Below are positions 1 to 64,000 of a DNA stretch of 64,000 nucleotides, piece after piece. Source of the DNA: Hydrogenovibrio sp. JE_KL2 (GTDB taxonomy: Bacteria > Pseudomonadota > Gammaproteobacteria > Thiomicrospirales > Thiomicrospiraceae); contig NZ_WBJR01000004.1 in assembly GCF_009296185.1 (NCBI RefSeq), forward strand, positions 186,001-250,000, read 5' to 3'. Position 1 is the first letter of the stretch. Each line of letters opens with the position of its first letter. Under the pieces are notes generated by a model. The model saw only the letters and a list, made by a program, of their open reading frames with translations, searched no databases and had not been told where the DNA came from. The position numbers and the translations under genes are program-made.

Positions 1-77
1 TTAGTATCGCGCTACATTTCGCCATTGTTTGGTTTTTCAAACGCTCCGGTGTGAAATCTCCTACCTCAGATAAATAA
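1..77 (+). CDS. C-terminal end of an unidentified membrane protein (partial)
   Basis: In the frame starting at base 3 the sequence is open from the window edge to a TAA at 75-77. It gives a tail with one hydrophobic stretch (ALHFAIVWFF) followed by a short basic and polar end (KRSGVKSPTSDK). This is typical of the last transmembrane helix and cytoplasmic tail of an integral membrane protein. The stop lies directly before a strong hairpin terminator, which supports the reading frame. Only 24 residues are visible, so no family can be named. Confidence 0.55.
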   Translation, partial: SIALHFAIVWFFKRSGVKSPTSDK

Positions 78-101
78 AAAGCGGGCATTGCCCGCTTTTT
101 T
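76..101. terminator. Bidirectional intrinsic terminator
   Basis: A perfect 6-bp GC-rich stem (GCGGGC / GCCCGC, loop ATT) is flanked by AAAAA on the left and TTTTTT on the right, so it can act in both directions. It ends the partial plus-strand gene and the minus-strand SulP gene, whose stop is at 119. Confidence 0.85.
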
Positions 102-118
102 AATGTCTTTTCAAATCC

Positions 119-1696
119 TTATTTACCAAGTGATACATGGTAATGCGGGTCTTCAGACACATTCACTTCAATCAGCTCTTGCGCATCTGACAACAGCACC
201 TGGCACTCTGGACTCAAGTGCTTCAACACCAATTTCTTGTTGGCTTCCTGATAGCGCTTCGTCAAGCTATCAATCGCTTCCACACCCGTGTGGTCGTAAA
301 CACGAGAATGCTGGAAATCAATCTGCACGCATTCAGGATCGTTGTTCACATCAAACATCTCAACAAAGTTTTGTGCGGATGCAAAGAACAGCGGACCATG
401 AACCTTGTAGATTTTAGCGATCTTACCGTCTTTCTCGACAATAGAACTTTCCAACATGATACGTTGCGCGTGTTGCCAAGCAAACACCAACGCAGACACA
501 ATCACCCCGGCAATCACCGCCACAGCCAAATCGAAGATAACCGTCAATGCCGTTACCAAAACCATCACGAACGCATCGGCTTTGCTCATGCCGCGCATGA
601 TATTCCAACTTGACCAGTTGAAAGTCGCTATCACCACAAAGAACATCAAACCAACCAATGCACCAATCGGCACATCTTCAATCAATGGTGATGCCACCAG
701 TACGATTATCAGCAAACCTAACGCCGCAGAGATACCCGACAAGCGTCCAATACCACCGGAGTTGACGTTGATCATAGACTGACCAATCAACGCACAGCCC
801 CCCATCGTACCGACTGCACCAGACACGCAGTTTGCCGCACCCAGCGCAACACACTCTTTGTTACCTTGGCCGCGCGTTTGGGTAATGTCGTCAATCAATG
901 TCATTGTCAGCAAAGACTCGGTGGTTCCGACGATGGTTAAAATCACCGCATACGGCAAGACAATCCAAAGCGTATGCAAACTAAAGAAGTCTGCAGGTAA
1001 TAAGCCCCACCAGCTCGCACCTTGGAAACCACCCTCAATACCATCACCAAAAATCAACGACTCCAATGTCCCGTGTACAGAAGCTTTATCCCCTACAGTA
1101 ACGGTATTGATGTCAAACAACATCACCACCACTGTTACCAGAACAATTGCCGCCAATGCCGATGGCACCGCCTTGGTTAAACGTGGTAGCAAATAAATAA
1201 TTGCCATGGTTGCCGCGATGATTGCAATCATCGCATAGAGTGCATCGCCATTTAACCAGTGACCCGATGCATCTTTAAATTGCGTGAATTGCGCCATGAG
1301 AATGACCAATGCCAGCCCGTTGACAAACCCGAGCATAACCGGACTTGGCACCATTCGGATAAAGCGCCCCCACTTCATCACCCCGATAATGATTTGGAAA
1401 ACCCCCATCAGAATAACCGCGGCAAACAAATAATGTGCGCCATGTTCCATGACCAGATGCATCATGACTACCGCAAGTGAACCGGCAGCGGCAGAAATCA
1501 TCCCTGGACGACCGCCGAACATTGAGGTGATAAACCCGACGATAATCGCAGCAAAAAGCCCTACCAATGGATGCACGCCGGCCACAAAAGCAAATGCCAC
1601 CGCTTCCGGCACCAATGCCAGAGAAACGGTTATCCCGGATAAGGTATCGGCTTTATACTTACGCCAGTCAAAGCCATTCGCGACTGCATCACTCAT
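119..1696 (-). CDS. SulP-family anion permease with STAS domain
   Basis: An inner-membrane SLC26/SulP transporter of 525 residues. The first roughly 400 residues hold many hydrophobic helices, beginning with the SulP signature region around ALVPEAVAFAFVAGVHPLVG. The C-terminal ~110 residues form a cytoplasmic STAS domain, with DHTG at the loop where anti-sigma antagonists carry the phospho-acceptor. I chose the ATG at 1696 because AAAGGA sits 8 nt upstream; an ATG three codons earlier would touch that ribosome site. SulP proteins carry sulfate, or bicarbonate as in cyanobacterial BicA. In sulfur-oxidising autotrophs of this group SulP proteins have been implicated in inorganic-carbon uptake, which would suit the alpha-carbonic anhydrase gene at 19.8 kb. 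The substrate cannot be read from the sequence. Confidence 0.9.
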   Translation of the reverse strand: MSDAVANGFDWRKYKADTLSGITVSLALVPEAVAFAFVAGVHPLVGLFAAIIVGFITSMFGGRPGMISAAAGSLAVVMMHLVMEHGAHYLFAAVILMGVFQIIIGVMKWGRFIRMVPSPVMLGFVNGLALVILMAQFTQFKDASGHWLNGDALYAMIAIIAATMAIIYLLPRLTKAVPSALAAIVLVTVVVMLFDINTVTVGDKASVHGTLESLIFGDGIEGGFQGASWWGLLPADFFSLHTLWIVLPYAVILTIVGTTESLLTMTLIDDITQTRGQGNKECVALGAANCVSGAVGTMGGCALIGQSMINVNSGGIGRLSGISAALGLLIIVLVASPLIEDVPIGALVGLMFFVVIATFNWSSWNIMRGMSKADAFVMVLVTALTVIFDLAVAVIAGVIVSALVFAWQHAQRIMLESSIVEKDGKIAKIYKVHGPLFFASAQNFVEMFDVNNDPECVQIDFQHSRVYDHTGVEAIDSLTKRYQEANKKLVLKHLSPECQVLLSDAQELIEVNVSEDPHYHVSLGK

Positions 1697-1808
1697 TAAA
1701 GTCATCCTTTTTTAAATTTTATTGGGTGCAAATTCTAACAGAAAGCAGGTAGACTAGCGAATCAAGAGGGAAATAAGCCTGTAAATTCGATAGGTGAAGA
1801 GACTTTTT

Positions 1809-1973
1809 ATGGAATACATCAATGAGATTGCAATCGGTGCTGTCGTGGTACTGTTAGGCGCGCATTTCGGCCTGCACTTTTACTTCAAGGCCATCAAGAA
1901 AAAACAAGATAAACAACGTGCTGCAAAGCGAGCTGCCCAATCGAGAGAACCCCACGTAGAAAAGTCTGAGTAA
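1809..1973 (+). CDS. Small single-pass membrane protein, 54 aa, unknown function
   Basis: An ATG ORF ending in TAA, preceded by AGGTGAAGAG as a plausible ribosome site. The product starts MEYINEIAIGAVVVLLGAHF, has one hydrophobic helix at about residues 7-26, and then a strongly basic segment (KAIKKKQDKQRAAKRAAQ) with an acidic end. This fits a one-helix inner-membrane protein with a cytoplasmic basic tail. It is divergent from the SulP gene, with a 112-bp shared promoter region, and is followed by a 19-mer repeat and a terminator. No family is recognised. The reading frame, ribosome site, hydrophobic pattern and terminator together support a real gene. Confidence 0.6.
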   Translation: MEYINEIAIGAVVVLLGAHFGLHFYFKAIKKKQDKQRAAKRAAQSREPHVEKSE

Positions 1974-1980
1974 TCTCATA

Positions 1981-1998
1981 CCCAACCTGGCAGATTTT
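1981..1998 (+). repeat. 19-mer family repeat, copy 1 (18 of 19 bases)
   Basis: CCCAACCTGGCAGATTTT, starting 8 bp after the stop of the small membrane ORF. It is one of 14 copies of CCCCAACCTGGYAGATTTT in the window. Confidence 0.9.
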
Positions 1999-2011
1999 CA
2001 CTGCCAAAAAC

Positions 2012-2042
2012 AAAAAAGGCGAATCAACCGATTCGCCCTTTA
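2012..2042. terminator. Bidirectional intrinsic terminator
   Basis: An 8-bp perfect stem GGCGAATC / GATTCGCC with loop AACC at 2018-2037. It is flanked by AAAAAA on the left, which reads as a U-tract on the minus strand after ppnP, and by CTTTA on the right. It separates the convergent small ORF and ppnP. Confidence 0.85.
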
Positions 2043-2071
2043 AACATTTGAAACCTGTCGGCTTACACGGC

Positions 2072-2383
2072 TTACAAATAAGAACAGCAATAATCCGCAA
2101 CTGTCTTCACTTTAATGCCGAATTTCGAGTTTCCAGGCACTTCAAAAGTTTCGCCCGCTGGAATCGCCTTCCACTCAGTTTCACCTGGCAACAGCACTTC
2201 AACATCGCCTGCCAACATTTCCATAATTTCAGGCGCTTCAGTACCGAACTCATAATCACCCGGTAGCAAAATACCCAAGGTCTTCTTCGAACCGTCAGCA
2301 AACAATAACGTGCGACTGGTGACCTTACCATCATAATAGATATTTGCCGCTTTAACGGCCGTGACATTATCAAATTGAGACAT
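2072..2383 (-). CDS. ppnP: Pyrimidine/purine nucleoside phosphorylase PpnP
   Basis: A 103-residue single-cupin protein of the PpnP (YaiE, DUF1255) family. These enzymes split nucleosides with phosphate to give the free base and ribose 1-phosphate, with broad base specificity. Recognisable family features are YYDGKV near the N terminus, [27 protein letters not shown] in the middle, the [13 protein letters not shown] cupin strand and the aromatic C-terminal CCSYL. Length matches the family (about 95 residues in E. coli). AAGGA lies 7 nt before the ATG. It stands alone between convergent and tandem neighbours and probably serves nucleoside salvage. Confidence 0.93.
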
Positions 2384-2451
2384 TGTTTTTCCTTAGTGTC
2401 TTAAAGCACCTGAAAGGTACCCTGTTGAAATTGGAGCGAATTATAACGAAA

Positions 2452-2901
2452 TCAACTTTTACTAGCCATAAAGATTTCTGCCAGAAATAAAAGCAACGAA
2501 ACAATCAGGCAAAACATGGCGAAGACAAACAGAATTGAAATCAATGCCGCCGCATGGAAGGAAAACAGCGTGCTTAAAAACATCACCATAATCACCAACG
2601 CCACCCACAAACCTGTCATGGTGCAAAATAAAATCGATAAATTCACGTTTCGAGAGCGTTTGTGCAAACGGTTTTGCTTGCGTCTGACTGCATCCGAACG
2701 GCGATCAATCGGGCTTTCGGCGCGATGGGCAATTAGAAAGTTTTCCAAACTTTCCACCTTGTCTTTGATGCGGTTCAACCGATTAACCAGAACGTTCAAC
2801 AACCCACTAACCCCCGCCAAAAGAAATACGGGCGCAACCGAGAGTTGAATGAAATGTGAAACGACATTGACAGAATCGCCTGTCATAATTTGATCAATCA
2901 T
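2452..2901 (-). CDS. DUF2721 family membrane protein
   Basis: A 149-residue integral membrane protein. An N-terminal helix (FIQLSVAPVFLLAGVSGLLNVL) is followed by a charged cytoplasmic segment (NRLNRIKDKVESLE...RRSDAVRRKQNRLHKRSRN), then two strongly hydrophobic helices at about 90-145. This arrangement and the LAGVSGLLNVLVNRLNRI segment fit the DUF2721 family, whose function is unknown. It lies 41 bp beyond the gloA stop on the same strand and may be cotranscribed with it. Confidence 0.75.
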   Translation of the reverse strand: MIDQIMTGDSVNVVSHFIQLSVAPVFLLAGVSGLLNVLVNRLNRIKDKVESLENFLIAHRAESPIDRRSDAVRRKQNRLHKRSRNVNLSILFCTMTGLWVALVIMVMFLSTLFSFHAAALISILFVFAMFCLIVSLLLFLAEIFMASKS

Positions 2902-2942
2902 CCTAAACCGTCCTCAACTTAGTGAACCTTAACTGAGTAACC

Positions 2943-3338
2943 TTAACCGCGAACGTGATTTTCGCCAATGAACTCTATCTGATAACCGTCAGGATCTTCA
3001 ATAAAGGCAATAATCGTAGTACCTGCATTCATCGGCCCTGCTTCGCGGATCACCTTTCCGCCTGCCGCTTTTACCGCCTCTGTCGTTTTGTAAACATCCG
3101 GTACTTCTATCGCGATGTGACCATAACCGCTTCCCAAATCGTAAGATTCGACGCCCCAGTTATACGTCAGTTCAAGCACGGTATTGCTGTCTTCATCGCC
3201 ATAACCCAAAAATGCCAAAGTGAACTCTCCAGCAGGGTAATCTTTCTGACGCAACAGCTTCATGCCCAATACATTAGTATAGAAATCAATCGACTTCTGT
3301 AAATCACCCACTCGTAACATTGTATGTAGCAATCGCAT
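2943..3338 (-). CDS. gloA: Lactoylglutathione lyase (glyoxalase I)
   Basis: A 131-residue metalloenzyme that isomerises the methylglyoxal-glutathione hemithioacetal to S-lactoylglutathione in the cytoplasm. The four metal ligands of the E. coli enzyme are all present at the same positions: H5, E56, H74 and E122. Other landmarks are [20 protein letters not shown] at the start and [12 protein letters not shown] at the end. The ATG is preceded by GGAG at good spacing. Lengths around 130-135 are usual for the bacterial Ni/Co-type enzyme. Confidence 0.97.
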
Positions 3339-3408
3339 TGAATTTTCTCCTTACTAAAGGGCGGCTTACGGCATAAACCACCCAATGAAACTTAATTAAA
3401 CCGCTGCC

Positions 3409-4683
3409 TTAGCCAACTTTAGCCAACGCCTGCTCGATATCCGCAATAATATCATCGATATGCTCGATACCGATCGACAAGCGAATCAAATCTTCAGAAA
3501 CACCCGCTTTTGCTAATTCTTCTGGATTCAATTGACGGTGAGTCGTCGTTGCCGGGTGGCATGCTAAAGATTTCGCATCCCCAATGTTTACCAGACGCAG
3601 AATCATCTGCAATGCATCAATAAACTGACCACCTGCTTCACGCCCGCCTTTGATACCGAAACTTAAAATACCTGACGCACGCCCTTTAGTGATTTTTTGA
3701 CAAACGGCATGATATTTATCATTACTAAGTGCTGCATAGTTCACCCAAGAGACTTTTGGATGTTGTTGTAGATATTCAGCGACCTTTAAGGAATTATCAC
3801 AGTGACGTTCCATGCGTAAGCCTAAAGTCTCCAATCCTTGCAACAACAAGAACGCGCTATGCGCAGACAAGGCCGCACCGGTATTACGCAAAGGTACAAC
3901 TCGGCTACGCGCGATAAAAGCCGCCGCACCAAACTGCTCGGTGTAAACCACGCCATGATAAGAAGGGTCAGGCTCATTCAGCATCGGGAAACGTTCTTTG
4001 TGAGCGACCCAATCAAACTTACCGGAGTCAACAATCATCCCACCGATAGTCGTACCGTGACCACCGATAAACTTGGTCAATGCATGAACAACAATGTCCG
4101 CTCCAAAATCAATTGGACGACACAAGTAAGGCGTTGCTACCGTGTTATCAACAATCAACGGAATACCATGTTTATGCGCAATATCGGCCAGCTTGGCAAT
4201 ATCGACCACATTGCCGGCTGGATTACCGATAGATTCACAGAAAATCGCGCGAGTCTTATCGTCAACCGCCGCCTCAAATCCTTCATAATCGTCTGCCTTA
4301 ATCATGCGAACTTCCAAACCTTGGCGAGGTAAGGTATGCGCAAATAGATTATAGGTTCCACCATAGAGCTGGCTAGTGCTGAGAATATTGTCTCCCGCCT
4401 GCGCAATGGTTTGAATTGCATAAAGAATTGATGACATCCCTGAAGCAACAGCCAATCCCGCAATACCGCCTTCCATTGCCGCTACACGCTTTTCAAGCAC
4501 ATCACAGGTCGGGTTCATCATACGGCTGTAAATATTACCCGGCACTTTCAGGTCAAATAAGTCGGCACCGTGCTGCGTATCATCAAACGTATAGGAAGTG
4601 GTTTGATAAATCGGTACTGCCGCCGATTTAGTGGTACTTTCCGATTCATAACCGTGGTGCAATGCAATAGATTCCAGTTTCAT
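3409..4683 (-). CDS. metY: O-acetylhomoserine (thiol)-lyase, Cys/Met PLP enzyme
   Basis: A 424-residue PLP enzyme of the Cys/Met metabolism family that makes homocysteine from O-acetylhomoserine and sulfide. The protein starts MKLESIALHHGYES and contains PIYQTTSYTFDDTQHGADLF, typical of MetY. The PLP lysine lies in HALTKFIGGHGTTIGG and the cofactor aspartate in IPLIVDNTVATPYL. I set the start at 4683, where AAGGA lies 5 nt upstream; the ORF reads 19 codons further but without a ribosome site. A sulfide-using homocysteine synthase suits a sulfur oxidiser. Cystathionine gamma-synthase is a less likely alternative given the long MetY-type insert. Confidence 0.93.
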   Translation of the reverse strand: MKLESIALHHGYESESTTKSAAVPIYQTTSYTFDDTQHGADLFDLKVPGNIYSRMMNPTCDVLEKRVAAMEGGIAGLAVASGMSSILYAIQTIAQAGDNILSTSQLYGGTYNLFAHTLPRQGLEVRMIKADDYEGFEAAVDDKTRAIFCESIGNPAGNVVDIAKLADIAHKHGIPLIVDNTVATPYLCRPIDFGADIVVHALTKFIGGHGTTIGGMIVDSGKFDWVAHKERFPMLNEPDPSYHGVVYTEQFGAAAFIARSRVVPLRNTGAALSAHSAFLLLQGLETLGLRMERHCDNSLKVAEYLQQHPKVSWVNYAALSNDKYHAVCQKITKGRASGILSFGIKGGREAGGQFIDALQMILRLVNIGDAKSLACHPATTTHRQLNPEELAKAGVSEDLIRLSIGIEHIDDIIADIEQALAKVG

Positions 4684-4810
4684 AGCTATCCTTCTCTTCG
4701 TTAAGTTGAGCCGCACCAGTACAAACCTGGAAAATTCCAACCAGATTTAGTGCGTTGTATTTATTATGTTTTTACCAAAAAACACTTCAAATGAATTTTT
4801 TTCATCTAAG

Positions 4811-4839
4811 TATGTAGAAAATTAATACTTATTTTTCAA
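4811..4839 (-). promoter_or_regulatory. Candidate sigma-70 promoter of metY
   Basis: On the minus strand TTGAAA is followed after exactly 17 nt by TACATA, about 130 nt before the metY start, in an AT-rich 256-bp intergenic stretch. The -35 is good and the -10 partial. No S-box or SAM riboswitch structure was seen in the leader. Confidence 0.35.
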
Positions 4840-4939
4840 TAACATAGATTAAATCAGAACCGTCATAGTAAAGAGATTTAGAGTGACTGTCAAACCTCTT
4901 CTCACCATGAACATACGGAGCTCAAATACCGACCTTCAT

Positions 4940-6109
4940 CTATTTATTGACCCACTTCCAAGTAATCACCAACGCAATCAAAATGGCAAAAGCACTAATA
5001 CCAAATGCCAAGTTCGCTCCGCCGCTTTGCCAAGCGTACCCTGCAACCAGCATACCTACACCACCACCAAAACCATGGCTTGCCGAAGCATAGATTGCCT
5101 GCCCTCTGCTCTGATTGGCGCCATGAAAGTGTTCATCTATCAAATGTATTGCCGCCGCATGTAGCAAACCGTAGCTGGCAGCATGAAAAGTCTGAGCCAA
5201 AATTAACAGACTCAGCCAATCCACAACCCATGGAATCATCAGCCAGCGAGCCAACGTCAGCATAAGACTGATAATCAGTAGCAACTTAACGCTGAAAGAG
5301 CGGAACAACCAAGGCATGAAAAAGAACACGCCTATCTCCGCAATCACCCCCACCGACCACAACCAGGCGATAGCCGTTTGGTCATAGCCATGCGCTTCGA
5401 GAAAAATACTATAGAAGCTGTAGTAAGCACCGTGGGAGAACTGCACCAGTACCGTCACCAACAATAAACTGATAACCCAAGGACGCTGTAAAATCGTCAA
5501 AAAGCTTAACGCATGATCGGTTGTTTCTTCAACAGGTTTGGAGACCTTAAAATCTTGAACACTGAACATGGTGAAAAACACCACCAGCGAAATTCCCCAA
5601 AGTACAAACGGGTAAATTTGATAAGCACTATCCGCGGTAGTTTGTAACTGCCATCCAACGCCCATAACGGCAACAATAAACCCAACCGAGCCCCAAAGCC
5701 GGATTTGCCCATAGCGCTCTTTTAAACCCGCCAGATTTGAAAAGGTATAAGATTCAAACAACGGCAACGCTGCATGGAAGAAGAAACTGAAAAAGAACAC
5801 CGTCAACAACAGGCCGGAAAAACTATTTAGAAACAAAAACCCGGTTGCAGACAATAGCGTAAGAAAACCCATCCAACGCAGCCAGTAAACAGGTTCCCCG
5901 CTTCTATCTGCCAGCCAGCCGAGCAGGTTAGGCGCAATAATTTTGGTACCAACAAATACCGCCATCAACTGCCCTATTTGAATCGCGTCCAATCCCAAGG
6001 ATTGATAGTACAAGCTGATATACGGAATCACAGCACCAAATAAGGTGAAATAAAAGAAATAGAATCCCGACAGTTTAGGATAGGCTTGTTTATAGGCGGT
6101 TTGCGGCAT
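4940..6109 (-). CDS. MFS transporter, phenylpropionate-permease-like (HcaT/YcaD type)
   Basis: A 389-residue, 12-helix major facilitator of the MFS_1-like group that includes HcaT. It opens with YPKLSGFYFFYFTLFGAVIPYISLYYQSLG, typical of that group, and carries the intracellular loop after helix 2 as LLGWLADRSG. Substrate cannot be inferred. It lies upstream of metY on the same strand, 256 bp away, and downstream of aroC, so it need not be functionally linked to either. Confidence 0.85.
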   Translation of the reverse strand: MPQTAYKQAYPKLSGFYFFYFTLFGAVIPYISLYYQSLGLDAIQIGQLMAVFVGTKIIAPNLLGWLADRSGEPVYWLRWMGFLTLLSATGFLFLNSFSGLLLTVFFFSFFFHAALPLFESYTFSNLAGLKERYGQIRLWGSVGFIVAVMGVGWQLQTTADSAYQIYPFVLWGISLVVFFTMFSVQDFKVSKPVEETTDHALSFLTILQRPWVISLLLVTVLVQFSHGAYYSFYSIFLEAHGYDQTAIAWLWSVGVIAEIGVFFFMPWLFRSFSVKLLLIISLMLTLARWLMIPWVVDWLSLLILAQTFHAASYGLLHAAAIHLIDEHFHGANQSRGQAIYASASHGFGGGVGMLVAGYAWQSGGANLAFGISAFAILIALVITWKWVNK

Positions 6110-6206
6110 GAGCTAAAACCTTAAAAACAGACAAAGAAGGGCAGATCAAATTGCCGACAATTTTTAGAAATTTGCCGGCTTGAGTTTCAGTTGATTTCTA
6201 ATGGCT

Positions 6207-7307
6207 TTAACGCTCTGCGTTGGCTAAATCCATAATCGGCGGCACCACATCGCCGTTCTGGGCGCGGTTACGCATAAAATGATCCATCAACACCAATGCA
6301 ACCTTTGCCTCGGCGATAGGCGTCGCGCGAATTCCCACGCAAGGGTCATGACGCCCCTTAGTCACCATCTCAATCGCCTCGCCATCACGGTTGACGCTCT
6401 TGCCCGGCGTCATAATGCTGGAAGTCGGTTTCAATGCGATGTGAGCAACAATATCTTGCCCGGTTGAAATTCCGCCCAAAATCCCACCAGAGTGGTTGGA
6501 CAAGAAACCTTCCGGTGACATCTCATCTCTGTGCTCAGTGCCACGCTGTGCCGCTACCGCGAAGCCATCGCCTATCTCAACACCCTTCACGGCATTAATG
6601 CTCATTAAAGCATGTGCCAAATCGGCATCCAAGCGATCAAAAACCGGCTCGCCCAATCCAACCGGAACATTTCTGGCAACAATCGTAATCTTTGCACCCA
6701 CAGAGTCTTTTTGCTTCAGCAGGTTGTCCATATATTCACGGATTTCTTCGCGCTTTTCCGAGCTTGGACAAAAGTATTCGTTGTCATTATCAAACGGCCA
6801 GCTGACCTCTTCGATCTTGATAGGACCTAATTGAGACAAATAGCCTTTGATTTCAATCCCTAAACGTTCTTTCAGATACTTTTTCGCAATCGCGCCTGCG
6901 GCGACACGCATCGCCGTTTCACGCGCAGATGAACGCCCGCCACCACGGTAATCGCGAATGCCATACTTTTGCGTGTAGGTGTAGTCAGCATGAGAAGGAC
7001 GGAAAGTTTCCGCCACTTTGGCATAATCTTTTGAACGTTGGTCGGTGTTGTGGATGATCAATCCAATCGGCGTACCGGTGGTTTTACCTTCAAACACACC
7101 TGACAAAATCTGCACCTTGTCGTCTTCACGGCGCGCCGTAGCATGCTTTGAGGTACCCGGTTTACGACGATCCAGTTCGATTTGAATATCTTCTTCCGTC
7201 AGTTCCATGCCTGGAGGGCAACCGTCGATGATCGCACCCAATGCAATACCGTGGCTTTCTCCAAAAGTGGTGACACGAAAATTTTGTCCTAATGTATTAC
7301 CCGACAT
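6207..7307 (-). CDS. aroC: Chorismate synthase
   Basis: A 366-residue enzyme making chorismate from 5-enolpyruvylshikimate 3-phosphate, using reduced FMN. Family signatures are visible: [20 protein letters not shown] at the N terminus, [17 protein letters not shown], the [20 protein letters not shown] flavin-site segment and [21 protein letters not shown] set the start at ATG 7307, which gives the canonical N terminus; a TTG five codons upstream is open but would add MRSKS without support. Length is standard. Confidence 0.98.
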
Positions 7308-7451
7308 AGATTTGCTTCTCAAAACCTTGATTAAATCAGCCTATTATACAAGAGGCTCGAAAATGGCGCGACTTGAAATTCCTTGAAGAACCCTGTTAGA
7401 CTTAGTCGTCATCAATCAACAGAACACTCCCATCAAAACAAAGGCGATATG

Positions 7452-8576
7452 ATGACAGACAAGAGACCAAACCTATCAAGTAAACATATTTACATTTCTT
7501 TTTTGTCTGTAAATGTCACTCTAAGCGCGCTCTTCCTACCCTCAATCTCCTACGCCAGTCCTCAAATCTCAGGGGGCGTCTGGTTCAATTACAACCAAAA
7601 CCTAACCAAGGGCGCTAAGAATCCGAACAACGGCAACTTTGGAGATGAAGCACTGATTCTTTATGCTGACGACAAGGCAAAACCCGGCAAAGGAAACTGG
7701 TCCTACTCAATGGAATGGCGAATGGGACCTGGGAGTTTCACCGACCCCAAACACAACTCAACCGGAAGTGAAATGACCATGCACAAAGCTTGGCTTGGGT
7801 TTGATCTGACTAAGAACAGTATCTTACGTATTGGTAAAAGCCAAGTTCCTTTTGGCTGGAAAACCTATAATTTCTGGCCCGGAGATATGTTACTCGGTGC
7901 TTATGGCGACCAAATGGATGTCGGGCTAAAACTCAGCGGACAGCAATCTAAGTGGCATTATGACTTGGCTTACTTCCACCAGGACGATTGGGGAACAACC
8001 AGTAGTGATACCACTGACGACAACAATCATTGGGGTTCCCGTTCCGGCGGCGCTTCTCAATACCGCAAAGTACAGACTTTTGTTGGGAATGCCGGTTACG
8101 AATTTTTACCGGGCCAAACGCTCGGCGTATCGTTGCAAAGCGGTAAACTACAAGACTTAACCGTCACCCAGAAACCGTTGAGTGGAGACCACTATGCCGG
8201 CGTCATTTACTATAAAGGTAAATTCGACAATACCTTCTTCAACGCCCAAATTCTCGATACTCACAGAAACCTCCCAAAAAGCTTTGCGGCAACCAATAGC
8301 TTGACCAGAAAAACCGCGACCAATCGCTACGCATTGGAACTAGGGCAAAGCCATAACCAATGGACCTACTACATTGATGCCAGCTGGGCAAATAGCAAAA
8401 CCAGCGGCCACAACCACGATATGGTCTCGGCTTATGCTCCCGGCATCAAATACAAATACGGTCCAGGCTGGATTTATGCCGAGTACTTAACCCAAAGTGG
8501 CGATATTGACATGAATGGCGACGTCACCAAGGGAGACTTCTCCGCCATTTATTTAACCCTCGACTATTACTTCTGA
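7452..8576 (+). CDS. Outer-membrane beta-barrel porin-like protein
   Basis: A 374-residue exported protein. An N-terminal signal peptide ends near SISYA-SPQISG. The mature part is a series of alternating amphipathic strands rich in Tyr, Trp, Gly and Asn, and the last residue is an aromatic Phe (LTLDYYF), the BAM-recognised barrel end. The segment LRIGKSQVPFGWKTYNFWPGDM resembles O/P-type porins. Two adjacent ATGs exist at 7449 and 7452; AAGG spacing (7 nt) favours the second. It lies 75 bp upstream of a BCCT transporter gene on the same strand, so it may form the outer-membrane entry route for the same solute. Substrate unknown. Confidence 0.8.
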   Translation: MTDKRPNLSSKHIYISFLSVNVTLSALFLPSISYASPQISGGVWFNYNQNLTKGAKNPNNGNFGDEALILYADDKAKPGKGNWSYSMEWRMGPGSFTDPKHNSTGSEMTMHKAWLGFDLTKNSILRIGKSQVPFGWKTYNFWPGDMLLGAYGDQMDVGLKLSGQQSKWHYDLAYFHQDDWGTTSSDTTDDNNHWGSRSGGASQYRKVQTFVGNAGYEFLPGQTLGVSLQSGKLQDLTVTQKPLSGDHYAGVIYYKGKFDNTFFNAQILDTHRNLPKSFAATNSLTRKTATNRYALELGQSHNQWTYYIDASWANSKTSGHNHDMVSAYAPGIKYKYGPGWIYAEYLTQSGDIDMNGDVTKGDFSAIYLTLDYYF

Positions 8577-8651
8577 TGATTGACGTTTTCAGGAAGACTT
8601 TCACTATGACATAACGCATCCATTTAATATTCAAGACCCAAAGGTTCTAGC

Positions 8652-10631
8652 ATGCAGAAATCAGATACAAATGAAACCGCTCGACTTAACCCGCCTGTAT
8701 TTTTTACATCTGCAGGTCTTATCATTGCCTTGTTGATTTTTGCGGTTATCAGCCCCAAAACCGCCGACACCTCGTTCAAAGCCCTTCAAGACGCCATCGT
8801 TGATAATGGCAGTTGGTTTTATGTTCTCGCCGTCGCCATCATGTTGATTACCGTCCTCTTCTTGGGGCTGTCTCGCTATGGTGACATCAAGTTAGGGCCG
8901 GACCATGCCACGCCTGATTATTCCAAAATAACTTGGTTTTCCATGCTGTTTTCCGCCGGTATGGGAATCGGGCTGATGTTTTTCGGTGTTGCCGAGCCCG
9001 TCATGCATTATGTGAACCCGCCTACCGGCACGCCTGAAACCATCGCTGCCGCGAAAGAGTCGATGAACATTACCTTCTTCCACTGGGGACTACATGCCTG
9101 GGGCATTTACGCCATTGTTGCACTAATCTTAGCTTTTTTCAGCTATCGTCATGGACTACCTTTGACCTTAAGATCCGCCCTTTACCCCATTATCGGCGAG
9201 CGTATCTATGGTCCCATCGGCCATGCCGTTGATGTGTTTGCAGTCATAGGTACTGTTTTCGGGGTCGCCACTTCCCTTGGCTACGGGGTCTTGCAAGTCA
9301 ACTCGGGGCTTAATTACCTATTTGGCACCACCGTCAGCGTCAGCACCCAAGTCACTCTTATTATCTTTGTCAGCGCATTGGCGGTGATCTCCGTCACCAC
9401 CGGCCTGGACAAAGGGATTCGCCGCTTATCCGAATTGAACATGGGATTGGCAATTATCCTGTTACTTCTCGTACTTGCATTAGGGCCAACCGTCTATTTG
9501 TTACAAGACTTTGTACAAAATGTAGGGTCTTACGCTTCCGGCCTTGTGCAAAAAACCTTCAACCTCTATGCCTACAAAAAAACCGACTGGATAGGTGGCT
9601 GGACCATTTTCTACTGGGGCTGGTGGATTGCATGGGCTCCTTTTGTAGGATTGTTTATCGCGCGTATATCCCGTGGCAGAACCATCCGTGACTTTACCAT
9701 GGGCGTGCTTCTAGTCCCTGCGGGCTTCACTCTGATGTGGATGAGTTTCTTCGGTAACTCCGCCCTGCATATGATTATCAACGAACATATGGTGAGCTTG
9801 ACGCAAGCCGTCTCTAAAGATGCATCCACCGCATTGTTTGCTTTCTTACAGCACCTCCCGATGGGCGGTTTTCTATCGATTATTGCTATGATTATGGTAG
9901 TGGTCTTTTTTGTCACCTCCGCAGACTCGGGCGCAATGGTGGTGGATATGCTGTGCTCAAACGGTAACAACAACACCCCTTTATGGCAGCGTATCTTCTG
10001 GGCAAGTGGGGTCGGCGTTGTTGCTGCCATTCTATTGCTTGCCGGCGGGCTGAAAGCCTTGCAAACCATGACCATTGCCAGTGCGCTTCCCTTTTCGATC
10101 ATACTGCTTATCGCCACCTATGGGCTCATCAAAGCGCTGCGCGTCGACTTGGTAAAAAGAGATAGTCTGCAAATGAATGTCATGCCAACCTCTCCGGCCA
10201 TCAACAATACCGGGTGGAAAGACAGATTGAGCAACATTGTGGACTACCCGAGCGAAGAAGTGGTGAACCGCTTTATTGAGAAAACAGCCAAACCGGCATT
10301 TGAAGAAGTGTGCCAAGAGCTACAAAATCACAACTTACAAACCAATGTGCAGCGTATAGACAAAAACCGTATTCAGCTCGTCGTAGAACATGGTGAGGAA
10401 ATTGATTTTCTATATGAAATCCGTAATCGCTCCCATGTAAAACCGGAGTTTATCAACCCGGAAGCATCAACTGAAGATGTTGGAGAGGATATGCGGTACC
10501 ACCGTGCTGAAGTGCATCTGGCAGAAGGCGGTCAGGATTATGATGTTATGGGTTGGTCCAAAGAAGCGCTTATCCATGATATTATCGACCACTACCACAA
10601 ACATATGCACTTCCTGCATGTGCTGAGATAA
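8652..10631 (+). CDS. BCCT-family betaine/choline/carnitine transporter, BetT-like
   Basis: A 659-residue inner-membrane transporter with 12 predicted helices and a cytoplasmic C-terminal tail of about 150 residues. The BCCT signature GGWTIFYWGWWIAWAPFVGLFIARISRGRT is present, with the Trp-rich helix 8 that binds the trimethylammonium group. FSAGMGIGLMFFGVAEPVMHY marks the first conserved helix. Length and the long tail match BetT-type proton-coupled choline carriers better than ectoine or carnitine carriers, but the substrate is not certain. Import of compatible solutes would serve salt tolerance. It is followed 12 bp later by a thioesterase gene. Confidence 0.92.
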   Translation: MQKSDTNETARLNPPVFFTSAGLIIALLIFAVISPKTADTSFKALQDAIVDNGSWFYVLAVAIMLITVLFLGLSRYGDIKLGPDHATPDYSKITWFSMLFSAGMGIGLMFFGVAEPVMHYVNPPTGTPETIAAAKESMNITFFHWGLHAWGIYAIVALILAFFSYRHGLPLTLRSALYPIIGERIYGPIGHAVDVFAVIGTVFGVATSLGYGVLQVNSGLNYLFGTTVSVSTQVTLIIFVSALAVISVTTGLDKGIRRLSELNMGLAIILLLLVLALGPTVYLLQDFVQNVGSYASGLVQKTFNLYAYKKTDWIGGWTIFYWGWWIAWAPFVGLFIARISRGRTIRDFTMGVLLVPAGFTLMWMSFFGNSALHMIINEHMVSLTQAVSKDASTALFAFLQHLPMGGFLSIIAMIMVVVFFVTSADSGAMVVDMLCSNGNNNTPLWQRIFWASGVGVVAAILLLAGGLKALQTMTIASALPFSIILLIATYGLIKALRVDLVKRDSLQMNVMPTSPAINNTGWKDRLSNIVDYPSEEVVNRFIEKTAKPAFEEVCQELQNHNLQTNVQRIDKNRIQLVVEHGEEIDFLYEIRNRSHVKPEFINPEASTEDVGEDMRYHRAEVHLAEGGQDYDVMGWSKEALIHDIIDHYHKHMHFLHVLR

Positions 10632-10643
10632 GAGCTCAAATGC

Positions 10644-11078
10644 ATGAACGATAGGTTGCCAAGCTGGCCGCACCCCAACCCTTTTATTCTGGAACACCGG
10701 GTCAAGTCCGATGAGTTGGACTTCCTCAATCACGTCAATAACAAGGTGTATCTGGCTTGGATGGAGCATATCGCCTGGCAACACAGTCTATCTGTCGGCA
10801 TCGACTACGATCAACAGAAAGAACAAGGCAAGATTATGGTGGTGAAGCAACACGAGCTGAATTATCTCGCCCCCTGCTTTCTTGACGACAAACTCTTGAT
10901 GGGGACTTGGATAGGCGAACGCATTGGCTGTTGCCAACGCAAACGCCATTATGAAATCTATCGTGAGGCGGATGGGAAAAAAATCTTTTCAGGCCATACT
11001 ATTTGGGTCTGCATGGATCTGCACACCCAAAAAGCCTGTAAAATCCCAGACCTGTTTATTGACGCTTATCAGCAATAA
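10644..11078 (+). CDS. Hotdog-fold acyl-CoA thioesterase (4HBT/YbgC-like)
   Basis: A 144-residue single-hotdog protein. The active-site loop reads DELDFLNHVNNKVYLAWMEH, matching the DxDxxGHVNN...Y motif of 4-hydroxybenzoyl-CoA-type thioesterases, except that Leu-Asn replaces Met-Gly before His. It starts only 12 bp after the BCCT gene and so is probably cotranscribed with it, although no functional link is evident. The substrate is unknown. Confidence 0.85.
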   Translation: MNDRLPSWPHPNPFILEHRVKSDELDFLNHVNNKVYLAWMEHIAWQHSLSVGIDYDQQKEQGKIMVVKQHELNYLAPCFLDDKLLMGTWIGERIGCCQRKRHYEIYREADGKKIFSGHTIWVCMDLHTQKACKIPDLFIDAYQQ

Positions 11079-11085
11079 CCGCACA

Positions 11086-11104
11086 AAAATCTGCCAGGTT
11101 GGGG
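11086..11104 (-). repeat. 19-mer family repeat, copy 2
   Basis: AAAATCTGCCAGGTTGGGG, the exact reverse complement of the consensus. It lies 8 bp after the thioesterase stop and between convergent genes. Confidence 0.9.
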
Positions 11105-11119
11105 TAACGCAACTGAGCC

Positions 11120-11365
11120 TTAACTGTGATGTGGGTGCTCAACCGCACGGACAAGTTTATTGACGATGCGTCTAACCATCGGTGCCACAAACAGCACGAT
11201 AGGAAACGCAATCACAAAGGCTGTCCACCAAGCATGAAACCACACCATCAGAAAGTTCTCAGGCAGACCGACGTTCATATAACTGATAACGCCTGACATC
11301 AAAAACGACATGAAAAGCGCCATAAAAAAAGCAAACAAAATATGTTGGTGTCTTGGGTGAAACAT
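11120..11365 (-). CDS. DUF2798 family small membrane protein
   Basis: An 81-residue protein with two transmembrane helices (FAFFMALFMSFLMSGVISYMN and WTAFVIAFPIVLFVAPMV) separated by a short loop containing WFHAWW. It ends in a basic and His-rich cytoplasmic tail (RRIVNKLVR...HPHHS). This is the DUF2798 pattern, and the function of the family is unknown. Confidence 0.75.
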   Translation of the reverse strand: MFHPRHQHILFAFFMALFMSFLMSGVISYMNVGLPENFLMVWFHAWWTAFVIAFPIVLFVAPMVRRIVNKLVRAVEHPHHS

Positions 11366-11396
11366 AACACTCCTAACTCATAATTTTTATTCAAGT

Positions 11397-11415
11397 GGGG
11401 CTGAGCTTCAGCCCC
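11397..11415. terminator. Hairpin between tas-like and DUF2798 genes
   Basis: A perfect 8-bp stem GGGGCTGA / TCAGCCCC with loop GCT, lying beyond the 3' end of the minus-strand aldo-keto reductase gene. The following minus-strand sequence (ACTTGAATAAAAATT) is only weakly T-rich, so termination is likely but not certain. Confidence 0.5.
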
Positions 11416-11462
11416 CTACCATCGCATACTATCTGGAAAACGGCACAAAAGCCGCAAAACAC

Positions 11463-12506
11463 TTAGGGCGCAGGAATGGTGTATTGTGCATGAATCCGTT
11501 CGATTTGATAAAGCGTCTCCTCATCCAAGGTGATATTGATGGAGTCGATATTCTCCTTCAACTGTTCCATGGAGGTCGCGCCAATGATATTCGCTGATAA
11601 AAACGGACGAGAGTTCACAAACGCCAGCGCCAATTGAGTTGGCGTCAAGCCATTGCCTTTCGCCAACGCTGCGTAAAGCTCGGTCGCTTTGACTGCATTG
11701 GCTCCCATATAACGGTCGTAATTTGGGAACAACGCCAAACGTGAATTTTCCGGCTTGGCACCATTCAAATACTTACCTGACAATACCCCAAAGCCAAGCG
11801 GCGAGTAAGCCAACAACCCAATGCCCTCATGACGGGAAACTTCCGCCAAACCAACTTCATAACTGCGGTTCAACAGACTGTAGGGGTTTTGCACGGTGAC
11901 GATTTTTTGCAGGCCTTTCGCTTCGGCAATTTGCAAAAACTTCATCGCGCCCCAAGCCGTTTCATTCGACAACCCGATCTGACGGATTTTGCCTTGCTTC
12001 ACGAACTCGGTCAACACTTCCAACGTTTCTTCAAAAGGCGTTAAATCTTGCGGTTCATCTGTCCACTCATAATTCAATTTACCAAAATAGTTAGTTGGTC
12101 TTTCCGGCCAATGCAGTTGATACAAATCCAAGTAATCGGTTTGTAAACGCTTAAGAGATGCTTCTAATGCTTGGGTGATCTGCTCTCGGTTAAAGCGCCC
12201 TTTGCCATCGCGAATGTGCGAAGCCGGTCCCATCGGTCCGGCAATTTTCGATGTCAGCACTACGTCGGAGCGACGACCGTTCTTGGCGAACCAATTACCA
12301 ATTATGGTTTCGGTTGCCCCGTAAGTTTCCGCACGAGGCGGTACGGAATACAGCTCTGCCGTATCCCAGAAGTTAACGCCTTGATCCAGCGCATAATCCA
12401 TTTGCTCAAAAGCCTCTGACTGGGTGTTTTGTTCTCCCCAAGTCATGGTGCCTAAACAAATACGACTGACTTGAATATCGGTATTTCCAAGACTGTTGTA
12501 TATCAT
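11463..12506 (-). CDS. tas: NADP(H)-dependent aldo-keto reductase, Tas-like
   Basis: A 347-residue (beta/alpha)8 oxidoreductase. The N terminus LGNTDIQVSRICLGTMTWGEQNTQ and NFWDTAELYSVPPRAETYGATE closely follow E. coli Tas. The catalytic tetrad is visible as Asp and Tyr in WDTAELY, Lys in TSKIAGP and His in YQLHWPERP. The NADPH-binding C-terminal part includes NIIGATSMEQLKENI. The physiological substrate of Tas is not settled. Confidence 0.9.
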   Translation of the reverse strand: MIYNSLGNTDIQVSRICLGTMTWGEQNTQSEAFEQMDYALDQGVNFWDTAELYSVPPRAETYGATETIIGNWFAKNGRRSDVVLTSKIAGPMGPASHIRDGKGRFNREQITQALEASLKRLQTDYLDLYQLHWPERPTNYFGKLNYEWTDEPQDLTPFEETLEVLTEFVKQGKIRQIGLSNETAWGAMKFLQIAEAKGLQKIVTVQNPYSLLNRSYEVGLAEVSRHEGIGLLAYSPLGFGVLSGKYLNGAKPENSRLALFPNYDRYMGANAVKATELYAALAKGNGLTPTQLALAFVNSRPFLSANIIGATSMEQLKENIDSINITLDEETLYQIERIHAQYTIPAP

Positions 12507-12559
12507 TTGAATTCCTTTTGAATCAGTTGGTAAAATCGAAAGCCCATTTATTCAGATAC

Positions 12560-13036
12560 TTATTCCATGACTTTCGGTTCTTTTTCTCGCCATTTTCTCA
12601 TCAAGCCGTGAATGTAAATAATCAACGCAAAGAAGACCGCTGAGATGCCGCCCAAAATCAACAGGGTGCCGTTTTCATCCGGCGTCGTATCCAAAAGGAT
12701 CAACTTTCGGATGACCACAACAAAAGCGATTTCCAAGAAGGTCAAGGCATAATCGAAGCTGTTTCTAATGAATAGTGCATTAACGATTGCCAGCACGATC
12801 AGGGTGAAAAGCGCATCGGTCAACAAAACCTTCATTGACGGAAAGTTCAAAGCACCTTGATGCATCAAGAAATCAAACAACTTGTTGGAAATACTGAACA
12901 AGCACGCCGCCAAATAAACAATCATAAACACAACCAAAACAACCCTCAGCATCTTCACGAGATTGATGAGTCTTTTATCCAGATCATAATCTAGGATTTG
13001 AGAGATTTTTTTGGATAAATGATTTGAAGTCGACAT
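12560..13036 (-). CDS. PsiE-family membrane protein
   Basis: A 158-residue protein with four hydrophobic helices. The segment VLLTDALFTLIVLAIVNALF followed by ALTFLEIAFVVVIRKLILLD is typical of the phosphate-starvation-inducible PsiE family, whose molecular role is unknown. The upstream region has only a weak resemblance to a Pho box (TTGTCAT, 4 nt, CGTTAAT), so phosphate control is not established from sequence. Confidence 0.8.
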   Translation of the reverse strand: MSTSNHLSKKISQILDYDLDKRLINLVKMLRVVLVVFMIVYLAACLFSISNKLFDFLMHQGALNFPSMKVLLTDALFTLIVLAIVNALFIRNSFDYALTFLEIAFVVVIRKLILLDTTPDENGTLLILGGISAVFFALIIYIHGLMRKWREKEPKVME

Positions 13037-13098
13037 AAAACATCACGCCTTTACGAGAAAATAGAAAAAATTAACGAGTCATGACAATCCAAGTTACA

Positions 13099-13117
13099 CC
13101 CCAACCTGGTAGATTTT
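13099..13117 (+). repeat. 19-mer family repeat, copy 3 (T variant)
   Basis: CCCCAACCTGGTAGATTTT, between ovoB and psiE, 70 bp downstream of the ovoB stop in the direction of transcription. Confidence 0.9.
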
Positions 13118-13187
13118 TATCGCTTGTCTGCGTTTGGTGCTTTGCGCACTCTTTTTGAATTTCAGTCGGTAAGAATAGCACTAAATC

Positions 13188-14387
13188 CTACAATTTAGGC
13201 AGCTGATTTAATCCCATTTTGAAATGACTGAAAGCTTGTTGCAGTACCCTAGGCGGAACGGCTAGGTTCATTCGCATGAAACAGGTTCCTGCATTGGGTT
13301 TGTTGGTTTTTACATCAAACGATTCGCCATCGTTCAATCCCAACTTTGCATCGTTGACAATCCAACTTTTCAAGGCGGCATGATCCGAGCATAAGGATGA
13401 GAAATCCAGCCAGACTAGATAGGATGCCTCCGGGCGCATAACCGTCACTTGCGGAAAATGCGTTTGGAAAAAGTCGACCGTCTTGTCGATATTCTGTTGC
13501 AGGAACTGGTTTAACTCCTGCACATAGCGTCTACCCTTTTCGCTGTATGCGGCTTCAAGCGCAACGGTAGCAAATAAGTTCAACTCTTTTACACTCACCG
13601 ATTGGCTCACCTTTAAATACGCCGCTTTCAATTTGGGGTTGGCGATGATGGCATAGCCTATTTGCAGCCCGCCAAGATTGAAGGTTTTTCCCGGCGAACT
13701 CAAGGTAATCGTTTGTTGTCGAATGGCATCCGAAATCGTCGCCAGAGGGATATGTTTGCCGGCAAAAATCATGTCAGAGTGAATCTCATCGGAAACGATG
13801 GTCACTTTGTGCGTCACACAAATCTCCGCCAATTTTTTCAACTCGTTTTCTGTCCACACTCTACCGGATGGATTTTGCGGATGACAAAACAAAATCAGCT
13901 GAACCTTGTTCTCAACAATTTTAGTTTCCAACAAATCAAAGTCGATTTCATAACGCCCGTTTTTCAGTACCAACGGTGCTGTCACCAGCTTTCTGCCATT
14001 GGCTTCAGGTGCCGTTAAAAAAGGAGGATAAATCGGCGGCATCGCCAAAACAGTGCCTCCCGGCTTGGTAAACGCTTGCACCGCCATGAAAAAACCATTG
14101 GCAACATTATGGGTGAAAACGATTTCTTCGGACGTCACGTCATATTCATGAAACGCTTGCCAATCAATAATGGCTTGGTAAACCGCTTCGGACATATGGG
14201 TATAACCCAAAATCGGGTGCTCCAAACGCGTCTTGATGGCTTGCATAATGAAATTCGGCGTGGGTAAATCCATATCCGCCACCCACATGGGAAGAACATC
14301 TTCTCGACCGAACAACGCCTTTCGCAACGCATACTTTTCTGCGTCTGTATCCTCTCGAGGAAACACTCGATTAAAATCTGCCATCAT
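13188..14387 (-). CDS. ovoB: MalY/PatB-type PLP C-S lyase, probable ovothiol enzyme OvoB
   Basis: A 399-residue fold-type I PLP enzyme of the MalY/PatB beta C-S lyase group. Visible landmarks are LPMWVADMDLPTPNFI near the N terminus, HPQNPSGRVWT, IVSDEIHSDMIF with the cofactor Asp, and the Schiff-base Lys in SSPGKTFNLGGLQIG. On sequence alone it could be a cystathionine beta-lyase. Its start lies only 31 bp after the ovoA stop on the same strand, and ovothiol synthesis needs exactly such a lyase to cleave 5-histidylcysteine sulfoxide to 5-thiohistidine. I therefore infer OvoB. AAGG lies 7 nt before the chosen ATG. Confidence 0.8.
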   Translation of the reverse strand: MMADFNRVFPREDTDAEKYALRKALFGREDVLPMWVADMDLPTPNFIMQAIKTRLEHPILGYTHMSEAVYQAIIDWQAFHEYDVTSEEIVFTHNVANGFFMAVQAFTKPGGTVLAMPPIYPPFLTAPEANGRKLVTAPLVLKNGRYEIDFDLLETKIVENKVQLILFCHPQNPSGRVWTENELKKLAEICVTHKVTIVSDEIHSDMIFAGKHIPLATISDAIRQQTITLSSPGKTFNLGGLQIGYAIIANPKLKAAYLKVSQSVSVKELNLFATVALEAAYSEKGRRYVQELNQFLQQNIDKTVDFFQTHFPQVTVMRPEASYLVWLDFSSLCSDHAALKSWIVNDAKLGLNDGESFDVKTNKPNAGTCFMRMNLAVPPRVLQQAFSHFKMGLNQLPKL

Positions 14388-14418
14388 CCATTAGCCTTGT
14401 TTAAATTCTTTCAACACC

Positions 14419-16557
14419 CTAACGTTTTTTCCATAACGTGACTTGAGACAACGTATGTTGGTATTTACGCTGCGTCTCACGAATCACAAACGGAATATCG
14501 AAAGGTTCACGAATCATTGTAAACTCATCCTGCAACAAGGCGGTAATGCCTTCTAGCGTGGTGACGTTTTCACCACTTTGATCATCTTTATACCCACCCA
14601 GCCAATTGGCCTTTTCGGTAAACTCTTCCAGCCAAGTATAAGGCGAAGCCAACATCAGCAACCCGCCTTCATTCAAACGATGCGCCAAGTCTTTCAAGAA
14701 CTTGGCAGGGTCATACAGGCGATCAACCAAATTCACCGCCACCACCATGTCATAGCCGCTGAATATCGGTTTCAGGTTACTGGCATCCTGTTGCAGGAAC
14801 TCACACTTATGGGCGACATCGGCCAAACCATATTCCGCCAAGGTCTTTTCCTTGAAGTCGACAATTTCACCTTCTATCGGCAAGGTGTATAGTACCGACC
14901 CCGTTGTTTTGAGTTGATTGGCAATCTGAATGAATCTAGCCGAAAAATCCAAGCCCGTCACCTGTTCAAACCCTAGCGCCAATTCAAAGCTGGCTCGTCC
15001 GACTGAACAGCCTACTTCAAGAACAGACAAATCATCACGACCCGCAAAATCCTTATCTTCCCGAATGGCTTCTATCGCTGTACGCGCATAGCGTTGTGCG
15101 AAATTCTCTACACCGAAATAGTTTTCACCATAGTGAAACTCACAGTATTGCGCCACCGCGGCATCGGTTTCATAGGTAGAAAATTGTGTTTGCACCTCAT
15201 GATTCGACTCGATATAACGAAATCCTGCATGTTGGAAAAAATGTCGGCGGAAGGCATAACGCGAATGTCCATTGATTTCATTTCCGGTCGATATCCAGCA
15301 ACCACCCTTAAAAAGGTTATGCTTATTATCGAAAGTCGGCGTGGTGAAATCATCATACAAAGGGTGCACCTTGAAGCCTTCAAACGGGTAGATCGGGGTT
15401 TGTGTCCATTGCCAGACATTACCGATCACATCGAAAAAGTCTCCCGTTTGGTTCCAATTCACCGGCATCGAAGAGGCAAAACGTTCCAGATTGATGTTGG
15501 CAATACCCGGATGTTTCTCATGCTGTGTCAAAGCATCAGAATAATCTCTCAAACGTAGATACTCATCTTCACTCGGCAAACGAATCGGTTTACCTGTTTC
15601 ATGAGATTTCCAACGACAGAACGCACTGGCTTCCAGATAATTGACTTCTACCGGCCAATCCCAAGGCATCTGAATCTCTTCCGCCATGCAACGCAGCCAC
15701 CAATCATCGCCTTTTTTCACCCAAAACGTCGGATGCTTGTCCGGCGTAAACTGTCGCCAGCGATTGCCTTCTTCATCCCAGTAGACAGGGTTGTCATAGC
15801 CGCCGGCTTCGACAAAAGCCAAGAACTCTTTGTTGGAGCACAAAAAGGCCGCCGCCTTGAAGTCCGCCACCTCAGCTCTGTGCGTGCCATACTCATTGTC
15901 CCAACCATAAAAGTCTGCAGGGGCATGATGATCGATAGATACCTCTCCCGCCGCCACCGGAAACAGCAGATTCTCAGGCGCTTCATCACTCTCGCGACAA
16001 ACCGGAAACACTGGATGCGGCTTCACTTGCTCTAAAGGCAGCTGGCGAATCAAAACGGATGAGGTTTCCAAATGAATGCGTTCATGTTCGATCCCCATCA
16101 TCACCGGCCACATCGGGCTTTGCCAATCAATCGGCAAATGGAACTCTACGGTATCAATCAAATGATTGACCGCTTCTCTGACTTGTTGGCGATACTCTCG
16201 CACCGCATCGACGCTGGGCCAATCGTAATGTTCGTCATTGAGGTCATCCCATGACATTTCGTCGACACCAATCGCGCACATGGATTCGATTTTTGCATTG
16301 ATGCGGTTCGGTAACAACTTCGCCAATACCAGCTTATTGGTGAAAAACGTGGCGGTATGGCCGAAATAGAAAATCAACGGGTGGCGTAGAGAGCAAGGTC
16401 GCAGGTAAAAAGCATCATCCGACACAAGCGTTTCGAACAGAGTTTCATTGAGCGTATAGGTTTGGTTGAAGTAAGCCTTGATCTCGGCACGCTTCTCCTC
16501 TACTTCTCCACTGTTCAAGACGATATTGTGCGATACGATAGTTTCCAAATCCTGCAT
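14419..16557 (-). CDS. ovoA: 5-histidylcysteine sulfoxide synthase / N-methyltransferase OvoA
   Basis: A 712-residue bifunctional enzyme of ovothiol A synthesis. The N-terminal DinB-like part (about 20-170) carries the iron-site histidines: H67 in FYFGHTATF, and H158 and H162 in GIEHERIHLETS (HxxxHxE). A formylglycine-generating-enzyme-like sulfoxide synthase domain follows (about 200-440, with IRLPSEDEYLRLRD, VIGNVWQWTQTPI and FKGGCW). The C-terminal part (about 455-712) is a class I methyltransferase with VLEVGCSVGRASFELAL as the SAM motif. This three-part fusion distinguishes OvoA from EgtB, which lacks the methyltransferase. AGGGAAG precedes the ATG. The adjacent PLP lyase completes the pathway. 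Confidence 0.95.
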   Translation of the reverse strand: MQDLETIVSHNIVLNSGEVEEKRAEIKAYFNQTYTLNETLFETLVSDDAFYLRPCSLRHPLIFYFGHTATFFTNKLVLAKLLPNRINAKIESMCAIGVDEMSWDDLNDEHYDWPSVDAVREYRQQVREAVNHLIDTVEFHLPIDWQSPMWPVMMGIEHERIHLETSSVLIRQLPLEQVKPHPVFPVCRESDEAPENLLFPVAAGEVSIDHHAPADFYGWDNEYGTHRAEVADFKAAAFLCSNKEFLAFVEAGGYDNPVYWDEEGNRWRQFTPDKHPTFWVKKGDDWWLRCMAEEIQMPWDWPVEVNYLEASAFCRWKSHETGKPIRLPSEDEYLRLRDYSDALTQHEKHPGIANINLERFASSMPVNWNQTGDFFDVIGNVWQWTQTPIYPFEGFKVHPLYDDFTTPTFDNKHNLFKGGCWISTGNEINGHSRYAFRRHFFQHAGFRYIESNHEVQTQFSTYETDAAVAQYCEFHYGENYFGVENFAQRYARTAIEAIREDKDFAGRDDLSVLEVGCSVGRASFELALGFEQVTGLDFSARFIQIANQLKTTGSVLYTLPIEGEIVDFKEKTLAEYGLADVAHKCEFLQQDASNLKPIFSGYDMVVAVNLVDRLYDPAKFLKDLAHRLNEGGLLMLASPYTWLEEFTEKANWLGGYKDDQSGENVTTLEGITALLQDEFTMIREPFDIPFVIRETQRKYQHTLSQVTLWKKR

Positions 16558-16601
16558 TTCTTCCCTCTTTACTCACTTAATTCTCATTACATGCCTAACG
16601 A

Positions 16602-19559
16602 CTACATAGATAAGGAGACGCCCGTCACGGTTTGTTGCTGCTGTTCTGGATGACAGGTCGTCAACCTAGATGGATCAATGCCACCCTTCTCCACCAACCA
16701 GTCTTTCACCAGTCTTTGTCTGGATTTTGCCAACTCATACAACTGTTGATTCAATTGCATTTTCGCCTGCTCACTGAGCGCCTGTTGCCCTGTCTGCTTT
16801 TGTTGTTGAGATTGACCCTTCTCTTCGTCATCCGTTTTGCTGGTGTCATTGGATCTTATCTCCGCTGTTAAAAGATCAACATCCTGTTGAGTATAGTAGC
16901 CACAGACCTTCAAGGTGATTTGCTTTTTCTCTTTCAGCAGTTTACCCATTTTGTCGAGATATTCCGACATCCCTTTAGACAGTTCATTTTTCCCGGCAAC
17001 AAAAGATACCGATTGGAATTGAATCTTATTGACTTGGTTATAGGCATAGCTGGTAGCCATCGCAATCGCACCATAAGGTTGCAGAGCCAAGGTCAGTGCC
17101 AGCTTGGTCCCGCCCGTCAATGCATTTCTCAACGCGACATTGATGGCACTGGTGGCATCAAAACCTGGGTCGGACAAGTCACCATTGACCGGCAAATCCA
17201 AGTCGATATTGTCTCGACTATCCCGCAACATATTCAAACCGAACTTCAAAGCGGTCGCGCTCATCAGACCACCCGCTTCATTTGCGGTTTTTGCCACCGC
17301 ATTCTCGCTGCTCTGAGCTTTTGTTTGTGTTTGGCCACTGTCATCCGCTTCCATCTCGAAGCCCACCAACAGGACATGGTTTTTCGAGGTCAACACATCA
17401 TTCTTGACCTTCACATCAGAAGTCAGGTTCAATGAACCGCTCTGAATTCGATAGCCCAATTCCCGTTTAATCAACGGGGAAAACGAATACAAATCCATAT
17501 CATGGATACGGGTCGCCAGATCCATGTTCAGTTTTTTCGTCAGCGGCTTTGCCGTCCCTTTGATATCGACCTTGGTGTACTTGTCGACGGTTGCGAGCAG
17601 TCTGATTGGCGTACTTCTATTGGGGCGTTGATAACTCAATTTACCAATGGATAAGGTCTGGATATTGATGTTTTTATGCATCGCCGGCTGGGTGGCGTGC
17701 GTCAGCAACTCAATGCGATTTTGACCTTTGAAGTCCAAGCCGTCAAAGGCCAACTGCAATGCAGCCGGTTTGGCTTTTTGGTCTGCTTTGGATTGCTTCA
17801 CAGCCTGTTTCTTCGTAGATGTTTTTTGATCTATCGGCAAAGAGGCCATCACAGCATCAAGCTGATGAATGTGTCTGTTCTCATCAAAATCCAAGTTTAC
17901 CTTCAAACTATCGACATCAACCTTCCCAACATTGATTTTATCGGTTCCTTTAATATTGAAGTCTTTCAGGTTAAAGCTTTTCAACTGCGCTAACGGCAAA
18001 CGTGCTTGTTCGGTTTTGCCCTGCTTGAATTGCGCCACGATAATTTTATTCAAATTGAAATCTTTCAGCGACACCGACAGCGGCAATGCAAAACCAACTT
18101 GAGAATTCAAACTCTCAAAGCTCGACATCAAAAGCTCTTTTTGGGTATTCGCCAACGCCCACTCGTCCATGGCAATCTTACCCTGAGTTTTCAATTTCAG
18201 GCTTTGCTTCGATTCAGAAGGAATATCAAGGTGAGTATTTCCCTGCCAAGCCAGAGCCTTTCCATGAAGCACCAAGGCTTTTTGAGACAAATTAATACCT
18301 ACCAACTGCAAGGCACCATCAACATTTAACGCGGTGTTTGTCTCTTTTTGCGTCTCGACCTGCCCCTTCCATTGCAAGTCATCAATCGCTAATTGATTAT
18401 CTTTTTGCTTTAATGCCGTATTTTGGATGGCTAGACTTTCATCCGCTTTAACTTGTAACGACTGGTCTTTATGCACCAATGTTCTGGTGCCTTCCAAAGT
18501 CAGTCCACCGACTTTCAACGACACATCTGAAGTGTTTAGATTGGCATTCTCTATAGACAGCTTGGCATTGTTTTGAAGCTTGAGTTCGCCTGAATGCAAA
18601 GAGACTTCGGACTCGCCATTAAATACAATTTCCTTCACACTCGCCTGCAAATCCTTTGTTTGGACGGCACCCTTTTCCAACGTCAAATCACTGTTAATCT
18701 TGGCTTGTATATCACCGTATTTATTGTCCGCTGAAAGATTGATCTTACCGCCGATTTTGGCTGCCAGTTGCTCAATTTCTGGTGGTAAAAATTTTTCATA
18801 GGCTTGTAGCAACAAGTTATTGATTGCGACCTTTCCAACAACCTTCTGCGTCTCTGAAAAGGCATTGACTTTCAAATCCCCCTTGAAACCACCGTATTCC
18901 TTACCATTACCAACTTCAACTTTAAAGTTCACATTAGCAGGAGAAGTCGGTGCCCAGTTTTGTAAGTCATTCAACGATACTTCATCAAAACGCACGTTTT
19001 TATCGAGATTAGGCGCAATGACACTCACCACAGTATTTTTCAACACCAGACTATTGAGTCCCAGCTTCCAGGTTAGTCCACCACTGGGTTGTTCCTCTTT
19101 TGGCGTTTGCTTATTCAGCGGAATGATAATGCCAGCGACATCCAAAAACTTGTCTGGTTGGAAATCGACATACACATGGGTTTTCTGCAAAATGACTTTA
19201 TCGATGACTAAGCGTTTTTTAAATAGAGACATCCAGTCAAAATCAACAAAAAACTCTCCTAAAGTCAACGGCGCTTTTCCCGCCTTTTTCAGCAGCATAT
19301 TTTCGACTTTGAATTGCCCGGTAAACAAGTTGAACGACACATCTTCGATATGAACTTGCTCCAATCCTTGCTTAAGCAGGGCTTCTTTCATCGCCCACTT
19401 GATGCCATAAGGTAAAACGCTAAGGAAAATGCCAACAAACAGTAAGGTGATCATGAGAACCCGCATCTTTAACGAAAAAGATTGCCAATAGCTAAGGGCT
19501 TTTGTCGCTTTTTCACTAAGAGGTTTCAAGCTTGACTTAAAACGTGATTTGAAATCCAT
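16602..19559 (-). CDS. DUF748/AsmA-like large envelope protein
   Basis: A 985-residue protein. One N-terminal transmembrane helix (about 27-50, VLMITLLFVGIFLSVLPYGI) is followed by a long periplasmic part. That part has VHIEDVSFNLFTGQFKVENMLLKK and many repeated beta-strand segments, as in AsmA-like and DUF748 proteins. A Lys/Gln-rich linker lies near residue 600 and a C-terminal OmpA-like stretch (FVAGKNELSKGMSEYLDKMGKLLKEKKQITLKVCGY) may bind peptidoglycan. AsmA-like proteins are thought to move or organise lipids between membranes. I set the start at 19559, where AGGA sits 5-6 nt upstream. It ends 44 bp before ovoA, so read-through into the ovothiol genes is likely. Confidence 0.82.
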   Translation of the reverse strand: MDFKSRFKSSLKPLSEKATKALSYWQSFSLKMRVLMITLLFVGIFLSVLPYGIKWAMKEALLKQGLEQVHIEDVSFNLFTGQFKVENMLLKKAGKAPLTLGEFFVDFDWMSLFKKRLVIDKVILQKTHVYVDFQPDKFLDVAGIIIPLNKQTPKEEQPSGGLTWKLGLNSLVLKNTVVSVIAPNLDKNVRFDEVSLNDLQNWAPTSPANVNFKVEVGNGKEYGGFKGDLKVNAFSETQKVVGKVAINNLLLQAYEKFLPPEIEQLAAKIGGKINLSADNKYGDIQAKINSDLTLEKGAVQTKDLQASVKEIVFNGESEVSLHSGELKLQNNAKLSIENANLNTSDVSLKVGGLTLEGTRTLVHKDQSLQVKADESLAIQNTALKQKDNQLAIDDLQWKGQVETQKETNTALNVDGALQLVGINLSQKALVLHGKALAWQGNTHLDIPSESKQSLKLKTQGKIAMDEWALANTQKELLMSSFESLNSQVGFALPLSVSLKDFNLNKIIVAQFKQGKTEQARLPLAQLKSFNLKDFNIKGTDKINVGKVDVDSLKVNLDFDENRHIHQLDAVMASLPIDQKTSTKKQAVKQSKADQKAKPAALQLAFDGLDFKGQNRIELLTHATQPAMHKNINIQTLSIGKLSYQRPNRSTPIRLLATVDKYTKVDIKGTAKPLTKKLNMDLATRIHDMDLYSFSPLIKRELGYRIQSGSLNLTSDVKVKNDVLTSKNHVLLVGFEMEADDSGQTQTKAQSSENAVAKTANEAGGLMSATALKFGLNMLRDSRDNIDLDLPVNGDLSDPGFDATSAINVALRNALTGGTKLALTLALQPYGAIAMATSYAYNQVNKIQFQSVSFVAGKNELSKGMSEYLDKMGKLLKEKKQITLKVCGYYTQQDVDLLTAEIRSNDTSKTDDEEKGQSQQQKQTGQQALSEQAKMQLNQQLYELAKSRQRLVKDWLVEKGGIDPSRLTTCHPEQQQQTVTGVSLSM

Positions 19560-19600
19560 ACACTTCCTGATGCTAAACATCTTTCTACTTTGATAAGGCT

Positions 19601-19635
19601 TTAAGGAACCTCTGATTGAATCAGAGGTTCCTTAA
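19601..19635. repeat. Perfect 15-bp inverted repeat upstream of the DUF748 gene
   Basis: TTAAGGAACCTCTGA, a 5-nt loop (TTGAA), then TCAGAGGTTCCTTAA. It lies 42 bp upstream of the DUF748 start. On the minus strand no T-tract follows the stem, so it is more likely a leader hairpin or an operator than a terminator. Confidence 0.8.
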
Positions 19636-19770
19636 CTATCGGAAAATGCGGCAAATAAGTCAAGTAAAGTTCTATGACAAAACCGTGATTATTGCGAGAT
19701 TCAGCGCTATTAGCGGTAAATCTTATGCCAGATTTTACGCAAAGCTTTATCGGTAAAAAGCTGTAGCAAC

Positions 19771-19805
19771 AAAAAAGCACCTCAAGGTTGCCTTGAAGTG
19801 CTTTT
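19771..19805 (-). terminator. Terminator of the carbonic anhydrase gene
   Basis: On the minus strand an AAAAGCACTTCAAGG arm, loop CAA and CCTTGAGGTGCTTTT form a 15-bp stem with one G-U pair, ending in TTTTTT. It lies 23 bp after the carbonic anhydrase stop. Confidence 0.85.
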
Positions 19806-19827
19806 AATTTTGATGCATTAGATAATT

Positions 19828-20799
19828 TTAGTAGTATTGATAGTAACGGTTATCCTGACCATCATTTTTAGGGTTGCTCCAGGATTTCAGCAAAGAACGC
19901 GCCTCCAAGTCCTGAACAGGACGAGCATTCGACCCCATCAGTTCGTTCATCTTTTCAAGTTGCTCTGCCGATGCCTCTATTGGCTGCTTGAACACCATCC
20001 AATAAACGCCTTCAGTACAAGGTGGCGTGGTTAAAGAACCGCTGTATTTGAAAAACTTTTTACTTTCAGGGAAGAAGACATTCGGGTTGAACTCAATACC
20101 ATTGAAAATTTCCTGTTTACCAACTTTTTTAGGCAAGTGATTTAGGATAGTTTGCAACGCATCATTTTCTTTACCTTCTCTGAACAAAATGCCAATGACC
20201 AGATAATGCCCACGACCATCTCTATGCACCAGATGCAACTCCATCGGGTAGTTAAAACCATTCAACTGATGCTCTGAAGGCGTATGGAAATGATATTGCA
20301 ACAACTCATAGCGTTGATTCTTGATTTTGATATAGCTACCCAAAGGCACATTGACTTGCAGGGTGTGGCCGTTGTTGATGACTTTAAGAACCGTATCACG
20401 GTAATGCACATCAAAGCCCGGTAGTGAAGTGGTGCCAACGGCATCATCTGCCATCAGATTAATCGGTGACTGATTCTTACCGGTTTTACAGGTTGCATAG
20501 TCAGGTGACAAATCTCCCCAGTGGTCAGGACCTTCTTCGCCCGAGTAAGACCAATGTGGATTATGAACCACAGGTTTAGGTTTAGGGGCTTCTTCTTTTT
20601 TGGCTTCCGCAGCATGTTCCGTGCCTTGAGTTGGCGCAACGCCTTGAGGAGCAGCTTCCAAGTGCTGCTTCTTCATTTCCGCACCCAAGTCAATCAATGG
20701 CGCATTGCTATGCTGAACTGCAGCAGACCAACCTTGTGGTGCCACCAAACATACGCCAAACGAAATGAATGCTATCAACAACCTTTTTAACGCTTTCAT
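19828..20799 (-). CDS. Secreted alpha-type carbonic anhydrase
   Basis: A 323-residue alpha-carbonic anhydrase that interconverts CO2 and bicarbonate. A signal peptide (about 1-26, ending WSA) is followed by a low-complexity region rich in Ala, Pro, Glu and Lys (about 45-78), then the catalytic domain from HWSYSGEEGPDHWGDL. The zinc ligands are H170 and H172 in LLQYHFHTPSEH, and H189 in MELHLVH. C104 and the Cys of SLTTPPCTEGVYW are placed as in the disulfide of bacterial enzymes. Location is periplasmic or outer face. In related vent autotrophs a periplasmic alpha-enzyme supplies inorganic carbon for fixation, which suits the SulP gene at 0.1 kb. Confidence 0.96.
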   Translation of the reverse strand: MKALKRLLIAFISFGVCLVAPQGWSAAVQHSNAPLIDLGAEMKKQHLEAAPQGVAPTQGTEHAAEAKKEEAPKPKPVVHNPHWSYSGEEGPDHWGDLSPDYATCKTGKNQSPINLMADDAVGTTSLPGFDVHYRDTVLKVINNGHTLQVNVPLGSYIKIKNQRYELLQYHFHTPSEHQLNGFNYPMELHLVHRDGRGHYLVIGILFREGKENDALQTILNHLPKKVGKQEIFNGIEFNPNVFFPESKKFFKYSGSLTTPPCTEGVYWMVFKQPIEASAEQLEKMNELMGSNARPVQDLEARSLLKSWSNPKNDGQDNRYYQYY

Positions 20800-21054
20800 A
20801 AAAGTTTTCCTAACGTCTTGACTGTTTCGGCTCCGCTATTAAACATAGCCTATGATGTCAAAAAACAGACAGTTTCCTTCTTGAATGTTTCGATTTTACA
20901 GGTCTTTCAACCCAGGATTTGCTCATCCTTTACTGAATAGTCAGCTTAAAGCAAATAATCAACCAACTTTTAAAATTAAACGTTTATAGCAAAGTTAAAC
21001 GCCCCACCTAGGAGCGGAGCAATGCGATTAAACCCGGTTGAGCAGTGTTCGACA

Positions 21055-21990
21055 TTAAATCGACGCCGCAGCGGCATCAAACACTTCTTGAAAAACATCC
21101 AGCTCTGATTTCTGGAGGGCGAACACTCCTTCCCCGCCGTTATCGAACTCAAACCAGTAAAAAGGCACTTCAGGATAGACCTGTTCCATGTAGTATTGCG
21201 ATACACCGACCTCAACAATCAAGGTACCATCTTCATTCAGGTGTTGAGAGGCTTGAGCAAGAATCTTGCGAACCAAATCCAAACCATCTTCTCCTGCCGC
21301 CAGACCAAGCTCAGGCTCACGCCGGAACTCTTCCGGCAAAGCATCCATCTCAATTTGATCGACATAAGGCGGGTTAGAAACAATCAGGTCATATTTACGG
21401 CCTTCCAACGCTGAAAACAGATCCGACTGAATGGCAACGGCAGAATCTTCCAAACCATACAAAGCAATATTTTTCTCAGCAACCGCCAAGGCATCCGTGG
21501 AAATATCCACCAAATCAACCGTTGCATTCGGGCAGGCTTGCAAACTGGCAATACCGATACAACCGGAACCGGTACACATATCTAAAATACGTTCGACGTT
21601 TCCCGGTTCAACCCAAGGGCGATATTCTTTTTGGATCAACTCGGCAATCGGTGAGCGTGGCACCAAGGTTGACTCGTTGACGATAAAACGCAGCCCGGCA
21701 AACCAGGCTTCACCCGTTAGGTAAGCAGAAGGTTTTCGGGTTTCGACGCGTTGGCGGAACAACTCGGTGACCTGCTGTTTTTCCGCTTGCGTCAATCTCG
21801 CCAGCAAGTAAGATTCGGGCAATTCCCAAGGCAACTTCAATGCATAGAATACCAATACCTTGGCATCGTCAAAGGCATTGTCCGTGCCATGACCAAAAAA
21901 CAAATCCGCTTTCTGAAACAACGTACCGCCCCAGCGGATAAAGTCTCTAATCGTTTCCAAGCCATCGTATTGATAATTGAAGTTACTCAT
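21055..21990 (-). CDS. prmB: Ribosomal protein L3 N5-glutamine methyltransferase
   Basis: A 311-residue SAM-dependent methyltransferase that modifies a glutamine of ribosomal protein L3. It has an N-terminal helical domain, then the class I fold with ILDMCTGSGCIGIASLQACP, the diagnostic catalytic NPPY in DLIVSNPPYVDQIEMDALP, and the PrmB-type REPELGLAAGEDGLDLVRKIL. PrmC is excluded by the length and by SRSPIAELI-type motifs typical of PrmB (here VPRSPIAELIQ). AAAGG precedes the ATG. It starts 29 bp after mogA and probably shares its transcript. Confidence 0.93.
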   Translation of the reverse strand: MSNFNYQYDGLETIRDFIRWGGTLFQKADLFFGHGTDNAFDDAKVLVFYALKLPWELPESYLLARLTQAEKQQVTELFRQRVETRKPSAYLTGEAWFAGLRFIVNESTLVPRSPIAELIQKEYRPWVEPGNVERILDMCTGSGCIGIASLQACPNATVDLVDISTDALAVAEKNIALYGLEDSAVAIQSDLFSALEGRKYDLIVSNPPYVDQIEMDALPEEFRREPELGLAAGEDGLDLVRKILAQASQHLNEDGTLIVEVGVSQYYMEQVYPEVPFYWFEFDNGGEGVFALQKSELDVFQEVFDAAAASI

Positions 21991-22019
21991 AAATATCGCC
22001 TTTGTATTCAGAGTCTAAA

Positions 22020-22565
22020 CTAAGACTTACGTACCGCATGTTTTGGGCGGAATCCTTTGATGAAATCTTCATTGGTTTCCAGATAAGGACCATCAATCAA
22101 ATCGACACAGTAAGGCACCGCAGGAAACACCGCTTCCAAACACTCACTGATGGCCGATGGTTTACCCGGTAAATTGATAATCAAACAACTGCCACGGGTA
22201 CCGGCGATCTGGCGTGACAAAATCGCTGTCGGCACATATTGCAAAGACACCGCGCGCATTTGCTCGGCAAAGCCGTCCAAAATCTTATCGCAAACCGCTT
22301 CTGTGGCCTCCGGCGTGACATCGCGTTTCGCAGGCCCCGTTCCACCGGTCGTCACCACCAGACAACAACCTTCTTCATCCACCAATTCCTTCAAGGTAGA
22401 TTCTATGACAGGCTGTTCATCTTCAATCAAACGTACCACCGGCTCCCATTCAGAGCTAAGAGCTTTCGTCATCCACTCGCGCATGGCTGGCCCGCCTAAA
22501 TCTTCATATTCTCCACGACTGGCTCGGTCGGAAACGGTGACAAATCCTATTTTTATTTTTTGCAT
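22020..22565 (-). CDS. mog: Molybdopterin adenylyltransferase
   Basis: A 181-residue MoaB/Mog-family enzyme that adenylylates molybdopterin before molybdenum insertion. It shows KIGFVTVSDRASRGEYEDLGGP at the start, the VVTTGGTGPAKRDVTPEAT nucleotide-binding loop, and IINLPGKPSAISECL. Length suits Mog rather than the shorter MoaB. It is divergent from lon across 90 bp that holds the lon heat-shock promoter, and sits upstream of prmB. Confidence 0.93.
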   Translation of the reverse strand: MQKIKIGFVTVSDRASRGEYEDLGGPAMREWMTKALSSEWEPVVRLIEDEQPVIESTLKELVDEEGCCLVVTTGGTGPAKRDVTPEATEAVCDKILDGFAEQMRAVSLQYVPTAILSRQIAGTRGSCLIINLPGKPSAISECLEAVFPAVPYCVDLIDGPYLETNEDFIKGFRPKHAVRKS

Positions 22566-22581
22566 TTTTTACTTCTCAATT

Positions 22582-22610
22582 CTTGAAAACCGCTAAAACA
22601 ATCCCCATAT
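22582..22610 (+). promoter_or_regulatory. Sigma-32-type heat-shock promoter of lon
   Basis: CTTGAAA at 22582-22588 is followed after 14 nt by CCCCATAT at 22603-22610. Both elements match the sigma-32 consensus (CTTGAAA, 11-16 nt, CCCCATNT). It lies 46 bp before the lon start codon. Confidence 0.85.
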
Positions 22611-22655
22611 GATAACTCAAATAGACCTCAAAATATTAGCAACCATGAGCGACAC

Positions 22656-25364
22656 ATGAGCGAAAAAACAGAATTAGACCCTATCACTGAAATTCTTGAG
22701 AATGAAATCTCGGATCAAACGCCAGCCGATCACGAAGCGGAGAGTCAGGCTCAACCCGATGATCACCAAGAAATCGAATTCGTTGCGTTTGAAGACCATA
22801 TCGACGACTACGCCGAAGATTCGTTGCAAGCAACCGAAATAGAAGATGCGGATGCCGATGAAAAATTGATTCTGGAACATGGCGAATTGATTACTGACGA
22901 AGATGACGATGTCAAAATGTCCGAAGTCGAAGATGCCGTCAAAAAAGTCACGCAAGGCTTTGCCAACCTGATTAAGGTCAACAGCAGTAAACCGAATCAC
23001 CTATACCTGCTTCCGGTGAAAGAACGTCCATTCTTTCCGGGACAAACCCTGCCTGTTTTGCTGAACAAAGACCTTTGGGAAAAGACCATCGAACGTGTTA
23101 TTGATGACAAGCAACGTTACATCGGTATCATTTTTGTCGATAGTGAAGAGCACAACAAAGCCAAGCCTGAAGAGTTTGCCAAGACAGGTACGCTTATTCG
23201 TATCCACGATCCAAAAATCAAGGACGACTATATCCAATTGGTCGCAGAAGGGATTTGTCGTTTCCAAATCAGTGACTGGATTTCCTCAGAAGAGCCGTAC
23301 CACGCCAGTGTGGTCTATCCAAAAGACATTCAACGCGGGTCTGAAACCGAGCTGAAAGCTTATGGTTTGGCAATCATGAATGCCTTCAAGGAACTTTTGC
23401 CACTAAACCCACTGTACAGCGAAGAGTTGAAATACTTCCTCAACCGTTACAGTGTAACTGACTCTGCCCAACTGGCGGATTTTGCCGCGAGCATGACCTC
23501 TGCCAGCAATGACAAGTTGCAAGACATTCTCGATACGCTAGATTTAGTTGATCGTCTGGAAAAAGTGCAAACCCTATTCAAACACGAAATTGAAGTCACC
23601 AAACTTCAATTCAATATCCGCGAGCGTGTTGAAGAAAGCATCAGCGACCAACAACGAGATTTCTTCCTGCGTCAGCAGTTGAAGGAAATACAAAAAGAAC
23701 TGGGCATGGTCAAAGACGACCGCGATGCCGACGCCGACTTGTTCCTGGATCGTATCGAAAAACTCTCTTTGACCGAAGAGGCCGAAAACAAGGCCGAAGA
23801 AGAGTTGAACAAAATCACCACGCTTGACCCTCAGTCGGCGGAGTATGGTGTCTCCCGCAACTGGCTGGATTGGTTGACACAATTGCCTTGGGGACAACAC
23901 TCCACTGACATTCTCGACTTGAAGCGTGCGCAAAAGATTCTCGACAAAGGGCATGACGGCCTGGACGATGTCAAAGACCGTATTCTCGAATTCCTGGCGG
24001 TCGGCGCTTTGAAAGGCGAAGTGTCCGGTTCCATCATCTGTCTGGTCGGGCCTCCGGGAGTGGGTAAAACCTCTATCGGGCGCTCCATTGCCGACACGCT
24101 TGGGCGTAAATTCTACCGCTTCTCGGTCGGTGGTATGCGTGATGAAGCCGAAATCAAAGGGCATAGACGCACTTACATCGGTGCCATGCCGGGTAAATTC
24201 ATCCAAGCCTTGAAGGATTGCGGCACCGCAAACCCGGTGATTATGCTCGATGAAATCGACAAGATTGGTTCTTCCTACCAAGGTGATCCTGCGTCTGCGT
24301 TGCTGGAAGTGCTTGATCCCGAACAAAACCACGAGTTCATGGACCATTACATGGATGTACGCTTTGACTTATCCAAAGCCGTATTTATCTGCACCGCCAA
24401 CACGCTAGACACTATTCCGGGGCCTTTGCTTGACCGTATGGAAGTGATTCGCCTCTCCGGTTATATCACCGAAGAGAAAATGCAAATCGCCAAGCATCAT
24501 TTGTGGCCTGCACTTTTGGAAGAAGCCGGCATGAACAAGAAACAGGTGCAAATCACCCTGCCCGCTATCCGTCATGTCATTGACGGCTATGCGCGTGAAG
24601 CCGGTGTGCGTAACCTGAAAAAACAACTGGCAAAAATTGTCCGTAAGCTGGCGATTCGCTTTGTGCGGGAAGATATTAATGAAGCCAACATCCACGTGCA
24701 GGATTTGGAAGACATGCTCGGTCAACCACGTTTCACCGAGGAAAAAACCAACTTGCAGATCGGTACCGTGACTGGACTTGCCTGGACATCCATGGGTGGT
24801 GCGACCCTCACCATTGAGGCCAGCCGCGTGCATACGCACAATCGAGGATTCAAACTTTCCGGTCAGTTGGGCGAAGTCATGCAGGAATCAGCGGGGATTG
24901 CTTACAGCTATATTTCCTCTAATCTGGAGAAATACAAAGCCGATCCTGAGTTTTTTGACAAGGCATTCGTCCACTTGCATGTACCGGATGGTGCGACACC
25001 AAAAGACGGGCCAAGTGCCGGTGTCACCATGGCAACCGCATTGCTGTCTTTGGCACGCAATGAACCGATTAAAACGCAACTGGCAATGACCGGAGAGCTA
25101 AGTCTGACGGGCTTGGTGTTACCTGTCGGCGGTATTCGCGAGAAAGTCATCGCGGCAAAACGTATCGGCATTAAAACCCTGATTTTGCCGGATGAAAACC
25201 GTAAAGACTTTAACGAACTGCCGGATTATCTGAAAGAAGGTGTTGAGATCCACTTTGCCAAACATTTTGATGATGTGGCAAAACTGACATTCAATATCCG
25301 CAGCAAATCCAAGGCGTTGAAAGACTACCTTGATCGCCAGGTCTCCAACATCAACGAAGCTTGA
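22656..25364 (+). CDS. lon: ATP-dependent protease Lon with acidic N-terminal extension
   Basis: A 902-residue hexameric AAA+ serine protease for damaged and regulatory proteins. Residues 1 to about 105 are a very acidic extension (DEDDDVKMSEVEDA and similar). The Lon N-domain starts at LYLLPVKERPFFPGQTLPVLL, about 100 residues later than usual. The Walker A motif is GPPGVGKTS near residue 465, and Walker B is PVIMLDEIDKIG. The catalytic Ser is in PKDGPSAGVTMATAL near 788 and the catalytic Lys in REKVIAAKRIG. Family members are usually about 780-820 residues. The start at 22656 has no clear ribosome site. A later ATG at codon 88 would remove most of the extension. Confidence 0.96.
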   Translation: MSEKTELDPITEILENEISDQTPADHEAESQAQPDDHQEIEFVAFEDHIDDYAEDSLQATEIEDADADEKLILEHGELITDEDDDVKMSEVEDAVKKVTQGFANLIKVNSSKPNHLYLLPVKERPFFPGQTLPVLLNKDLWEKTIERVIDDKQRYIGIIFVDSEEHNKAKPEEFAKTGTLIRIHDPKIKDDYIQLVAEGICRFQISDWISSEEPYHASVVYPKDIQRGSETELKAYGLAIMNAFKELLPLNPLYSEELKYFLNRYSVTDSAQLADFAASMTSASNDKLQDILDTLDLVDRLEKVQTLFKHEIEVTKLQFNIRERVEESISDQQRDFFLRQQLKEIQKELGMVKDDRDADADLFLDRIEKLSLTEEAENKAEEELNKITTLDPQSAEYGVSRNWLDWLTQLPWGQHSTDILDLKRAQKILDKGHDGLDDVKDRILEFLAVGALKGEVSGSIICLVGPPGVGKTSIGRSIADTLGRKFYRFSVGGMRDEAEIKGHRRTYIGAMPGKFIQALKDCGTANPVIMLDEIDKIGSSYQGDPASALLEVLDPEQNHEFMDHYMDVRFDLSKAVFICTANTLDTIPGPLLDRMEVIRLSGYITEEKMQIAKHHLWPALLEEAGMNKKQVQITLPAIRHVIDGYAREAGVRNLKKQLAKIVRKLAIRFVREDINEANIHVQDLEDMLGQPRFTEEKTNLQIGTVTGLAWTSMGGATLTIEASRVHTHNRGFKLSGQLGEVMQESAGIAYSYISSNLEKYKADPEFFDKAFVHLHVPDGATPKDGPSAGVTMATALLSLARNEPIKTQLAMTGELSLTGLVLPVGGIREKVIAAKRIGIKTLILPDENRKDFNELPDYLKEGVEIHFAKHFDDVAKLTFNIRSKSKALKDYLDRQVSNINEA

Positions 25365-25373
25365 TGTCCTACT

Positions 25374-25424
25374 AAAATCTGCCAGGTTGGGTTCTCTCCT
25401 ATTTACCCCAACCTGGTAGATTTT
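25374..25424. terminator. Terminator made of two inverted 19-mer copies (copies 4 and 5)
   Basis: AAAATCTGCCAGGTTGGG at 25374-25391 and CCCCAACCTGGTAGATTTT at 25406-25424 pair over about 18 bp (one C/T difference) around a 14-nt spacer, starting 9 bp after the lon stop. The right arm ends in TTTTTAT, as an intrinsic terminator should. The structure is symmetric. Confidence 0.85.
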
Positions 25425-25680
25425 TATCGTCACCCAGTCTTGTTCAAGCTTGTAATCAAGCTCCTAATCAAGCATTAAGCAATTCATTCAAACCGCTTTG
25501 AAAGGTGGTGGAATCCTTAATTTCTTTTCAGTCTTACTCAAGGTTTCGACGCAGTCTGACTGCATATTGACCGTATCAACAATCACTAATTTGGTTGTGC
25601 TAGAGTAATTACTCGACAGGCTTTAGCTTAACATTCAGCGACAGGCCTTTCGCAAATCAAAAACCATTTGGAGGTTAGTT
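25425..25680 (+). promoter_or_regulatory. Upstream region of the SQR-like gene with iterons and a palindrome
   Basis: Three tandem 12-nt units (TTCAAGCTTGTA, ATCAAGCTCCTA, ATCAAGCATTAA) fill 25444-25479. A perfect 12-bp palindrome GAGTAATTACTC lies at 25603-25614, 66 bp before the start codon. TTGACC at 25567-25572 could be a -35, but no convincing -10 pairs with it. These are candidate regulator sites for the sulfide/respiration cluster. Confidence 0.45.
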
Positions 25681-26982
25681 ATGTCTCATACGAATACACC
25701 CCATGTCTTGATTCTAGGTGGCAATTTTGCCGGACTTGGTTCTGCTCAGGCAGTTCGAAAATATGCTGGTAAAGATGTCAATATCACGGTGATAGACCGC
25801 AAAAACTATCTGCTTTATGTTCCCAACATTTCGACTGAAATTTTCGAGTCTGATCATCCTGAACTCGAAAAAAACCTGACGATGGATCTACCCTCGACCC
25901 TTGCCAAAGACAATGTGAATTTTATCCAAGGCGAAGTGACCGGCATAGACGTCAACCGTCAGCGAGTGAAGTTTAACCCCGCCGAACGCCCGGGAGCCGA
26001 ACCACAAACCATCGAATATGATTTTCTGGTCGTTTCGGTCGGTTGCGAACTGGCCTATGAAGATATTGAAGGATTCGCCGAATACGGTGACACGGTTTCG
26101 GACTTTTATCACGCAAAAAAACTATTCAAAAAACTAACCGAAGACTATCATGGCGGCAACATTGTGGTCGGCTCGGCACTGTTCAAACAGGGAGACGGCG
26201 CGATTGGTCTGCAACCTTATCCCGGCGGTTCTATTCCAAGTGCCAAAGCTGCCTGTGAAGGCCCTCCTGTCGAAGTTTCGTTATCCTTGGCCAACTGGCT
26301 TAACCAGCATGGTAAGGGCGGACCGGACGATATCACCATCACCACGCCAGCTGAAATGATTGCAGAAGACGCCGGTGAAGACGTCGTTACCCAACTACTG
26401 GAAGCCGCATCAAGCATGGGATTCAAATATGTCAACAATACCGGTGACATCAAACGATTGACTGAACACACCATTGAGTATGAAAACGGCCAAGTCATTA
26501 ATGCGGAAATCAAAATCCTTTTCCCCAACTGGAAAGCCTATGACTTTTTGAAAAATCTGCCCATTGCCGACAATGAAGGATTTATTGTCACTGACCTCTA
26601 TATGAGAAACCCGACTTATCGAAACGTTTTTGCCGCAGGTGACTGTGCAGCGGTAACGGTTCCGAAACTCGGCGCTATCGGACATCAGGAGTGTGACATC
26701 GTCGGCAGACAAATCGCTAAAGACCTTCACCAATTGTCAGCGGAAAAAGCCGATGTCTCTTTGCAACCTGTGGTTTTCTGTATCGGCGATATGGGGGATG
26801 GAAAAGCTTTCTACATCCATTCCAATTCTTGGTTTGGCGGACCGGAGCAGAAACTGGTGATGGGACATGTGCCGCATTTTCTCAAAATGCAGTACAAACG
26901 TATGTTCATGAACAACGACGGAAAAGTGCCGCCTTGGGGCTTGGATGTTGCGGAAGTATTGGCTGAAAAAATTGCTGTTTAG
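25681..26982 (+). CDS. Sulfide:quinone-oxidoreductase-like FAD flavoprotein
   Basis: A 433-residue two-dinucleotide-binding-domain flavoprotein. The FAD loop is LILGGNFAGLGSAQAVRKY at 10-28, and the second FAD contact is NVFAAGDCAAVTVPK near 316. C122 (VSVGCEL) and C192 (AACEGPPVEVS) sit where SQR and flavocytochrome c proteins carry redox cysteines; C338 and C367 are further candidates for the third. The family oxidises sulfide and passes electrons to quinone at the membrane. The partner here is likely the bd oxidase encoded immediately downstream. GGAGG lies 6-7 nt before the ATG. The SQR subtype is uncertain, and NDH-2-like activity is a weaker alternative. Confidence 0.78.
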   Translation: MSHTNTPHVLILGGNFAGLGSAQAVRKYAGKDVNITVIDRKNYLLYVPNISTEIFESDHPELEKNLTMDLPSTLAKDNVNFIQGEVTGIDVNRQRVKFNPAERPGAEPQTIEYDFLVVSVGCELAYEDIEGFAEYGDTVSDFYHAKKLFKKLTEDYHGGNIVVGSALFKQGDGAIGLQPYPGGSIPSAKAACEGPPVEVSLSLANWLNQHGKGGPDDITITTPAEMIAEDAGEDVVTQLLEAASSMGFKYVNNTGDIKRLTEHTIEYENGQVINAEIKILFPNWKAYDFLKNLPIADNEGFIVTDLYMRNPTYRNVFAAGDCAAVTVPKLGAIGHQECDIVGRQIAKDLHQLSAEKADVSLQPVVFCIGDMGDGKAFYIHSNSWFGGPEQKLVMGHVPHFLKMQYKRMFMNNDGKVPPWGLDVAEVLAEKIAV

Positions 26983-27067
26983 CGGCTTTGTCTGCCAAAA
27001 CTTTTCTGCTAGGCTAATGTGCTAACGCTGTGTAACCTTTAACATCCGAACACTTAGCCGATGCCAT

Positions 27068-27096
27068 TTGCCCCCACTATGTCATAGTAGGGGCAA
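27068..27096. other. Hairpin between the SQR-like gene and cydA
   Basis: TTGCCCCCACTAT, loop GTC, ATAGTAGGGGCAA: a 13-bp stem with one mismatch, ending 37 nt before the cydA start. No T-run follows, so it is more likely an mRNA processing or stability element, or an operator, than a terminator. Confidence 0.65.
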
Positions 27097-27133
27097 GACT
27101 GGAAGGCTTCGTAAAACAAGAGGAGAGCCATAA

Positions 27134-28483
27134 GTGACGATGGAAAGTTTACTTGATCCTACTCTGTTGGCTCGTGCTCAATTCGCTTTTACGATTGCCT
27201 TCCATATCATTTTTCCTGCCCTTTCCATCGGCCTAGGAAGCTATCTGCTCGTCCTAGAAGGACTGGCATTATGGAAAAAGAATCCCGTTTATTTCGCCCT
27301 TTTCGACTATTGGAAACGCATTTTTGCGGTGACCTTCGTACTCGGCACCGTCACAGGACTCACCATGTCGTTTCAGTTCGGTACCAATTGGAGCGTGTTT
27401 GCCGAAAAGACAGGCCCTATCCTTGGCCCGCTAATCGCCTACGAAACCCAAACTGCATTTTTTCTGGAAGCGATTTTTCTTAGCGTTTTATTGTTTGGGC
27501 GAAAACGCGTCAGTCCAAAAATTCATTTATTCGCAACCGCTATGGTTGCGTTGGGTTCGCTGATTTCCGCCTTTTGGATACTCACCACCAACTCTTGGAT
27601 GCAAACCCCCGCAGGATTTAGCATCAATGCCGCAGGGCAATTTGTTCCGGCCGATTGGTGGCAAATCATTTTCAACCCTTCCATGCCTTACCGTTTCGTA
27701 CACATGGTTTTGGCAGCTTTCCTATCCACCGCTTTCTTTGTTGGCGGTGTGGGTGCCTGGCAATTATTGAAAGATGCCAATCACCCCGTAGCACGAAAAA
27801 TGTTTTCCATGTCAATGTGGATGATTCTGTTCACTGCTCCACTGCAAATCATTGCCGGCGACCAGCAAGGGCTTAATACTGAGCAATATCAACCTGCTAA
27901 AATCGCTGCCATAGAAGGTCATTACCAAGCGCAAAAAGGCGCACCTTTAATTCTCTTCGGTCTGCCTGACGACAAAGATCAGACCGTCAAATATGCCGTT
28001 GAAATCCCCAAACTTGGTTCATTAATCCTGACTCATTCTTTAAACGGAAAGGTTGACGGGCTAGATGAATTTCCCGCTGACAAACGACCACCGACTCCTA
28101 TTGTATTCTGGTCATTCAGAATCATGGTCGGGCTAGGATTTTTGATGCTGGGATTGGCACTCTGGGGACTTTGGGCACGCAAAAAACATCATTTCTACGA
28201 CAACAAAAGATTGTTAAAACTCAGTGTTCTGATGGCTCCAACGGGCTTAATGGCGATTTTGGCTGGCTGGGTAACCACTGAAGTCGGCCGCCAACCTTAC
28301 TTGGTGTACGGCCATCTGCTGACCTCAGAATCCGTTTCTAAAACACCTGTGGCTTTTCTCACAACCTCCTTTACTGCCTATGTCATCAGTTACATTGCAA
28401 TCCTACTTTTTGCGGTTTACTTCATGTTCAAACTACTGAAAAAACTTCCTGATACGCAAGAGGTATCTCATGACTATTATTGA
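27134..28483 (+). CDS. cydA: Cytochrome bd-type quinol oxidase subunit I (short Q-loop, CIO-like)
   Basis: A 449-residue haem-bearing subunit that oxidises quinol and reduces oxygen to water. Haem ligands and proton-path residues are recognisable: H24 in IAFHIIFPALSIG, H190 in MPYRFVHMVLAAF, E104 and E112 in YETQTAFFLEAIF, and R329 and M331 in FWSFRIMVGLG. The region between about 241 and 325 is short, with GLNTEQYQPAKIAAIEGHY, as in cyanide-insensitive (Cio/CydA short Q-loop) enzymes. The start is GTG at 27134, supported by GGAG 8 nt upstream; an ATG two codons later is less well spaced. It overlaps cydB by 14 bp. This oxidase type tolerates sulfide, which fits the upstream SQR-like gene. 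Confidence 0.93.
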   Translation: MTMESLLDPTLLARAQFAFTIAFHIIFPALSIGLGSYLLVLEGLALWKKNPVYFALFDYWKRIFAVTFVLGTVTGLTMSFQFGTNWSVFAEKTGPILGPLIAYETQTAFFLEAIFLSVLLFGRKRVSPKIHLFATAMVALGSLISAFWILTTNSWMQTPAGFSINAAGQFVPADWWQIIFNPSMPYRFVHMVLAAFLSTAFFVGGVGAWQLLKDANHPVARKMFSMSMWMILFTAPLQIIAGDQQGLNTEQYQPAKIAAIEGHYQAQKGAPLILFGLPDDKDQTVKYAVEIPKLGSLILTHSLNGKVDGLDEFPADKRPPTPIVFWSFRIMVGLGFLMLGLALWGLWARKKHHFYDNKRLLKLSVLMAPTGLMAILAGWVTTEVGRQPYLVYGHLLTSESVSKTPVAFLTTSFTAYVISYIAILLFAVYFMFKLLKKLPDTQEVSHDYY

Positions 28484-29468
28484 TATCTGGATCGGTATAC
28501 TGGCGTTCTCCATTTTCCTCTATGTCGTACTGGATGGATTTGATTTAGGCGTCGGAATTTTATTTCCAATGACTAAAAATGCCGCCCAACGTGATGAGAT
28601 GATTGCCAGCATCGCCCCTGTTTGGGACGGTAACGAGACCTGGCTAATTTTTACCGGTGTCTGCCTATTTGGGGTGTTTCCGAAAGCCTACGCGATTTTA
28701 TTATCCGCATTATATTTACCCGTTATTGCCATGCTCATCGGACTGGTTTTTCGAGGCGTTGCTTTTGAGTTTCGCCAAGCAGACGGACACTGGAAAACCT
28801 TTTGGGATGCAGGTTTTCATATCGGTTCGGTGGTGGTTGGTTTTATGCAGGGGGTCATCCTGGGTAGCTTGATTCAAGGGTTACCAATAGCTGACGGACA
28901 CTATGCCGGAACTGCTTTTGGCTGGATAACGCCTTTTTCGCTCATGACGGGGTTAGGTGTTGTCACCGGCTATGCCTTGATGGGAGCCGCTTGGCTATGG
29001 ATTAAAACGCATAATGAGATTCACGACATGGCCGAAACCGCAGTCAAAGTCTCTTTGACCTTGACCTTCTTTTCGCTTGGAATCATTAGCCTATGGACAC
29101 CTTTTCTCAACCCCGATTATCTCCACAAATGGTTTGACTCATCGACCATCAGCAACCATTTGATGCTGGGAATTCCTGTGCTGTCGGTTTTATCGGCATT
29201 GCTAATTCTCTATGGTCTGAATAAGTCGCGTACCGCTTTGCCGTTTTTCGGTTCAATCCTATTGTTTGCCTCCGGATATATTGGGGTTCTTTACAATCTC
29301 TACCCGCATATCATTCCACCCAATTTAACTTTTGCCGATGCCGCGTCACCTGAAAGCAGTTTAACGTTTCTGCTACCGGGAACGCTGGTATTACTACCCC
29401 TAGTCTTGGGCTACTTTATTTACAGCCACTGGGTGTTCAGAGGTAAAGTCACTACCCTGCATGACTAA
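28470..29468 (+). CDS. cydB: Cytochrome bd-type quinol oxidase subunit II
   Basis: A 332-residue membrane subunit with eight predicted helices. It starts with the typical LYVVLDGFDLGVGILFP and contains SIAPVWDGNETWLIFTG and ALYLPVIAMLIGLVFRGVAFEFR. It overlaps cydA by 14 bp, which implies translational coupling. Its stop codon is followed with no gap by a copy of the 19-mer repeat. No cydX-like small ORF was seen downstream. Confidence 0.96.
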   Translation: MTIIDIWIGILAFSIFLYVVLDGFDLGVGILFPMTKNAAQRDEMIASIAPVWDGNETWLIFTGVCLFGVFPKAYAILLSALYLPVIAMLIGLVFRGVAFEFRQADGHWKTFWDAGFHIGSVVVGFMQGVILGSLIQGLPIADGHYAGTAFGWITPFSLMTGLGVVTGYALMGAAWLWIKTHNEIHDMAETAVKVSLTLTFFSLGIISLWTPFLNPDYLHKWFDSSTISNHLMLGIPVLSVLSALLILYGLNKSRTALPFFGSILLFASGYIGVLYNLYPHIIPPNLTFADAASPESSLTFLLPGTLVLLPLVLGYFIYSHWVFRGKVTTLHD

Positions 29469-29486
29469 CCCAACCTGGTAGATTTT
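29469..29486 (+). repeat. 19-mer family repeat, copy 6 (T variant)
   Basis: CCCAACCTGGTAGATTTT begins at the base after the cydB stop codon. Confidence 0.9.
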
Positions 29487-29574
29487 CCCTTTCATTTCCG
29501 CAAATCGCTTCACAAGATATATTTCGTTCCCATTCTTTGCTATGCTAATGGCACGATTCTTTGAAGGGATGGTT

Positions 29575-31719
29575 ATGAAGTCGAAAAGTCTATACATTGC
29601 TTCCCGCGAGCGTCATGCCGGGAGTTTAGCGATTTCTTTCGGATTGATGACCTTGCTCCACCAAAAATTCGAAAAAGTGGCTTTTTTCCGCCCGGTGGTG
29701 GAAGAGACACAAGACGCCGACTGCCTCTTTATGCAATCCGTCTTTGACCTCCCGCAATCAATGGATGAAATGGTCGGTTTCACGCTTGATAAAGTGATTC
29801 GGCTATTGAGCGAAGGTCATAAACACGAACTGTACGAAAAGCTCATCGCTCAGTACCAAAAACTGTTGCAACAATACGACTTTGTTTTGGTACAAGGCAT
29901 GGAATTGAGCCGAATGGCTTCAACGATCGACTTCGACCTGAACCTGAACCTTTCCAAACACTTCAACGCGCCTTTTGTGCCGGTGCTCAACGGCAAAGAC
30001 AAAACCCTGCAAGAGGTCGAAAGCGACATAGAGATGGAAATCCATGCAGCCCATGATGAAGGCATCACGCCATTTGCCGTCTTTGCCAACCAAGTGAAAC
30101 ACTCTGAAGATGCTGAGGCGAAAAAGATATTTAGTTGCGACAGCCCGCAACGCCTCACCAGAAACGGTGAGGACTCACTCATCTTCTATTTACCTTACCT
30201 TCCGGACTTGGACACCCCCACCGTCAAGGAGACTTACGAGGCGTTGAACGGTCGCTTATTGCTCAACGACAAAGTGCCATTGACCCGTCTTGTGAAACGC
30301 CCGGTGGTGGCCGCGATGACGGCAGAAAATTATCTAAGCCGTGTTCAAGAAGGCGATTTGATTATCGTTCCCGGTGACCGGACAGATATTTTAACGGTGT
30401 CGGTCATGAGTCTGTACTCAAGAAGCTTGCCGAATATCTCCGGTATTATGTTGACTGGTGGGTTAATCCCATCGCCGATCATCATGGCGCTGCTATCCGG
30501 TTATCGCGGGTTGGAAATCCCGTTGATTTCGGTAGCCACCGACACTTACCCAACGGCGATGAAAGCCCATGAGGTACGCGCACGACTTTATGCGGATAAC
30601 GAACAAAAGAACCATTTGGTGCTGAGTCTATTCGACCAATACGTTCACAAGGATTGTCTGTTGGAGAAGTTTGTACAACCGACTGCAGATGTCACCACGC
30701 CGATGATGTTTGAGTACCGTTTGTTTGAAAAGGCGAAGCAATCTTTACAAACCATCGTACTCCCCGAAGCGAATGATGAACGCATACTCAAAGCTTGCGA
30801 GATTTTGCTTCAACGTAAGGTGGTACGCCCGGTGTTACTCGGTAAACCTGAAGAAATCCATTACCACTGCAATCTGCTCGGTATCAATCTGGACGGCGTG
30901 GAAATCATCGACCACGAAGAAAGCGAATGGAAATCCGAGTTCATCCAAACCCTTTATGAGCTGCGTAAACACAAGGGCATGACCCTTGATTTAGCAAGAG
31001 ACTCCATCAGTCACGTCAGCTACTTTGCGACCATGATGGTACATCTCGGCTATGCCGATGGCATGGTTTCCGGTGCGACCCATACCACCGCCGATACGGT
31101 ACGCCCGGCGCTACAGATTATCAAAACCAAACCCGGAACCGCTTTGGTTTCGAGTGTGTTTTTTATGTGCTTTGATACACGTGTATTGGTGTATGGTGAT
31201 TGCGCCGTTAACCAACACCCGGATGCCGACCAACTGGCGGAAATCGCCATCAGTTCGGCAGACACAGCCGCTCGCTTCGACATTCAACCCAAAGTCGCTC
31301 TCCTGTCATATTCTACTGGCGACTCAGGACAAGGTGACGAGGTGGACAAAGTTCGCCAAGCCGCCAAAATGGCAAAGCAGAGACGACCAGACCTGACGCT
31401 TGAAGGCCCACTACAGTATGATGCCGCCATCGACCCAGAGGTCGCCCGTCAAAAAATGCCTGACAGCGATGTGGCCGGGCAAGCAACAGTATTTATCTTT
31501 CCAGACTTGAACACTGGAAACAACACCTACAAAGCGGTGCAAAGAGCATCAGGTGCGATTGCTATCGGTCCGGTATTACAAGGACTGAACAAACCCGTTA
31601 ATGATTTAAGTCGTGGTTGCACGGTGGATGACGTGGTCAACACCGTCGCTATCACGGCCATTCAAGCCCAACAAATGCATGCACAACAGGAGATGCCTCA
31701 TGAAGATACTGGTGCTTAA
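29575..31719 (+). CDS. pta: Phosphate acetyltransferase (long, three-domain type)
   Basis: A 714-residue enzyme interconverting acetyl-CoA and acetyl phosphate. The N-terminal AAA_26-like domain (about 1-200) opens with KSKSLYIASRERHAGS. The DRTGG domain is in the middle (about 210-330) and the catalytic PTA_PTB domain in the last ~330 residues, with TIVLPEANDERILKAC and GYADGMVSGATHTTADTVRPALQIIKT. The start at 29575 has AAGGGA 5 nt upstream; an in-frame ATG 11 codons earlier lacks one. It overlaps ackA by 20 bp. Together they form the acetate kinase route. Confidence 0.95.
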   Translation: MKSKSLYIASRERHAGSLAISFGLMTLLHQKFEKVAFFRPVVEETQDADCLFMQSVFDLPQSMDEMVGFTLDKVIRLLSEGHKHELYEKLIAQYQKLLQQYDFVLVQGMELSRMASTIDFDLNLNLSKHFNAPFVPVLNGKDKTLQEVESDIEMEIHAAHDEGITPFAVFANQVKHSEDAEAKKIFSCDSPQRLTRNGEDSLIFYLPYLPDLDTPTVKETYEALNGRLLLNDKVPLTRLVKRPVVAAMTAENYLSRVQEGDLIIVPGDRTDILTVSVMSLYSRSLPNISGIMLTGGLIPSPIIMALLSGYRGLEIPLISVATDTYPTAMKAHEVRARLYADNEQKNHLVLSLFDQYVHKDCLLEKFVQPTADVTTPMMFEYRLFEKAKQSLQTIVLPEANDERILKACEILLQRKVVRPVLLGKPEEIHYHCNLLGINLDGVEIIDHEESEWKSEFIQTLYELRKHKGMTLDLARDSISHVSYFATMMVHLGYADGMVSGATHTTADTVRPALQIIKTKPGTALVSSVFFMCFDTRVLVYGDCAVNQHPDADQLAEIAISSADTAARFDIQPKVALLSYSTGDSGQGDEVDKVRQAAKMAKQRRPDLTLEGPLQYDAAIDPEVARQKMPDSDVAGQATVFIFPDLNTGNNTYKAVQRASGAIAIGPVLQGLNKPVNDLSRGCTVDDVVNTVAITAIQAQQMHAQQEMPHEDTGA

Positions 31720-32863
31720 CGCGGGGAGTTCCTCTCTCAAATACAGCCTGTATATCGGCGCAGACACCCATCTGGCATTGCACGGCAATATCGATAATCT
31801 GACTGAAGACCCAGAACAAGAGCTGGGCAAGAAAACCCACGAAGAAGCGCTACTGGAAGTCGAGGCGAAGCTTAAATCCGCCGGCTACTGTGAGCATTTG
31901 GGAGACTGTGATGTCATCGGGCATCGAGTGGTACAAGGAGGCGAAGCCTTCCATGAAGCGACCATTATTGATAAAGAAGTGATAGAAACGCTGGAGGAGT
32001 TGTGTCAATTGGCGCCTTTACACAACCCCATCAACCTGATTCCGATTTACCATATTACCGAACGTTTCCCGAACCTGACGCAGGTAGCGGTTTTTGATAC
32101 ATCCTTTCACCTGACAATGCCGGATTACGCCTACCGCTATGCCATTCCGAATGAGTTGTATCACGAACATCACATCCGCCGTTACGGTTTTCACGGCACC
32201 TCTCATTTACATATCGCCAAGCAGCTTGCCGAAACACTGGAAATGGATTTGGAGAGCGTCAGCTTAATCTCCATGCACCTTGGCAATGGCGCCAGCGCTT
32301 GTGCGATTGAGTACGGCGAAAGTATCGACACCAGTATGGGCTTCACGCCACTGGAAGGACTGATTATGGGTACTCGATCCGGTAACTGTGATCCGGCGAT
32401 TCCCTTGTACTTGATTCGGGAATTAGGTTACACCGCCGATGAAGCTGATTATCTGCTCAATCATGAAAGCGGCTTGAAAGGACTTTGCGGCATCGGTGAT
32501 ATGCGCAGCTTGGTGGAAGCTGCCGCATCCGGTCACCATGAAGCCGAGGTCGCTTTGGATATGTTTACCTACCGCCTGAACAAGGTGGTGGGCAGTTATC
32601 TTGCGGTGATGGATGAAGTCGATGCCTTGGTCTTCACCGGCGGCATTGGGGAAAACTCAGCGTTGGTTCGCGAACGTGTTTTAGATGGTTTCTCTACCCG
32701 TTTCGGCATTGAAATCGACTATGCCGCCAATGAGGAAGTGGATGGCATTTCTTTGATTACGACCGAAAACAGTGAGATCGCTGTTTGGGTGATTCCGACA
32801 GATGAAGAGTTGGAAATCGCTCAACAGGTCATCGAGACTTTAATCCCGGATATTGTTGACTGA
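31700..32863 (+). CDS. ackA: Acetate kinase
   Basis: A 387-residue ASKHA-fold kinase that makes ATP and acetate from acetyl phosphate, or the reverse. Signatures are MKILVLNAGSSSLKYSLY at the start, HRVVQGGEAF, FDTSFHLTMPDYAYRYAIP, RRYGFHGTSHLHIAKQ, SISMHLGNGASACAI-like SLISMHLGNGASACAI, and DALVFTGGIGENSALVRERV. The correct start is ATG 31700, with AGGAG 7 nt upstream, inside the end of pta. The ORF reads 29 codons further upstream only because it runs through pta in another frame. Confidence 0.97.
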   Translation: MKILVLNAGSSSLKYSLYIGADTHLALHGNIDNLTEDPEQELGKKTHEEALLEVEAKLKSAGYCEHLGDCDVIGHRVVQGGEAFHEATIIDKEVIETLEELCQLAPLHNPINLIPIYHITERFPNLTQVAVFDTSFHLTMPDYAYRYAIPNELYHEHHIRRYGFHGTSHLHIAKQLAETLEMDLESVSLISMHLGNGASACAIEYGESIDTSMGFTPLEGLIMGTRSGNCDPAIPLYLIRELGYTADEADYLLNHESGLKGLCGIGDMRSLVEAAASGHHEAEVALDMFTYRLNKVVGSYLAVMDEVDALVFTGGIGENSALVRERVLDGFSTRFGIEIDYAANEEVDGISLITTENSEIAVWVIPTDEELEIAQQVIETLIPDIVD

Positions 32864-32876
32864 TGACAGGCGTGCT

Positions 32877-33293
32877 TTAGGTATTGTTGTAGCCTAGCAC
32901 TTTGACAAACTCATCGATATGGAACTCATATCGATCTTTTAGCCCTTTGCGATCATCGAAAATCTCGTGATTGTTGTCTACCAACAAGAAAAAAGACAAA
33001 TCCAAATGCCCCGCGCTCAAGCTTGGCAATAGCTGCATCAGATTTTGCACATCCGCTTGGGTTAGGAAAACCTCTGCCTTCAAGAGTTTGCTCGCGGCAT
33101 CCAACTCACCACGCCCTAAAATATCTGAACGGCTGTTCTTTACCTGAATCACCAAATGAAAATTCTGTATTTCATCAAAGCGCTCTTGCGGTGACACCAC
33201 GCGCCCTGAAAACTCTAGAATACGTTCTACGCCAAGTGTATCGAAAGTTTCAAAAAACTCTCCCGCACCCACAACCAATTCAAATCTAAGCAT
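32877..33293 (-). CDS. Unknown soluble protein in the amrBA operon, 138 aa
   Basis: I do not recognise this protein. It has no signal peptide or membrane helix, and a mixed alpha/beta composition (LRFELVVGAGEFFETFDTLGVERILEFSGRVV at the start and DRYEFHIDEFVKVLGY at the end). It begins 15 bp after amrA, with a strong ribosome site (GGGAGGT) 6-7 nt before the ATG, so it is very probably translated and cotranscribed as the third gene of amrB-amrA-X. It ends 13 bp from the convergent ackA stop. The context suggests a role tied to AMMECR1/MEMO1 proteins, which is inference only. Confidence 0.75.
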   Translation of the reverse strand: MLRFELVVGAGEFFETFDTLGVERILEFSGRVVSPQERFDEIQNFHLVIQVKNSRSDILGRGELDAASKLLKAEVFLTQADVQNLMQLLPSLSAGHLDLSFFLLVDNNHEIFDDRKGLKDRYEFHIDEFVKVLGYNNT

Positions 33294-33308
33294 CCTTACC
33301 TCCCTAAA

Positions 33309-33878
33309 TCAGTCTATATCGCCCCAAAAAGCTTCATACGCCTGTACATGATAACGCTCACAGCGCATATTTTCGCTCCATTGAGTCATCCCCGCCTTGA
33401 GCATGAGATTATCGACAAATGCATTCTTGTCAGGCAACTGTTTCCAAACCGAGGGCAAATAGGTCGCACGATGGCGTTCATCTGAAATCACCAATCCATC
33501 CTCAAAAGGTGTCAGTTGTGCCAGTAGTGCTTCTTTGCTACTACAGCCCGCGATGATTTCCGGCGCCGTCAAAATCGAAACTTCTATATCAATCTCTTCC
33601 ACTTCACTTTCCGTCAATGGCGGAAACCTTGGGTCTTGAAAAGCCGCTTTATAAGCATTGTTGGCAATATCCTGCATCAGAGGCAAATGCGCTTGCAAGC
33701 TCCCTATACAGCCGCGAAGCTGCTTATTGATCGTCAAGGTAACAAAGCAGGCACCTAATTGATTCAGAGCCTCGTCGTCGCTCATCACTTCTGGTGGCGT
33801 TACCCCTTTGAGTCCATCCAAAATCGTCTGTTTAACAAGAGAAAACACTTCACTTTTCTGGTCGGTATTCAATTTCAT
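33309..33878 (-). CDS. amrA: AMMECR1-domain protein AmrA
   Basis: A 189-residue protein of the AMMECR1 family, with the conserved LRGCIGSLQAHLPLMQDIANNAYKAAFQDPRFPPLTESEVEEIDIEVSIL region, here split as LRGCIGSLQA and FQDPRFPPLT. The family is widespread and its biochemical role is not settled. In bacteria it commonly sits with a MEMO1-family gene and a PflA-like radical-SAM gene, as here. AAGG lies 6 nt before the ATG. It starts 30 bp after amrB. Confidence 0.92.
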   Translation of the reverse strand: MKLNTDQKSEVFSLVKQTILDGLKGVTPPEVMSDDEALNQLGACFVTLTINKQLRGCIGSLQAHLPLMQDIANNAYKAAFQDPRFPPLTESEVEEIDIEVSILTAPEIIAGCSSKEALLAQLTPFEDGLVISDERHRATYLPSVWKQLPDKNAFVDNLMLKAGMTQWSENMRCERYHVQAYEAFWGDID

Positions 33879-33908
33879 AGCACACCTTTGCTCGTCGCTA
33901 AAATTCGA

Positions 33909-34721
33909 TTATTGCAATTCATACATCGCCCAAGTGCCATAGCCGACAACCCGGTCTTTGGTTCCGGCAGTATCCCCGGAATTGATTAACGCGATTTGCT
34001 CAATCATCATCGGGTGATCTCGCATCACGCCGAGAACCCCTTGGATTCCCTTATAACCACAAGCCATTTCACCGTTCAAGGCTTGCCAATTTCCCTGACG
34101 AATTGCCTTGGCGGTTTCTCCATCCAGTTTTTGCGCTTCTTCATATGGACGAAAATGGCTCAAGTCACTACTAATAACGAAATACACGCCCTCTTCATTC
34201 CATAAATGCTGAATAACATCCAGCACCTCGGAAGCAGTGACTTGGCCGTTCAACAAAGGCAAAACCTTAACACCCGGCAACAGGTTTTTGATAAACGGGA
34301 AATGCACTTCAAGACTATGCTCCGGCGCATTCGCCATATCGGAAACCCCCACCTGCGAACAAGCTTCAATCAACTTGTCTCGTAACTGAACATCAACTTG
34401 CAAATTCCCCAAAGGCGTGGCGACCTCATCCGCACTGATGGTGGCAACCCCAACAAAAGACACTCGATGAGCAGGCCCCATAACAACAACGGTTTTGATT
34501 TGAGAAGAACTGTCTTGCCATAGCCGATAGCCTTTGGCAGCCGCTTCGCCAGAATAGACATAGCCGGCATGCGGCACAATCAAGACTCTAGGAACCGGCT
34601 TGATGGAAGGTTTGGCGAGTTTCTCATTTCGAGGCATCCACTGAGAAAACACAGCCTTGATCGTTTGAGGATCATCTGGATAAAACGCGCCTGCTACCGC
34701 CGTTGGTCTAACATGACTCAT
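33909..34721 (-). CDS. amrB: MEMO1-family protein AmrB
   Basis: A 270-residue MEMO1-like protein related in fold to extradiol dioxygenases. Landmarks are RPTAVAGAFYPDDPQTIK at the N terminus, VPHAGYVYSGEAAAKGYR, VVMGPAHRVSFVGVA, PEHSLEVHFPFIKNLLPG and SSDLSHFRPYEEAQKLD. The His residues in PHAGY, PEHSLEVH and DLSHF are those used for metal binding in the family. It is first in the minus-strand operon amrB-amrA-unknown and divergent from amrS across 115 bp. Confidence 0.93.
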   Translation of the reverse strand: MSHVRPTAVAGAFYPDDPQTIKAVFSQWMPRNEKLAKPSIKPVPRVLIVPHAGYVYSGEAAAKGYRLWQDSSSQIKTVVVMGPAHRVSFVGVATISADEVATPLGNLQVDVQLRDKLIEACSQVGVSDMANAPEHSLEVHFPFIKNLLPGVKVLPLLNGQVTASEVLDVIQHLWNEEGVYFVISSDLSHFRPYEEAQKLDGETAKAIRQGNWQALNGEMACGYKGIQGVLGVMRDHPMMIEQIALINSGDTAGTKDRVVGYGTWAMYELQ

Positions 34722-34836
34722 ATCACAACTCTCTTGTCGGCTTTGCCGATGTCATGACTCATTGAACCCAACACCTTGAATTCGTCGTTTTCATTAATAT
34801 ATATACGAATAAGTCATCAAGATTCAAGACAAAACA

Positions 34837-35934
34837 ATGAAAAACGTCAATTTAAGCGATGCCTCAGTTATCCCGGTCGATTTCTGGCATCGCCTCGACA
34901 ATGGTTTAATTCAGTGTGATTTATGTCCGCGTGAATGTCAACTCCACGAAGGTCAGCGAGGCTTTTGTTTCGTGCAAGGCCGCATGAATGACAAAATGTG
35001 GCTCACCTCCTATGGGCGTTCCAGCGGATTCTGCATTGATCCTATTGAGAAAAAACCATTGAATCACTTTCTGCCGGGTTCTGCTGTGCTGTCCTTTGGA
35101 ACGGCAGGGTGTAACCTTGCCTGTAAGTTTTGTCAAAACTGGGATATGTCTAAAGCCCGCGACATGGACAGACTGCTCGATCAAGCCGCACCAGAAGCTT
35201 TGGCACAAGCTGCCAAACAAAATGGCTGTGCATCGGTTGCCTATACCTACAACGACCCGGTGATTTTTTATGAATATGCCATCGACACGGCACAGGCTTG
35301 TCATGAACAAGGTATCAAAAACGTCGCCGTGACCGCGGGTTACATCAGCCCTGAACCACGCGAGACATTTTTCAAACACATGGATGCCGCCAATATCGAC
35401 TTAAAGGCGTTCAACGAACACTTCTATAAGAAATTGACTGGCTCATCTCTTGCGCCAGTGTTGGAGACTATCGATTATGCGGTGAATGAAGCGGACACCT
35501 GGGTTGAGTTGACCACCTTGTTGATTCCCGGTGAAAACGACTCGGAAAAAGAAATCGCCGAGATGGCGGAATGGATATTGGAACACTGCGGGCCGGATGT
35601 CCCTCTGCATTTCACCAAATATCACCCTGACTACCGCATGATGAACAACCCGGCGACACCACAACAAACGTTGGAAACGGCAAGAGATATTGCGATGAAA
35701 ACGGGGTTGAATTACGTCTATACCGGCAATGTCATCCACCCGGAAGGTCAGGCGACCTATTGCCCGCATTGCGGTAAAAAAGTGATTGGGCGTGCTTACT
35801 ACGAAATTACCGACTGGCATTTGCATAATGGCAGTTGTGAGCACTGTGGCACGCCGATTGCCGGTGTGTTTGACAGTCACCCCGGAACTTGGGGTAATAA
35901 GCGCCAACCCGTCCATTTGAATGGACAGATCTGA
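34837..35934 (+). CDS. amrS: PflA-like radical-SAM protein AmrS
   Basis: A 365-residue radical-SAM enzyme of the AmmeMemoRadiSam-associated group. The 4Fe-4S triad is C92, C96 and C99 in GTAGCNLACKFCQNWDMSK. An extra N-terminal Cys motif (CDLCPRECQL) is typical of this subgroup. The C terminus carries a zinc-ribbon-like set, CPHCGKK and CEHCGTP (about 308-345). YTYNDPVIFYEY is a recognisable family segment. It is divergent from amrBA. The reaction is unknown; related proteins activate glycyl radical enzymes. Its stop is followed 3 bp later by a 19-mer repeat. Confidence 0.94.
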   Translation: MKNVNLSDASVIPVDFWHRLDNGLIQCDLCPRECQLHEGQRGFCFVQGRMNDKMWLTSYGRSSGFCIDPIEKKPLNHFLPGSAVLSFGTAGCNLACKFCQNWDMSKARDMDRLLDQAAPEALAQAAKQNGCASVAYTYNDPVIFYEYAIDTAQACHEQGIKNVAVTAGYISPEPRETFFKHMDAANIDLKAFNEHFYKKLTGSSLAPVLETIDYAVNEADTWVELTTLLIPGENDSEKEIAEMAEWILEHCGPDVPLHFTKYHPDYRMMNNPATPQQTLETARDIAMKTGLNYVYTGNVIHPEGQATYCPHCGKKVIGRAYYEITDWHLHNGSCEHCGTPIAGVFDSHPGTWGNKRQPVHLNGQI

Positions 35935-35937
35935 CAC

Positions 35938-35956
35938 CCCCAACCTGGCAGATTTT
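35938..35956 (+). repeat. 19-mer family repeat, copy 7
   Basis: CCCCAACCTGGCAGATTTT lies between convergent genes. Its last two bases are part of the TAA stop codon of the minus-strand membrane-protein gene (stop at 35955-35957). Confidence 0.9.
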
Positions 35957-36473
35957 AGCTAGTCGTTTTTGTTGAGCGGTGTTGCAAATAAAGCAGCACC
36001 AAACCAAAAGTAGGCATAAGAATGTCTGTCCAAAATACGGTGCCGGCATTGCCCGGTGCAAAGTTATGATTGGTCAGCATTTGATAAACATGCCCGCCTG
36101 CCGCGCCCCAGCTAAAAAAAGCAGGGGCGATAACGGCAGCCGCTCTAAACCCCCAACTTGATCTGAAAGCCAACACACCAACAACCCCAAAGCCAAGGCT
36201 GGCAAAGCCAACTTCGTATTGGAATGGACTGTTGGCCCAACCGATAAAATGTGCCGCCATCTCAGCAAAAAAGACATGGATGATGAAGTTATAGAGATAA
36301 CCGATACCGATGCTGAACAGCAAAAAATAAGCAAAGAGCTTTTCTACCACCAACGCCTGCGTCAAAGGCTCGACGCGCGAATGCTTCATCAATGAAATTG
36401 CCGTCGCAACGAAGCCAAAAATCAGCATTGTGACGGTAAAGTTTTTCAACGCCAAACCAATTAGCTCATCCAT
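35955..36473 (-). CDS. DUF6790-like multi-pass membrane protein
   Basis: A 172-residue membrane protein with five hydrophobic helices. The central segment AHFIGWANSPFQYEVGFASLGFGVVGVLAF and GGHVYQMLTNHNFAPGNAGTVFWTDILMP are recognisable as a conserved family (I believe DUF6790), which has no known function. It starts 21 bp after the stop of the upstream secreted-protein gene on the same strand. Its stop codon is shared with a 19-mer repeat. Confidence 0.7.
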   Translation of the reverse strand: MDELIGLALKNFTVTMLIFGFVATAISLMKHSRVEPLTQALVVEKLFAYFLLFSIGIGYLYNFIIHVFFAEMAAHFIGWANSPFQYEVGFASLGFGVVGVLAFRSSWGFRAAAVIAPAFFSWGAAGGHVYQMLTNHNFAPGNAGTVFWTDILMPTFGLVLLYLQHRSTKTTS

Positions 36474-36494
36474 GACCGCCTTCCTGATTATATT

Positions 36495-37070
36495 TTATAA
36501 ATATTTGCCTTTAGTACTTGGCGCGTTTGGCACCAGCGGGCGATTGCTTGGCTTGTCGTCCGGCTCGATACTGGGAGGTTTGGCATTCTGCTTGGCATAG
36601 CTGCGCATCATCTTGATGGCCTCTTTCGAACCGAGCAAACTGAAGTGCACCACCTTAAACTTACCATTGCGCAATGCGACGGCAAATCCGATATGCTTGT
36701 TGTGAGTAACTAGACTGTCTATCGAACGGAAAGGTTTGATAATCAAGGCATTGGAATCATGCAAACGTCGCCCGCAAATCAAATCGAATTTACGCGCACC
36801 GGCGTCGGTATTCACCAGACTGGGAAAAACATCCGACTTCTTGCAAGTGATACCCAAATCGACAATATAGGCGCACAGTCCTGTCTTGTAATAACAAAAC
36901 TGCCCGAAAATACGTTTCTGTTCATTATTGGTGGCGGCAAATGCATAGTCCTGCTCCACCGACCATACCCAGTTTTGCGAAATCTGTTCTGCGCTTGCCA
37001 TCCTTGGCAATAGCAGTAACCAAAACACAGCAAACAGTGTTAAAAGTGAGTAGCCAAATGTTCTTTCCAT
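36495..37070 (-). CDS. Secreted protein of unknown function, 191 aa
   Basis: It has a clear signal peptide (about 1-27, LLTLFAVFWLLLLPRMASA), then a soluble domain with four cysteines (FCYYKTGLC, ITCKKSD, LICGRR) that could form two disulfides in the periplasm. The tail is rich in Pro, Lys and Asn. I do not recognise the family. It lies between a DsrE-like secreted protein gene and the DUF6790-like gene, all on the minus strand. Confidence 0.7.
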   Translation of the reverse strand: MERTFGYSLLTLFAVFWLLLLPRMASAEQISQNWVWSVEQDYAFAATNNEQKRIFGQFCYYKTGLCAYIVDLGITCKKSDVFPSLVNTDAGARKFDLICGRRLHDSNALIIKPFRSIDSLVTHNKHIGFAVALRNGKFKVVHFSLLGSKEAIKMMRSYAKQNAKPPSIEPDDKPSNRPLVPNAPSTKGKYL

Positions 37071-37164
37071 AAACTTGTCTCTTATATTATGGAAACTATG
37101 ATATGCGAAAAAACGACCTCCGTCATCCCGACATTATCATCCTCAAACCTTTTCAAAAATCACA

Positions 37165-37677
37165 CTACTCGGAAAATTTCACGTAAGCATAGCCTTGCAT
37201 CTGCAAATCGATGATACGGGTATAGGCATCATAAACAATCTTCACGCCTGGCAAGATGTCTTCCGGTTTCCAACGATGCGCCTTCATGGTGACATGGCAG
37301 ATTTCAACGCTCACACCATGAGCAATCAACTCCTTCACCACTTTCTCATTCGGGTTCACATCAAACGGATTTCCGACAAAATCCTGATACTTTGGATCTT
37401 TCAGCAACCAATAGCCTGCCGCGCCATGCACCACCACGCTGATATGTAGTTGCTCCATCGGGATGCCTTGCCCTTTGTAAGCCTCAAGCAACCCACGTAC
37501 GTAATACAATGCTTGGCCAATGCCCGCTTCTATATTGTTTTGGTTCACATCGTAAACCACTTTGATATCGTGCTTGTGTTGAACCTTGAGGATTGTCGAA
37601 TCAGCGGCCGAAGCGCTGGTGATAAAAGCGAATGTAAACAGACAAGCAACGAACCATTGATAGAATATTCTAAACAT
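37165..37677 (-). CDS. Periplasmic DsrE/DsrF-like protein
   Basis: A 170-residue exported protein. A signal peptide (about 1-24, ending TSASA) precedes a DsrE-like domain with KVVYDVNQNNIEAGIGQALYYVRGLLEAY, ISVVVHGAAGYWLL, and a C-terminal GVSVEICHVTMKAHRWKPEDILPGVKIV. The single Cys in EICHVTM sits where DsrE-fold proteins carry a reactive cysteine. Such exported versions are common in sulfur oxidisers, but the role is not established. The start at 37677 has AGGAGG 5 nt upstream; an in-frame ATG eight codons earlier lacks a ribosome site. Confidence 0.82.
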   Translation of the reverse strand: MFRIFYQWFVACLFTFAFITSASAADSTILKVQHKHDIKVVYDVNQNNIEAGIGQALYYVRGLLEAYKGQGIPMEQLHISVVVHGAAGYWLLKDPKYQDFVGNPFDVNPNEKVVKELIAHGVSVEICHVTMKAHRWKPEDILPGVKIVYDAYTRIIDLQMQGYAYVKFSE

Positions 37678-37786
37678 GACGGCCTCCTGAATAGGAATCA
37701 TGGAATCTCACCTTAGAGATTTCATCATACGCTCATTTTGGATAAATCACATTCCTGGCAGATGGTTTGGAAAATCTTGCAGACAT

Positions 37787-37830
37787 AAAAAAAGCGCCTA
37801 ACCATCTGCAAGATAGCGGCGCTTCTTTTT
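37787..37830 (-). terminator. Terminator of dapB
   Basis: AAGCGCC at 37792-37798 and GGCGCTT at 37818-37824 form a 7-bp stem, with an A-run at 37787-37793 that reads as a T-run on the minus strand, just after the dapB stop. The 19-nt loop contains AACCATCTGCAAGAT, which is complementary to two upstream segments. Confidence 0.7.
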
Positions 37831-37844
37831 AAGAAAAGAAAGTT

Positions 37845-38669
<825 letters not shown>

Positions 38670-38680
38670 TTATCTTGTTC

Positions 38681-39841
38681 CTAGTTCCACGGGCCGTCTT
38701 TATCTTTTTTTTCGGCATCGTCATCGCCCGTAAAGAAAGATTTTACCGTATCGAAAAATCCATGCTCTTTCGGACTATGCTGTTTGTGGTGTTTGCCCTT
38801 CAAACTCGCATCGAACTGCGCCAACAAATCTTTTTGTTCTTGCGTCAACTTCACTGGTGTCTCGATATGGATTTGTACAATCATATCACCGACATGTGAC
38901 GAACGAACCGACTTGACCCCTTTTCCGCCCAACTTAAATCTTTGGCCGGACTGCGTACCCGCAGGGATTTTCAAACTGGCTTTACCGTTCAAGGTCGGCA
39001 CATCGATTGAACCACCTAATGCTGCCGTCGCGAACGACAAAGGCAAATCACAGAACAACGTATTGCCGTCACGTTGGAAAATCGCATGATCTCTCACGCG
39101 AATACGCACGTACAAATCGCCGTGTGGTGCGCCGCGATCACCCGCTTCACCTTCACCTTGCAAGCGGATACGATCACCGTTATCAACACCGGCAGGAATC
39201 TTAACATTAAGGGTTTTATGGCTGTGTTTGTAACCTTCACCACGACAAGACTTACAAGGAGACTTGATGATTTTCCCTGTGCCGTGGCAGGTCGGGCAAG
39301 AGCGAGATACCGCAAAGAAACCTTGTTGTACGCGTACTTGACCACTACCGTGGCAGGTCGGACAGGTTTCCACCTCAGAGCCAGGTTCTGCACCTGTGCC
39401 ATCACAAGCCTCGCAGAACTCTTTGGTTGGGATACGGATATCAACCGTTGTGCCTGCCACCGCTTCCTCAAGGGAAATCTCTAACTCATACTGTAGGTCA
39501 TTACCCGGTTGAGGGCCTGCTTGACGGAAACCGCCCCCGAAAATATCACCAAAGATATCGCCAAAGTCAGCAAATCCGCCGCCACCGAAGCCGCCAAATC
39601 CACCGCCTGCACTGCCATCAACACCCGCATGACCAAACTGGTCATAGGCTTGACGTTTTTGAGGGTCGGAAAGGATTTCATAAGCTTCAGAAGCTTCTTT
39701 GAACTTATCTTCCGCGTCTTTGTTATCCGGGTTACGGTCTGGGTGATAACGCATCGCCAGTTTGCGATACGCTTTTTTGATTTCGCCATCGGAAGCGGTT
39801 TTCACAACTTCCAGAATTTCGTAGTAATCTCTTTTGCTCAT
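38681..39841 (-). CDS. dnaJ: Chaperone DnaJ (Hsp40)
   Basis: A 386-residue type I co-chaperone of DnaK. The J-domain (about 1-70) has [16 protein letters not shown] with the HPD triad. A Gly/Phe-rich region ([28 protein letters not shown], about 77-110) follows, then four CxxCxGxG zinc motifs ([32 protein letters not shown]) and the substrate-binding C-terminal domain. The start at 39841 gives the normal [12 protein letters not shown]; an in-frame TTG is seven codons earlier. The ribosome site is weak. An unusually long 510-bp non-coding spacer separates it from dnaK. Confidence 0.98.
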
Positions 39842-39877
39842 AATGTCAGTGATTAGATTCAATTTAAGTTTTTATTC

Positions 39878-39896
39878 AAAAACTGCCAGGTTGGGG
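39878..39896 (-). repeat. 19-mer family repeat, copy 8 (one mismatch)
   Basis: AAAAACTGCCAGGTTGGGG differs at one position from the reverse complement of the consensus. It lies 37 bp upstream of the dnaJ start. Confidence 0.8.
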
Positions 39897-39947
39897 ATGC
39901 CTGCGTTGGCATTTTTCAAATAAAAACTGGGGTTAAAATAATAAAAC

Positions 39948-40129
39948 GGGCAATCTAAGAGAGTTTCACACGAACCAGAAACAAATAAAAACGGCTATAA
40001 CCATCCATCTTATAACCAAAAAACTTACCCAATAGCTAAGGCTATTAGGTGCATCTTTTGGTCACAACCTGAAAAATTCTATCTCGTTTTTCTTTGCTCC
40101 TGATTCGTGAGAACCTCTCAAAATCGCCC
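39948..40129. repeat. 182-bp imperfect palindromic element (MITE-like)
   Basis: The outer arms of about 31 nt begin GGGCAATC on the left and end AAAATCGCCC on the right, and match over most positions (for example TTTCACACGAACCAG against CTGATTCGTGAGAA). Internal arms AAACAAATAAAAACG and CGTTTTTCTTTGCTC also pair. The centre is a perfect AATAGC / GCTATT hairpin. It could fold as one long RNA hairpin. No transposase is present, and no target duplication was confirmed. Confidence 0.6.
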
Positions 40130-40238
40130 GAATTATACAGAAGTTTGAAGCGCTAAATTTGAATTCTCAGTTTAGCCAAACTCCTTTACATCCATAAAAG
40201 GAGATATTTAAACATCTCCCTATGCATCTGATGTTTTA

Positions 40239-40336
40239 GAGCCGCTCCGAGTGAGGCGAATTCGAGGCTAGGAATGTGAGGCTACAAATAGTAGCTGACC
40301 ATTCCTGAACGAAGAAGTCGCCCGCTCGGGGCGAGC
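40239..40336. repeat. 98-bp imperfect palindrome downstream of dnaK
   Basis: Three nested paired segments share one centre: CCGAGTGAGGCGA (40247-40259) with TCGCCCGCTCGG (40318-40329), AGGAATG (40270-40276) with CATTCCT (40300-40306), and GCTAC (40281-40285) with GTAGC (40291-40295). It begins 16 bp after the dnaK stop. No T-run follows on the minus strand, so it is not a simple terminator. Confidence 0.65.
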
Positions 40337-40351
40337 TATCAAACAATCAGA

Positions 40352-42271
40352 TTACTTTTTATCGTCATTTACTTCTTCAAACTCCGCATCAACGATATCG
40401 TCATCTGCCGAAGAAGAACCTTGCTGGCTTGCACCCGCATCACCTTCTGGCGCTTGCTGAGCGTAAGCTTTCTCTGCTAGTTTTTGGCTAGCGGCTGCCA
40501 AGGCTTGAGATTTCTCTTCAATCGCTTCTTTGCTATCACCTTTGATGGCTTCTTCCAAATCGGCAATCGCTTTTTCGATTGCTTCTTTTTCTGCTGTATC
40601 AACGGCATCACCTTGCTCAGACAATAGTTTCTTCGTACCGTGAATCATCGCATCCGCTTGGTTACGAGACTCAACTAGTTCTTTCAACTTAGCGTCTTCA
40701 GCAGCATGTGCTTCAGCATCTTTCACCATCGCTTCGATTTCTTCTTCAGATAGACCAGAAGAAGCCTGAATCGTGATGTGTTGCTCTTTGTTGGTTGCCT
40801 TATCTTTCGCAGAAACGTTTAGGATACCGTTAGCGTCGATATCGAACGTTACTTCGATTTGAGGCGTACCACGTGGTGCTGGTGGGATTTCATCCAGATT
40901 GAATTGACCTAGAGATTTGTTCCCAGAAGCCATTTCACGCTCACCTTGAAGCACGTGAATCGTTACTGCAGCTTGGTTGTCTTCCGCTGTTGAGAAAGTT
41001 TGCGACTTACGTGTTGGGATCGTCGTGTTTTTCTCGATCAACTTGGTCATCACACCACCCATCGTCTCAATACCTAGAGATAGAGGCGTTACGTCTAGAA
41101 GAAGAACGTCGTTTACGTCACCAGACAATACACCCCCTTGAATCGCAGCACCCATTGCTACCGCTTCATCAGGGTTAACGTCTTTACGTGGCTCTTTACC
41201 GAAGAACTCTTTAACTTTCGCTTGAACCATTGGCACACGAGTCGAACCACCCACCAAGATAACATCGTCGATTTCAGATGCAGATAGACCTGCATCCGCC
41301 AACGCTGTTTTACAGGGTGCGATAGAACGCGCAACCAAATCTTCAATCAAAGATTCAAACTTGGCACGAGTGATTTTCATGTTCAAGTGCTTAGGACCCG
41401 TCGCATCCGCAGTGACGTATGGCAAGTTGATGTCAGTCTGCTCACGAGAAGACAGTTCAATCTTCGCTTTTTCCGCTGCTTCACGAACACGTTGTAGTGC
41501 TAGCTTGTCTAGTTTCAAATCAACGTTTTGGTCTTTCTTGAACTCAGTCGCGATGTAATCAACGATCACGTTATCGAAGTCTTCACCACCAAGGAAAGTG
41601 TCACCGTTAGTCGACAATACTTCGACTTGTTTCTCACCGTCCAGATCAGCTACTTCAATGATAGAGATATCGAAAGTACCACCACCCAAGTCATAAACCG
41701 CGATTTTGCTATCGGTCTTAACTTTGTCCATACCGTAAGCCAAAGCAGCCGCAGTTGGTTCGTTGATAATACGTTTTACATCAAGACCTGCAATTTTACC
41801 GGCATCTTTGGTCGCTTGACGTTGTGCATCGTTAAAGTAAGCAGGAACCGTTACCACCGCCTCAGTGATTTCGTGACCAAGGTAATCTTCTGCTGTTTTC
41901 TTCATCTTCATCAGAGTACGTGCAGACACTTCTTGAGGAGACAGTTTCTTACCGTCAACTTCTACCCACGCATCCCCATTGTCAGCTGCAATGATTTTGT
42001 AAGGAACCATGTCCTTATCTTTCGCCACAACTGCATCGTCAGCACGACGACCGATCAAACGCTTAATCGCGAACAAAGTATTTTCTGGGTTAGTGACCGC
42101 TTGACGTTTTGCAGAATCCCCAACCAATACTTCACCGTCTTGCGTATAAGCAACGATAGATGGTGTGGTACGTGCACCTTCCGCGTTAGGGATAACCTTA
42201 ACGTCTTTACCTTCCATGACCGCCACACAAGAGTTGGTGGTACCCAAGTCAATCCCGATGATTTTTGCCAT
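40352..42271 (-). CDS. dnaK: Chaperone DnaK (Hsp70)
   Basis: A 639-residue Hsp70. The ATPase domain (1 to about 385) starts [21 protein letters not shown], with [31 protein letters not shown] and [14 protein letters not shown]. The conserved linker [19 protein letters not shown] leads into the substrate-binding domain. A C-terminal lid ends in the acidic [17 protein letters not shown] tail typical of bacterial DnaK. GGAG lies 7-8 nt before the ATG at 42271. A TTG- or GTG-type upstream extension is not needed. It lies 173 bp after grpE and has its own sigma-32-like promoter. Confidence 0.99.
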
Positions 42272-42359
42272 AATGTTTCTCCAAATTTGAGTTCCGAATC
42301 CTGTTCGGAGCACATGATTTTTAAATCTAAATTTTTAAAGGTTTTTCAAAGTTATCTTG

Positions 42360-42388
42360 TATATAAGGTAGGGTTTTTCGTTTTCAAG
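42360..42388 (-). promoter_or_regulatory. Sigma-32-like promoter of dnaK
   Basis: On the minus strand CTTGAAA (42388-42382) is followed after 13 nt by CCTTATATA (42368-42360). The -35 is perfect and the -10 matches CCCCATNTA at 7 of 9. It lies about 90 nt before dnaK. The same DNA also reads as a sigma-70 promoter (TTGAAA, 16 nt, TATATA). Confidence 0.6.
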
Positions 42389-42444
42389 GCAATCACTCAA
42401 AAAATGTGAATTTTCTTTGCCTATTTCAAACCCTCTGCCCTAAA

Positions 42445-43005
42445 TTACTGTGCAACGATGACGCGAGCTGGACGTACCAAACGCTCGTTCAACACATAGC
42501 CTTTCTGAATAACGTCCATGACCGTATTGGAATCATGCTCAGGTGACGGCACCATTGTCATAGCTTCATGGTGTTGCGGGTTGAACTTCTCACCTTTCGG
42601 ATCAATGCGTTCTACGTTGAAATCCGCCAATACATCCAATGTTTGTTTGAAGGTCATTTCAAGCCCTTCGCGAATGCTTTCCAAAGTGGCTTCTTCCATC
42701 TTCGCGGCATCCATTCCCATTTCCATCGAATCCAAAACCGGAATCAAAGCGTTCACAAATTTTTCCAATGCAAACTTATGGGCATTTTCAACGTCAATAC
42801 GTGTACGACGTTTTAGGTTTTCCATATCCGCAAGGGTTCTTAGCGCCAAGTCTTTTTGTGCTTCGACTTCTTTCTGCGCTTCTTGAAGCATGGCATTCAA
42901 GTCGTTTGAAACCGCTTGTTCGGCATCTTGCGTTTCTTCAGAAATTTCTGAATCAACAGTTGGAATTTGATCTTCAGCTGCTTGAGCCTGTTCTTTCTTC
43001 GACAT
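42445..43005 (-). CDS. grpE: Nucleotide exchange factor GrpE
   Basis: A 186-residue dimeric exchange factor for DnaK. An acidic, Gln-rich N-terminal region precedes a long coiled coil (about 35-95, including DLALRTLADMENLKRRTRIDVENAHKFALEKF). The beta-rich C-terminal domain carries VERIDPKGEKFNPQHHEAMTMVPS and VLNERLVRPARVIVAQ. GGAG lies 6-7 nt before the ATG. It heads the minus-strand run grpE-dnaK-dnaJ-dapB and is divergent from the CnoX-like gene. Confidence 0.98.
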   Translation of the reverse strand: MSKKEQAQAAEDQIPTVDSEISEETQDAEQAVSNDLNAMLQEAQKEVEAQKDLALRTLADMENLKRRTRIDVENAHKFALEKFVNALIPVLDSMEMGMDAAKMEEATLESIREGLEMTFKQTLDVLADFNVERIDPKGEKFNPQHHEAMTMVPSPEHDSNTVMDVIQKGYVLNERLVRPARVIVAQ

Positions 43006-43042
43006 GCATTTCTCCGCATAAAAAATAACTTAAATCGGCAGA

Positions 43043-43071
43043 TTTATGGGGGCGTAATTTCAGGATTCAAG
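43043..43071 (-). promoter_or_regulatory. Sigma-32-type heat-shock promoter of grpE
   Basis: On the minus strand CTTGAAT (43071-43065) is followed after 13 nt by CCCCATAAA (43051-43043), an almost perfect sigma-32 site about 38 bp before the grpE start. No CIRCE inverted repeat (TTAGCACTC, 9 nt, GAGTGCTAA) is visible nearby. Confidence 0.88.
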
Positions 43072-43159
43072 ACAAAAACAGAATTTTTTTTCAAAAAAAA
43101 CATTTTAAGGACACTTATTTAAGGCCGTTATGGATCACTCGGGCGGGTTTTTATAAGCC

Positions 43160-43168
43160 TGATATAAT
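43160..43168 (+). promoter_or_regulatory. Extended -10 promoter of the CnoX-like gene
   Basis: TGATATAAT is a perfect extended -10 element (TGnTATAAT), 28 bp before the start codon, with no recognisable -35. AAAAGGAAC provides the ribosome site. Confidence 0.6.
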
Positions 43169-43195
43169 ACGAGTACTGATGAAAAGGAACTTAAT

Positions 43196-44068
43196 ATGGC
43201 AAAACCAGACGTTTACAACTTTGAAATTTCCGACCAGGACTTTGACGATATCGTGCTCACCAACTCTCATAAACTGCCAGTATTCGTCCTGTTTTTAAGT
43301 CCCGCCATCGGTAGCTGTATTTCGCTGGAAAATATCCTCATCGACTATGCACACAAATTCGCTGGTCAATTTATCTTGGCAAGACTGGACATCGACATGT
43401 ATGCTGATGCACGCGAAAAATTCAACATTCAAAACGTCCCGACACTCATGGTATTCAAAGACGGTGAAGCCGTTCATGAAGAAGTCGGTGTCATGACCTA
43501 TGAGAGCCTTGCTGCGCTATTCAAACAATTCGGCATCTATAATCTTGCTGACGAACTGCGCGAGCAGGCAAAAGCCAAGCATAGCGAAGGCAACACACCG
43601 GAAGCGGTGCAACTGTTATCTCAAGCCGCCAAAGAAGATGCCGGCAATGTCGATATTGCCATGGACATGTGCCAGATTTTCCTGGACATCAACCTGCTTG
43701 CTGAAGCCGCGGAATTATTCACTCGCCTACCGGATAACATCAAAGAAGAGAAACGCCCCCGCTTTTTGATCGGTCAAATCACCTTCAAAAAACTGGCGTT
43801 GGACACTGCTGGCAAAGCCGCTTTATCTGAAAAACTGGCGTCACAACCAGAAGACGAAGACTCTTTGTTTGATTTAGCGGTTTGCTATATTGCTGAACAA
43901 GACTATGACACCGGAATGGCGCATCTTTTCAAACTGCTACAAAATAATCCTAACGCCAAAGGTGGCGGTGCTAAAGAACTGGCACTGGCAACCATCAATA
44001 TGCTTGAAAACATGACACCGGAAACCGCAAATGAGTTCCGCCGCAGGCTCAATAGCGTTCTTTCCTAA
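43196..44068 (+). CDS. cnoX: Thioredoxin-like co-chaperone, CnoX/YbbN type
   Basis: A 290-residue protein. The N-terminal thioredoxin fold (about 1-110) has FVLFLSPAIGSCISLENIL where thioredoxins have WCGPC, so the site reads IGSC and only the second cysteine remains, and NVPTLMVFKDGEAV carries the conserved cis-Pro. The C-terminal ~170 residues form TPR-like helical repeats (AEAAELFTRLPD, AEQDYDTGMAHLFKLL). This is the CnoX/YbbN arrangement, a holdase that passes clients to DnaK/J and GroEL. Its position back-to-back with grpE supports that role. It probably has no disulfide-reductase activity. Confidence 0.88.
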   Translation: MAKPDVYNFEISDQDFDDIVLTNSHKLPVFVLFLSPAIGSCISLENILIDYAHKFAGQFILARLDIDMYADAREKFNIQNVPTLMVFKDGEAVHEEVGVMTYESLAALFKQFGIYNLADELREQAKAKHSEGNTPEAVQLLSQAAKEDAGNVDIAMDMCQIFLDINLLAEAAELFTRLPDNIKEEKRPRFLIGQITFKKLALDTAGKAALSEKLASQPEDEDSLFDLAVCYIAEQDYDTGMAHLFKLLQNNPNAKGGGAKELALATINMLENMTPETANEFRRRLNSVLS

Positions 44069-44074
44069 AACGTC

Positions 44075-44093
44075 AAAATCTGCCAGGTTGGGG
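44075..44093 (-). repeat. 19-mer family repeat, copy 9
   Basis: AAAATCTGCCAGGTTGGGG, starting 6 bp after the cnoX stop. Confidence 0.9.
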
Positions 44094-44182
44094 TACCACT
44101 TATCCTTCTATAGAAAATATGAAATTGTGGGCGTTTAACAGGTCTTCTAGAATGTCCATTTTCGTTAATACAAGGAAATGGA

Positions 44183-45382
44183 ATGCCCTACGAAGTGAGC
44201 TCTAACCGGGTAGATATTGTCTACGACTTCAATGACGGCAAACCTCAAGCCACCCTCAAAGTTAACGACAAAACGCTCCTGAATAATCATGCTCGACTGA
44301 CTGTCATCAGTCGCTTTTACGAAACTCAAGAGACATTTGTTGGACACCCTAAAAAATCGAAAGAATGGTGCAATGTCGAACTCTTTTCTGCAAACATTGA
44401 GCTGATAAATGAAATGGTTGTAGACCTGAATTTTTCGAGCTTCATTCCTTATGACTATGACCATAATCTGTCATCGCCTGGATTTTTTGCCGGAAATTTT
44501 ATCTGTAAGACAGAATTCAAACTTGAAGTGGGCTCTCCTTGGCAACCGGACATCATAAAGCTCTACCCGATTCCTAGTGTATTGACGACAAAACCTCACC
44601 CGTCTCACCTTACGCCTCAAGATAAATTTGATTTCTGGCTTAATGTACGAAAATTGCAGCCAACCGCCAAAAGGCTCGCCTATTTATGGGCAGGTTTAGC
44701 CATCACACTTGCAACGATGCTTCAGATTATTGGTTATCATGATCAGTTCTGCGCACCGGATCACACTTGGTTATTTCACCGGGGAGCGCGCAGCTTTTTA
44801 TTCCCCGTGGTTGCTGGTATCGGAGGTTCTTACCTTTTTTACCACTTCTTATATAAACTGGCCAAGACTTATCTAAGAGATTACCTCACCCAGATAAAAA
44901 TCCATTGGCCCAAACGGGTTAAGAAAGATTCTACTCTTTATCTTAAAAACCTGTTGCAAGGAAAGCTGGTTTCAGACATTGACCACCTTCAAATCCGAGT
45001 GATTGCATCCAATATGCAACACGCCGTCATTGAAGGCGGCAGAAGCCGAAAACGAGTGTCATACCCCTGCAACGAAGTGATTCTGTTCGACAAAATTTTT
45101 CACGATATTAAAGCAGGAGACCAACTGTCGGACATTATCGACATTGATGACAAACTACACATGAAAGATGTTTTCACAACCTGCTTTCCAAATGCCGTTT
45201 ATGGACGTTTCTATAAAATGGCGCTGATCTGGCAAATACAAATTATTCACGATGATCTAGTAGACCACTTGTTCAATGGGCCGAGTGATCTGTTTGAAAT
45301 AACCGATTTCGAAGTGCTTCAACCATTGCGCTTTGGTAAAACGCTGTCCCGTCGAACGGGTAGCAACAAGCTGTCCGCTTAA
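44183..45382 (+). CDS. Unknown membrane-anchored protein, 399 aa
   Basis: I do not recognise this protein. The N-terminal ~165 residues look like a soluble beta-rich domain (VDIVYDFNDGKPQATLKVNDKTLL, ARLTVISRFYE). Two hydrophobic helices lie at about 172-190 (LAYLWAGLAITLATMLQIIGY) and 208-228 (LFPVVAGIGGSYLFYHFLY). A C-terminal cytoplasmic domain of about 160 residues follows, rich in charged residues. No enzyme motif is seen. A 4-bp tail-to-tail overlap with hrcA (TTAA) closes the gene, and no terminator separates them. Codon use resembles its neighbours. Confidence 0.7.
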   Translation: MPYEVSSNRVDIVYDFNDGKPQATLKVNDKTLLNNHARLTVISRFYETQETFVGHPKKSKEWCNVELFSANIELINEMVVDLNFSSFIPYDYDHNLSSPGFFAGNFICKTEFKLEVGSPWQPDIIKLYPIPSVLTTKPHPSHLTPQDKFDFWLNVRKLQPTAKRLAYLWAGLAITLATMLQIIGYHDQFCAPDHTWLFHRGARSFLFPVVAGIGGSYLFYHFLYKLAKTYLRDYLTQIKIHWPKRVKKDSTLYLKNLLQGKLVSDIDHLQIRVIASNMQHAVIEGGRSRKRVSYPCNEVILFDKIFHDIKAGDQLSDIIDIDDKLHMKDVFTTCFPNAVYGRFYKMALIWQIQIIHDDLVDHLFNGPSDLFEITDFEVLQPLRFGKTLSRRTGSNKLSA

Positions 45383-46413
45383 CGATTGCCTTTGAGCAGT
45401 GAACTGAGAATTTTGGCCGTCATATCGACACGCGGCACGACATGGTCGTAATGCATGCGTGAAGGTCCTACTACACCCAGTACACCGACCACTTCACCGT
45501 CCACGTCGTAAGGCGTGGTGACGATACTGCAATTTTGGTAGATTTCATGCCCGCACTCATTGCCTATAAATACCTGCACGCCTTTAGCTTGCATGGATTT
45601 ATCTAATAAGTTCAGCATGTGGGTATGTTGCTCGAAAGATTGGAATAAAGCCTTAAGCTTGTCGGTGTCCGCCAACTCCTGATAATTCAGCAAATTGGTC
45701 TTACCGGAAATAAAGTAAGGCGCCGCCGTTTGCGTCTTGGCGTCTATCACTTGATCCGCCGCGTCCATAATGGCACGCATCAAACGGTTCATGTTCAAAC
45801 GGATTTCATCCATTTGTCCCACCAGCTTTTGTTTGACGTCGCGCAAACTGTGTCCGACAAAATGCTGGTTCAGGTAATTCGCCACTTCCAACAATTCCGA
45901 TTCCGAAGCGGATTCTTCCAACTCGATAATACGGTTTTGAACATCGTTATCATTGAGCACCAACACCACCAGCAAACGTCTTTCGCCCAAACGCACAAAG
46001 TCGATATGGCGCAAAACTTCCTGTTCTTTGTTCGGCAACATCACCAAACTCGCCATCCCCGTTAGGCTCGACAGAATATTGGAAGCAGATCCAATCAGCT
46101 CATCTTGCGTTTGCGCACGCTGAAACCCTTGCTGAATGTTTTGTTGTACGGTTTGGTTAAGAGGCTGTACCGTCAAAATCGTATCGACGAACACACGAAA
46201 ACCCAAATCAGTTGGAATGCGCCCTGCTGAAGTATGCGGCGAATGAATCAACCCCATTCTTTCCAAATCTGCCATGACATTACGAACCGTAGCGGAACTC
46301 ACCCCTACTTCCGGCAATTTTGCCAATGCAGTTGAACCGACAGGCTTGCCATCGTTCAGATACATCGACATCAATTTTTTAAATAAAAGCTCAGATCGTT
46401 CGTTAAAGTTCAT
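45379..46413 (-). CDS. hrcA: Heat-inducible transcription repressor HrcA
   Basis: A 344-residue repressor that binds CIRCE operators in many bacteria. The N-terminal winged helix has LLFKKLMSMYLNDGKPVGSTALAKLPEVGVSSATVRNVMADLERMGLIHSPHTSAGRIPTDLGFRVFVD, with AGRIPTDLGFR as the family signature. A GAF-like dimerisation region follows. The C terminus has GVLGVVGPSRMHYDHVVPRVDMTAKILSSLL. No CIRCE sites are visible in this window, so its targets, probably groESL, are elsewhere. Its own promoter looks sigma-32 dependent. It ends in a 4-bp overlap with the convergent unknown gene. Confidence 0.96.
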   Translation of the reverse strand: MNFNERSELLFKKLMSMYLNDGKPVGSTALAKLPEVGVSSATVRNVMADLERMGLIHSPHTSAGRIPTDLGFRVFVDTILTVQPLNQTVQQNIQQGFQRAQTQDELIGSASNILSSLTGMASLVMLPNKEQEVLRHIDFVRLGERRLLVVLVLNDNDVQNRIIELEESASESELLEVANYLNQHFVGHSLRDVKQKLVGQMDEIRLNMNRLMRAIMDAADQVIDAKTQTAAPYFISGKTNLLNYQELADTDKLKALFQSFEQHTHMLNLLDKSMQAKGVQVFIGNECGHEIYQNCSIVTTPYDVDGEVVGVLGVVGPSRMHYDHVVPRVDMTAKILSSLLKGNR

Positions 46414-46444
46414 ATAGGAAATGTTTTTTGCGTTAATTAACCAT

Positions 46445-46473
46445 ATTATGGAAGCGATTTTTTCATTTTCAAG
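46445..46473 (-). promoter_or_regulatory. Sigma-32-like promoter of hrcA
   Basis: On the minus strand CTTGAAA (46473-46467) is followed after 13 nt by TTCCATAAT (46453-46445). It lies about 32 bp before the hrcA start. The -35 is perfect, and the -10 keeps CCAT of CCCCAT. Confidence 0.65.
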
Positions 46474-46580
46474 ATAAAATCATCTAAATCATAATGAAAA
46501 ACCCCTGCCAAATCCGGCAAAATCAAACTGCACGGAATTAGGTGATGACACATTAAAACGGATACTCGGGTTAACATCAA

Positions 46581-47456
46581 ATGTTTAATAAAATCGGCAT
46601 CTTCGGAAAATACAACGGCATTCAATCCTGGGAACTGATTGATAAGCTGATTCTCTATTTTCAAGAAAAAGAAAAACGCGTCATTCTGGATGCACATAGT
46701 TGCAAAGACTTTCCTGTGGAGCGCTATGGCATTGAAAAACTGCAACGCGAAGACATGCTCAAGGAAATCGACTTCGCCGTAGTGGTCGGCGGAGATGGCA
46801 CTTTCCTGGATGTTGCCCGTACCATTGTCGACTTTGAAATACCGATTCTCGGTATTAACCTTGGACGTCTAGGCTTTCTCACCGACGTTTCTCCAGACTG
46901 GATGATCTATACCCTCAACGAAGTCTTGGCGGACGATTACAAATGTGAAGAACGCGTTATGTTGCATGTACAGATTCATCTGGACGGCAAATTGCTCTTT
47001 GAAGAAGTGGCGTTCAACGACGTCGTGCTACACAAAAACGACTCCCCTCGTATGGTCGAGTTCGAAACCTTCATTGATGACCGTTTCTTCAGTAGCCAAC
47101 GCTCGGATGGATTGATTATCGCCACCCCAACCGGTTCAACCGCTTACTCACTGTCTGCCGGTGGGCCGATTGTCGATCCGGGGTTGGACGTCATGACATT
47201 GGTTTCCATCAATCCGCACACCATGAGCCATCGCCCGGTGGTGGTTTCCGGCAACAGCCGTATTCGCATCAAACCCCATGACAACTGCAATGGCACGGCA
47301 TCCATTATCTGTGATGGTCAGGTGTCCTTTTTGATTGGCGCAAAACACGAAACCATCGTGACACGTCATCCAAAATTCATCAAAATGGTTCATCCTAAAG
47401 ACCACGATCACTATGAGCTATTAAGAGCCAAACTGAACTGGGGTCAAAAACTCTAG
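46581..47456 (+). CDS. nadK: NAD kinase
   Basis: A 291-residue enzyme phosphorylating NAD to NADP. The active-site GGDGT is in FAVVVGGDGTFLDVARTI, LGINLGRLGFLTDVSP follows, the second motif is LIIATPTGSTAYSLSAGGPIVDP, and the His-rich SINPHTMSHRPVVV is typical. It is divergent from hrcA and 72 bp upstream of recN, as in many gammaproteobacteria. Confidence 0.98.
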   Translation: MFNKIGIFGKYNGIQSWELIDKLILYFQEKEKRVILDAHSCKDFPVERYGIEKLQREDMLKEIDFAVVVGGDGTFLDVARTIVDFEIPILGINLGRLGFLTDVSPDWMIYTLNEVLADDYKCEERVMLHVQIHLDGKLLFEEVAFNDVVLHKNDSPRMVEFETFIDDRFFSSQRSDGLIIATPTGSTAYSLSAGGPIVDPGLDVMTLVSINPHTMSHRPVVVSGNSRIRIKPHDNCNGTASIICDGQVSFLIGAKHETIVTRHPKFIKMVHPKDHDHYELLRAKLNWGQKL

Positions 47457-47528
47457 GTAAAACGTTGGATAACGCCATTAAGCGACGACATTTATTTAGA
47501 CACTTATAACTTTCTAATTTGAAGATTT

Positions 47529-49193
47529 ATGCTGCAAACACTCACCATTCAAAACCTTGCTCTGATTGAAAAACTGTCATTGGATTTCCATTCCGGTTTT
47601 ACAACCCTTACCGGGGAAACCGGCGCCGGGAAATCCATTTTATTGGACGCTCTCGGTTTGGCATTGGGTGAGCGAGCAGACAGCGGCTTGGTGCGTCATG
47701 GCACCCCCAGAGCGGACATCACTGCCGACTTTGAGATACAAGACCTTCCTCAAGTACAAGCATGGCTGGCGGACAATGAATTCGACGACGAAGGCAACTG
47801 CCTATTAAGAAGAACCGTTACGGCTGAAGGGCGTTCAAAAGCCTATATCAATGGCTTGCCGGCGTCGATTTCTCAATTAAAAGGCTTGAGTGATTTACTG
47901 ATTGATATTCACGGCCAGCACGAACATCAATCCCTGCTTCACAGCAACAAACAACTTGAACTGTTGGATGCCTACGCTAACCATCCAAAACTATTGGAAG
48001 ACACGCAACAATCCTATCAACAATGGCAAAGCCTTAAAAAGCGTTATAAAACCCTGCATGAGCAACAAAGTGACAGACAAAGTCAGCTAGACCTGCTCAA
48101 CTTCCAGCTTAAAGAATTCGACAAAGTCATGCCCGTGGCAGACGAATATGACGCTTTGGCTGAAGAACAAAACGGCTTGGCGCACGCCAGTGAAATCAAG
48201 CAAGCCGTGTACAACGCCTACGAACTCATTGAGGGCGAAGAAGGCGTCACCGAAAAACTCAACAGTGCCATCCACGCATTGGACTCGGTTGCCGAATACA
48301 GCCCCACCTTGGAAAAGATTGCCGAGCAACTCAACTCCTTGTTGATAGACGCCCAAGAAGCTGCCAATGACATTCAAGCGCAAGACCATCATATTGAGCT
48401 TGATCCGGCACGTTTACAAGCAGTGGATGAACGCCTGTCAGAACTGTTTGGCTTGGCAAAACGCTATACGCTTGAGCCACAAGAATTAGTTGATAAGCAC
48501 CAACAAATCCGCGATGCGCTTGCAGAGTTGGAAGACTCGGATGCGTCGTTGGAAAGCCTGAAGGCAGAGATAGAACAAGCAGAGATCGCCTACCAAAAAG
48601 CGGCAGATGCCCTTACCAAATCTCGCAGCACTTCCGGTAAGCAACTTGGCGATACCGTGACCGATGCCATGAGAACCCTCGGCATGGAAAACGGACAATT
48701 CAAAATCGAAATTACCCCTAGCGACAAACCCAGTGCCACAGGGTCTGATACCGTTAGTTTCCTCGTCACCGCCAACAAAGGACAACCTTTACAGCCGTTG
48801 GCAAAAGTGGCTTCTGGTGGTGAACTCTCACGTATCAGCTTGGCGATACAAGTTGCCAGTGCAGAAGTCGCTAGCCTACCGACATTGATTTTCGATGAAG
48901 TGGATGTGGGTATCGGCGGCGGTATTGCCGAAGTGGTTGGGCAAAAGATGCAACAACTGGGCAAGCACAGACAAATCCTATCCATCACTCACTTGGCGCA
49001 AGTGGCGGCTTACGGAAACCAACACTTGAACATTGCCAAAGCCACTGTCGATGAGCAAACGATTACGCAAGTGACTGAGTTGGACGAAGCTGAACGCGTT
49101 GAAGAACTCGCTAGAATGCTGGGCGGTATGACGATTACCGAAAATACGCGTAATCATGCTAAGGAAATGTTAGCGATTGCGCAGAGAAGTTAA
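47529..49193 (+). CDS. recN: DNA repair protein RecN
   Basis: A 554-residue SMC-like ATPase acting in double-strand-break repair. The N-terminal head has LTGETGAGKSILLDALGLALGERAD (Walker A). Two coiled-coil regions follow (about 155-230 and 320-365). The C-terminal head has the signature VASGGELSRISLAIQVAS, Walker B TLIFDEVDVGIGGGIAEVVG and the His of ILSITHLAQVAAYG. A hairpin terminator lies 35 bp after the stop. Confidence 0.98.
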   Translation: MLQTLTIQNLALIEKLSLDFHSGFTTLTGETGAGKSILLDALGLALGERADSGLVRHGTPRADITADFEIQDLPQVQAWLADNEFDDEGNCLLRRTVTAEGRSKAYINGLPASISQLKGLSDLLIDIHGQHEHQSLLHSNKQLELLDAYANHPKLLEDTQQSYQQWQSLKKRYKTLHEQQSDRQSQLDLLNFQLKEFDKVMPVADEYDALAEEQNGLAHASEIKQAVYNAYELIEGEEGVTEKLNSAIHALDSVAEYSPTLEKIAEQLNSLLIDAQEAANDIQAQDHHIELDPARLQAVDERLSELFGLAKRYTLEPQELVDKHQQIRDALAELEDSDASLESLKAEIEQAEIAYQKAADALTKSRSTSGKQLGDTVTDAMRTLGMENGQFKIEITPSDKPSATGSDTVSFLVTANKGQPLQPLAKVASGGELSRISLAIQVASAEVASLPTLIFDEVDVGIGGGIAEVVGQKMQQLGKHRQILSITHLAQVAAYGNQHLNIAKATVDEQTITQVTELDEAERVEELARMLGGMTITENTRNHAKEMLAIAQRS

Positions 49194-49228
49194 AATTAAC
49201 CCAGAAGAGGCTTGAAAAGCTATTTGTT

Positions 49229-49252
49229 GGTTATACGGTATAACCTATTTTT
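49229..49252 (+). terminator. Terminator of recN
   Basis: GGTTAT, loop ACGGT, ATAACC, then TATTTTT. It overlaps the stop codon of the convergent DUF2806 gene. Confidence 0.7.
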
Positions 49253-50120
49253 GAATTAGTGGAGTTGACAAAATTAAACCAGAGCCAAAAAGGCTTTTAA
49301 TAATATAGTGGTAAAAGTCTTCGTTGTATTCTGCACCACTAATGACAGCAAGTTCACTACCAGCCTGTGTCAATAATGCTTGTCCTATTTGAATTTTATT
49401 TCCTTCATCATTTTGAAATTCCATTGTAATAGGTCTTCCAAAATAAAAAATTGTTGCATATTTATGAAACCCTTGACGAATATAACCGGTAGTAGGGTTA
49501 AAAGAAATCAAACCTAAACTATCCAGATGAGTTAAAGAAGCAAAGTTAATTTTGTCTTTAAATACCTCATCTTCAGAATTCAATATATACGGAGTTAAAT
49601 CTCCCATCATTGAACAAAACTGGCAAAAATTAGTAAACAGTTCGGCATCTTGTTTGTCTAATGATGCAACAATATTTACAGTTCTTTTAGATACAGAACC
49701 AGGTTGGTTTGCTTCATCTGCAAGAAGGTTCGCCCAAATCGTCTGCATTTGCTTATCAGAAACGTTTTCACACTGATCGAAAAAGTGAGCTACCCAATCT
49801 TCATCCAACTCTTCAGTTTTAGCATTTTCTTTGATTAACTTTGCTGATTCTAAAGTAATAGACTCTATATTATCTTGCTTTCTAGATTGCTGATGTAAAA
49901 GCCTACCCATTGCTCTTTGTTCAAATTCAGAAAGCTCGATGCTTGAAATCAAATCCGTTCTAGCTGCATCTGCATTTGCCTTAGCCATTCTTTTAGTATG
50001 AAGTGGTTGATATACAAGCCCTACAGCACTAGAAACCTTTTCAATAAAAACTGTTACAGGCTTTGCTAAATCTCCATCTATATTGATGTTTATCAATCCA
50101 TTTTTACCATCGTCAGCCAT
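49245..50120 (-). CDS. DUF2806-family protein
   Basis: A 291-residue soluble protein. It starts MADDGKNGLININIDGDLAKPVTVFIEKVSSAVGLVYQP and contains a helical middle with WVAHFFDQCENVSDKQMQTIWANLLADEANQPGSVSKRTVNIVASLDKQDAELF, which is typical of DUF2806. Family function is unknown, but members recur in accessory regions. The gene is clearly more AT-rich than its neighbours and is followed on its upstream side by a long non-coding repeat element, suggesting recent acquisition. The start at 50120 is the first ATG; a TTG 15 codons earlier is open but less likely. Confidence 0.8.
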   Translation of the reverse strand: MADDGKNGLININIDGDLAKPVTVFIEKVSSAVGLVYQPLHTKRMAKANADAARTDLISSIELSEFEQRAMGRLLHQQSRKQDNIESITLESAKLIKENAKTEELDEDWVAHFFDQCENVSDKQMQTIWANLLADEANQPGSVSKRTVNIVASLDKQDAELFTNFCQFCSMMGDLTPYILNSEDEVFKDKINFASLTHLDSLGLISFNPTTGYIRQGFHKYATIFYFGRPITMEFQNDEGNKIQIGQALLTQAGSELAVISGAEYNEDFYHYIIKSLFGSGLILSTPLIQK

Positions 50121-50236
50121 CGAATAAAAACCTCGTTGAAAAATTGAGGATTCAAGAAAGCTCAATCAAAAATCCTTATATGACTTGATTTTATGAAACG
50201 AAAAACAATAAATCAATTTGTATTCTACAGACTTAT

Positions 50237-50255
50237 AAAATCTGCCAGGTTGGGG
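50237..50255 (-). repeat. 19-mer family repeat, copy 10
   Basis: AAAATCTGCCAGGTTGGGG, upstream of the DUF2806 gene and at one edge of the palindrome-rich element. Confidence 0.9.
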
Positions 50256-50269
50256 TATTTGAATTGTTT

Positions 50270-50785
50270 ACTACCGTTTCGTCCTGAGCGCTTCTGATTT
50301 CACTATTTCTATGTAGATATTCTTCATGCGCTCACCCTACTTTTTTAAACAAAAAAGTAGGCAAAAAGTTTTGCCCTGCGCAAACGCTCTGTGTTGCTAG
50401 GCTACTCGCTGAAAATGATGAACTCGTTCACTTCGTTCTCTCAAACAGCATCATTTCCTTACGCTCGCTACGCCAAGCAACAAAACGAGCTTTTTACGAT
50501 GGGCGGATCAGTGCGTGAACCTGACAGGTTGTGCAAGTTTCCGCGAGTTTTTTTAAACACCCTTTGAAAATTCACCGCCCTACTTCTTAACGAAGTGAAC
50601 GCGTTAAAAATGGCGCTGTTTGAGCGAAGCGAGTTCGCCATTTTGCGTGAACGAGTTTAGAAGTATCGGGGAATTTTCAGGGTTGCCTTTTTGGGTTACT
50701 TTTTTGGCAACGCAAAAAAGTAACAAGTCGCCCAAAGAAGAAAAATACAGAAAAACAAGACTCTATCTTAGGGCGGCTTAATTTA
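50270..50785. repeat. Palindrome-rich dispersed-repeat element with two 11-bp T/A hairpins
   Basis: Near the left edge CCTACTTTTTT, loop AAAC, AAAAAAGTAGG (50337-50362) forms a perfect 11-bp stem. Near the right edge GTTACTTTTTT, 8-nt loop, AAAAAAGTAAC (50695-50724) forms another. Between them are short self-complementary modules such as GAGCGAAGCGAGTTC and GAACTCGTTCACTTCGTTC. This layout resembles the long degenerate intergenic repeats seen in several gammaproteobacteria, as far as I can recall. No transposase is present. Confidence 0.65.
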
Positions 50786-50794
50786 TCTCCCCTC

Positions 50795-50812
50795 CCAGCC
50801 TGGCAGATTTTT
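50795..50812 (+). repeat. 19-mer family repeat, copy 11 (G variant)
   Basis: CCCAGCCTGGCAGATTTT, 11 bp downstream of the stop of the dihaem cytochrome gene. Confidence 0.8.
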
Positions 50813-50822
50813 ACAACCCAAA

Positions 50823-52529
50823 CTATTTAATGACTTTGACCTCTACTGGCTTTTCCACACCCGTCATTTTGCCCGCCTTAACCAAATCGTAAACCGTTTG
50901 ATTTAATGGTGCAGCATGCGCATCTCGCCCTTTTGCAAAACTCTGCTCATCCACAATCACTTTATAGGCTTTATTGAGCTGCATGGCGCGTTGCTGACTA
51001 GGCCAAAGCAAGTAGGTAATGTCTTTTTCTAAATGCTTTTTAGCTTGCGGTTTGAGCTGACCGTTCTTGTCGAAAAACTTGGCTTCGACTTCGTTATTGT
51101 CTCGGAACTCATTACCGGAATGATTTTGTAGCAGATAGTTGGCAAACTCGCCTATCTGTCTACCATCCACCTCAACCAGCTTGTCCACAACGTTTTTCAG
51201 GCTGTGCTGAGAAGCATGAAACCAACCTTGCCGAAAGTGAGTTTCACCCAACTTTCTTGGAAAGGCAAAACTACTATCAGTGGTCGCGCCAATACCGGAA
51301 TGACAACCGATACACGACAAGGTTTCCTGATAAGTTTGTGGACGCAATGCGCCTTGCTGGTCTTCAATAAACCCTTGATACACCCAACCTTGTCCGTTGT
51401 ATAGGCCAGTTTCTTCATTGCCTTGCACACGACGTAAACGCTCGGGAAAATCATCCGCCTCTTTCACTTCCGACATGGCGGCATTGCGCAGTTGAAAGTA
51501 AGTATTCCACGCGACTTTACGGGCATAGCGCACCTCTTTCATTCTGGCCGACAAGGTGACACCGCCTTGCTTATCAAATGCGATATAACGCACGGTATGC
51601 AGAAACTCAGTCCCTTCCGGGTACAAACCTGCCGCCAAATGCACTTTACCCGCCTGTTGCAATGCTTTGGCTTGCCCGACATAAGACATATTTTGACCTT
51701 TGAGCGGTGCCCAACGATAAACCACTTTGCCGGCCATATCAAGTTTGCCATTGCGGTTTAAATCGACGCCATACAAGGTTTCATCCACGGAAGAAATCGC
51801 TACGTCACGGCGTTGAATCATTGCCTCGACAATGGCGAGGTTCAGCTTATAAACAGCCAAACTAAACTGCCCTTTTTCATCTTGCTGAAAGGGCGTTGAA
51901 AGACGAATCAACACATCATCGGTACTGCCATTGGTCGGCCAGAAAGCACCAAAAAATGGACGATAACCGAATGCTCGCCACCCGGTGAGCTTGCCATTTG
52001 GTGCTTTATCAAACCCTTGATTGTCGAAGTGAAAGTAGGCATCTGGTAGATAGCCGTTCCAACGACCATCCTGATTGACATCCCAGGCTTTGGGTAAATG
52101 GGCTGTCAACTTTTCATCCAACAGCAACTTGCCCTGATGTTGGTAGTTGCTTTGTTGGATATAACTGACGATTTGCTGGTCGGAAATCTTGGCAATCTGA
52201 GGTCGCCTGTCTTTAAACAGGTTTGACCAAGGATTGCGGCGCATGGATGCGGGAAAGTCATAACTCAGTTGTAAGTCGGCGTCATCCGCAAAATTGGGGG
52301 CGAGACTTTGAGTATGACAGGCAAAACAAGGGTTATGCACATGAGCGATTTGCCCGATGCCGACTTTGTGTTCTGTCTTTGTATAGCACTGTGGCGGAAT
52401 ATAACGCCCCAACACATCTATCGGTTGAGTTGATGCGCTTGCAATGATACTGACCAGTAACCCGAAAAACAAAAAGCCGGCCTTGGACACAAAACCGACT
52501 TTTGGACTGGAAATAAAACCCGATTGCAT
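50823..52529 (-). CDS. Exported dihaem cytochrome c with Ca-loop-like repeats
   Basis: A 568-residue exported protein. A signal sequence (about 15-33, FLFFGLLVSIIASAS) precedes the soluble part. Two c-type haem motifs are visible: CFACH (C68, C71, H72, in HNPCFACHTQ) and CIGCH near residue 407 (LSCIGCHSGIG). Two dockerin/EF-like loops, DVNQDGRWNGYLPD and DLNRNGKLD, suggest calcium sites. I do not recognise the full family. It starts 17 bp after the PhoX-like lipoprotein gene, so the two are almost certainly one operon under the same Pho box. Electron transfer in the periplasm is likely; the substrate is unknown. Confidence 0.85.
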   Translation of the reverse strand: MQSGFISSPKVGFVSKAGFLFFGLLVSIIASASTQPIDVLGRYIPPQCYTKTEHKVGIGQIAHVHNPCFACHTQSLAPNFADDADLQLSYDFPASMRRNPWSNLFKDRRPQIAKISDQQIVSYIQQSNYQHQGKLLLDEKLTAHLPKAWDVNQDGRWNGYLPDAYFHFDNQGFDKAPNGKLTGWRAFGYRPFFGAFWPTNGSTDDVLIRLSTPFQQDEKGQFSLAVYKLNLAIVEAMIQRRDVAISSVDETLYGVDLNRNGKLDMAGKVVYRWAPLKGQNMSYVGQAKALQQAGKVHLAAGLYPEGTEFLHTVRYIAFDKQGGVTLSARMKEVRYARKVAWNTYFQLRNAAMSEVKEADDFPERLRRVQGNEETGLYNGQGWVYQGFIEDQQGALRPQTYQETLSCIGCHSGIGATTDSSFAFPRKLGETHFRQGWFHASQHSLKNVVDKLVEVDGRQIGEFANYLLQNHSGNEFRDNNEVEAKFFDKNGQLKPQAKKHLEKDITYLLWPSQQRAMQLNKAYKVIVDEQSFAKGRDAHAAPLNQTVYDLVKAGKMTGVEKPVEVKVIK

Positions 52530-52546
52530 GACTTAAGCTTGCAACA

Positions 52547-54400
52547 TCAATTTGGTTTCACGCCAAACTTGAATGGTCCGATATAACCGGCTTCAGTTTT
52601 GGTATCAACCCCTGCCGGGCGAACATAGTCTTTTTCCACTTCACCGAATGGGTGTTGTGTAGTCAGAGTCAAATAACCGAATCCGTTAATGTCTTTGTAC
52701 CAGTAAGGCGAGGTGGTTTCCGCGCCGAAAGGCACGGTGAAGATACGTTGCATTTCATCCGACTTGGTGTGATAAGCCCAAACCATGTCATTTGGATGTT
52801 TGCTGGTGTCTTCACCCACAACCAACAAATGCGCGCCCGGTAGATAAGTCAGGTTATCCGGGTTGGCAACACCGTTGATGTCACACTTGTTACCTTCGTA
52901 CTCAGTGCCTTTATAGCTCTTAGGCGTGCCTTCCAACAAACCAACCATGTTTTTCACCACATAGTCAGAACCGATTTTTTCGTCTTTAGCGACATCTAAC
53001 TGATAAACACCACCGCAGAAGTTATAGTCCAAACGAATGTCGTTCGGCCCACCAATATCGTATTTGTCTTTCGACTTACCTTTTTTGGCGTAGTTTTCCA
53101 TGCCTTCACGTACTTTCGACATAGCGATATACAATTTGTTGTCGTCCGGGTTAAAGGTAATGCCCTCTTCCTTATTGAACTCGACTGTCGCACCTTTATA
53201 GGCCGCGAAACGACGCGTTTCCAAACGGCTGGCAATGGCTTCGTCAGCAGCATCGACTTTACCGTCTTTGTTGACGTCCATCAGTTTCAAACACTCATGT
53301 CCGGCGGATGCGTTGATCGACTGGAATCCGGTCGGGCAAGAGTCACCTTTCGGTTTGGCTGTCTCGAAAATATCGTCAAAACGTGGCTTAGCGGCAACAA
53401 CCGCTTTAATGCTTTTATCATCGGCATGACCTAATGAAATCCATTCGATTTGTGCCGCTCCTAGCCCTTTCGACCAAGTTTGATGCCACTTGGCGGCATA
53501 AAGTGTTCCCGCGCTTAAATCCTGCGGCTTGTCAGCGATGAACATGTAGAAACCAACGTTCGCACCGTCATCAGACAAATAGACCGTGCGGTTGTCTGGC
53601 ATGACATACGCCAACTCATGCGCGAAACGCCCCATGCTGTAGTGTTTGGTGTACTGAGGTTGCCCCTTGTCATTAATAGAGACTTCAGGCGTCCAACCGT
53701 AGAAATAAGGATTGTTTTTCAGAATGTCGCCGTGCCAGTAGAACTCACCGACTGACTGATAATAACGGTTGCTTTGATAAGGCTTAGGCGCTTTTGGATT
53801 GGCATCCGGTTCATATTCTTCCGACCCCAAATGTGACTGCCAAGGCGTGGTGACCCCCGCACAATGTACCCAACCACCGAAATATTCTTTTTGACTAATG
53901 AATTGCAGGGTATCCGGTTTCAAATGCAAGTCACCATCCGGTGTCTGTACCAGTTGATTGACATACATCGCCCCGGGTCCACACTCGAATTGTGACACCA
54001 TATACAACTTGTCGTTCTTTTGTAGAATAGACACGTGATCCAACCCAGAACCTTCGCCGGTATCCGTACCGTTACACAAATAAGCTGAACCATCGGCTTC
54101 GCGAATAACTTTGTCCTGATAATCCTTCACCACACCGAAAGTTTCACCATTATCTTTCTGTCCCGTTTGCATCAAACGGTAGTAATCGATGTTTTGCACC
54201 TGACCATTAACCGTCACTTGTTTGACTGAACGGATTTCGTCTTTTTCCTGCTGTGTCACCGCAGGCGCAATCGGCTGAAAATCGACGGATAACTTAGCTG
54301 GTTTTTGTGAACTTGGTTTGGTTGGCTGTTGGCTACAAGCGGCCAAACCACTCACAACCATGACGGATAAAATTGAACGATAAAGCAATGAAGTTTTCAT
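52547..54400 (-). CDS. PhoX-like (DUF839) lipoprotein phosphatase
   Basis: A 617-residue lipoprotein. The lipobox is LAAC with C22 as the lipidated cysteine, so it uses Sec export rather than the Tat route of classical PhoX. The PhoX core is recognisable: VHCAGVTTPWQSHLGSEEYEP corresponds to the family CxGGxTPWGTWxTCEE segment, but the second cysteine is Ser. EFNKEEGITFNPDDNKLYIAMSKV and the NPDNLTYLPGAHLLVVGED strand also fit. An EF-hand-like DVNKDGKVDAADEA lies near residue 375. PhoX enzymes release phosphate from esters using Ca and Fe. The altered cysteine leaves the metal site uncertain. A Pho box lies upstream. Confidence 0.85.
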   Translation of the reverse strand: MKTSLLYRSILSVMVVSGLAACSQQPTKPSSQKPAKLSVDFQPIAPAVTQQEKDEIRSVKQVTVNGQVQNIDYYRLMQTGQKDNGETFGVVKDYQDKVIREADGSAYLCNGTDTGEGSGLDHVSILQKNDKLYMVSQFECGPGAMYVNQLVQTPDGDLHLKPDTLQFISQKEYFGGWVHCAGVTTPWQSHLGSEEYEPDANPKAPKPYQSNRYYQSVGEFYWHGDILKNNPYFYGWTPEVSINDKGQPQYTKHYSMGRFAHELAYVMPDNRTVYLSDDGANVGFYMFIADKPQDLSAGTLYAAKWHQTWSKGLGAAQIEWISLGHADDKSIKAVVAAKPRFDDIFETAKPKGDSCPTGFQSINASAGHECLKLMDVNKDGKVDAADEAIASRLETRRFAAYKGATVEFNKEEGITFNPDDNKLYIAMSKVREGMENYAKKGKSKDKYDIGGPNDIRLDYNFCGGVYQLDVAKDEKIGSDYVVKNMVGLLEGTPKSYKGTEYEGNKCDINGVANPDNLTYLPGAHLLVVGEDTSKHPNDMVWAYHTKSDEMQRIFTVPFGAETTSPYWYKDINGFGYLTLTTQHPFGEVEKDYVRPAGVDTKTEAGYIGPFKFGVKPN

Positions 54401-54448
54401 AACACATCCCAGTGAAACAAGTAAGTTTCGCTAGTTTAAAAACACTGT

Positions 54449-54466
54449 ATGAAAACAAAGTGACAG
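54449..54466 (-). promoter_or_regulatory. Candidate Pho box for the PhoX-like operon
   Basis: On the minus strand CTGTCAC, 4 nt, TTTTCAT: two 7-bp PhoB half-sites at the correct 11-bp period, matching CTGTCAT at 6/7 and 5/7. A -10-like TAAACT follows after 10 nt, as in PhoB-activated promoters. It lies 49 bp before the start codon. Confidence 0.65.
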
Positions 54467-54492
54467 GAAAATAAAGTTTCTGCGACAGTGCA

Positions 54493-54543
54493 AAAATCTA
54501 CCAGGTTGGGGTAAACACACTCACCCCCAACCTGGCAGATTTT
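54493..54543. terminator. Terminator made of inverted 19-mer copies 12 and 13
   Basis: AAAATCTACCAGGTTGGGG at 54493-54511 and CCCCAACCTGGCAGATTTT at 54525-54543 pair over 19 bp with one A/C difference around 13 nt. It begins 2 bp after the SDR stop on the minus strand and reads into AAATCT/TTTT-type ends in both directions. Confidence 0.8.
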
Positions 54544-54545
54544 GA

Positions 54546-55322
54546 TTATTGATCTCGGTGCAACACCGTAGGGCTTCGCTGAGCTGTTGGCATCACTAAA
54601 GTATGCTGAATATTGACATGCGCCGGTGCATTCAAAATATAGACAATCAAGTCAGCAATATCCTCGGCGCCAAGCGGGGTAAAGCCGTCATAAACCGCAT
54701 CCGCTTGGGTTTCATTGCCGTCAAAACGTACTTTGGAAAACTCGGTATTTGCCGCACCCGGTGCGACATTGGAGACGCGGATATTGGTACCGACCAAATC
54801 CAAGTTCATCGCCTCACTCAAAGTATGTACTGCAGACTTGGAAGCGCAATAGACATTGCCGCCCGGATAGGTAATGCCGCCCGCCATACTACCGATATTG
54901 ATGATATGTCCCGAGTTTTGCGCACGCATTTTTGGAATGACCGCACGGCTGACGTAAAGCAACCCTTTGATATTGGTGTCGATCATCTGTTCCCACTGCT
55001 CGATTCTGCCTTCGTCGATATTGCCCAAGCCCAACGCCAAGCCTGCGTTATTGATGAGGATATCGACCTTGTGTTTGGCATAGACATCAGCAAACACCTC
55101 GTTGACCTTATCCAGCTCTCGAACGTCCAGCACATAGGTTTTCACCGTGACCGGATACTTCGACAACTCATCTTTCAATGCCGCCAAACGCTCTGCTCGG
55201 CGCGCCATTAAAATCAAATTCACGCCCTGCTCCGCTAAAGCGAAAGCACATGCCTGACCGATACCGGAGGTCGCGCCGGTAACGACTGCGGTTTGGTTTT
55301 GGATACGATTTTTATTAGCCAT
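54546..55322 (-). CDS. Short-chain dehydrogenase/reductase (YdfG-like)
   Basis: A 258-residue classical SDR. The cofactor loop is VVTGATSGIGQACAFAL, DILINNAGLALGLGNI follows, and the catalytic Ser is in IINIGSMAGG with Tyr and Lys in YCASKSAVH. IEQWEQMIDTNIKGLLYVSRAVIP and GAEDIADLIVYILNAPAHVNI resemble E. coli YdfG, an NADP-dependent 3-hydroxy acid (serine) dehydrogenase. The ATG at 55322 gives the proper N terminus MANKNRIQNQTAVVTG; the ORF is open for 108 codons further upstream but that part overlaps the divergent kinase gene and is not plausible protein. Confidence 0.92.
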   Translation of the reverse strand: MANKNRIQNQTAVVTGATSGIGQACAFALAEQGVNLILMARRAERLAALKDELSKYPVTVKTYVLDVRELDKVNEVFADVYAKHKVDILINNAGLALGLGNIDEGRIEQWEQMIDTNIKGLLYVSRAVIPKMRAQNSGHIINIGSMAGGITYPGGNVYCASKSAVHTLSEAMNLDLVGTNIRVSNVAPGAANTEFSKVRFDGNETQADAVYDGFTPLGAEDIADLIVYILNAPAHVNIQHTLVMPTAQRSPTVLHRDQ

Positions 55323-55473
55323 ATTTTTCTTTTGTCTCGTGGTTGTTCGTACAAAAAATTCAAAACGATAGCGTAAGTTTAAACCAAATCGTTTTGCAGA
55401 ATCTTGTTCATACTGTTGAATTAATTTGAGTAATATAGAAAAAATAACATTTTTGGAAACCTGACTTAGATAC

Positions 55474-57870
55474 ATGCGCCCATTGAATTTTTCTTTCACA
55501 CTGCGATGCTTTGTCCTTGCGGTCATGACACTTGCTTCCAGCATGGCTGCCGCACAAACGGTTTCGATTGGTGTGCTCAACCAACACCATGATCCAGAGG
55601 AAGATGCTTTCTGGTCAAAGACAGCGCAATATCTATCGCATAACATTCCCGGCTATAACTTCACCATCAAGTTGATGGGGCTTGAGTGTTTGAACCAAGC
55701 CATCGAAAAACAGCAACTGGCATTTGTCATCACCAATCCGGCGAATATCGTCGCTTTGCAAAAATCGGAAGACGCCCGCCCTATCGCCACCTTGCAGACG
55801 CGTTATCAAACTCAGGTGTCGAGCTACTTGGGCGCGGTACTGATTGCCCGTGCCGATAGAAACAAACTCAAACGCTTGTCTGACCTCAAGAACCAAAGTG
55901 TGATGGCGGTGTCTCCCTCGGAATTTGATGGTTATCAGATTATCGAACGTGAATTGTTGCTCGCCGGTTTATCGCCGGAAAAAGACTTTTTTGAAATGCT
56001 CTTCACCAATGGCTCGCAAAAGAACATCGTCAAAGCGATTGTGAATGATGAAGCGGATATCGGTATTGTCCGTTCCGGCATATTGGAAAACATGATTGCC
56101 GACAAAGAGATTCAGCCGGGACAAATCAAAATCATCCATCCGCAAGACACACCGAACTATCTCCCAATGCATAGTAGCAGCATGCTCTACCCCAACTGGT
56201 CTATGGTGAAGCTGAATCACACCGACATCGCTTTGGCTCGCCAGGTTGCCATTACCCTGAAAAGCATGCCAAAACACGAGTCAACACTCGACTATGATCC
56301 TTTTTACGGTTGGACACAGGCTGCCGACCTGACAACGGTCAACGGTTTGTTGCAGGCATTGAAGCTACCGCCCTATGCGCCATCCAAAGAAGTGAGTCTG
56401 AAGCAGATTCTAAAAGAACATGAGTCCGTCACCCTATTGGTACTGACGTTCATGTTGGTACTGACATTTTTCACCGTAAGGTTGAGTCGCGTTAACCGCA
56501 AACTGGCGGCATCGCAATCAGAGTTGGCAAAACATCGTGACAACCTGGAACAGGAAGTGATCGAGCGCACCAAAGAGCTGTCTTCGGTCAATAAGGCTTT
56601 GGAGCAGGATATTATCGCCCGCGAAACCATTGAAGAAACCCTGCGCCGAAGCCGCTCGGCACTGCAAGGTTTCTACGAAATCACCGTCAATCCTGAATTG
56701 ACGCAACACGAAAAACTCGCCGCCCTCATCAAGCTTGCTCGCGATCATTTTGCGATGGATGCGGCGTTTTTATACAAGATTCCGCCACAGGATGCGGAGT
56801 CGACTCGTCAACAACTGGATCTTTGCGTGGCAGACGGCAATACTGAAATGGAAGATGACATTCTCGCCAACCTGCCACAACACTTCGACAAAAATGAAAG
56901 CGGCGAAATCAAATGCGTGAAAAATGAACAGGACAACAAATGCTACATCAGCCTTTACGTGATGGTGGAAAACACGCCTCACTGCCTGTTGGCATTTGTC
57001 GGCAACAGCAAGCTGAATCCGAACATCGCTCAAGTTGACCAAGAGTTGCTCAGACTTTTGTCGCAATGGATTGGGTCAAGCATCGAAAGACAAACCATTG
57101 AGGACGAACGGGAAAAATATCGCTCACAACTGGGTAAAGTCACCCGCTTGTTCACGGTGGGGGAAATCGCTTCCGGTCTTGCGCATGAAATCAATCAGCC
57201 GCTGACGGCATCTATCAACTACATCAGCGGATCACTCAGACGTTTGGACGACAATTCCGACACGACCGTGAAGACCGGGTTAGAACGCTCATTGGGCAGT
57301 TTGAATCAGGCCTCTCAAATCATCCGCCGGATGAGAGACTTCGTTCAAATGGGGATTCATCGTGAAGAAACTTTCGACTTGGTGCGTTTGATTAAGCGCG
57401 TATTGGACTTGCTTGAAATCGAATCAGGACAACAATCCATTTCCCTACAATCGGTCGGCACCGACAAGCCGGTGTTGGTCAAAGGCGATCAGGTGCAGAT
57501 TGAGCAGGTGATTCTCAACCTGGTTCGCAACGCCATTGAAGCAACGCAACTTCAAAACGCGAAACCCAACACGAAACGTGTTGTCACCGTCTCACTAACG
57601 ACTATCGGCGACCAAGTGGAAGTGTCCGTTGCAGACAATGGTCCGGGAATTGAAGACAGTGAAATAGAACACATCTTCGACGCCTTCCATTCCACCAAGC
57701 CGGATGGCATGGGGTTGGGGCTCGCCATTTGCCGAAGCATCATCGAAACCCATAACAGCCGCTTGGATGCGCGTAACACCGAACAGGGTGCAGAATTTAT
57801 TTTCAGACTCCCCCACGTAACCACACAGTATGAAACCAAATCATACGAAACCAGCAAAAGGAAAACGTGA
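55474..57870 (+). CDS. TtrS-like sensor histidine kinase with PhnD-type sensor domain
   Basis: A 798-residue membrane kinase. A signal peptide (about 1-28, ending AAA-QTVSIG) precedes a periplasmic substrate-binding domain of the phosphonate/PhnD type (about 28-290). One transmembrane helix lies at about 313-333 (TLLVLTFMLVLTFFTVRL), followed by a coiled coil (340-390), a GAF-like region, then HisKA with H571 in GLAHEINQPLTASINYISG. The ATPase domain has N-box NLVRNAIEA and G boxes DNGPGIED and GMGLGLAIC. TtrS of the tetrathionate system has this domain order. It overlaps the response-regulator gene and lies upstream of soxB, suggesting that it senses a sulfur oxyanion. Confidence 0.9.
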   Translation: MRPLNFSFTLRCFVLAVMTLASSMAAAQTVSIGVLNQHHDPEEDAFWSKTAQYLSHNIPGYNFTIKLMGLECLNQAIEKQQLAFVITNPANIVALQKSEDARPIATLQTRYQTQVSSYLGAVLIARADRNKLKRLSDLKNQSVMAVSPSEFDGYQIIERELLLAGLSPEKDFFEMLFTNGSQKNIVKAIVNDEADIGIVRSGILENMIADKEIQPGQIKIIHPQDTPNYLPMHSSSMLYPNWSMVKLNHTDIALARQVAITLKSMPKHESTLDYDPFYGWTQAADLTTVNGLLQALKLPPYAPSKEVSLKQILKEHESVTLLVLTFMLVLTFFTVRLSRVNRKLAASQSELAKHRDNLEQEVIERTKELSSVNKALEQDIIARETIEETLRRSRSALQGFYEITVNPELTQHEKLAALIKLARDHFAMDAAFLYKIPPQDAESTRQQLDLCVADGNTEMEDDILANLPQHFDKNESGEIKCVKNEQDNKCYISLYVMVENTPHCLLAFVGNSKLNPNIAQVDQELLRLLSQWIGSSIERQTIEDEREKYRSQLGKVTRLFTVGEIASGLAHEINQPLTASINYISGSLRRLDDNSDTTVKTGLERSLGSLNQASQIIRRMRDFVQMGIHREETFDLVRLIKRVLDLLEIESGQQSISLQSVGTDKPVLVKGDQVQIEQVILNLVRNAIEATQLQNAKPNTKRVVTVSLTTIGDQVEVSVADNGPGIEDSEIEHIFDAFHSTKPDGMGLGLAICRSIIETHNSRLDARNTEQGAEFIFRLPHVTTQYETKSYETSKRKT

Positions 57871-58505
57871 TGAACCCAACATCAAACCATGCCCCCTGCG
57901 TCTATATTGTGGACGATGACCAACAGGTACGGGAGTCTTTGGAGTGGCTATTGGAGTCAGTCAATCTACCGACCAAGCTTTACCAAAATGGTCAGGAATT
58001 TTTGGATGCGTTCACCACCGGCTTGCCGGGCTGTGTCATTCTGGATGTGCGTATGCCGAAAATGAACGGCATGGAATTGCACCTCGCCATCAAACAGATC
58101 GACCCAAACTTTCCAGTCATCATCGTCACCGGACATGCAGATGTTCCCATGGCGATTCGTGCCATGAAAGAAGGTGCCTTTGACTTTATCGAAAAGCCCT
58201 ATAACGACCAACATATGCTGGAACGTATTCAGGCGGCGATTCACGAATACAACAGCTTGCAACAGGATCATCAACGCTCACAGGAGCTGAAAAAACGCTT
58301 TGATTCACTCTCCAAACGCGAACAGCAAGTATTGCAAGGCATTCTCCAAGGCAAACCGAACAAACTGATTGCCGATGAGCTTTTCATCAGCATCAAAACC
58401 GTTGAAGTTCATCGTTCGAATCTGATGTCCAAACTCGAAGTCAAAACTGTTACCGACTTGGTTCGCTTGGCGATTGAAGCCAAAAAGGACGACGCAACCC
58501 CTTGA
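57870..58505 (+). CDS. FixJ/TtrR-like response regulator
   Basis: A 211-residue regulator. The receiver domain (about 8-125) has the acidic pocket VDDDQQ, phospho-acceptor D59 in GCVILDVRMPKMNGMEL, a Thr in VTGHADVPMAIRAMKEGAFDFIEKPY and the conserved Lys in EKPY. The C-terminal LuxR/NarL helix-turn-helix has LSKREQQVLQGILQGKPNKLIADELFISIKTVEVHRSNLMSKL. AAGG lies 8 nt before ATG 57870; a GTG one codon earlier is an alternative. The kinase stop overlaps the start by one base (TGATG). Its target is probably the palindrome just downstream. Confidence 0.93.
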   Translation: MNPTSNHAPCVYIVDDDQQVRESLEWLLESVNLPTKLYQNGQEFLDAFTTGLPGCVILDVRMPKMNGMELHLAIKQIDPNFPVIIVTGHADVPMAIRAMKEGAFDFIEKPYNDQHMLERIQAAIHEYNSLQQDHQRSQELKKRFDSLSKREQQVLQGILQGKPNKLIADELFISIKTVEVHRSNLMSKLEVKTVTDLVRLAIEAKKDDATP

Positions 58506-58518
58506 TTTATCAAGATAC

Positions 58519-58534
58519 TTAGGGTTAACCCTAA
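58519..58534. promoter_or_regulatory. Perfect 16-bp palindrome before soxB
   Basis: TTAGGGTTAACCCTAA is its own reverse complement. It lies 13 bp after the response-regulator stop and 120 bp before the soxB start. A weaker GGGATACTCCC inverted repeat follows at about 58543-58553. It is a candidate operator for the adjacent LuxR-type regulator. Confidence 0.55.
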
Positions 58535-58654
58535 TTTATTTCGGGATACTCCCAATTTTCTTTTTGCCCTCCTCTTTTTAAACTGCTCATCAAACCAAGA
58601 GCCGATGCACACTAAATTGACATCGAGCCAACCAAGAGAGGAGAGTGACAAAAG

Positions 58655-60568
58655 ATGAGCCTTAACCGACGTGAGTTTCTTCACATAATGTCCATGGCTG
58701 CGGCAGCAGGAATGCTACCGACATCCGCCATGGCAATGTCTAAAAATAGAGCCGATTCGTCTTCGGCTACGCTGAATGCTGAAATGTATCAAGTGCCGAT
58801 GAAAGGCAATGTACGTATTCTGCATTTGACCGATACCCATGCGCAGTTGAACCCGATCTATTTTAGAGAACCGAACGTTAACCTAGGCGTCGGCCCCGCT
58901 TACAACAAACTACCTCATATCGTGGGTCACAAGTTGTTGAAAGAGTTGAACATTGAACCGAACACCCCTCTGGCACATGCCTTTACTTTCCTGAACTTTC
59001 AGGATGCCTCTGAGCAATACGGTAAGGTCGGCGGGTTTGCCCACATCAAAACCCTATTGGATCAACTGCGCGATCAAGCAGGTGGTCACCAAAACACTTT
59101 GACAATGGATGGTGGAGACCTGTGGCATGGTTCGGCAACGGCACTTTGGACACGCGGACAAGATATGGTGGATGCTTCCAACCTGCTGGGCGTAGATATC
59201 ATGACCGGACACTGGGAGTTCACCTATCACGAAGAGGAAGTGCTGAGTAATATCAAACGCTTCAAGGGTGAGTTTCTGGCGCAGAACATCCGCGTGAAAG
59301 AAGATTCCCTGTTTGGCGATGCTTATCGCAACATGACGGAAAAGCATGGTGGCATCGGTCTTTATGACGAAGATAACGCCCTGCCGTTCAAGCCTTACAG
59401 CATTAAAGAAATCAACGGTGAGCGCATCGCGATTATCGGTCAAGCATTCCCGAGAACGGCCAATGCCAACCCGAGAGCAAACTTCCCTGATTGGTCTTTC
59501 GGTCTACGTGAAGAATCTCTACAGAAAAACATTGATCATATTCGCCAGAACGAGAAAGTCGCGGCGATTGTGATGATTTCCCACAACGGGATGGATGTCG
59601 ATATCAAAATGGCCTCACGTGTCAGCGGTATCGATGCGATTTTCGGTGGGCATACCCATGACGGTATTCCAAAAACCATCAATATCAAAACCCCTGAAGG
59701 CGGTGTGTGCTATGTCACCAATGCGGGTTCAAACGGTAAATTCGTAGGCTGTATGGATTTGGACATCCAAAACGGCAAATTGAAAGGGGTCAACTACACC
59801 CTATTGCCAGTGTTCTCAAATCTACTTGCTGCCGACAAGGAAACCGATAGCTTTATCAAGCAGTTGCGACAAACGCAATACAGCCAATCCATTATCGAAT
59901 CCCGTAATCCGAAATATGCTCACAACCCGGATCGTCTAGGGAAAACTTATGAGCAGATTCTACAAGAAGAGCTTTCTGTGGCACATGATCCGTTATACCG
60001 TCGCGGAAACTTTATCGGCTCCTGGGATCAGGTTATCGTCAATGCCCTGCGCGAAGAGCACGACACGCAAATTGCGATGTCTGCCGGTGTCAGATGGGGC
60101 TCTTCTGTGTTGGGCGGACAGAGCATCACCATGGAGCGCGTGATGGACGTGACTTCCATGACCTATGGCGAGAGCTATAAGTCGGAACTGACGGGTGCAC
60201 AAATCAAAGATATTCTCGAAGGGGTTTGCGAAAACATCTTCCAGAAAGATCCATACCTACAATCCGGCGGCGACATGGTTCGTGTCGGCGGGTTGGATTA
60301 TACCTGTGAGCCTAATGGAACTCTGGGATCGCGCATCAGCAATATGCAGCTGGATAACGGCACACCGATTGAGGCCAGCAAAAAATATACAGTTTCAGGT
60401 TGGGGGCAAGTCGAAACCGTCGGTGAAGGTCGCCCGGTTTGGGATGTGGTTGCCGACCATCTGAGACACCAAAAATCCGGCGTTACTTTGAACAAGGTGA
60501 ACCATCCTGTGTTGAAGGGCGTCAAAACGAATCCGGGGATCGAAAGCTACCAGGGAGGATTGTTTTAA
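58655..60568 (+). CDS. soxB: Thiosulfohydrolase SoxB
   Basis: A 637-residue periplasmic di-manganese enzyme that hydrolyses the sulfate group from SoxYZ-bound sulfur during thiosulfate oxidation. The N terminus SLNRREFLHIMSMAAAAGMLPTSAMA is a twin-arginine signal. Metal-site segments of the 5'-nucleotidase-like fold are HLTDTHAQ (D60, H62), MDGGDLWHGS, MISHNGMD and FGGHTHDG. TGHWEFTY near 184-191 is the SoxB hallmark. The other sox genes are not in this window, so soxB stands apart from them. GGAG precedes the ATG by about 11 nt. The strong terminator at 60630 ends the unit. Confidence 0.97.
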   Translation: MSLNRREFLHIMSMAAAAGMLPTSAMAMSKNRADSSSATLNAEMYQVPMKGNVRILHLTDTHAQLNPIYFREPNVNLGVGPAYNKLPHIVGHKLLKELNIEPNTPLAHAFTFLNFQDASEQYGKVGGFAHIKTLLDQLRDQAGGHQNTLTMDGGDLWHGSATALWTRGQDMVDASNLLGVDIMTGHWEFTYHEEEVLSNIKRFKGEFLAQNIRVKEDSLFGDAYRNMTEKHGGIGLYDEDNALPFKPYSIKEINGERIAIIGQAFPRTANANPRANFPDWSFGLREESLQKNIDHIRQNEKVAAIVMISHNGMDVDIKMASRVSGIDAIFGGHTHDGIPKTINIKTPEGGVCYVTNAGSNGKFVGCMDLDIQNGKLKGVNYTLLPVFSNLLAADKETDSFIKQLRQTQYSQSIIESRNPKYAHNPDRLGKTYEQILQEELSVAHDPLYRRGNFIGSWDQVIVNALREEHDTQIAMSAGVRWGSSVLGGQSITMERVMDVTSMTYGESYKSELTGAQIKDILEGVCENIFQKDPYLQSGGDMVRVGGLDYTCEPNGTLGSRISNMQLDNGTPIEASKKYTVSGWGQVETVGEGRPVWDVVADHLRHQKSGVTLNKVNHPVLKGVKTNPGIESYQGGLF

Positions 60569-60629
60569 TCTTAGCCTAGATTCCCGACCTTATTTTCGTC
60601 TTCTGCAATGAGTTGTCTGTCGAAGGTTT

Positions 60630-60668
60630 GCCCTGCCTAAATTGCACATGTTAGGCGGGGCTTTTTTT
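60630..60668 (+). terminator. Strong terminator of soxB
   Basis: GCCCTGCCTAA, 10-nt loop, TTAGGCGGGGC: an 11-bp stem with one G-U pair, then TTTTTTT. The T-run overlaps the 3' end of the convergent DTW gene. Confidence 0.9.
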
Positions 60669-61284
60669 ATTTGAGCCCCTCAATTCTTAGAGCCTTTTCC
60701 ATTTCAATCCAAGCCTCATGCTGCGCCACCAATGCATCCATTACATTTTGCAAACGATGATACTGACTGCTTTGCTCCAGTTCACTCAACAATGCCATCA
60801 CCGCCTCTAAAGTCGACAGGCTTTGTGCATTCTTTTGCTTGCGAATACGATATTCCGACGGCTGTTGCGGTTGAAGCATAATCCTTGGCAACGCCGCCAG
60901 TTCAGGATTGAGATAGAGCATTTTTTTCGTCTTCTTCCAAGTACCATCTAAAATCAGCACCCGGCAATTTTCCAGCGGAAATTGCGTTTGAACCTCTTCA
61001 GTAGAATAAGTCATCACGGACTCTTCCTCTGAAGCCGGATACAGTAAGAAGGTCTGTTTATGTTGAATGAGGTGGCTTAACTCATCTGAAGAAAACTGCT
61101 CCCCCACCAGAAAATGACTTTGGCTTAAACTGGCATGCGTCAGCCATGCCGTGCCCTTAACCTGCTTTTGCTCCAACGGGTGCTGCAGAAAAACCAACTC
61201 TACTTTGTTCTCCAGTTCAGGCAATGCCGAACACAAACAGAGGTTTTCCAAACGGTGGCATTTTGTACAATAGACTCTCGCCAT
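60667..61284 (-). CDS. DTW-domain protein, probable tRNA-uridine aminocarboxypropyltransferase
   Basis: A 205-residue protein of the DTW family (TapT/YfiP group) that adds a 3-amino-3-carboxypropyl group from SAM to a tRNA uridine. An N-terminal zinc-like motif YCTKCHRLENLCLCSALP is followed by LVFLQHPLEQKQVKGTAWL, and the naming motif appears as LILDGTWKKTKKMLYLNPEL with PRIMLQPQQPSEYRIRKQ after it. The ATG at 61284 has AGG 9 nt upstream; a GTG six codons earlier would overlap the divergent GNAT start region. Confidence 0.9.
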   Translation of the reverse strand: MARVYCTKCHRLENLCLCSALPELENKVELVFLQHPLEQKQVKGTAWLTHASLSQSHFLVGEQFSSDELSHLIQHKQTFLLYPASEEESVMTYSTEEVQTQFPLENCRVLILDGTWKKTKKMLYLNPELAALPRIMLQPQQPSEYRIRKQKNAQSLSTLEAVMALLSELEQSSQYHRLQNVMDALVAQHEAWIEMEKALRIEGLK

Positions 61285-61306
61285 AAATGAAGACCTAAGC
61301 ACTCCT

Positions 61307-61747
61307 GTGAATCAGATAACATCCGACAATATTGTGTGTCAGCAAGCCGAGCAGAACGACTTTTTGCTGGGAAATCGTTTTCTCAAAACTCACGGCCAAG
61401 CTACCGCAGGCAGAGCAGACAAATTATTCACCGTGAAAATCAATCAAAATTTGGTGGGCGCCGCTTGGCTAAGACTCATTGAAAACGATTACTGGTTACG
61501 CAGCCTGTTTGTACTGCCAGAGTATCGCAACCAAAAGCTTGCATCTAAACTGCTCGACTTTTTTCATACCAGCGTTCAACAACAATCGAATGCAAAAATC
61601 ACCTGCCTAGCCAAAGCCGAACTAACCGAGTTTTACCTCAAGAACGGTTACACAGCCATAGCATTTGAAAGCCTCTCGAATACGTGGCAAAAGCAATTCT
61701 CACCCTATTTACAGCAACACCCAACCTGGCAGATTTTCATTCGATAA
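61307..61747 (+). CDS. GNAT-family N-acetyltransferase
   Basis: A 146-residue GNAT. The acetyl-CoA loop is in LRSLFVLPEYRNQKLASKLLDFFH (Q/RxxG/A-like RNQKLA), preceded by GAAWLRLIENDYWLR and followed by FYLKNGYTAIA. The substrate is unknown. The likely start is GTG 61307, only 22 bp from the divergent DTW gene. The last codons (P139-T-W-Q-I-F144) are encoded by a copy of the 19-mer intergenic repeat, so the original C terminus may have been altered by it. Confidence 0.82.
   Translation: MNQITSDNIVCQQAEQNDFLLGNRFLKTHGQATAGRADKLFTVKINQNLVGAAWLRLIENDYWLRSLFVLPEYRNQKLASKLLDFFHTSVQQQSNAKITCLAKAELTEFYLKNGYTAIAFESLSNTWQKQFSPYLQQHPTWQIFIR
61720..61737 (+). repeat. 19-mer family repeat, copy 14, inside a coding region
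   Basis: CCCAACCTGGCAGATTTT forms codons 139-144 of the GNAT gene, which then ends after two more codons. It lies between convergent genes, like most other copies. Confidence 0.9.
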
Positions 61748-61750
61748 CGC

Positions 61751-62239
61751 TTACAAATGGTTTTGACGAATATCGTCCAACAACCCTTTGGATGCCGCCG
61801 TCACCAAATCAAACACATGGTCAAACCCAGCTGGGCCACCATAATAAGGATCGGGCACTTCTGTCTCATCAAACTCCGGCGCGAAATCCAAGAACATACG
61901 AATCTTTTCACGATGCTCCGGCAAGGCTAAGTGCATCAAATCCATGTAATTGGAACGATCCATCGCCAGAATATAATCAAATTGAATGATGTCCCCTAGA
62001 TCAACTTTTCTGGCACGTAAATCCGCCATGGGAATGCCTCGGGATTCCGCCACTTGCATGGAGCGTCCATCTGGCTGTTTCCCAACATGGTACGCCGCCG
62101 TTCCAGCGGAATCGATCATCACCACGTCCAACAAACCGGCTTCATCCACCAAACGACGAAACACCGCATGGGCTGTTGGTGAACGGCAAATATTGCCAAG
62201 ACACACAAAAAGAACTCTTATTTTTTCTTTATTTTTCAT
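61751..62239 (-). CDS. Low-molecular-weight protein tyrosine phosphatase
   Basis: A 162-residue phosphatase. The P-loop is VCLGNICRSPTAHAVF (CxxxxxR-S/T, catalytic first Cys), and the general-acid Asp is in EVPDPYYGGPAGFDHVFDLV. Members dephosphorylate bacterial tyrosine kinases or small phosphometabolites. I place the start at ATG 62239 (MKNKEKIRVLFVC); an in-frame GTG lies four codons upstream. It ends 3 bp from the convergent GNAT stop. No partner tyrosine kinase is present here. Confidence 0.93.
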   Translation of the reverse strand: MKNKEKIRVLFVCLGNICRSPTAHAVFRRLVDEAGLLDVVMIDSAGTAAYHVGKQPDGRSMQVAESRGIPMADLRARKVDLGDIIQFDYILAMDRSNYMDLMHLALPEHREKIRMFLDFAPEFDETEVPDPYYGGPAGFDHVFDLVTAASKGLLDDIRQNHL

Positions 62240-62400
62240 ACACTTAACCACGATTTACAACAACAAATTTCTGAAAAAATCGATTTTTTTTGTCGTTTAA
62301 TCTCAAATACTTAAAATTTTTTTGGGGAAGATTTCACTTATTTTAATGGATTTTAATTGAAAGCAATTTCAAAGTAACTAAATCTAGGCTAAAACTATAT
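62240..62400. other. AT-rich boundary DNA before the methyltransferase operon
   Basis: Very AT-rich with no gene, and T-runs near 62281-62300 and 62330. It marks a sharp change of composition from the phosphatase gene to the accessory locus. I saw no integrase, tRNA or direct repeat that would define an attachment site. Confidence 0.5.
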
Positions 62401-62446
62401 TTCTTATTTTTAAGAAAATATGTTATAAATTTCTCATTATTGAGAA
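62401..62446 (+). promoter_or_regulatory. Promoter and paired operators of the methyltransferase operon
   Basis: Two inverted repeats of the same 16-bp pattern, TTCTTATTTTTAAGAA (62401-62416) and TTCTCATTATTGAGAA (62431-62446), have centres exactly 30 bp apart. A promoter fits between them: TTCTTA as -35 (62401-62406), 17 nt, then TATAAA as -10 (62424-62429). The first operator therefore covers the -35 and the second the start site. This is typical of autoregulated restriction-modification control regions. Confidence 0.7.
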
Positions 62447-62467
62447 TTTTAATTCGTAAAGATAAAA

Positions 62468-62866
62468 ATGAGTAGCGCAAAAAAATATAGAAATGAAATT
62501 GTGAGGCGGATCAAAGTTGCAAAAGATTCAAAAGGTTTTAACACTTACGAAAAGCTTTGCATAGCCTTTAACAAACAATACAAACAAGAAATTGACAACG
62601 GGCTGGTTAAGCCTCTCAACAAAGATTTTGTGTTCAGAGTTTTAACAACAGAAACTTTCTCACTCAATAACCTTCGTTTCGCAAAACTTTGCGAATTTTT
62701 AGCTGTTGAAACTCATATTCAACATCAACCTTCTGATATTTCTCACGCAGCTTTATTAGTCGATGAATTAGTTAAGCAGCATCCAGAATTATCCCAACAA
62801 ATCGACTCAGTAATTGAAAGCATAGCCAACCTTTCAAAAGGAGTGTCACATCATGAAATTTATTGA
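62468..62866 (+). CDS. Putative helix-turn-helix regulator upstream of a DNA methyltransferase
   Basis: A 132-residue basic, Lys- and Asn-rich protein from an AT-rich gene. The segment FVFRVLTTETFSLNNLRFAKLCEFLAV (about 58-84) looks like a DNA-binding helical pair, and the C terminus is acidic and helical. No family is recognised. It overlaps the methyltransferase start by 14 bp, so they are translationally coupled. With two matched operators just upstream, an autoregulatory controller is the likely role. A partner in DNA modification is an alternative. Confidence 0.65.
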   Translation: MSSAKKYRNEIVRRIKVAKDSKGFNTYEKLCIAFNKQYKQEIDNGLVKPLNKDFVFRVLTTETFSLNNLRFAKLCEFLAVETHIQHQPSDISHAALLVDELVKQHPELSQQIDSVIESIANLSKGVSHHEIY

Positions 62867-64000
62867 CTTATTCTCGGGCTTAGGAGGATTCCACACAGGG
62901 TTTTCTCAAAATGGCTACGAGTGCGTGTTTGCTTGTGAAATTGACGAAAAACTGAGGGCGCTGTATCAACAGAATTACGGAATAGAACCTAAGGGGGATA
63001 TTACACAAATTAATGCCACAGACATTCCTGAACATGATGTAATTTGTGCTGGCTTTCCATGTCAGCCGTTTTCACTGGCAGGGCAAAAAAAGGGAACTGC
63101 CTGTCCCACAAGTGGAAGGCTAATTGACGATGTTATCCGCATAGCTGAACATCACAACCCCAAATTTGTGGTTTTGGAAAACGTTCCAAATATTTTAACA
63201 ATCGCAGATGGTACTTTTTGGGACTATATTTTGTCATCATTTGAGAGAATTGGTTATAACGTAGATTATAAAATCATCTCTCCTGTCGAAGTCGGAATCC
63301 CCCAAAATCGTAAGCGCATTTTTGTTGTTGCTCATAGAAATGACATTACTATCACTGAAAACATCTGGCCTACATTAAACCCAAGTTCATCAGCAAATCT
63401 GAAAGACTTTTTAGACTCTTCACTAGAACATAAGAAACTAGAACCAAAAAAACTAAATCAAATACATGTTTGGCAACATTTAATCCAAAATTGTTCACTT
63501 CCATCTAGAACTGCATTTTCTATTGTCGCACCAGAGTTTGGCGCCGACTATCCTTTAGACTTCCGTTCCTTGTCTCTCAAAGAGATGAAACAATATAAAG
63601 GAGCATATGGGCAGTCTTTAGAAAATTGTAATACGTGGAATGATGTTATGAACAAGATGCCTTCATATACAAAAAAAGAAAGAAGAGTAGCCAACTGGAT
63701 TACTCCATCCATACAAGTTAGTCGTAACATCTACTCTCAAAATAAGCACTTTATAGACACATGGGTCTGCTCTCTCGATAAACAAAACAATAGCTGGCAA
63801 ATACTTGAATGGCGTGGTCATTTAAATCGTTATGACTTATTTAGCCATCTTATTCAATTTAGGGCTTCAGGTATTCGAGTTTTAAAACCTGAAATCGCTC
63901 CTTCATTAATTGCTATGACACCGACACAGATACCTGTCGTACCGAGTGAGGCAAGATATCTCTCTAAACATGAAGCTGCAAAATTACAGTTTCTACACGA
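62853..64000 (+). CDS. DNA cytosine-5 methyltransferase (partial, 3' end beyond the window)
   Basis: 382 codons are visible and open to the window edge. Motif I is MKFIDLFSGLGGFHTGF, catalytic motif IV is ICAGFPCQPFSLAGQ with nucleophile C70, motif VI is VVLENVPN, and motif VIII is GIPQNRKRIFVVAH. The variable target-recognition region follows (from about 165), and ARYLSKHEAAKLQFLH at the edge resembles motif IX-X. AAGGAG lies 9 nt before the ATG. AT-rich composition and the coupled upstream gene suggest an acquired restriction-modification or orphan methylation locus. Any endonuclease would lie past 64000. Confidence 0.95.
   Translation, partial: MKFIDLFSGLGGFHTGFSQNGYECVFACEIDEKLRALYQQNYGIEPKGDITQINATDIPEHDVICAGFPCQPFSLAGQKKGTACPTSGRLIDDVIRIAEHHNPKFVVLENVPNILTIADGTFWDYILSSFERIGYNVDYKIISPVEVGIPQNRKRIFVVAHRNDITITENIWPTLNPSSSANLKDFLDSSLEHKKLEPKKLNQIHVWQHLIQNCSLPSRTAFSIVAPEFGADYPLDFRSLSLKEMKQYKGAYGQSLENCNTWNDVMNKMPSYTKKERRVANWITPSIQVSRNIYSQNKHFIDTWVCSLDKQNNSWQILEWRGHLNRYDLFSHLIQFRASGIRVLKPEIAPSLIAMTPTQIPVVPSEARYLSKHEAAKLQFLH

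Follow-up and report, generated by a model that had tools for sequence, protein, structure and literature searches.

A repeated word in a Hydrogenovibrio genome

The window, that is, the whole 64-kb stretch of DNA that was analyzed, belongs to a member of Hydrogenovibrio, family Thiomicrospiraceae (genome G000). It carries 14 copies of a 19-mer when up to three mismatches are allowed, compared to 0.06 expected, and none of 100 shuffles reached this number. Eight copies are exact, five have one mismatch, and one has two; eight lie on the plus strand and six on the minus strand. The repeat reported by the first-pass annotation is thus real and present in both orientations, and the start positions given there were right within 1–2 bases, with full 19-mers beginning at 1980, 29468, 50793, and 61719. 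A run of plus-strand copies that seemed to show replication-strand bias was a listing artifact.

Many copies occupy the same places in two other species, G010 and G003. This applies to the exact copies at 11086–11104 (minus strand; with G in G003), 13099–13117 (plus), 35938–35956 (plus), and 54525–54543 (plus), and to the copy with one mismatch at 61719–61737 (plus). The copy at 50793–50811 (plus) has two mismatches and a CAG form, and the regular CAA form is found in G010. An A-to-T variant, CAGTTTTT, at 39878–39896 (minus) is common to all three species. Of two further exact minus-strand copies, 44075–44093 is in a species-variable segment, with no counterpart listed in G010, and 50237–50255 is in a segment that does not align with G010 or G003. 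The copy at 1980–1998 (plus, one mismatch) is located between ORFs, outside the region compared across species. In G008, CAGGCCTGG maps to about position 39908 (an approximate placement, 83 bases outside the alignment), and thus falls into the gap next to dnaK that also holds the 39878–39896 copy.

The remaining copies belong to two inverted pairs and a cassette. Both pairs noted earlier exist. The pair at 25374–25424, common to G010 and G003, has a left arm with one mismatch at 25374–25392 (minus) and an exact right arm at 25406–25424 (plus). In the pair at 54493–54543, the exact left arm at 54493–54511 (minus) was found in neither G010 nor G003, and the copy at 54525–54543 forms the right arm. 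The right arm of the first pair is also the left border of an ~4-kb cassette (25425–29467, plus strand) that has direct word copies at both borders and encodes a Pyr_redox_2 protein (25681–26982), a cydA-like gene (27134–28483), and a cydB-like gene (28470–29468). The right border copy, at 29468–29486 (plus, one mismatch), begins within the cydB-like stop codon. The cassette is missing at the matching place in G010 and G003; the empty site in each carries one word, and the seam falls inside it.

The word is sharply bounded, nearly invariant, and over-represented genome-wide. The exact 17-mer occurs 327 times in the 2.44-Mb genome (176 and 151 copies on the two strands), whereas the reversed word occurs 0 times on either strand. 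Copies are thus not confined to the window, and the projected several hundred per genome was correct. In 499 kb, there were 46, 27, 6, 2, 6, and 25 copies with 0 to 5 mismatches, respectively; the reversed word gave none at up to three mismatches, three at four, and 11 at five, and an arbitrary control word gave one at four and 20 at five. Conserved sequence in this sample stopped at the word ends, and the flanks were not conserved. Eleven viral contigs had one match each, which is about chance level by a rough estimate and was set aside, and nothing meaningful matched among the plasmids searched for the word.

Position relative to genes and predicted hairpins

The earlier statement that nearly all copies closely adjoin a stop codon is overstated. 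For the 12 exact 17-mers of the window, the center is within 20 bases of a stop in six and within 82 bases in three more; the last three are 578–710 bases away. A position survey covered 424 kb of G000 and copies with at most two mismatches (n = 69); genes were crude ORF calls with a 90-aa minimum, and copies in pairs are not independent. Intergenic DNA, 10% of the total, held 47 of the 69 copies, and the other 22 were inside ORFs. The intergenic copies often followed a stop at a distance of no more than 40 bases (24/47; 23% expected) and were frequent in convergent gaps (20/47; 17% expected), and they avoided divergent gaps (3/47; 27.5% expected).

The majority of copies are single, but inverted pairs recur in G000, G010, and G003. 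When both window pairs were folded on both strands (n = 4), stems of 17–19 pairs were predicted, with a single internal mismatch in two of them, at −25.8 to −34.4 kcal/mol; in each of the four cases, none of 200 shuffles was as stable. As predicted folds, the inverted pairs are terminator-like hairpins. The inverted-pair pattern had no matches in public genomes other than this genome and its near relatives.

Dialects across Thiomicrospiraceae

The dialect of the window species and G010 is CAACCTGGYAGATTTT, and that of G003 is CAGCCTGGYAGATTTT. At all eight places where the three species have a copy in common, G000 and G010 carry A and G003 carries G, and larger samples gave A:G ratios at this letter of 65:1 in G000, 22:0 in G010, and 1:20 in G003. 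That the letters change together while the orthologous places stay fixed opposes REP-type elements, the alternative raised in the first-pass annotation. REP elements are short, repeated, and often intergenic, and the word resembles them in this; it is mostly intergenic in G000, often lies past gene ends, and sometimes forms inverted pairs. It is nevertheless highly improbable that the word is a REP-type or other small repeat spread by a transposase, or simply a favored terminator sequence, given the eight shared places with letters differing together, the unconserved flanks, the ORF copies, and a copy in frame within comEC. A terminator, moreover, does not need one fixed word, and most copies are unpaired.

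Words centered on CAGGCCTGG were found in many other relatives, both congeners and members of other genera, and sequence comparison places the window word among the dialects of this family of words. Among 62 family genomes, the highest count of CAGGCCTGG in any one genome, with both strands summed, was 1,927; the reversed control gave 0–10 per strand. The common core is CCAGGCCTGG, for which only G015, a member of the family, stood out in a set of 185 genomes of the class, two of them Thiomicrospiraceae: it had 263 sites, and no other genome had more than 39. Ten of 55 named loci found through SoxB had at least four copies of CAGGCCTGG, and the titles of these 10 were all Thiomicrorhabdus, Hydrogenovibrio, Thiomicrospira, or Piscirickettsiaceae. 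No word dominated the 25–40-kb samples of G012, G016, G018, G024, G057, G060, G061, G062, G071, and G079, and samples of less than 10 kb from G007, G011, G014, and G017 were uninformative. The remaining word-poor genomes may hold unseen dialects.

The core CCAGGCCTGG is palindromic and contains GGCC and two CCWGG sites. In nine of 10 sampled species without the window or G003 dialect, most copies were inside ORFs (intergenic copies, 4/23 in G009 and 1/22 in G015); the exception was G008 (9/12). Such very frequent words with a palindromic core recall HIP1, a very frequent palindrome of cyanobacteria in the excerpted text of PMC4390886, and could be an iterated palindrome that owes its maintenance to DNA methylation or to biased mismatch repair and not to uptake. 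This origin is unlikely. No positive link to an m5C methyltransferase was found: the share of genomes with PF00145 was 12/37 in the word-rich and 12/25 in the word-poor group, and all nine genomes of the word-rich genus g6 lacked it. Unlike HIP1, the window dialect is asymmetric, not a palindrome, and mostly intergenic, and it forms hairpin pairs past gene ends.

Dyad flanks surround CCAGGCCTGG, most clearly in G008. They would suit a dimer, and if the word were bound by an abundant protein of the chromosome (a nucleoid or segregation protein or a global regulator) with a specificity that drifted between species, a changed protein could drive concerted change at fixed places. Segregation or regulator sites are usually far fewer per genome, whereas the words here amount to hundreds to nearly two thousand strand-counts, many of them in genes. 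Many relatives have few words or none, and copies in G000 avoid the promoter-bearing divergent gaps. We therefore regard a chromosomal protein site as quite unlikely.

Competence, pilus, and receptor candidates

In a profile search, ComEC/Rec2 was identified in G000 (339.5 bits; cut-off, 190.05) and in 56 of the 62 family genomes. It was missing from one of 37 word-rich and five of 25 word-poor genomes (Fisher p 0.035, a single test with the cut set after the counts were seen, drafts included, and kinship uncorrected), and was thus kept in 20 of the 25 word-poor genomes. G000 has an MSHA-like pilus locus with MshL-, MshE-, and PilC/GspF-like genes, the MshL-like secretin scoring 247.8 bits, just below its cut-off of 250.2. 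The PilQ profile matched secretins of mixed types in 57 of 62 genomes, all below cut-off (0/62 above), so that no classical PilQ was confirmed. The word-rich draft G077 had no match to secretins.

Four prepilin-like proteins, encoded at C8:194563–198000, were recognized in G000, three by profile and a fourth by eye. They carry a small net negative charge (−3 to −6) and differ in this from ComP and FimT, on which an electropositive stripe is described in the excerpted text of PMC12616744. ComP_DUS (PF16732) was not above cut-off in any of the 62 family genomes, and the one weak match was in the word-less G018; this and the pilus loci in the examined parts of G000, which are MSHA-like and Tad-like, contrast with the neisserial system. 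The GspH/FimT profile matched in three word-poor genomes only and yielded no word-rich candidate. PpdA/ComN is the predicted receptor for the uptake signal sequence (USS) of Pasteurellaceae (PMC12616744, in part), and no counterpart was confirmed here. Minor-pilin families also occur in G018, and no pilin is singled out because these families are common to word-rich and word-less genomes. In other species, five prepilin genes form a compact cluster that was considered as a type IV pilus and rejected, as its neighbors, inspected by eye, point elsewhere; it is probably a type II secretion cluster, and it was not seen in G000, G010, or G003.

Comparison with known uptake sequences

Two families, Neisseriaceae and Pasteurellaceae, are known to have uptake sequences with dialects. 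The neisserial DNA uptake sequence (DUS) has a length of 10–12 bp and the USS has a T-rich flank beside its core, with ACAAGCGGT as a second USS core. Resemblances to the DUS include the very many copies, the dialects that differ by species around a conserved core, the existence of word-less relatives, and the terminator-like inverted pairs; for the DUS, the last three features, with the pairs linked to terminators, are covered in the portions consulted of PMC3630211 and PMC13020248. Unlike the 10–12-bp DUS, the word here is 18 bp and nearly invariant, and its core is palindromic in many Thiomicrospiraceae relatives. With the USS, the words share high frequency, opposed copies forming terminator-like stems, and a T-rich flank beside the core. 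Haemophilus influenzae has ~1,300 USS copies, and opposed copies form terminator stems (PMC5217627 and PMC13020248, in part). The USS core AAGTGCGGT differs from the words here, and neither it nor DUS words of the GCCGTCTGAA type were among the top words listed for the dialect samples.

These results indicate that the word is probably the Hydrogenovibrio dialect of an uptake-sequence-like signal present in much of Thiomicrospiraceae, with putative maintenance by biased uptake. Copy number, presence on both strands, hairpin pairs, and dialects make the uptake-sequence idea of the first-pass annotation the best-supported one, and REP elements and HIP-type words fit worse; the reading as a whole is partly supported. 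Among the papers listed by a literature search, none reported transformation in Thiomicrospiraceae. We infer that DNA carrying the local word would be preferred by a cell-surface receptor, with a minor pilin of the MSHA-like type IV pilus as the most likely candidate. ComEC would import the strand, and recombination would swap out the resident copy. Biased uptake of this kind would accumulate the word genome-wide and hold its copies almost invariant. If receptor preference shifted, in whichever direction, copies would be rewritten, and species dialects would therefore arise. Two head-to-head copies would fold into a long hairpin that includes its own T run, and intergenic pairs may therefore serve as terminators both ways in vivo.

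There is about an even chance that this is a third, independently evolved uptake-sequence system, in chemolithoautotrophic sulfur bacteria, with an MSHA-type pilus, an origin in a word with the palindromic core CCAGGCCTGG, a dialect replaced genome-wide at least twice in one genus, and words that are also terminators and cassette seams. In the excerpted text of a recent terminator survey that sought uptake sequences, only Neisseriaceae and Pasteurellaceae were named (PMC13020248). Putative uptake-sequence-like words in a third family are the best reading of the present data. If this is true, the trait arose again outside host-associated bacteria, in free-living autotrophs. The word series within one genus (GGCC, AGCC, and AACC at the core) would allow a search for a receptor that changes alongside it, and the long-standing question why bacteria mark DNA as their own would become testable in a new setting.

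Abundance and sharpness of the repeated word

The repeated 19-mer described in the first-pass annotation is real: CCCCAACCTGGYAGATTTT occurs 14 times in the window at up to three mismatches (eight exact copies, five with one mismatch and one with two; eight on the plus strand and six on the minus strand), against 0.06 copies expected from 100 shuffles. Nor is it confined to the window, as that annotation had anticipated. The genome of Hydrogenovibrio sp. JE_KL2 (G000; 2,438,885 bases in 15 contigs) contains the exact 17-mer CCAACCTGGYAGATTTT 176 times on one strand and 151 times on the other, and the reversed control 0 times. Matches to the 19-mer with 0, 1, 2, 3, 4, and 5 mismatches numbered 46, 27, 6, 2, 6, and 25 in 499 kb of G000, whereas the reversed word gave none up to three mismatches, then 3 with four and 11 with five. 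The word is thus sharply bounded, since mismatch classes 0 to 3 are well filled and those of the reversed word are empty. Across the 81 copies with at most three mismatches, a selection that in itself favors conservation, positions 2 to 19 each carry one letter in at least 93% of copies, save one C/T position. Conservation ends there, and the flanks of these copies are not conserved.

Genomic placement and hairpins

Of 69 copies with at most two mismatches in 424 kb of G000, 47 lay in intergenic DNA, which makes up 10% of the sequence (p about 1e-30). Convergent gaps held 20 of these 47, where 17% would be expected, and divergent gaps held 3, against an expectation of 27.5%; in 24 cases the copy followed a stop codon at no more than 40 bases (expectation 23%). 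These placement figures are approximate, as genes were taken as ORFs of at least 90 amino acids and paired copies are not independent. Words were mostly inside ORFs in nine of 10 other sampled species (e.g., 19 of 23 in G009 and 21 of 22 in G015), the exception being G008, with nine of 12 intergenic. Close inverted pairs were present in G000 and in its congeners G010 and G003. On both strands, the two inverted pairs in the window had predicted folds of -25.8 to -34.4 kcal/mol, and none of 200 shuffles was as stable. The T run of these hairpins is supplied by the word itself.

Dialects across the Thiomicrospiraceae

A search of 55 genomes, including G000, for the 17-mer found 269 copies in G010, four in G003, one in G029, and none in the other 51. 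At least some of the relatives with few or no matches use other dialects, and in that form the repeat extends to congeners and other genera. Word counting in pieces of 39-80 kb identified ACCCCAGCCTGGYAGATTTT as the dialect of G003 and abundant words centered on CAGGCCTGG in seven congeners (G001, G002, G004, G005, G006, G008, and G009) and in G013 and G015 from other genera. The dialect of G031 is ACCGGCCGGTAA. On thinner evidence (seven sites in 40 kb), G029 has ACCCGGCCTGTTGAG, which occurred at five further sites in each of two Thiomicrorhabdus cannonii loci.

Among 62 family genomes, strand counts of CAGGCCTGG reached a maximum of 959 + 968 per genome, whereas the reversed word gave 0-10 on each strand; a copy of the full palindrome CCAGGCCTGG enters the counts of both strands. 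CAGGCCTGG was near chance in G000 (1), G003 (3), and G010 (7). When genomes were classed as word-rich by a limit of 60 counts, chosen after seeing the counts, or by a known alternative word, 37 of the 62 were word-rich and 25 word-poor. A count of CCAGGCCTGG in 185 class-wide genomes, including two from Thiomicrospiraceae, singled out only the family member G015 (263); the next-highest count was 39, in a 4.8-Mb genome.

The flanks of the core form a clear dyad in G008, with AAAA on the left and TTTT on the right, most of these letters reaching at least 70%. The same flanks are weaker in G006 and G009, and G004 and G005 have the opposite arrangement (TTTT left, AAAA right). The weaker dyads may be mixtures, because a palindromic core has no fixed orientation and the flank count assigns one arbitrarily. 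The word of the window looks like half of the G008 form: CCTGG-YAGA-TTTT.

Other repeats were also seen. GTTTCACGTGAA had eight counts in 40 kb of G031 (L072-L073) and resembles parS sites. A repeat with GTGTTCTAGAAC and AAAGGCTGTTAAGA had about 14 counts in 39 kb of G002 (L005, L018-L021), and a ATGCATCAAGTG / ATCAAGTGTAAC repeat, possibly an array, had eight within 25 kb of G016 (L084-L085).

Fixed places and concerted letters

For a 20-kb piece of the window, syntenic regions were found in G010, G003, and G008 and, in part, in G004. Eight of 13 window copies in the compared regions (11086, 13099, 25374, 25406, 35938, 39878, 54525, and 61719) have counterparts at the same place and in the same orientation in both G010 and G003. 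At a diagnostic position of all eight, G000 and G010 both have A and G003 has G; in larger samples, A:G was 65:1 in G000, 22:0 in G010, and 1:20 in G003. Copy 39878 shares an identical extra A-to-T variant in all three genomes; in G008, CAGGCCTGG stands in approximately this gap. Copy 50793 is common to G010 only, no G010 counterpart was listed in the compared regions for 29468, 44075, 50237, or 54493, and G003 carries additional copies of its own there. Fixed places with differing letters would be expected from biased gene replacement, and not from mobile repeats.

In the G003 sample, the lone A copy precedes a ComEC domain match by 360 bases, and G000, G010, and G003 all have words about this far from the domain. 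Coding constraint may explain this copy, since comEC of G000 (L195:5438-8059) itself carries a word in frame, in which A-to-G would turn Thr into Ala.

Copy 29468 borders a cassette (window 25425-29467) encoding a Pyr_redox_2 protein and both cytochrome bd oxidase subunits. The cassette is flanked in G000 by one word on each side in direct orientation and is absent from G010 and G003 at the corresponding place, the one compared, where the empty site holds a single word. On the left, the G010 sequence matches as far as the word, and on the right it matches again starting with the word. This single case has the pattern expected from exchange or loss with the word serving as homology.

Further segments differing among these genomes (window 43099-45378 and 49189-50560) adjoin word copies and include a 399-amino-acid ORF without a Pfam match and a DUF2806/Abi_alpha-like gene. 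Eleven viral contigs had one word match each. Three of them (L205, L206, and L208) have a GC content of 0.40-0.41 and may be proviruses of this bacterial group; in these, C precedes the word within CCAACC, and the AC/AAC/TAC start is like that of host copies.

Competence and pilus genes

ComEC (PF03772) was found in 56 of the 62 family genomes; the G000 ComEC/Rec2 match scored 339.5 bits (cut-off 190.05). It was missing from one of 37 word-rich versus five of 25 word-poor genomes (p 0.035, a value that ignores kinship and includes drafts). G000 has an MSHA-like pilus locus, with an MshL-like match (247.8 bits versus a cut-off of 250.2), an MshE-related c-di-GMP domain, and a PilC/GspF-like protein, and, judged by eye, a Tad-like locus. 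Its one prepilin gene cluster (L153:14563-18000) is isolated between genes judged by eye to be porin-like and miaB-like and comprises four prepilin-like genes, three found by profile and the fourth by eye; G010 and G003 have similar clusters. No receptor can be named, because two of these prepilins have relatives both in word-rich genomes (G003, G004, G008, G010, G015, and G022) and in the word-less G018. In profile searches of the 62 genomes, neither ComP_DUS nor PilQ exceeded its cut-off in any, with lesser secretin matches in 57, and GspH/FimT was found in three, all word-poor. Genes for m5C methyltransferases occurred in 12 of 37 word-rich and 12 of 25 word-poor genomes.

Relation to known uptake sequences

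The words are not the neisserial DNA uptake sequence (DUS), as its receptor ComP was not found in the 62 family genomes and the core differs, and identity with the Pasteurellaceae uptake signal sequence was also rejected. The receptor in Pasteurellaceae is predicted to be PpdA/ComN in PMC12616744, and the cyanobacterial palindrome HIP1 is covered in PMC4390886. Among the open-access papers listed, for some topics the first part of the matches (such as 25 of 832), none was seen to describe words of this kind or natural transformation in Thiomicrospiraceae. For uptake words in terminators, passages of PMC13020248 name only Neisseriaceae and Pasteurellaceae. PMC3630211 describes dialects, a conserved CTG core, terminator-associated inverted pairs, and word-less relatives, and comparable traits are seen here. 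Judged from sequence alone, the Thiomicrospiraceae words are probably uptake sequences.
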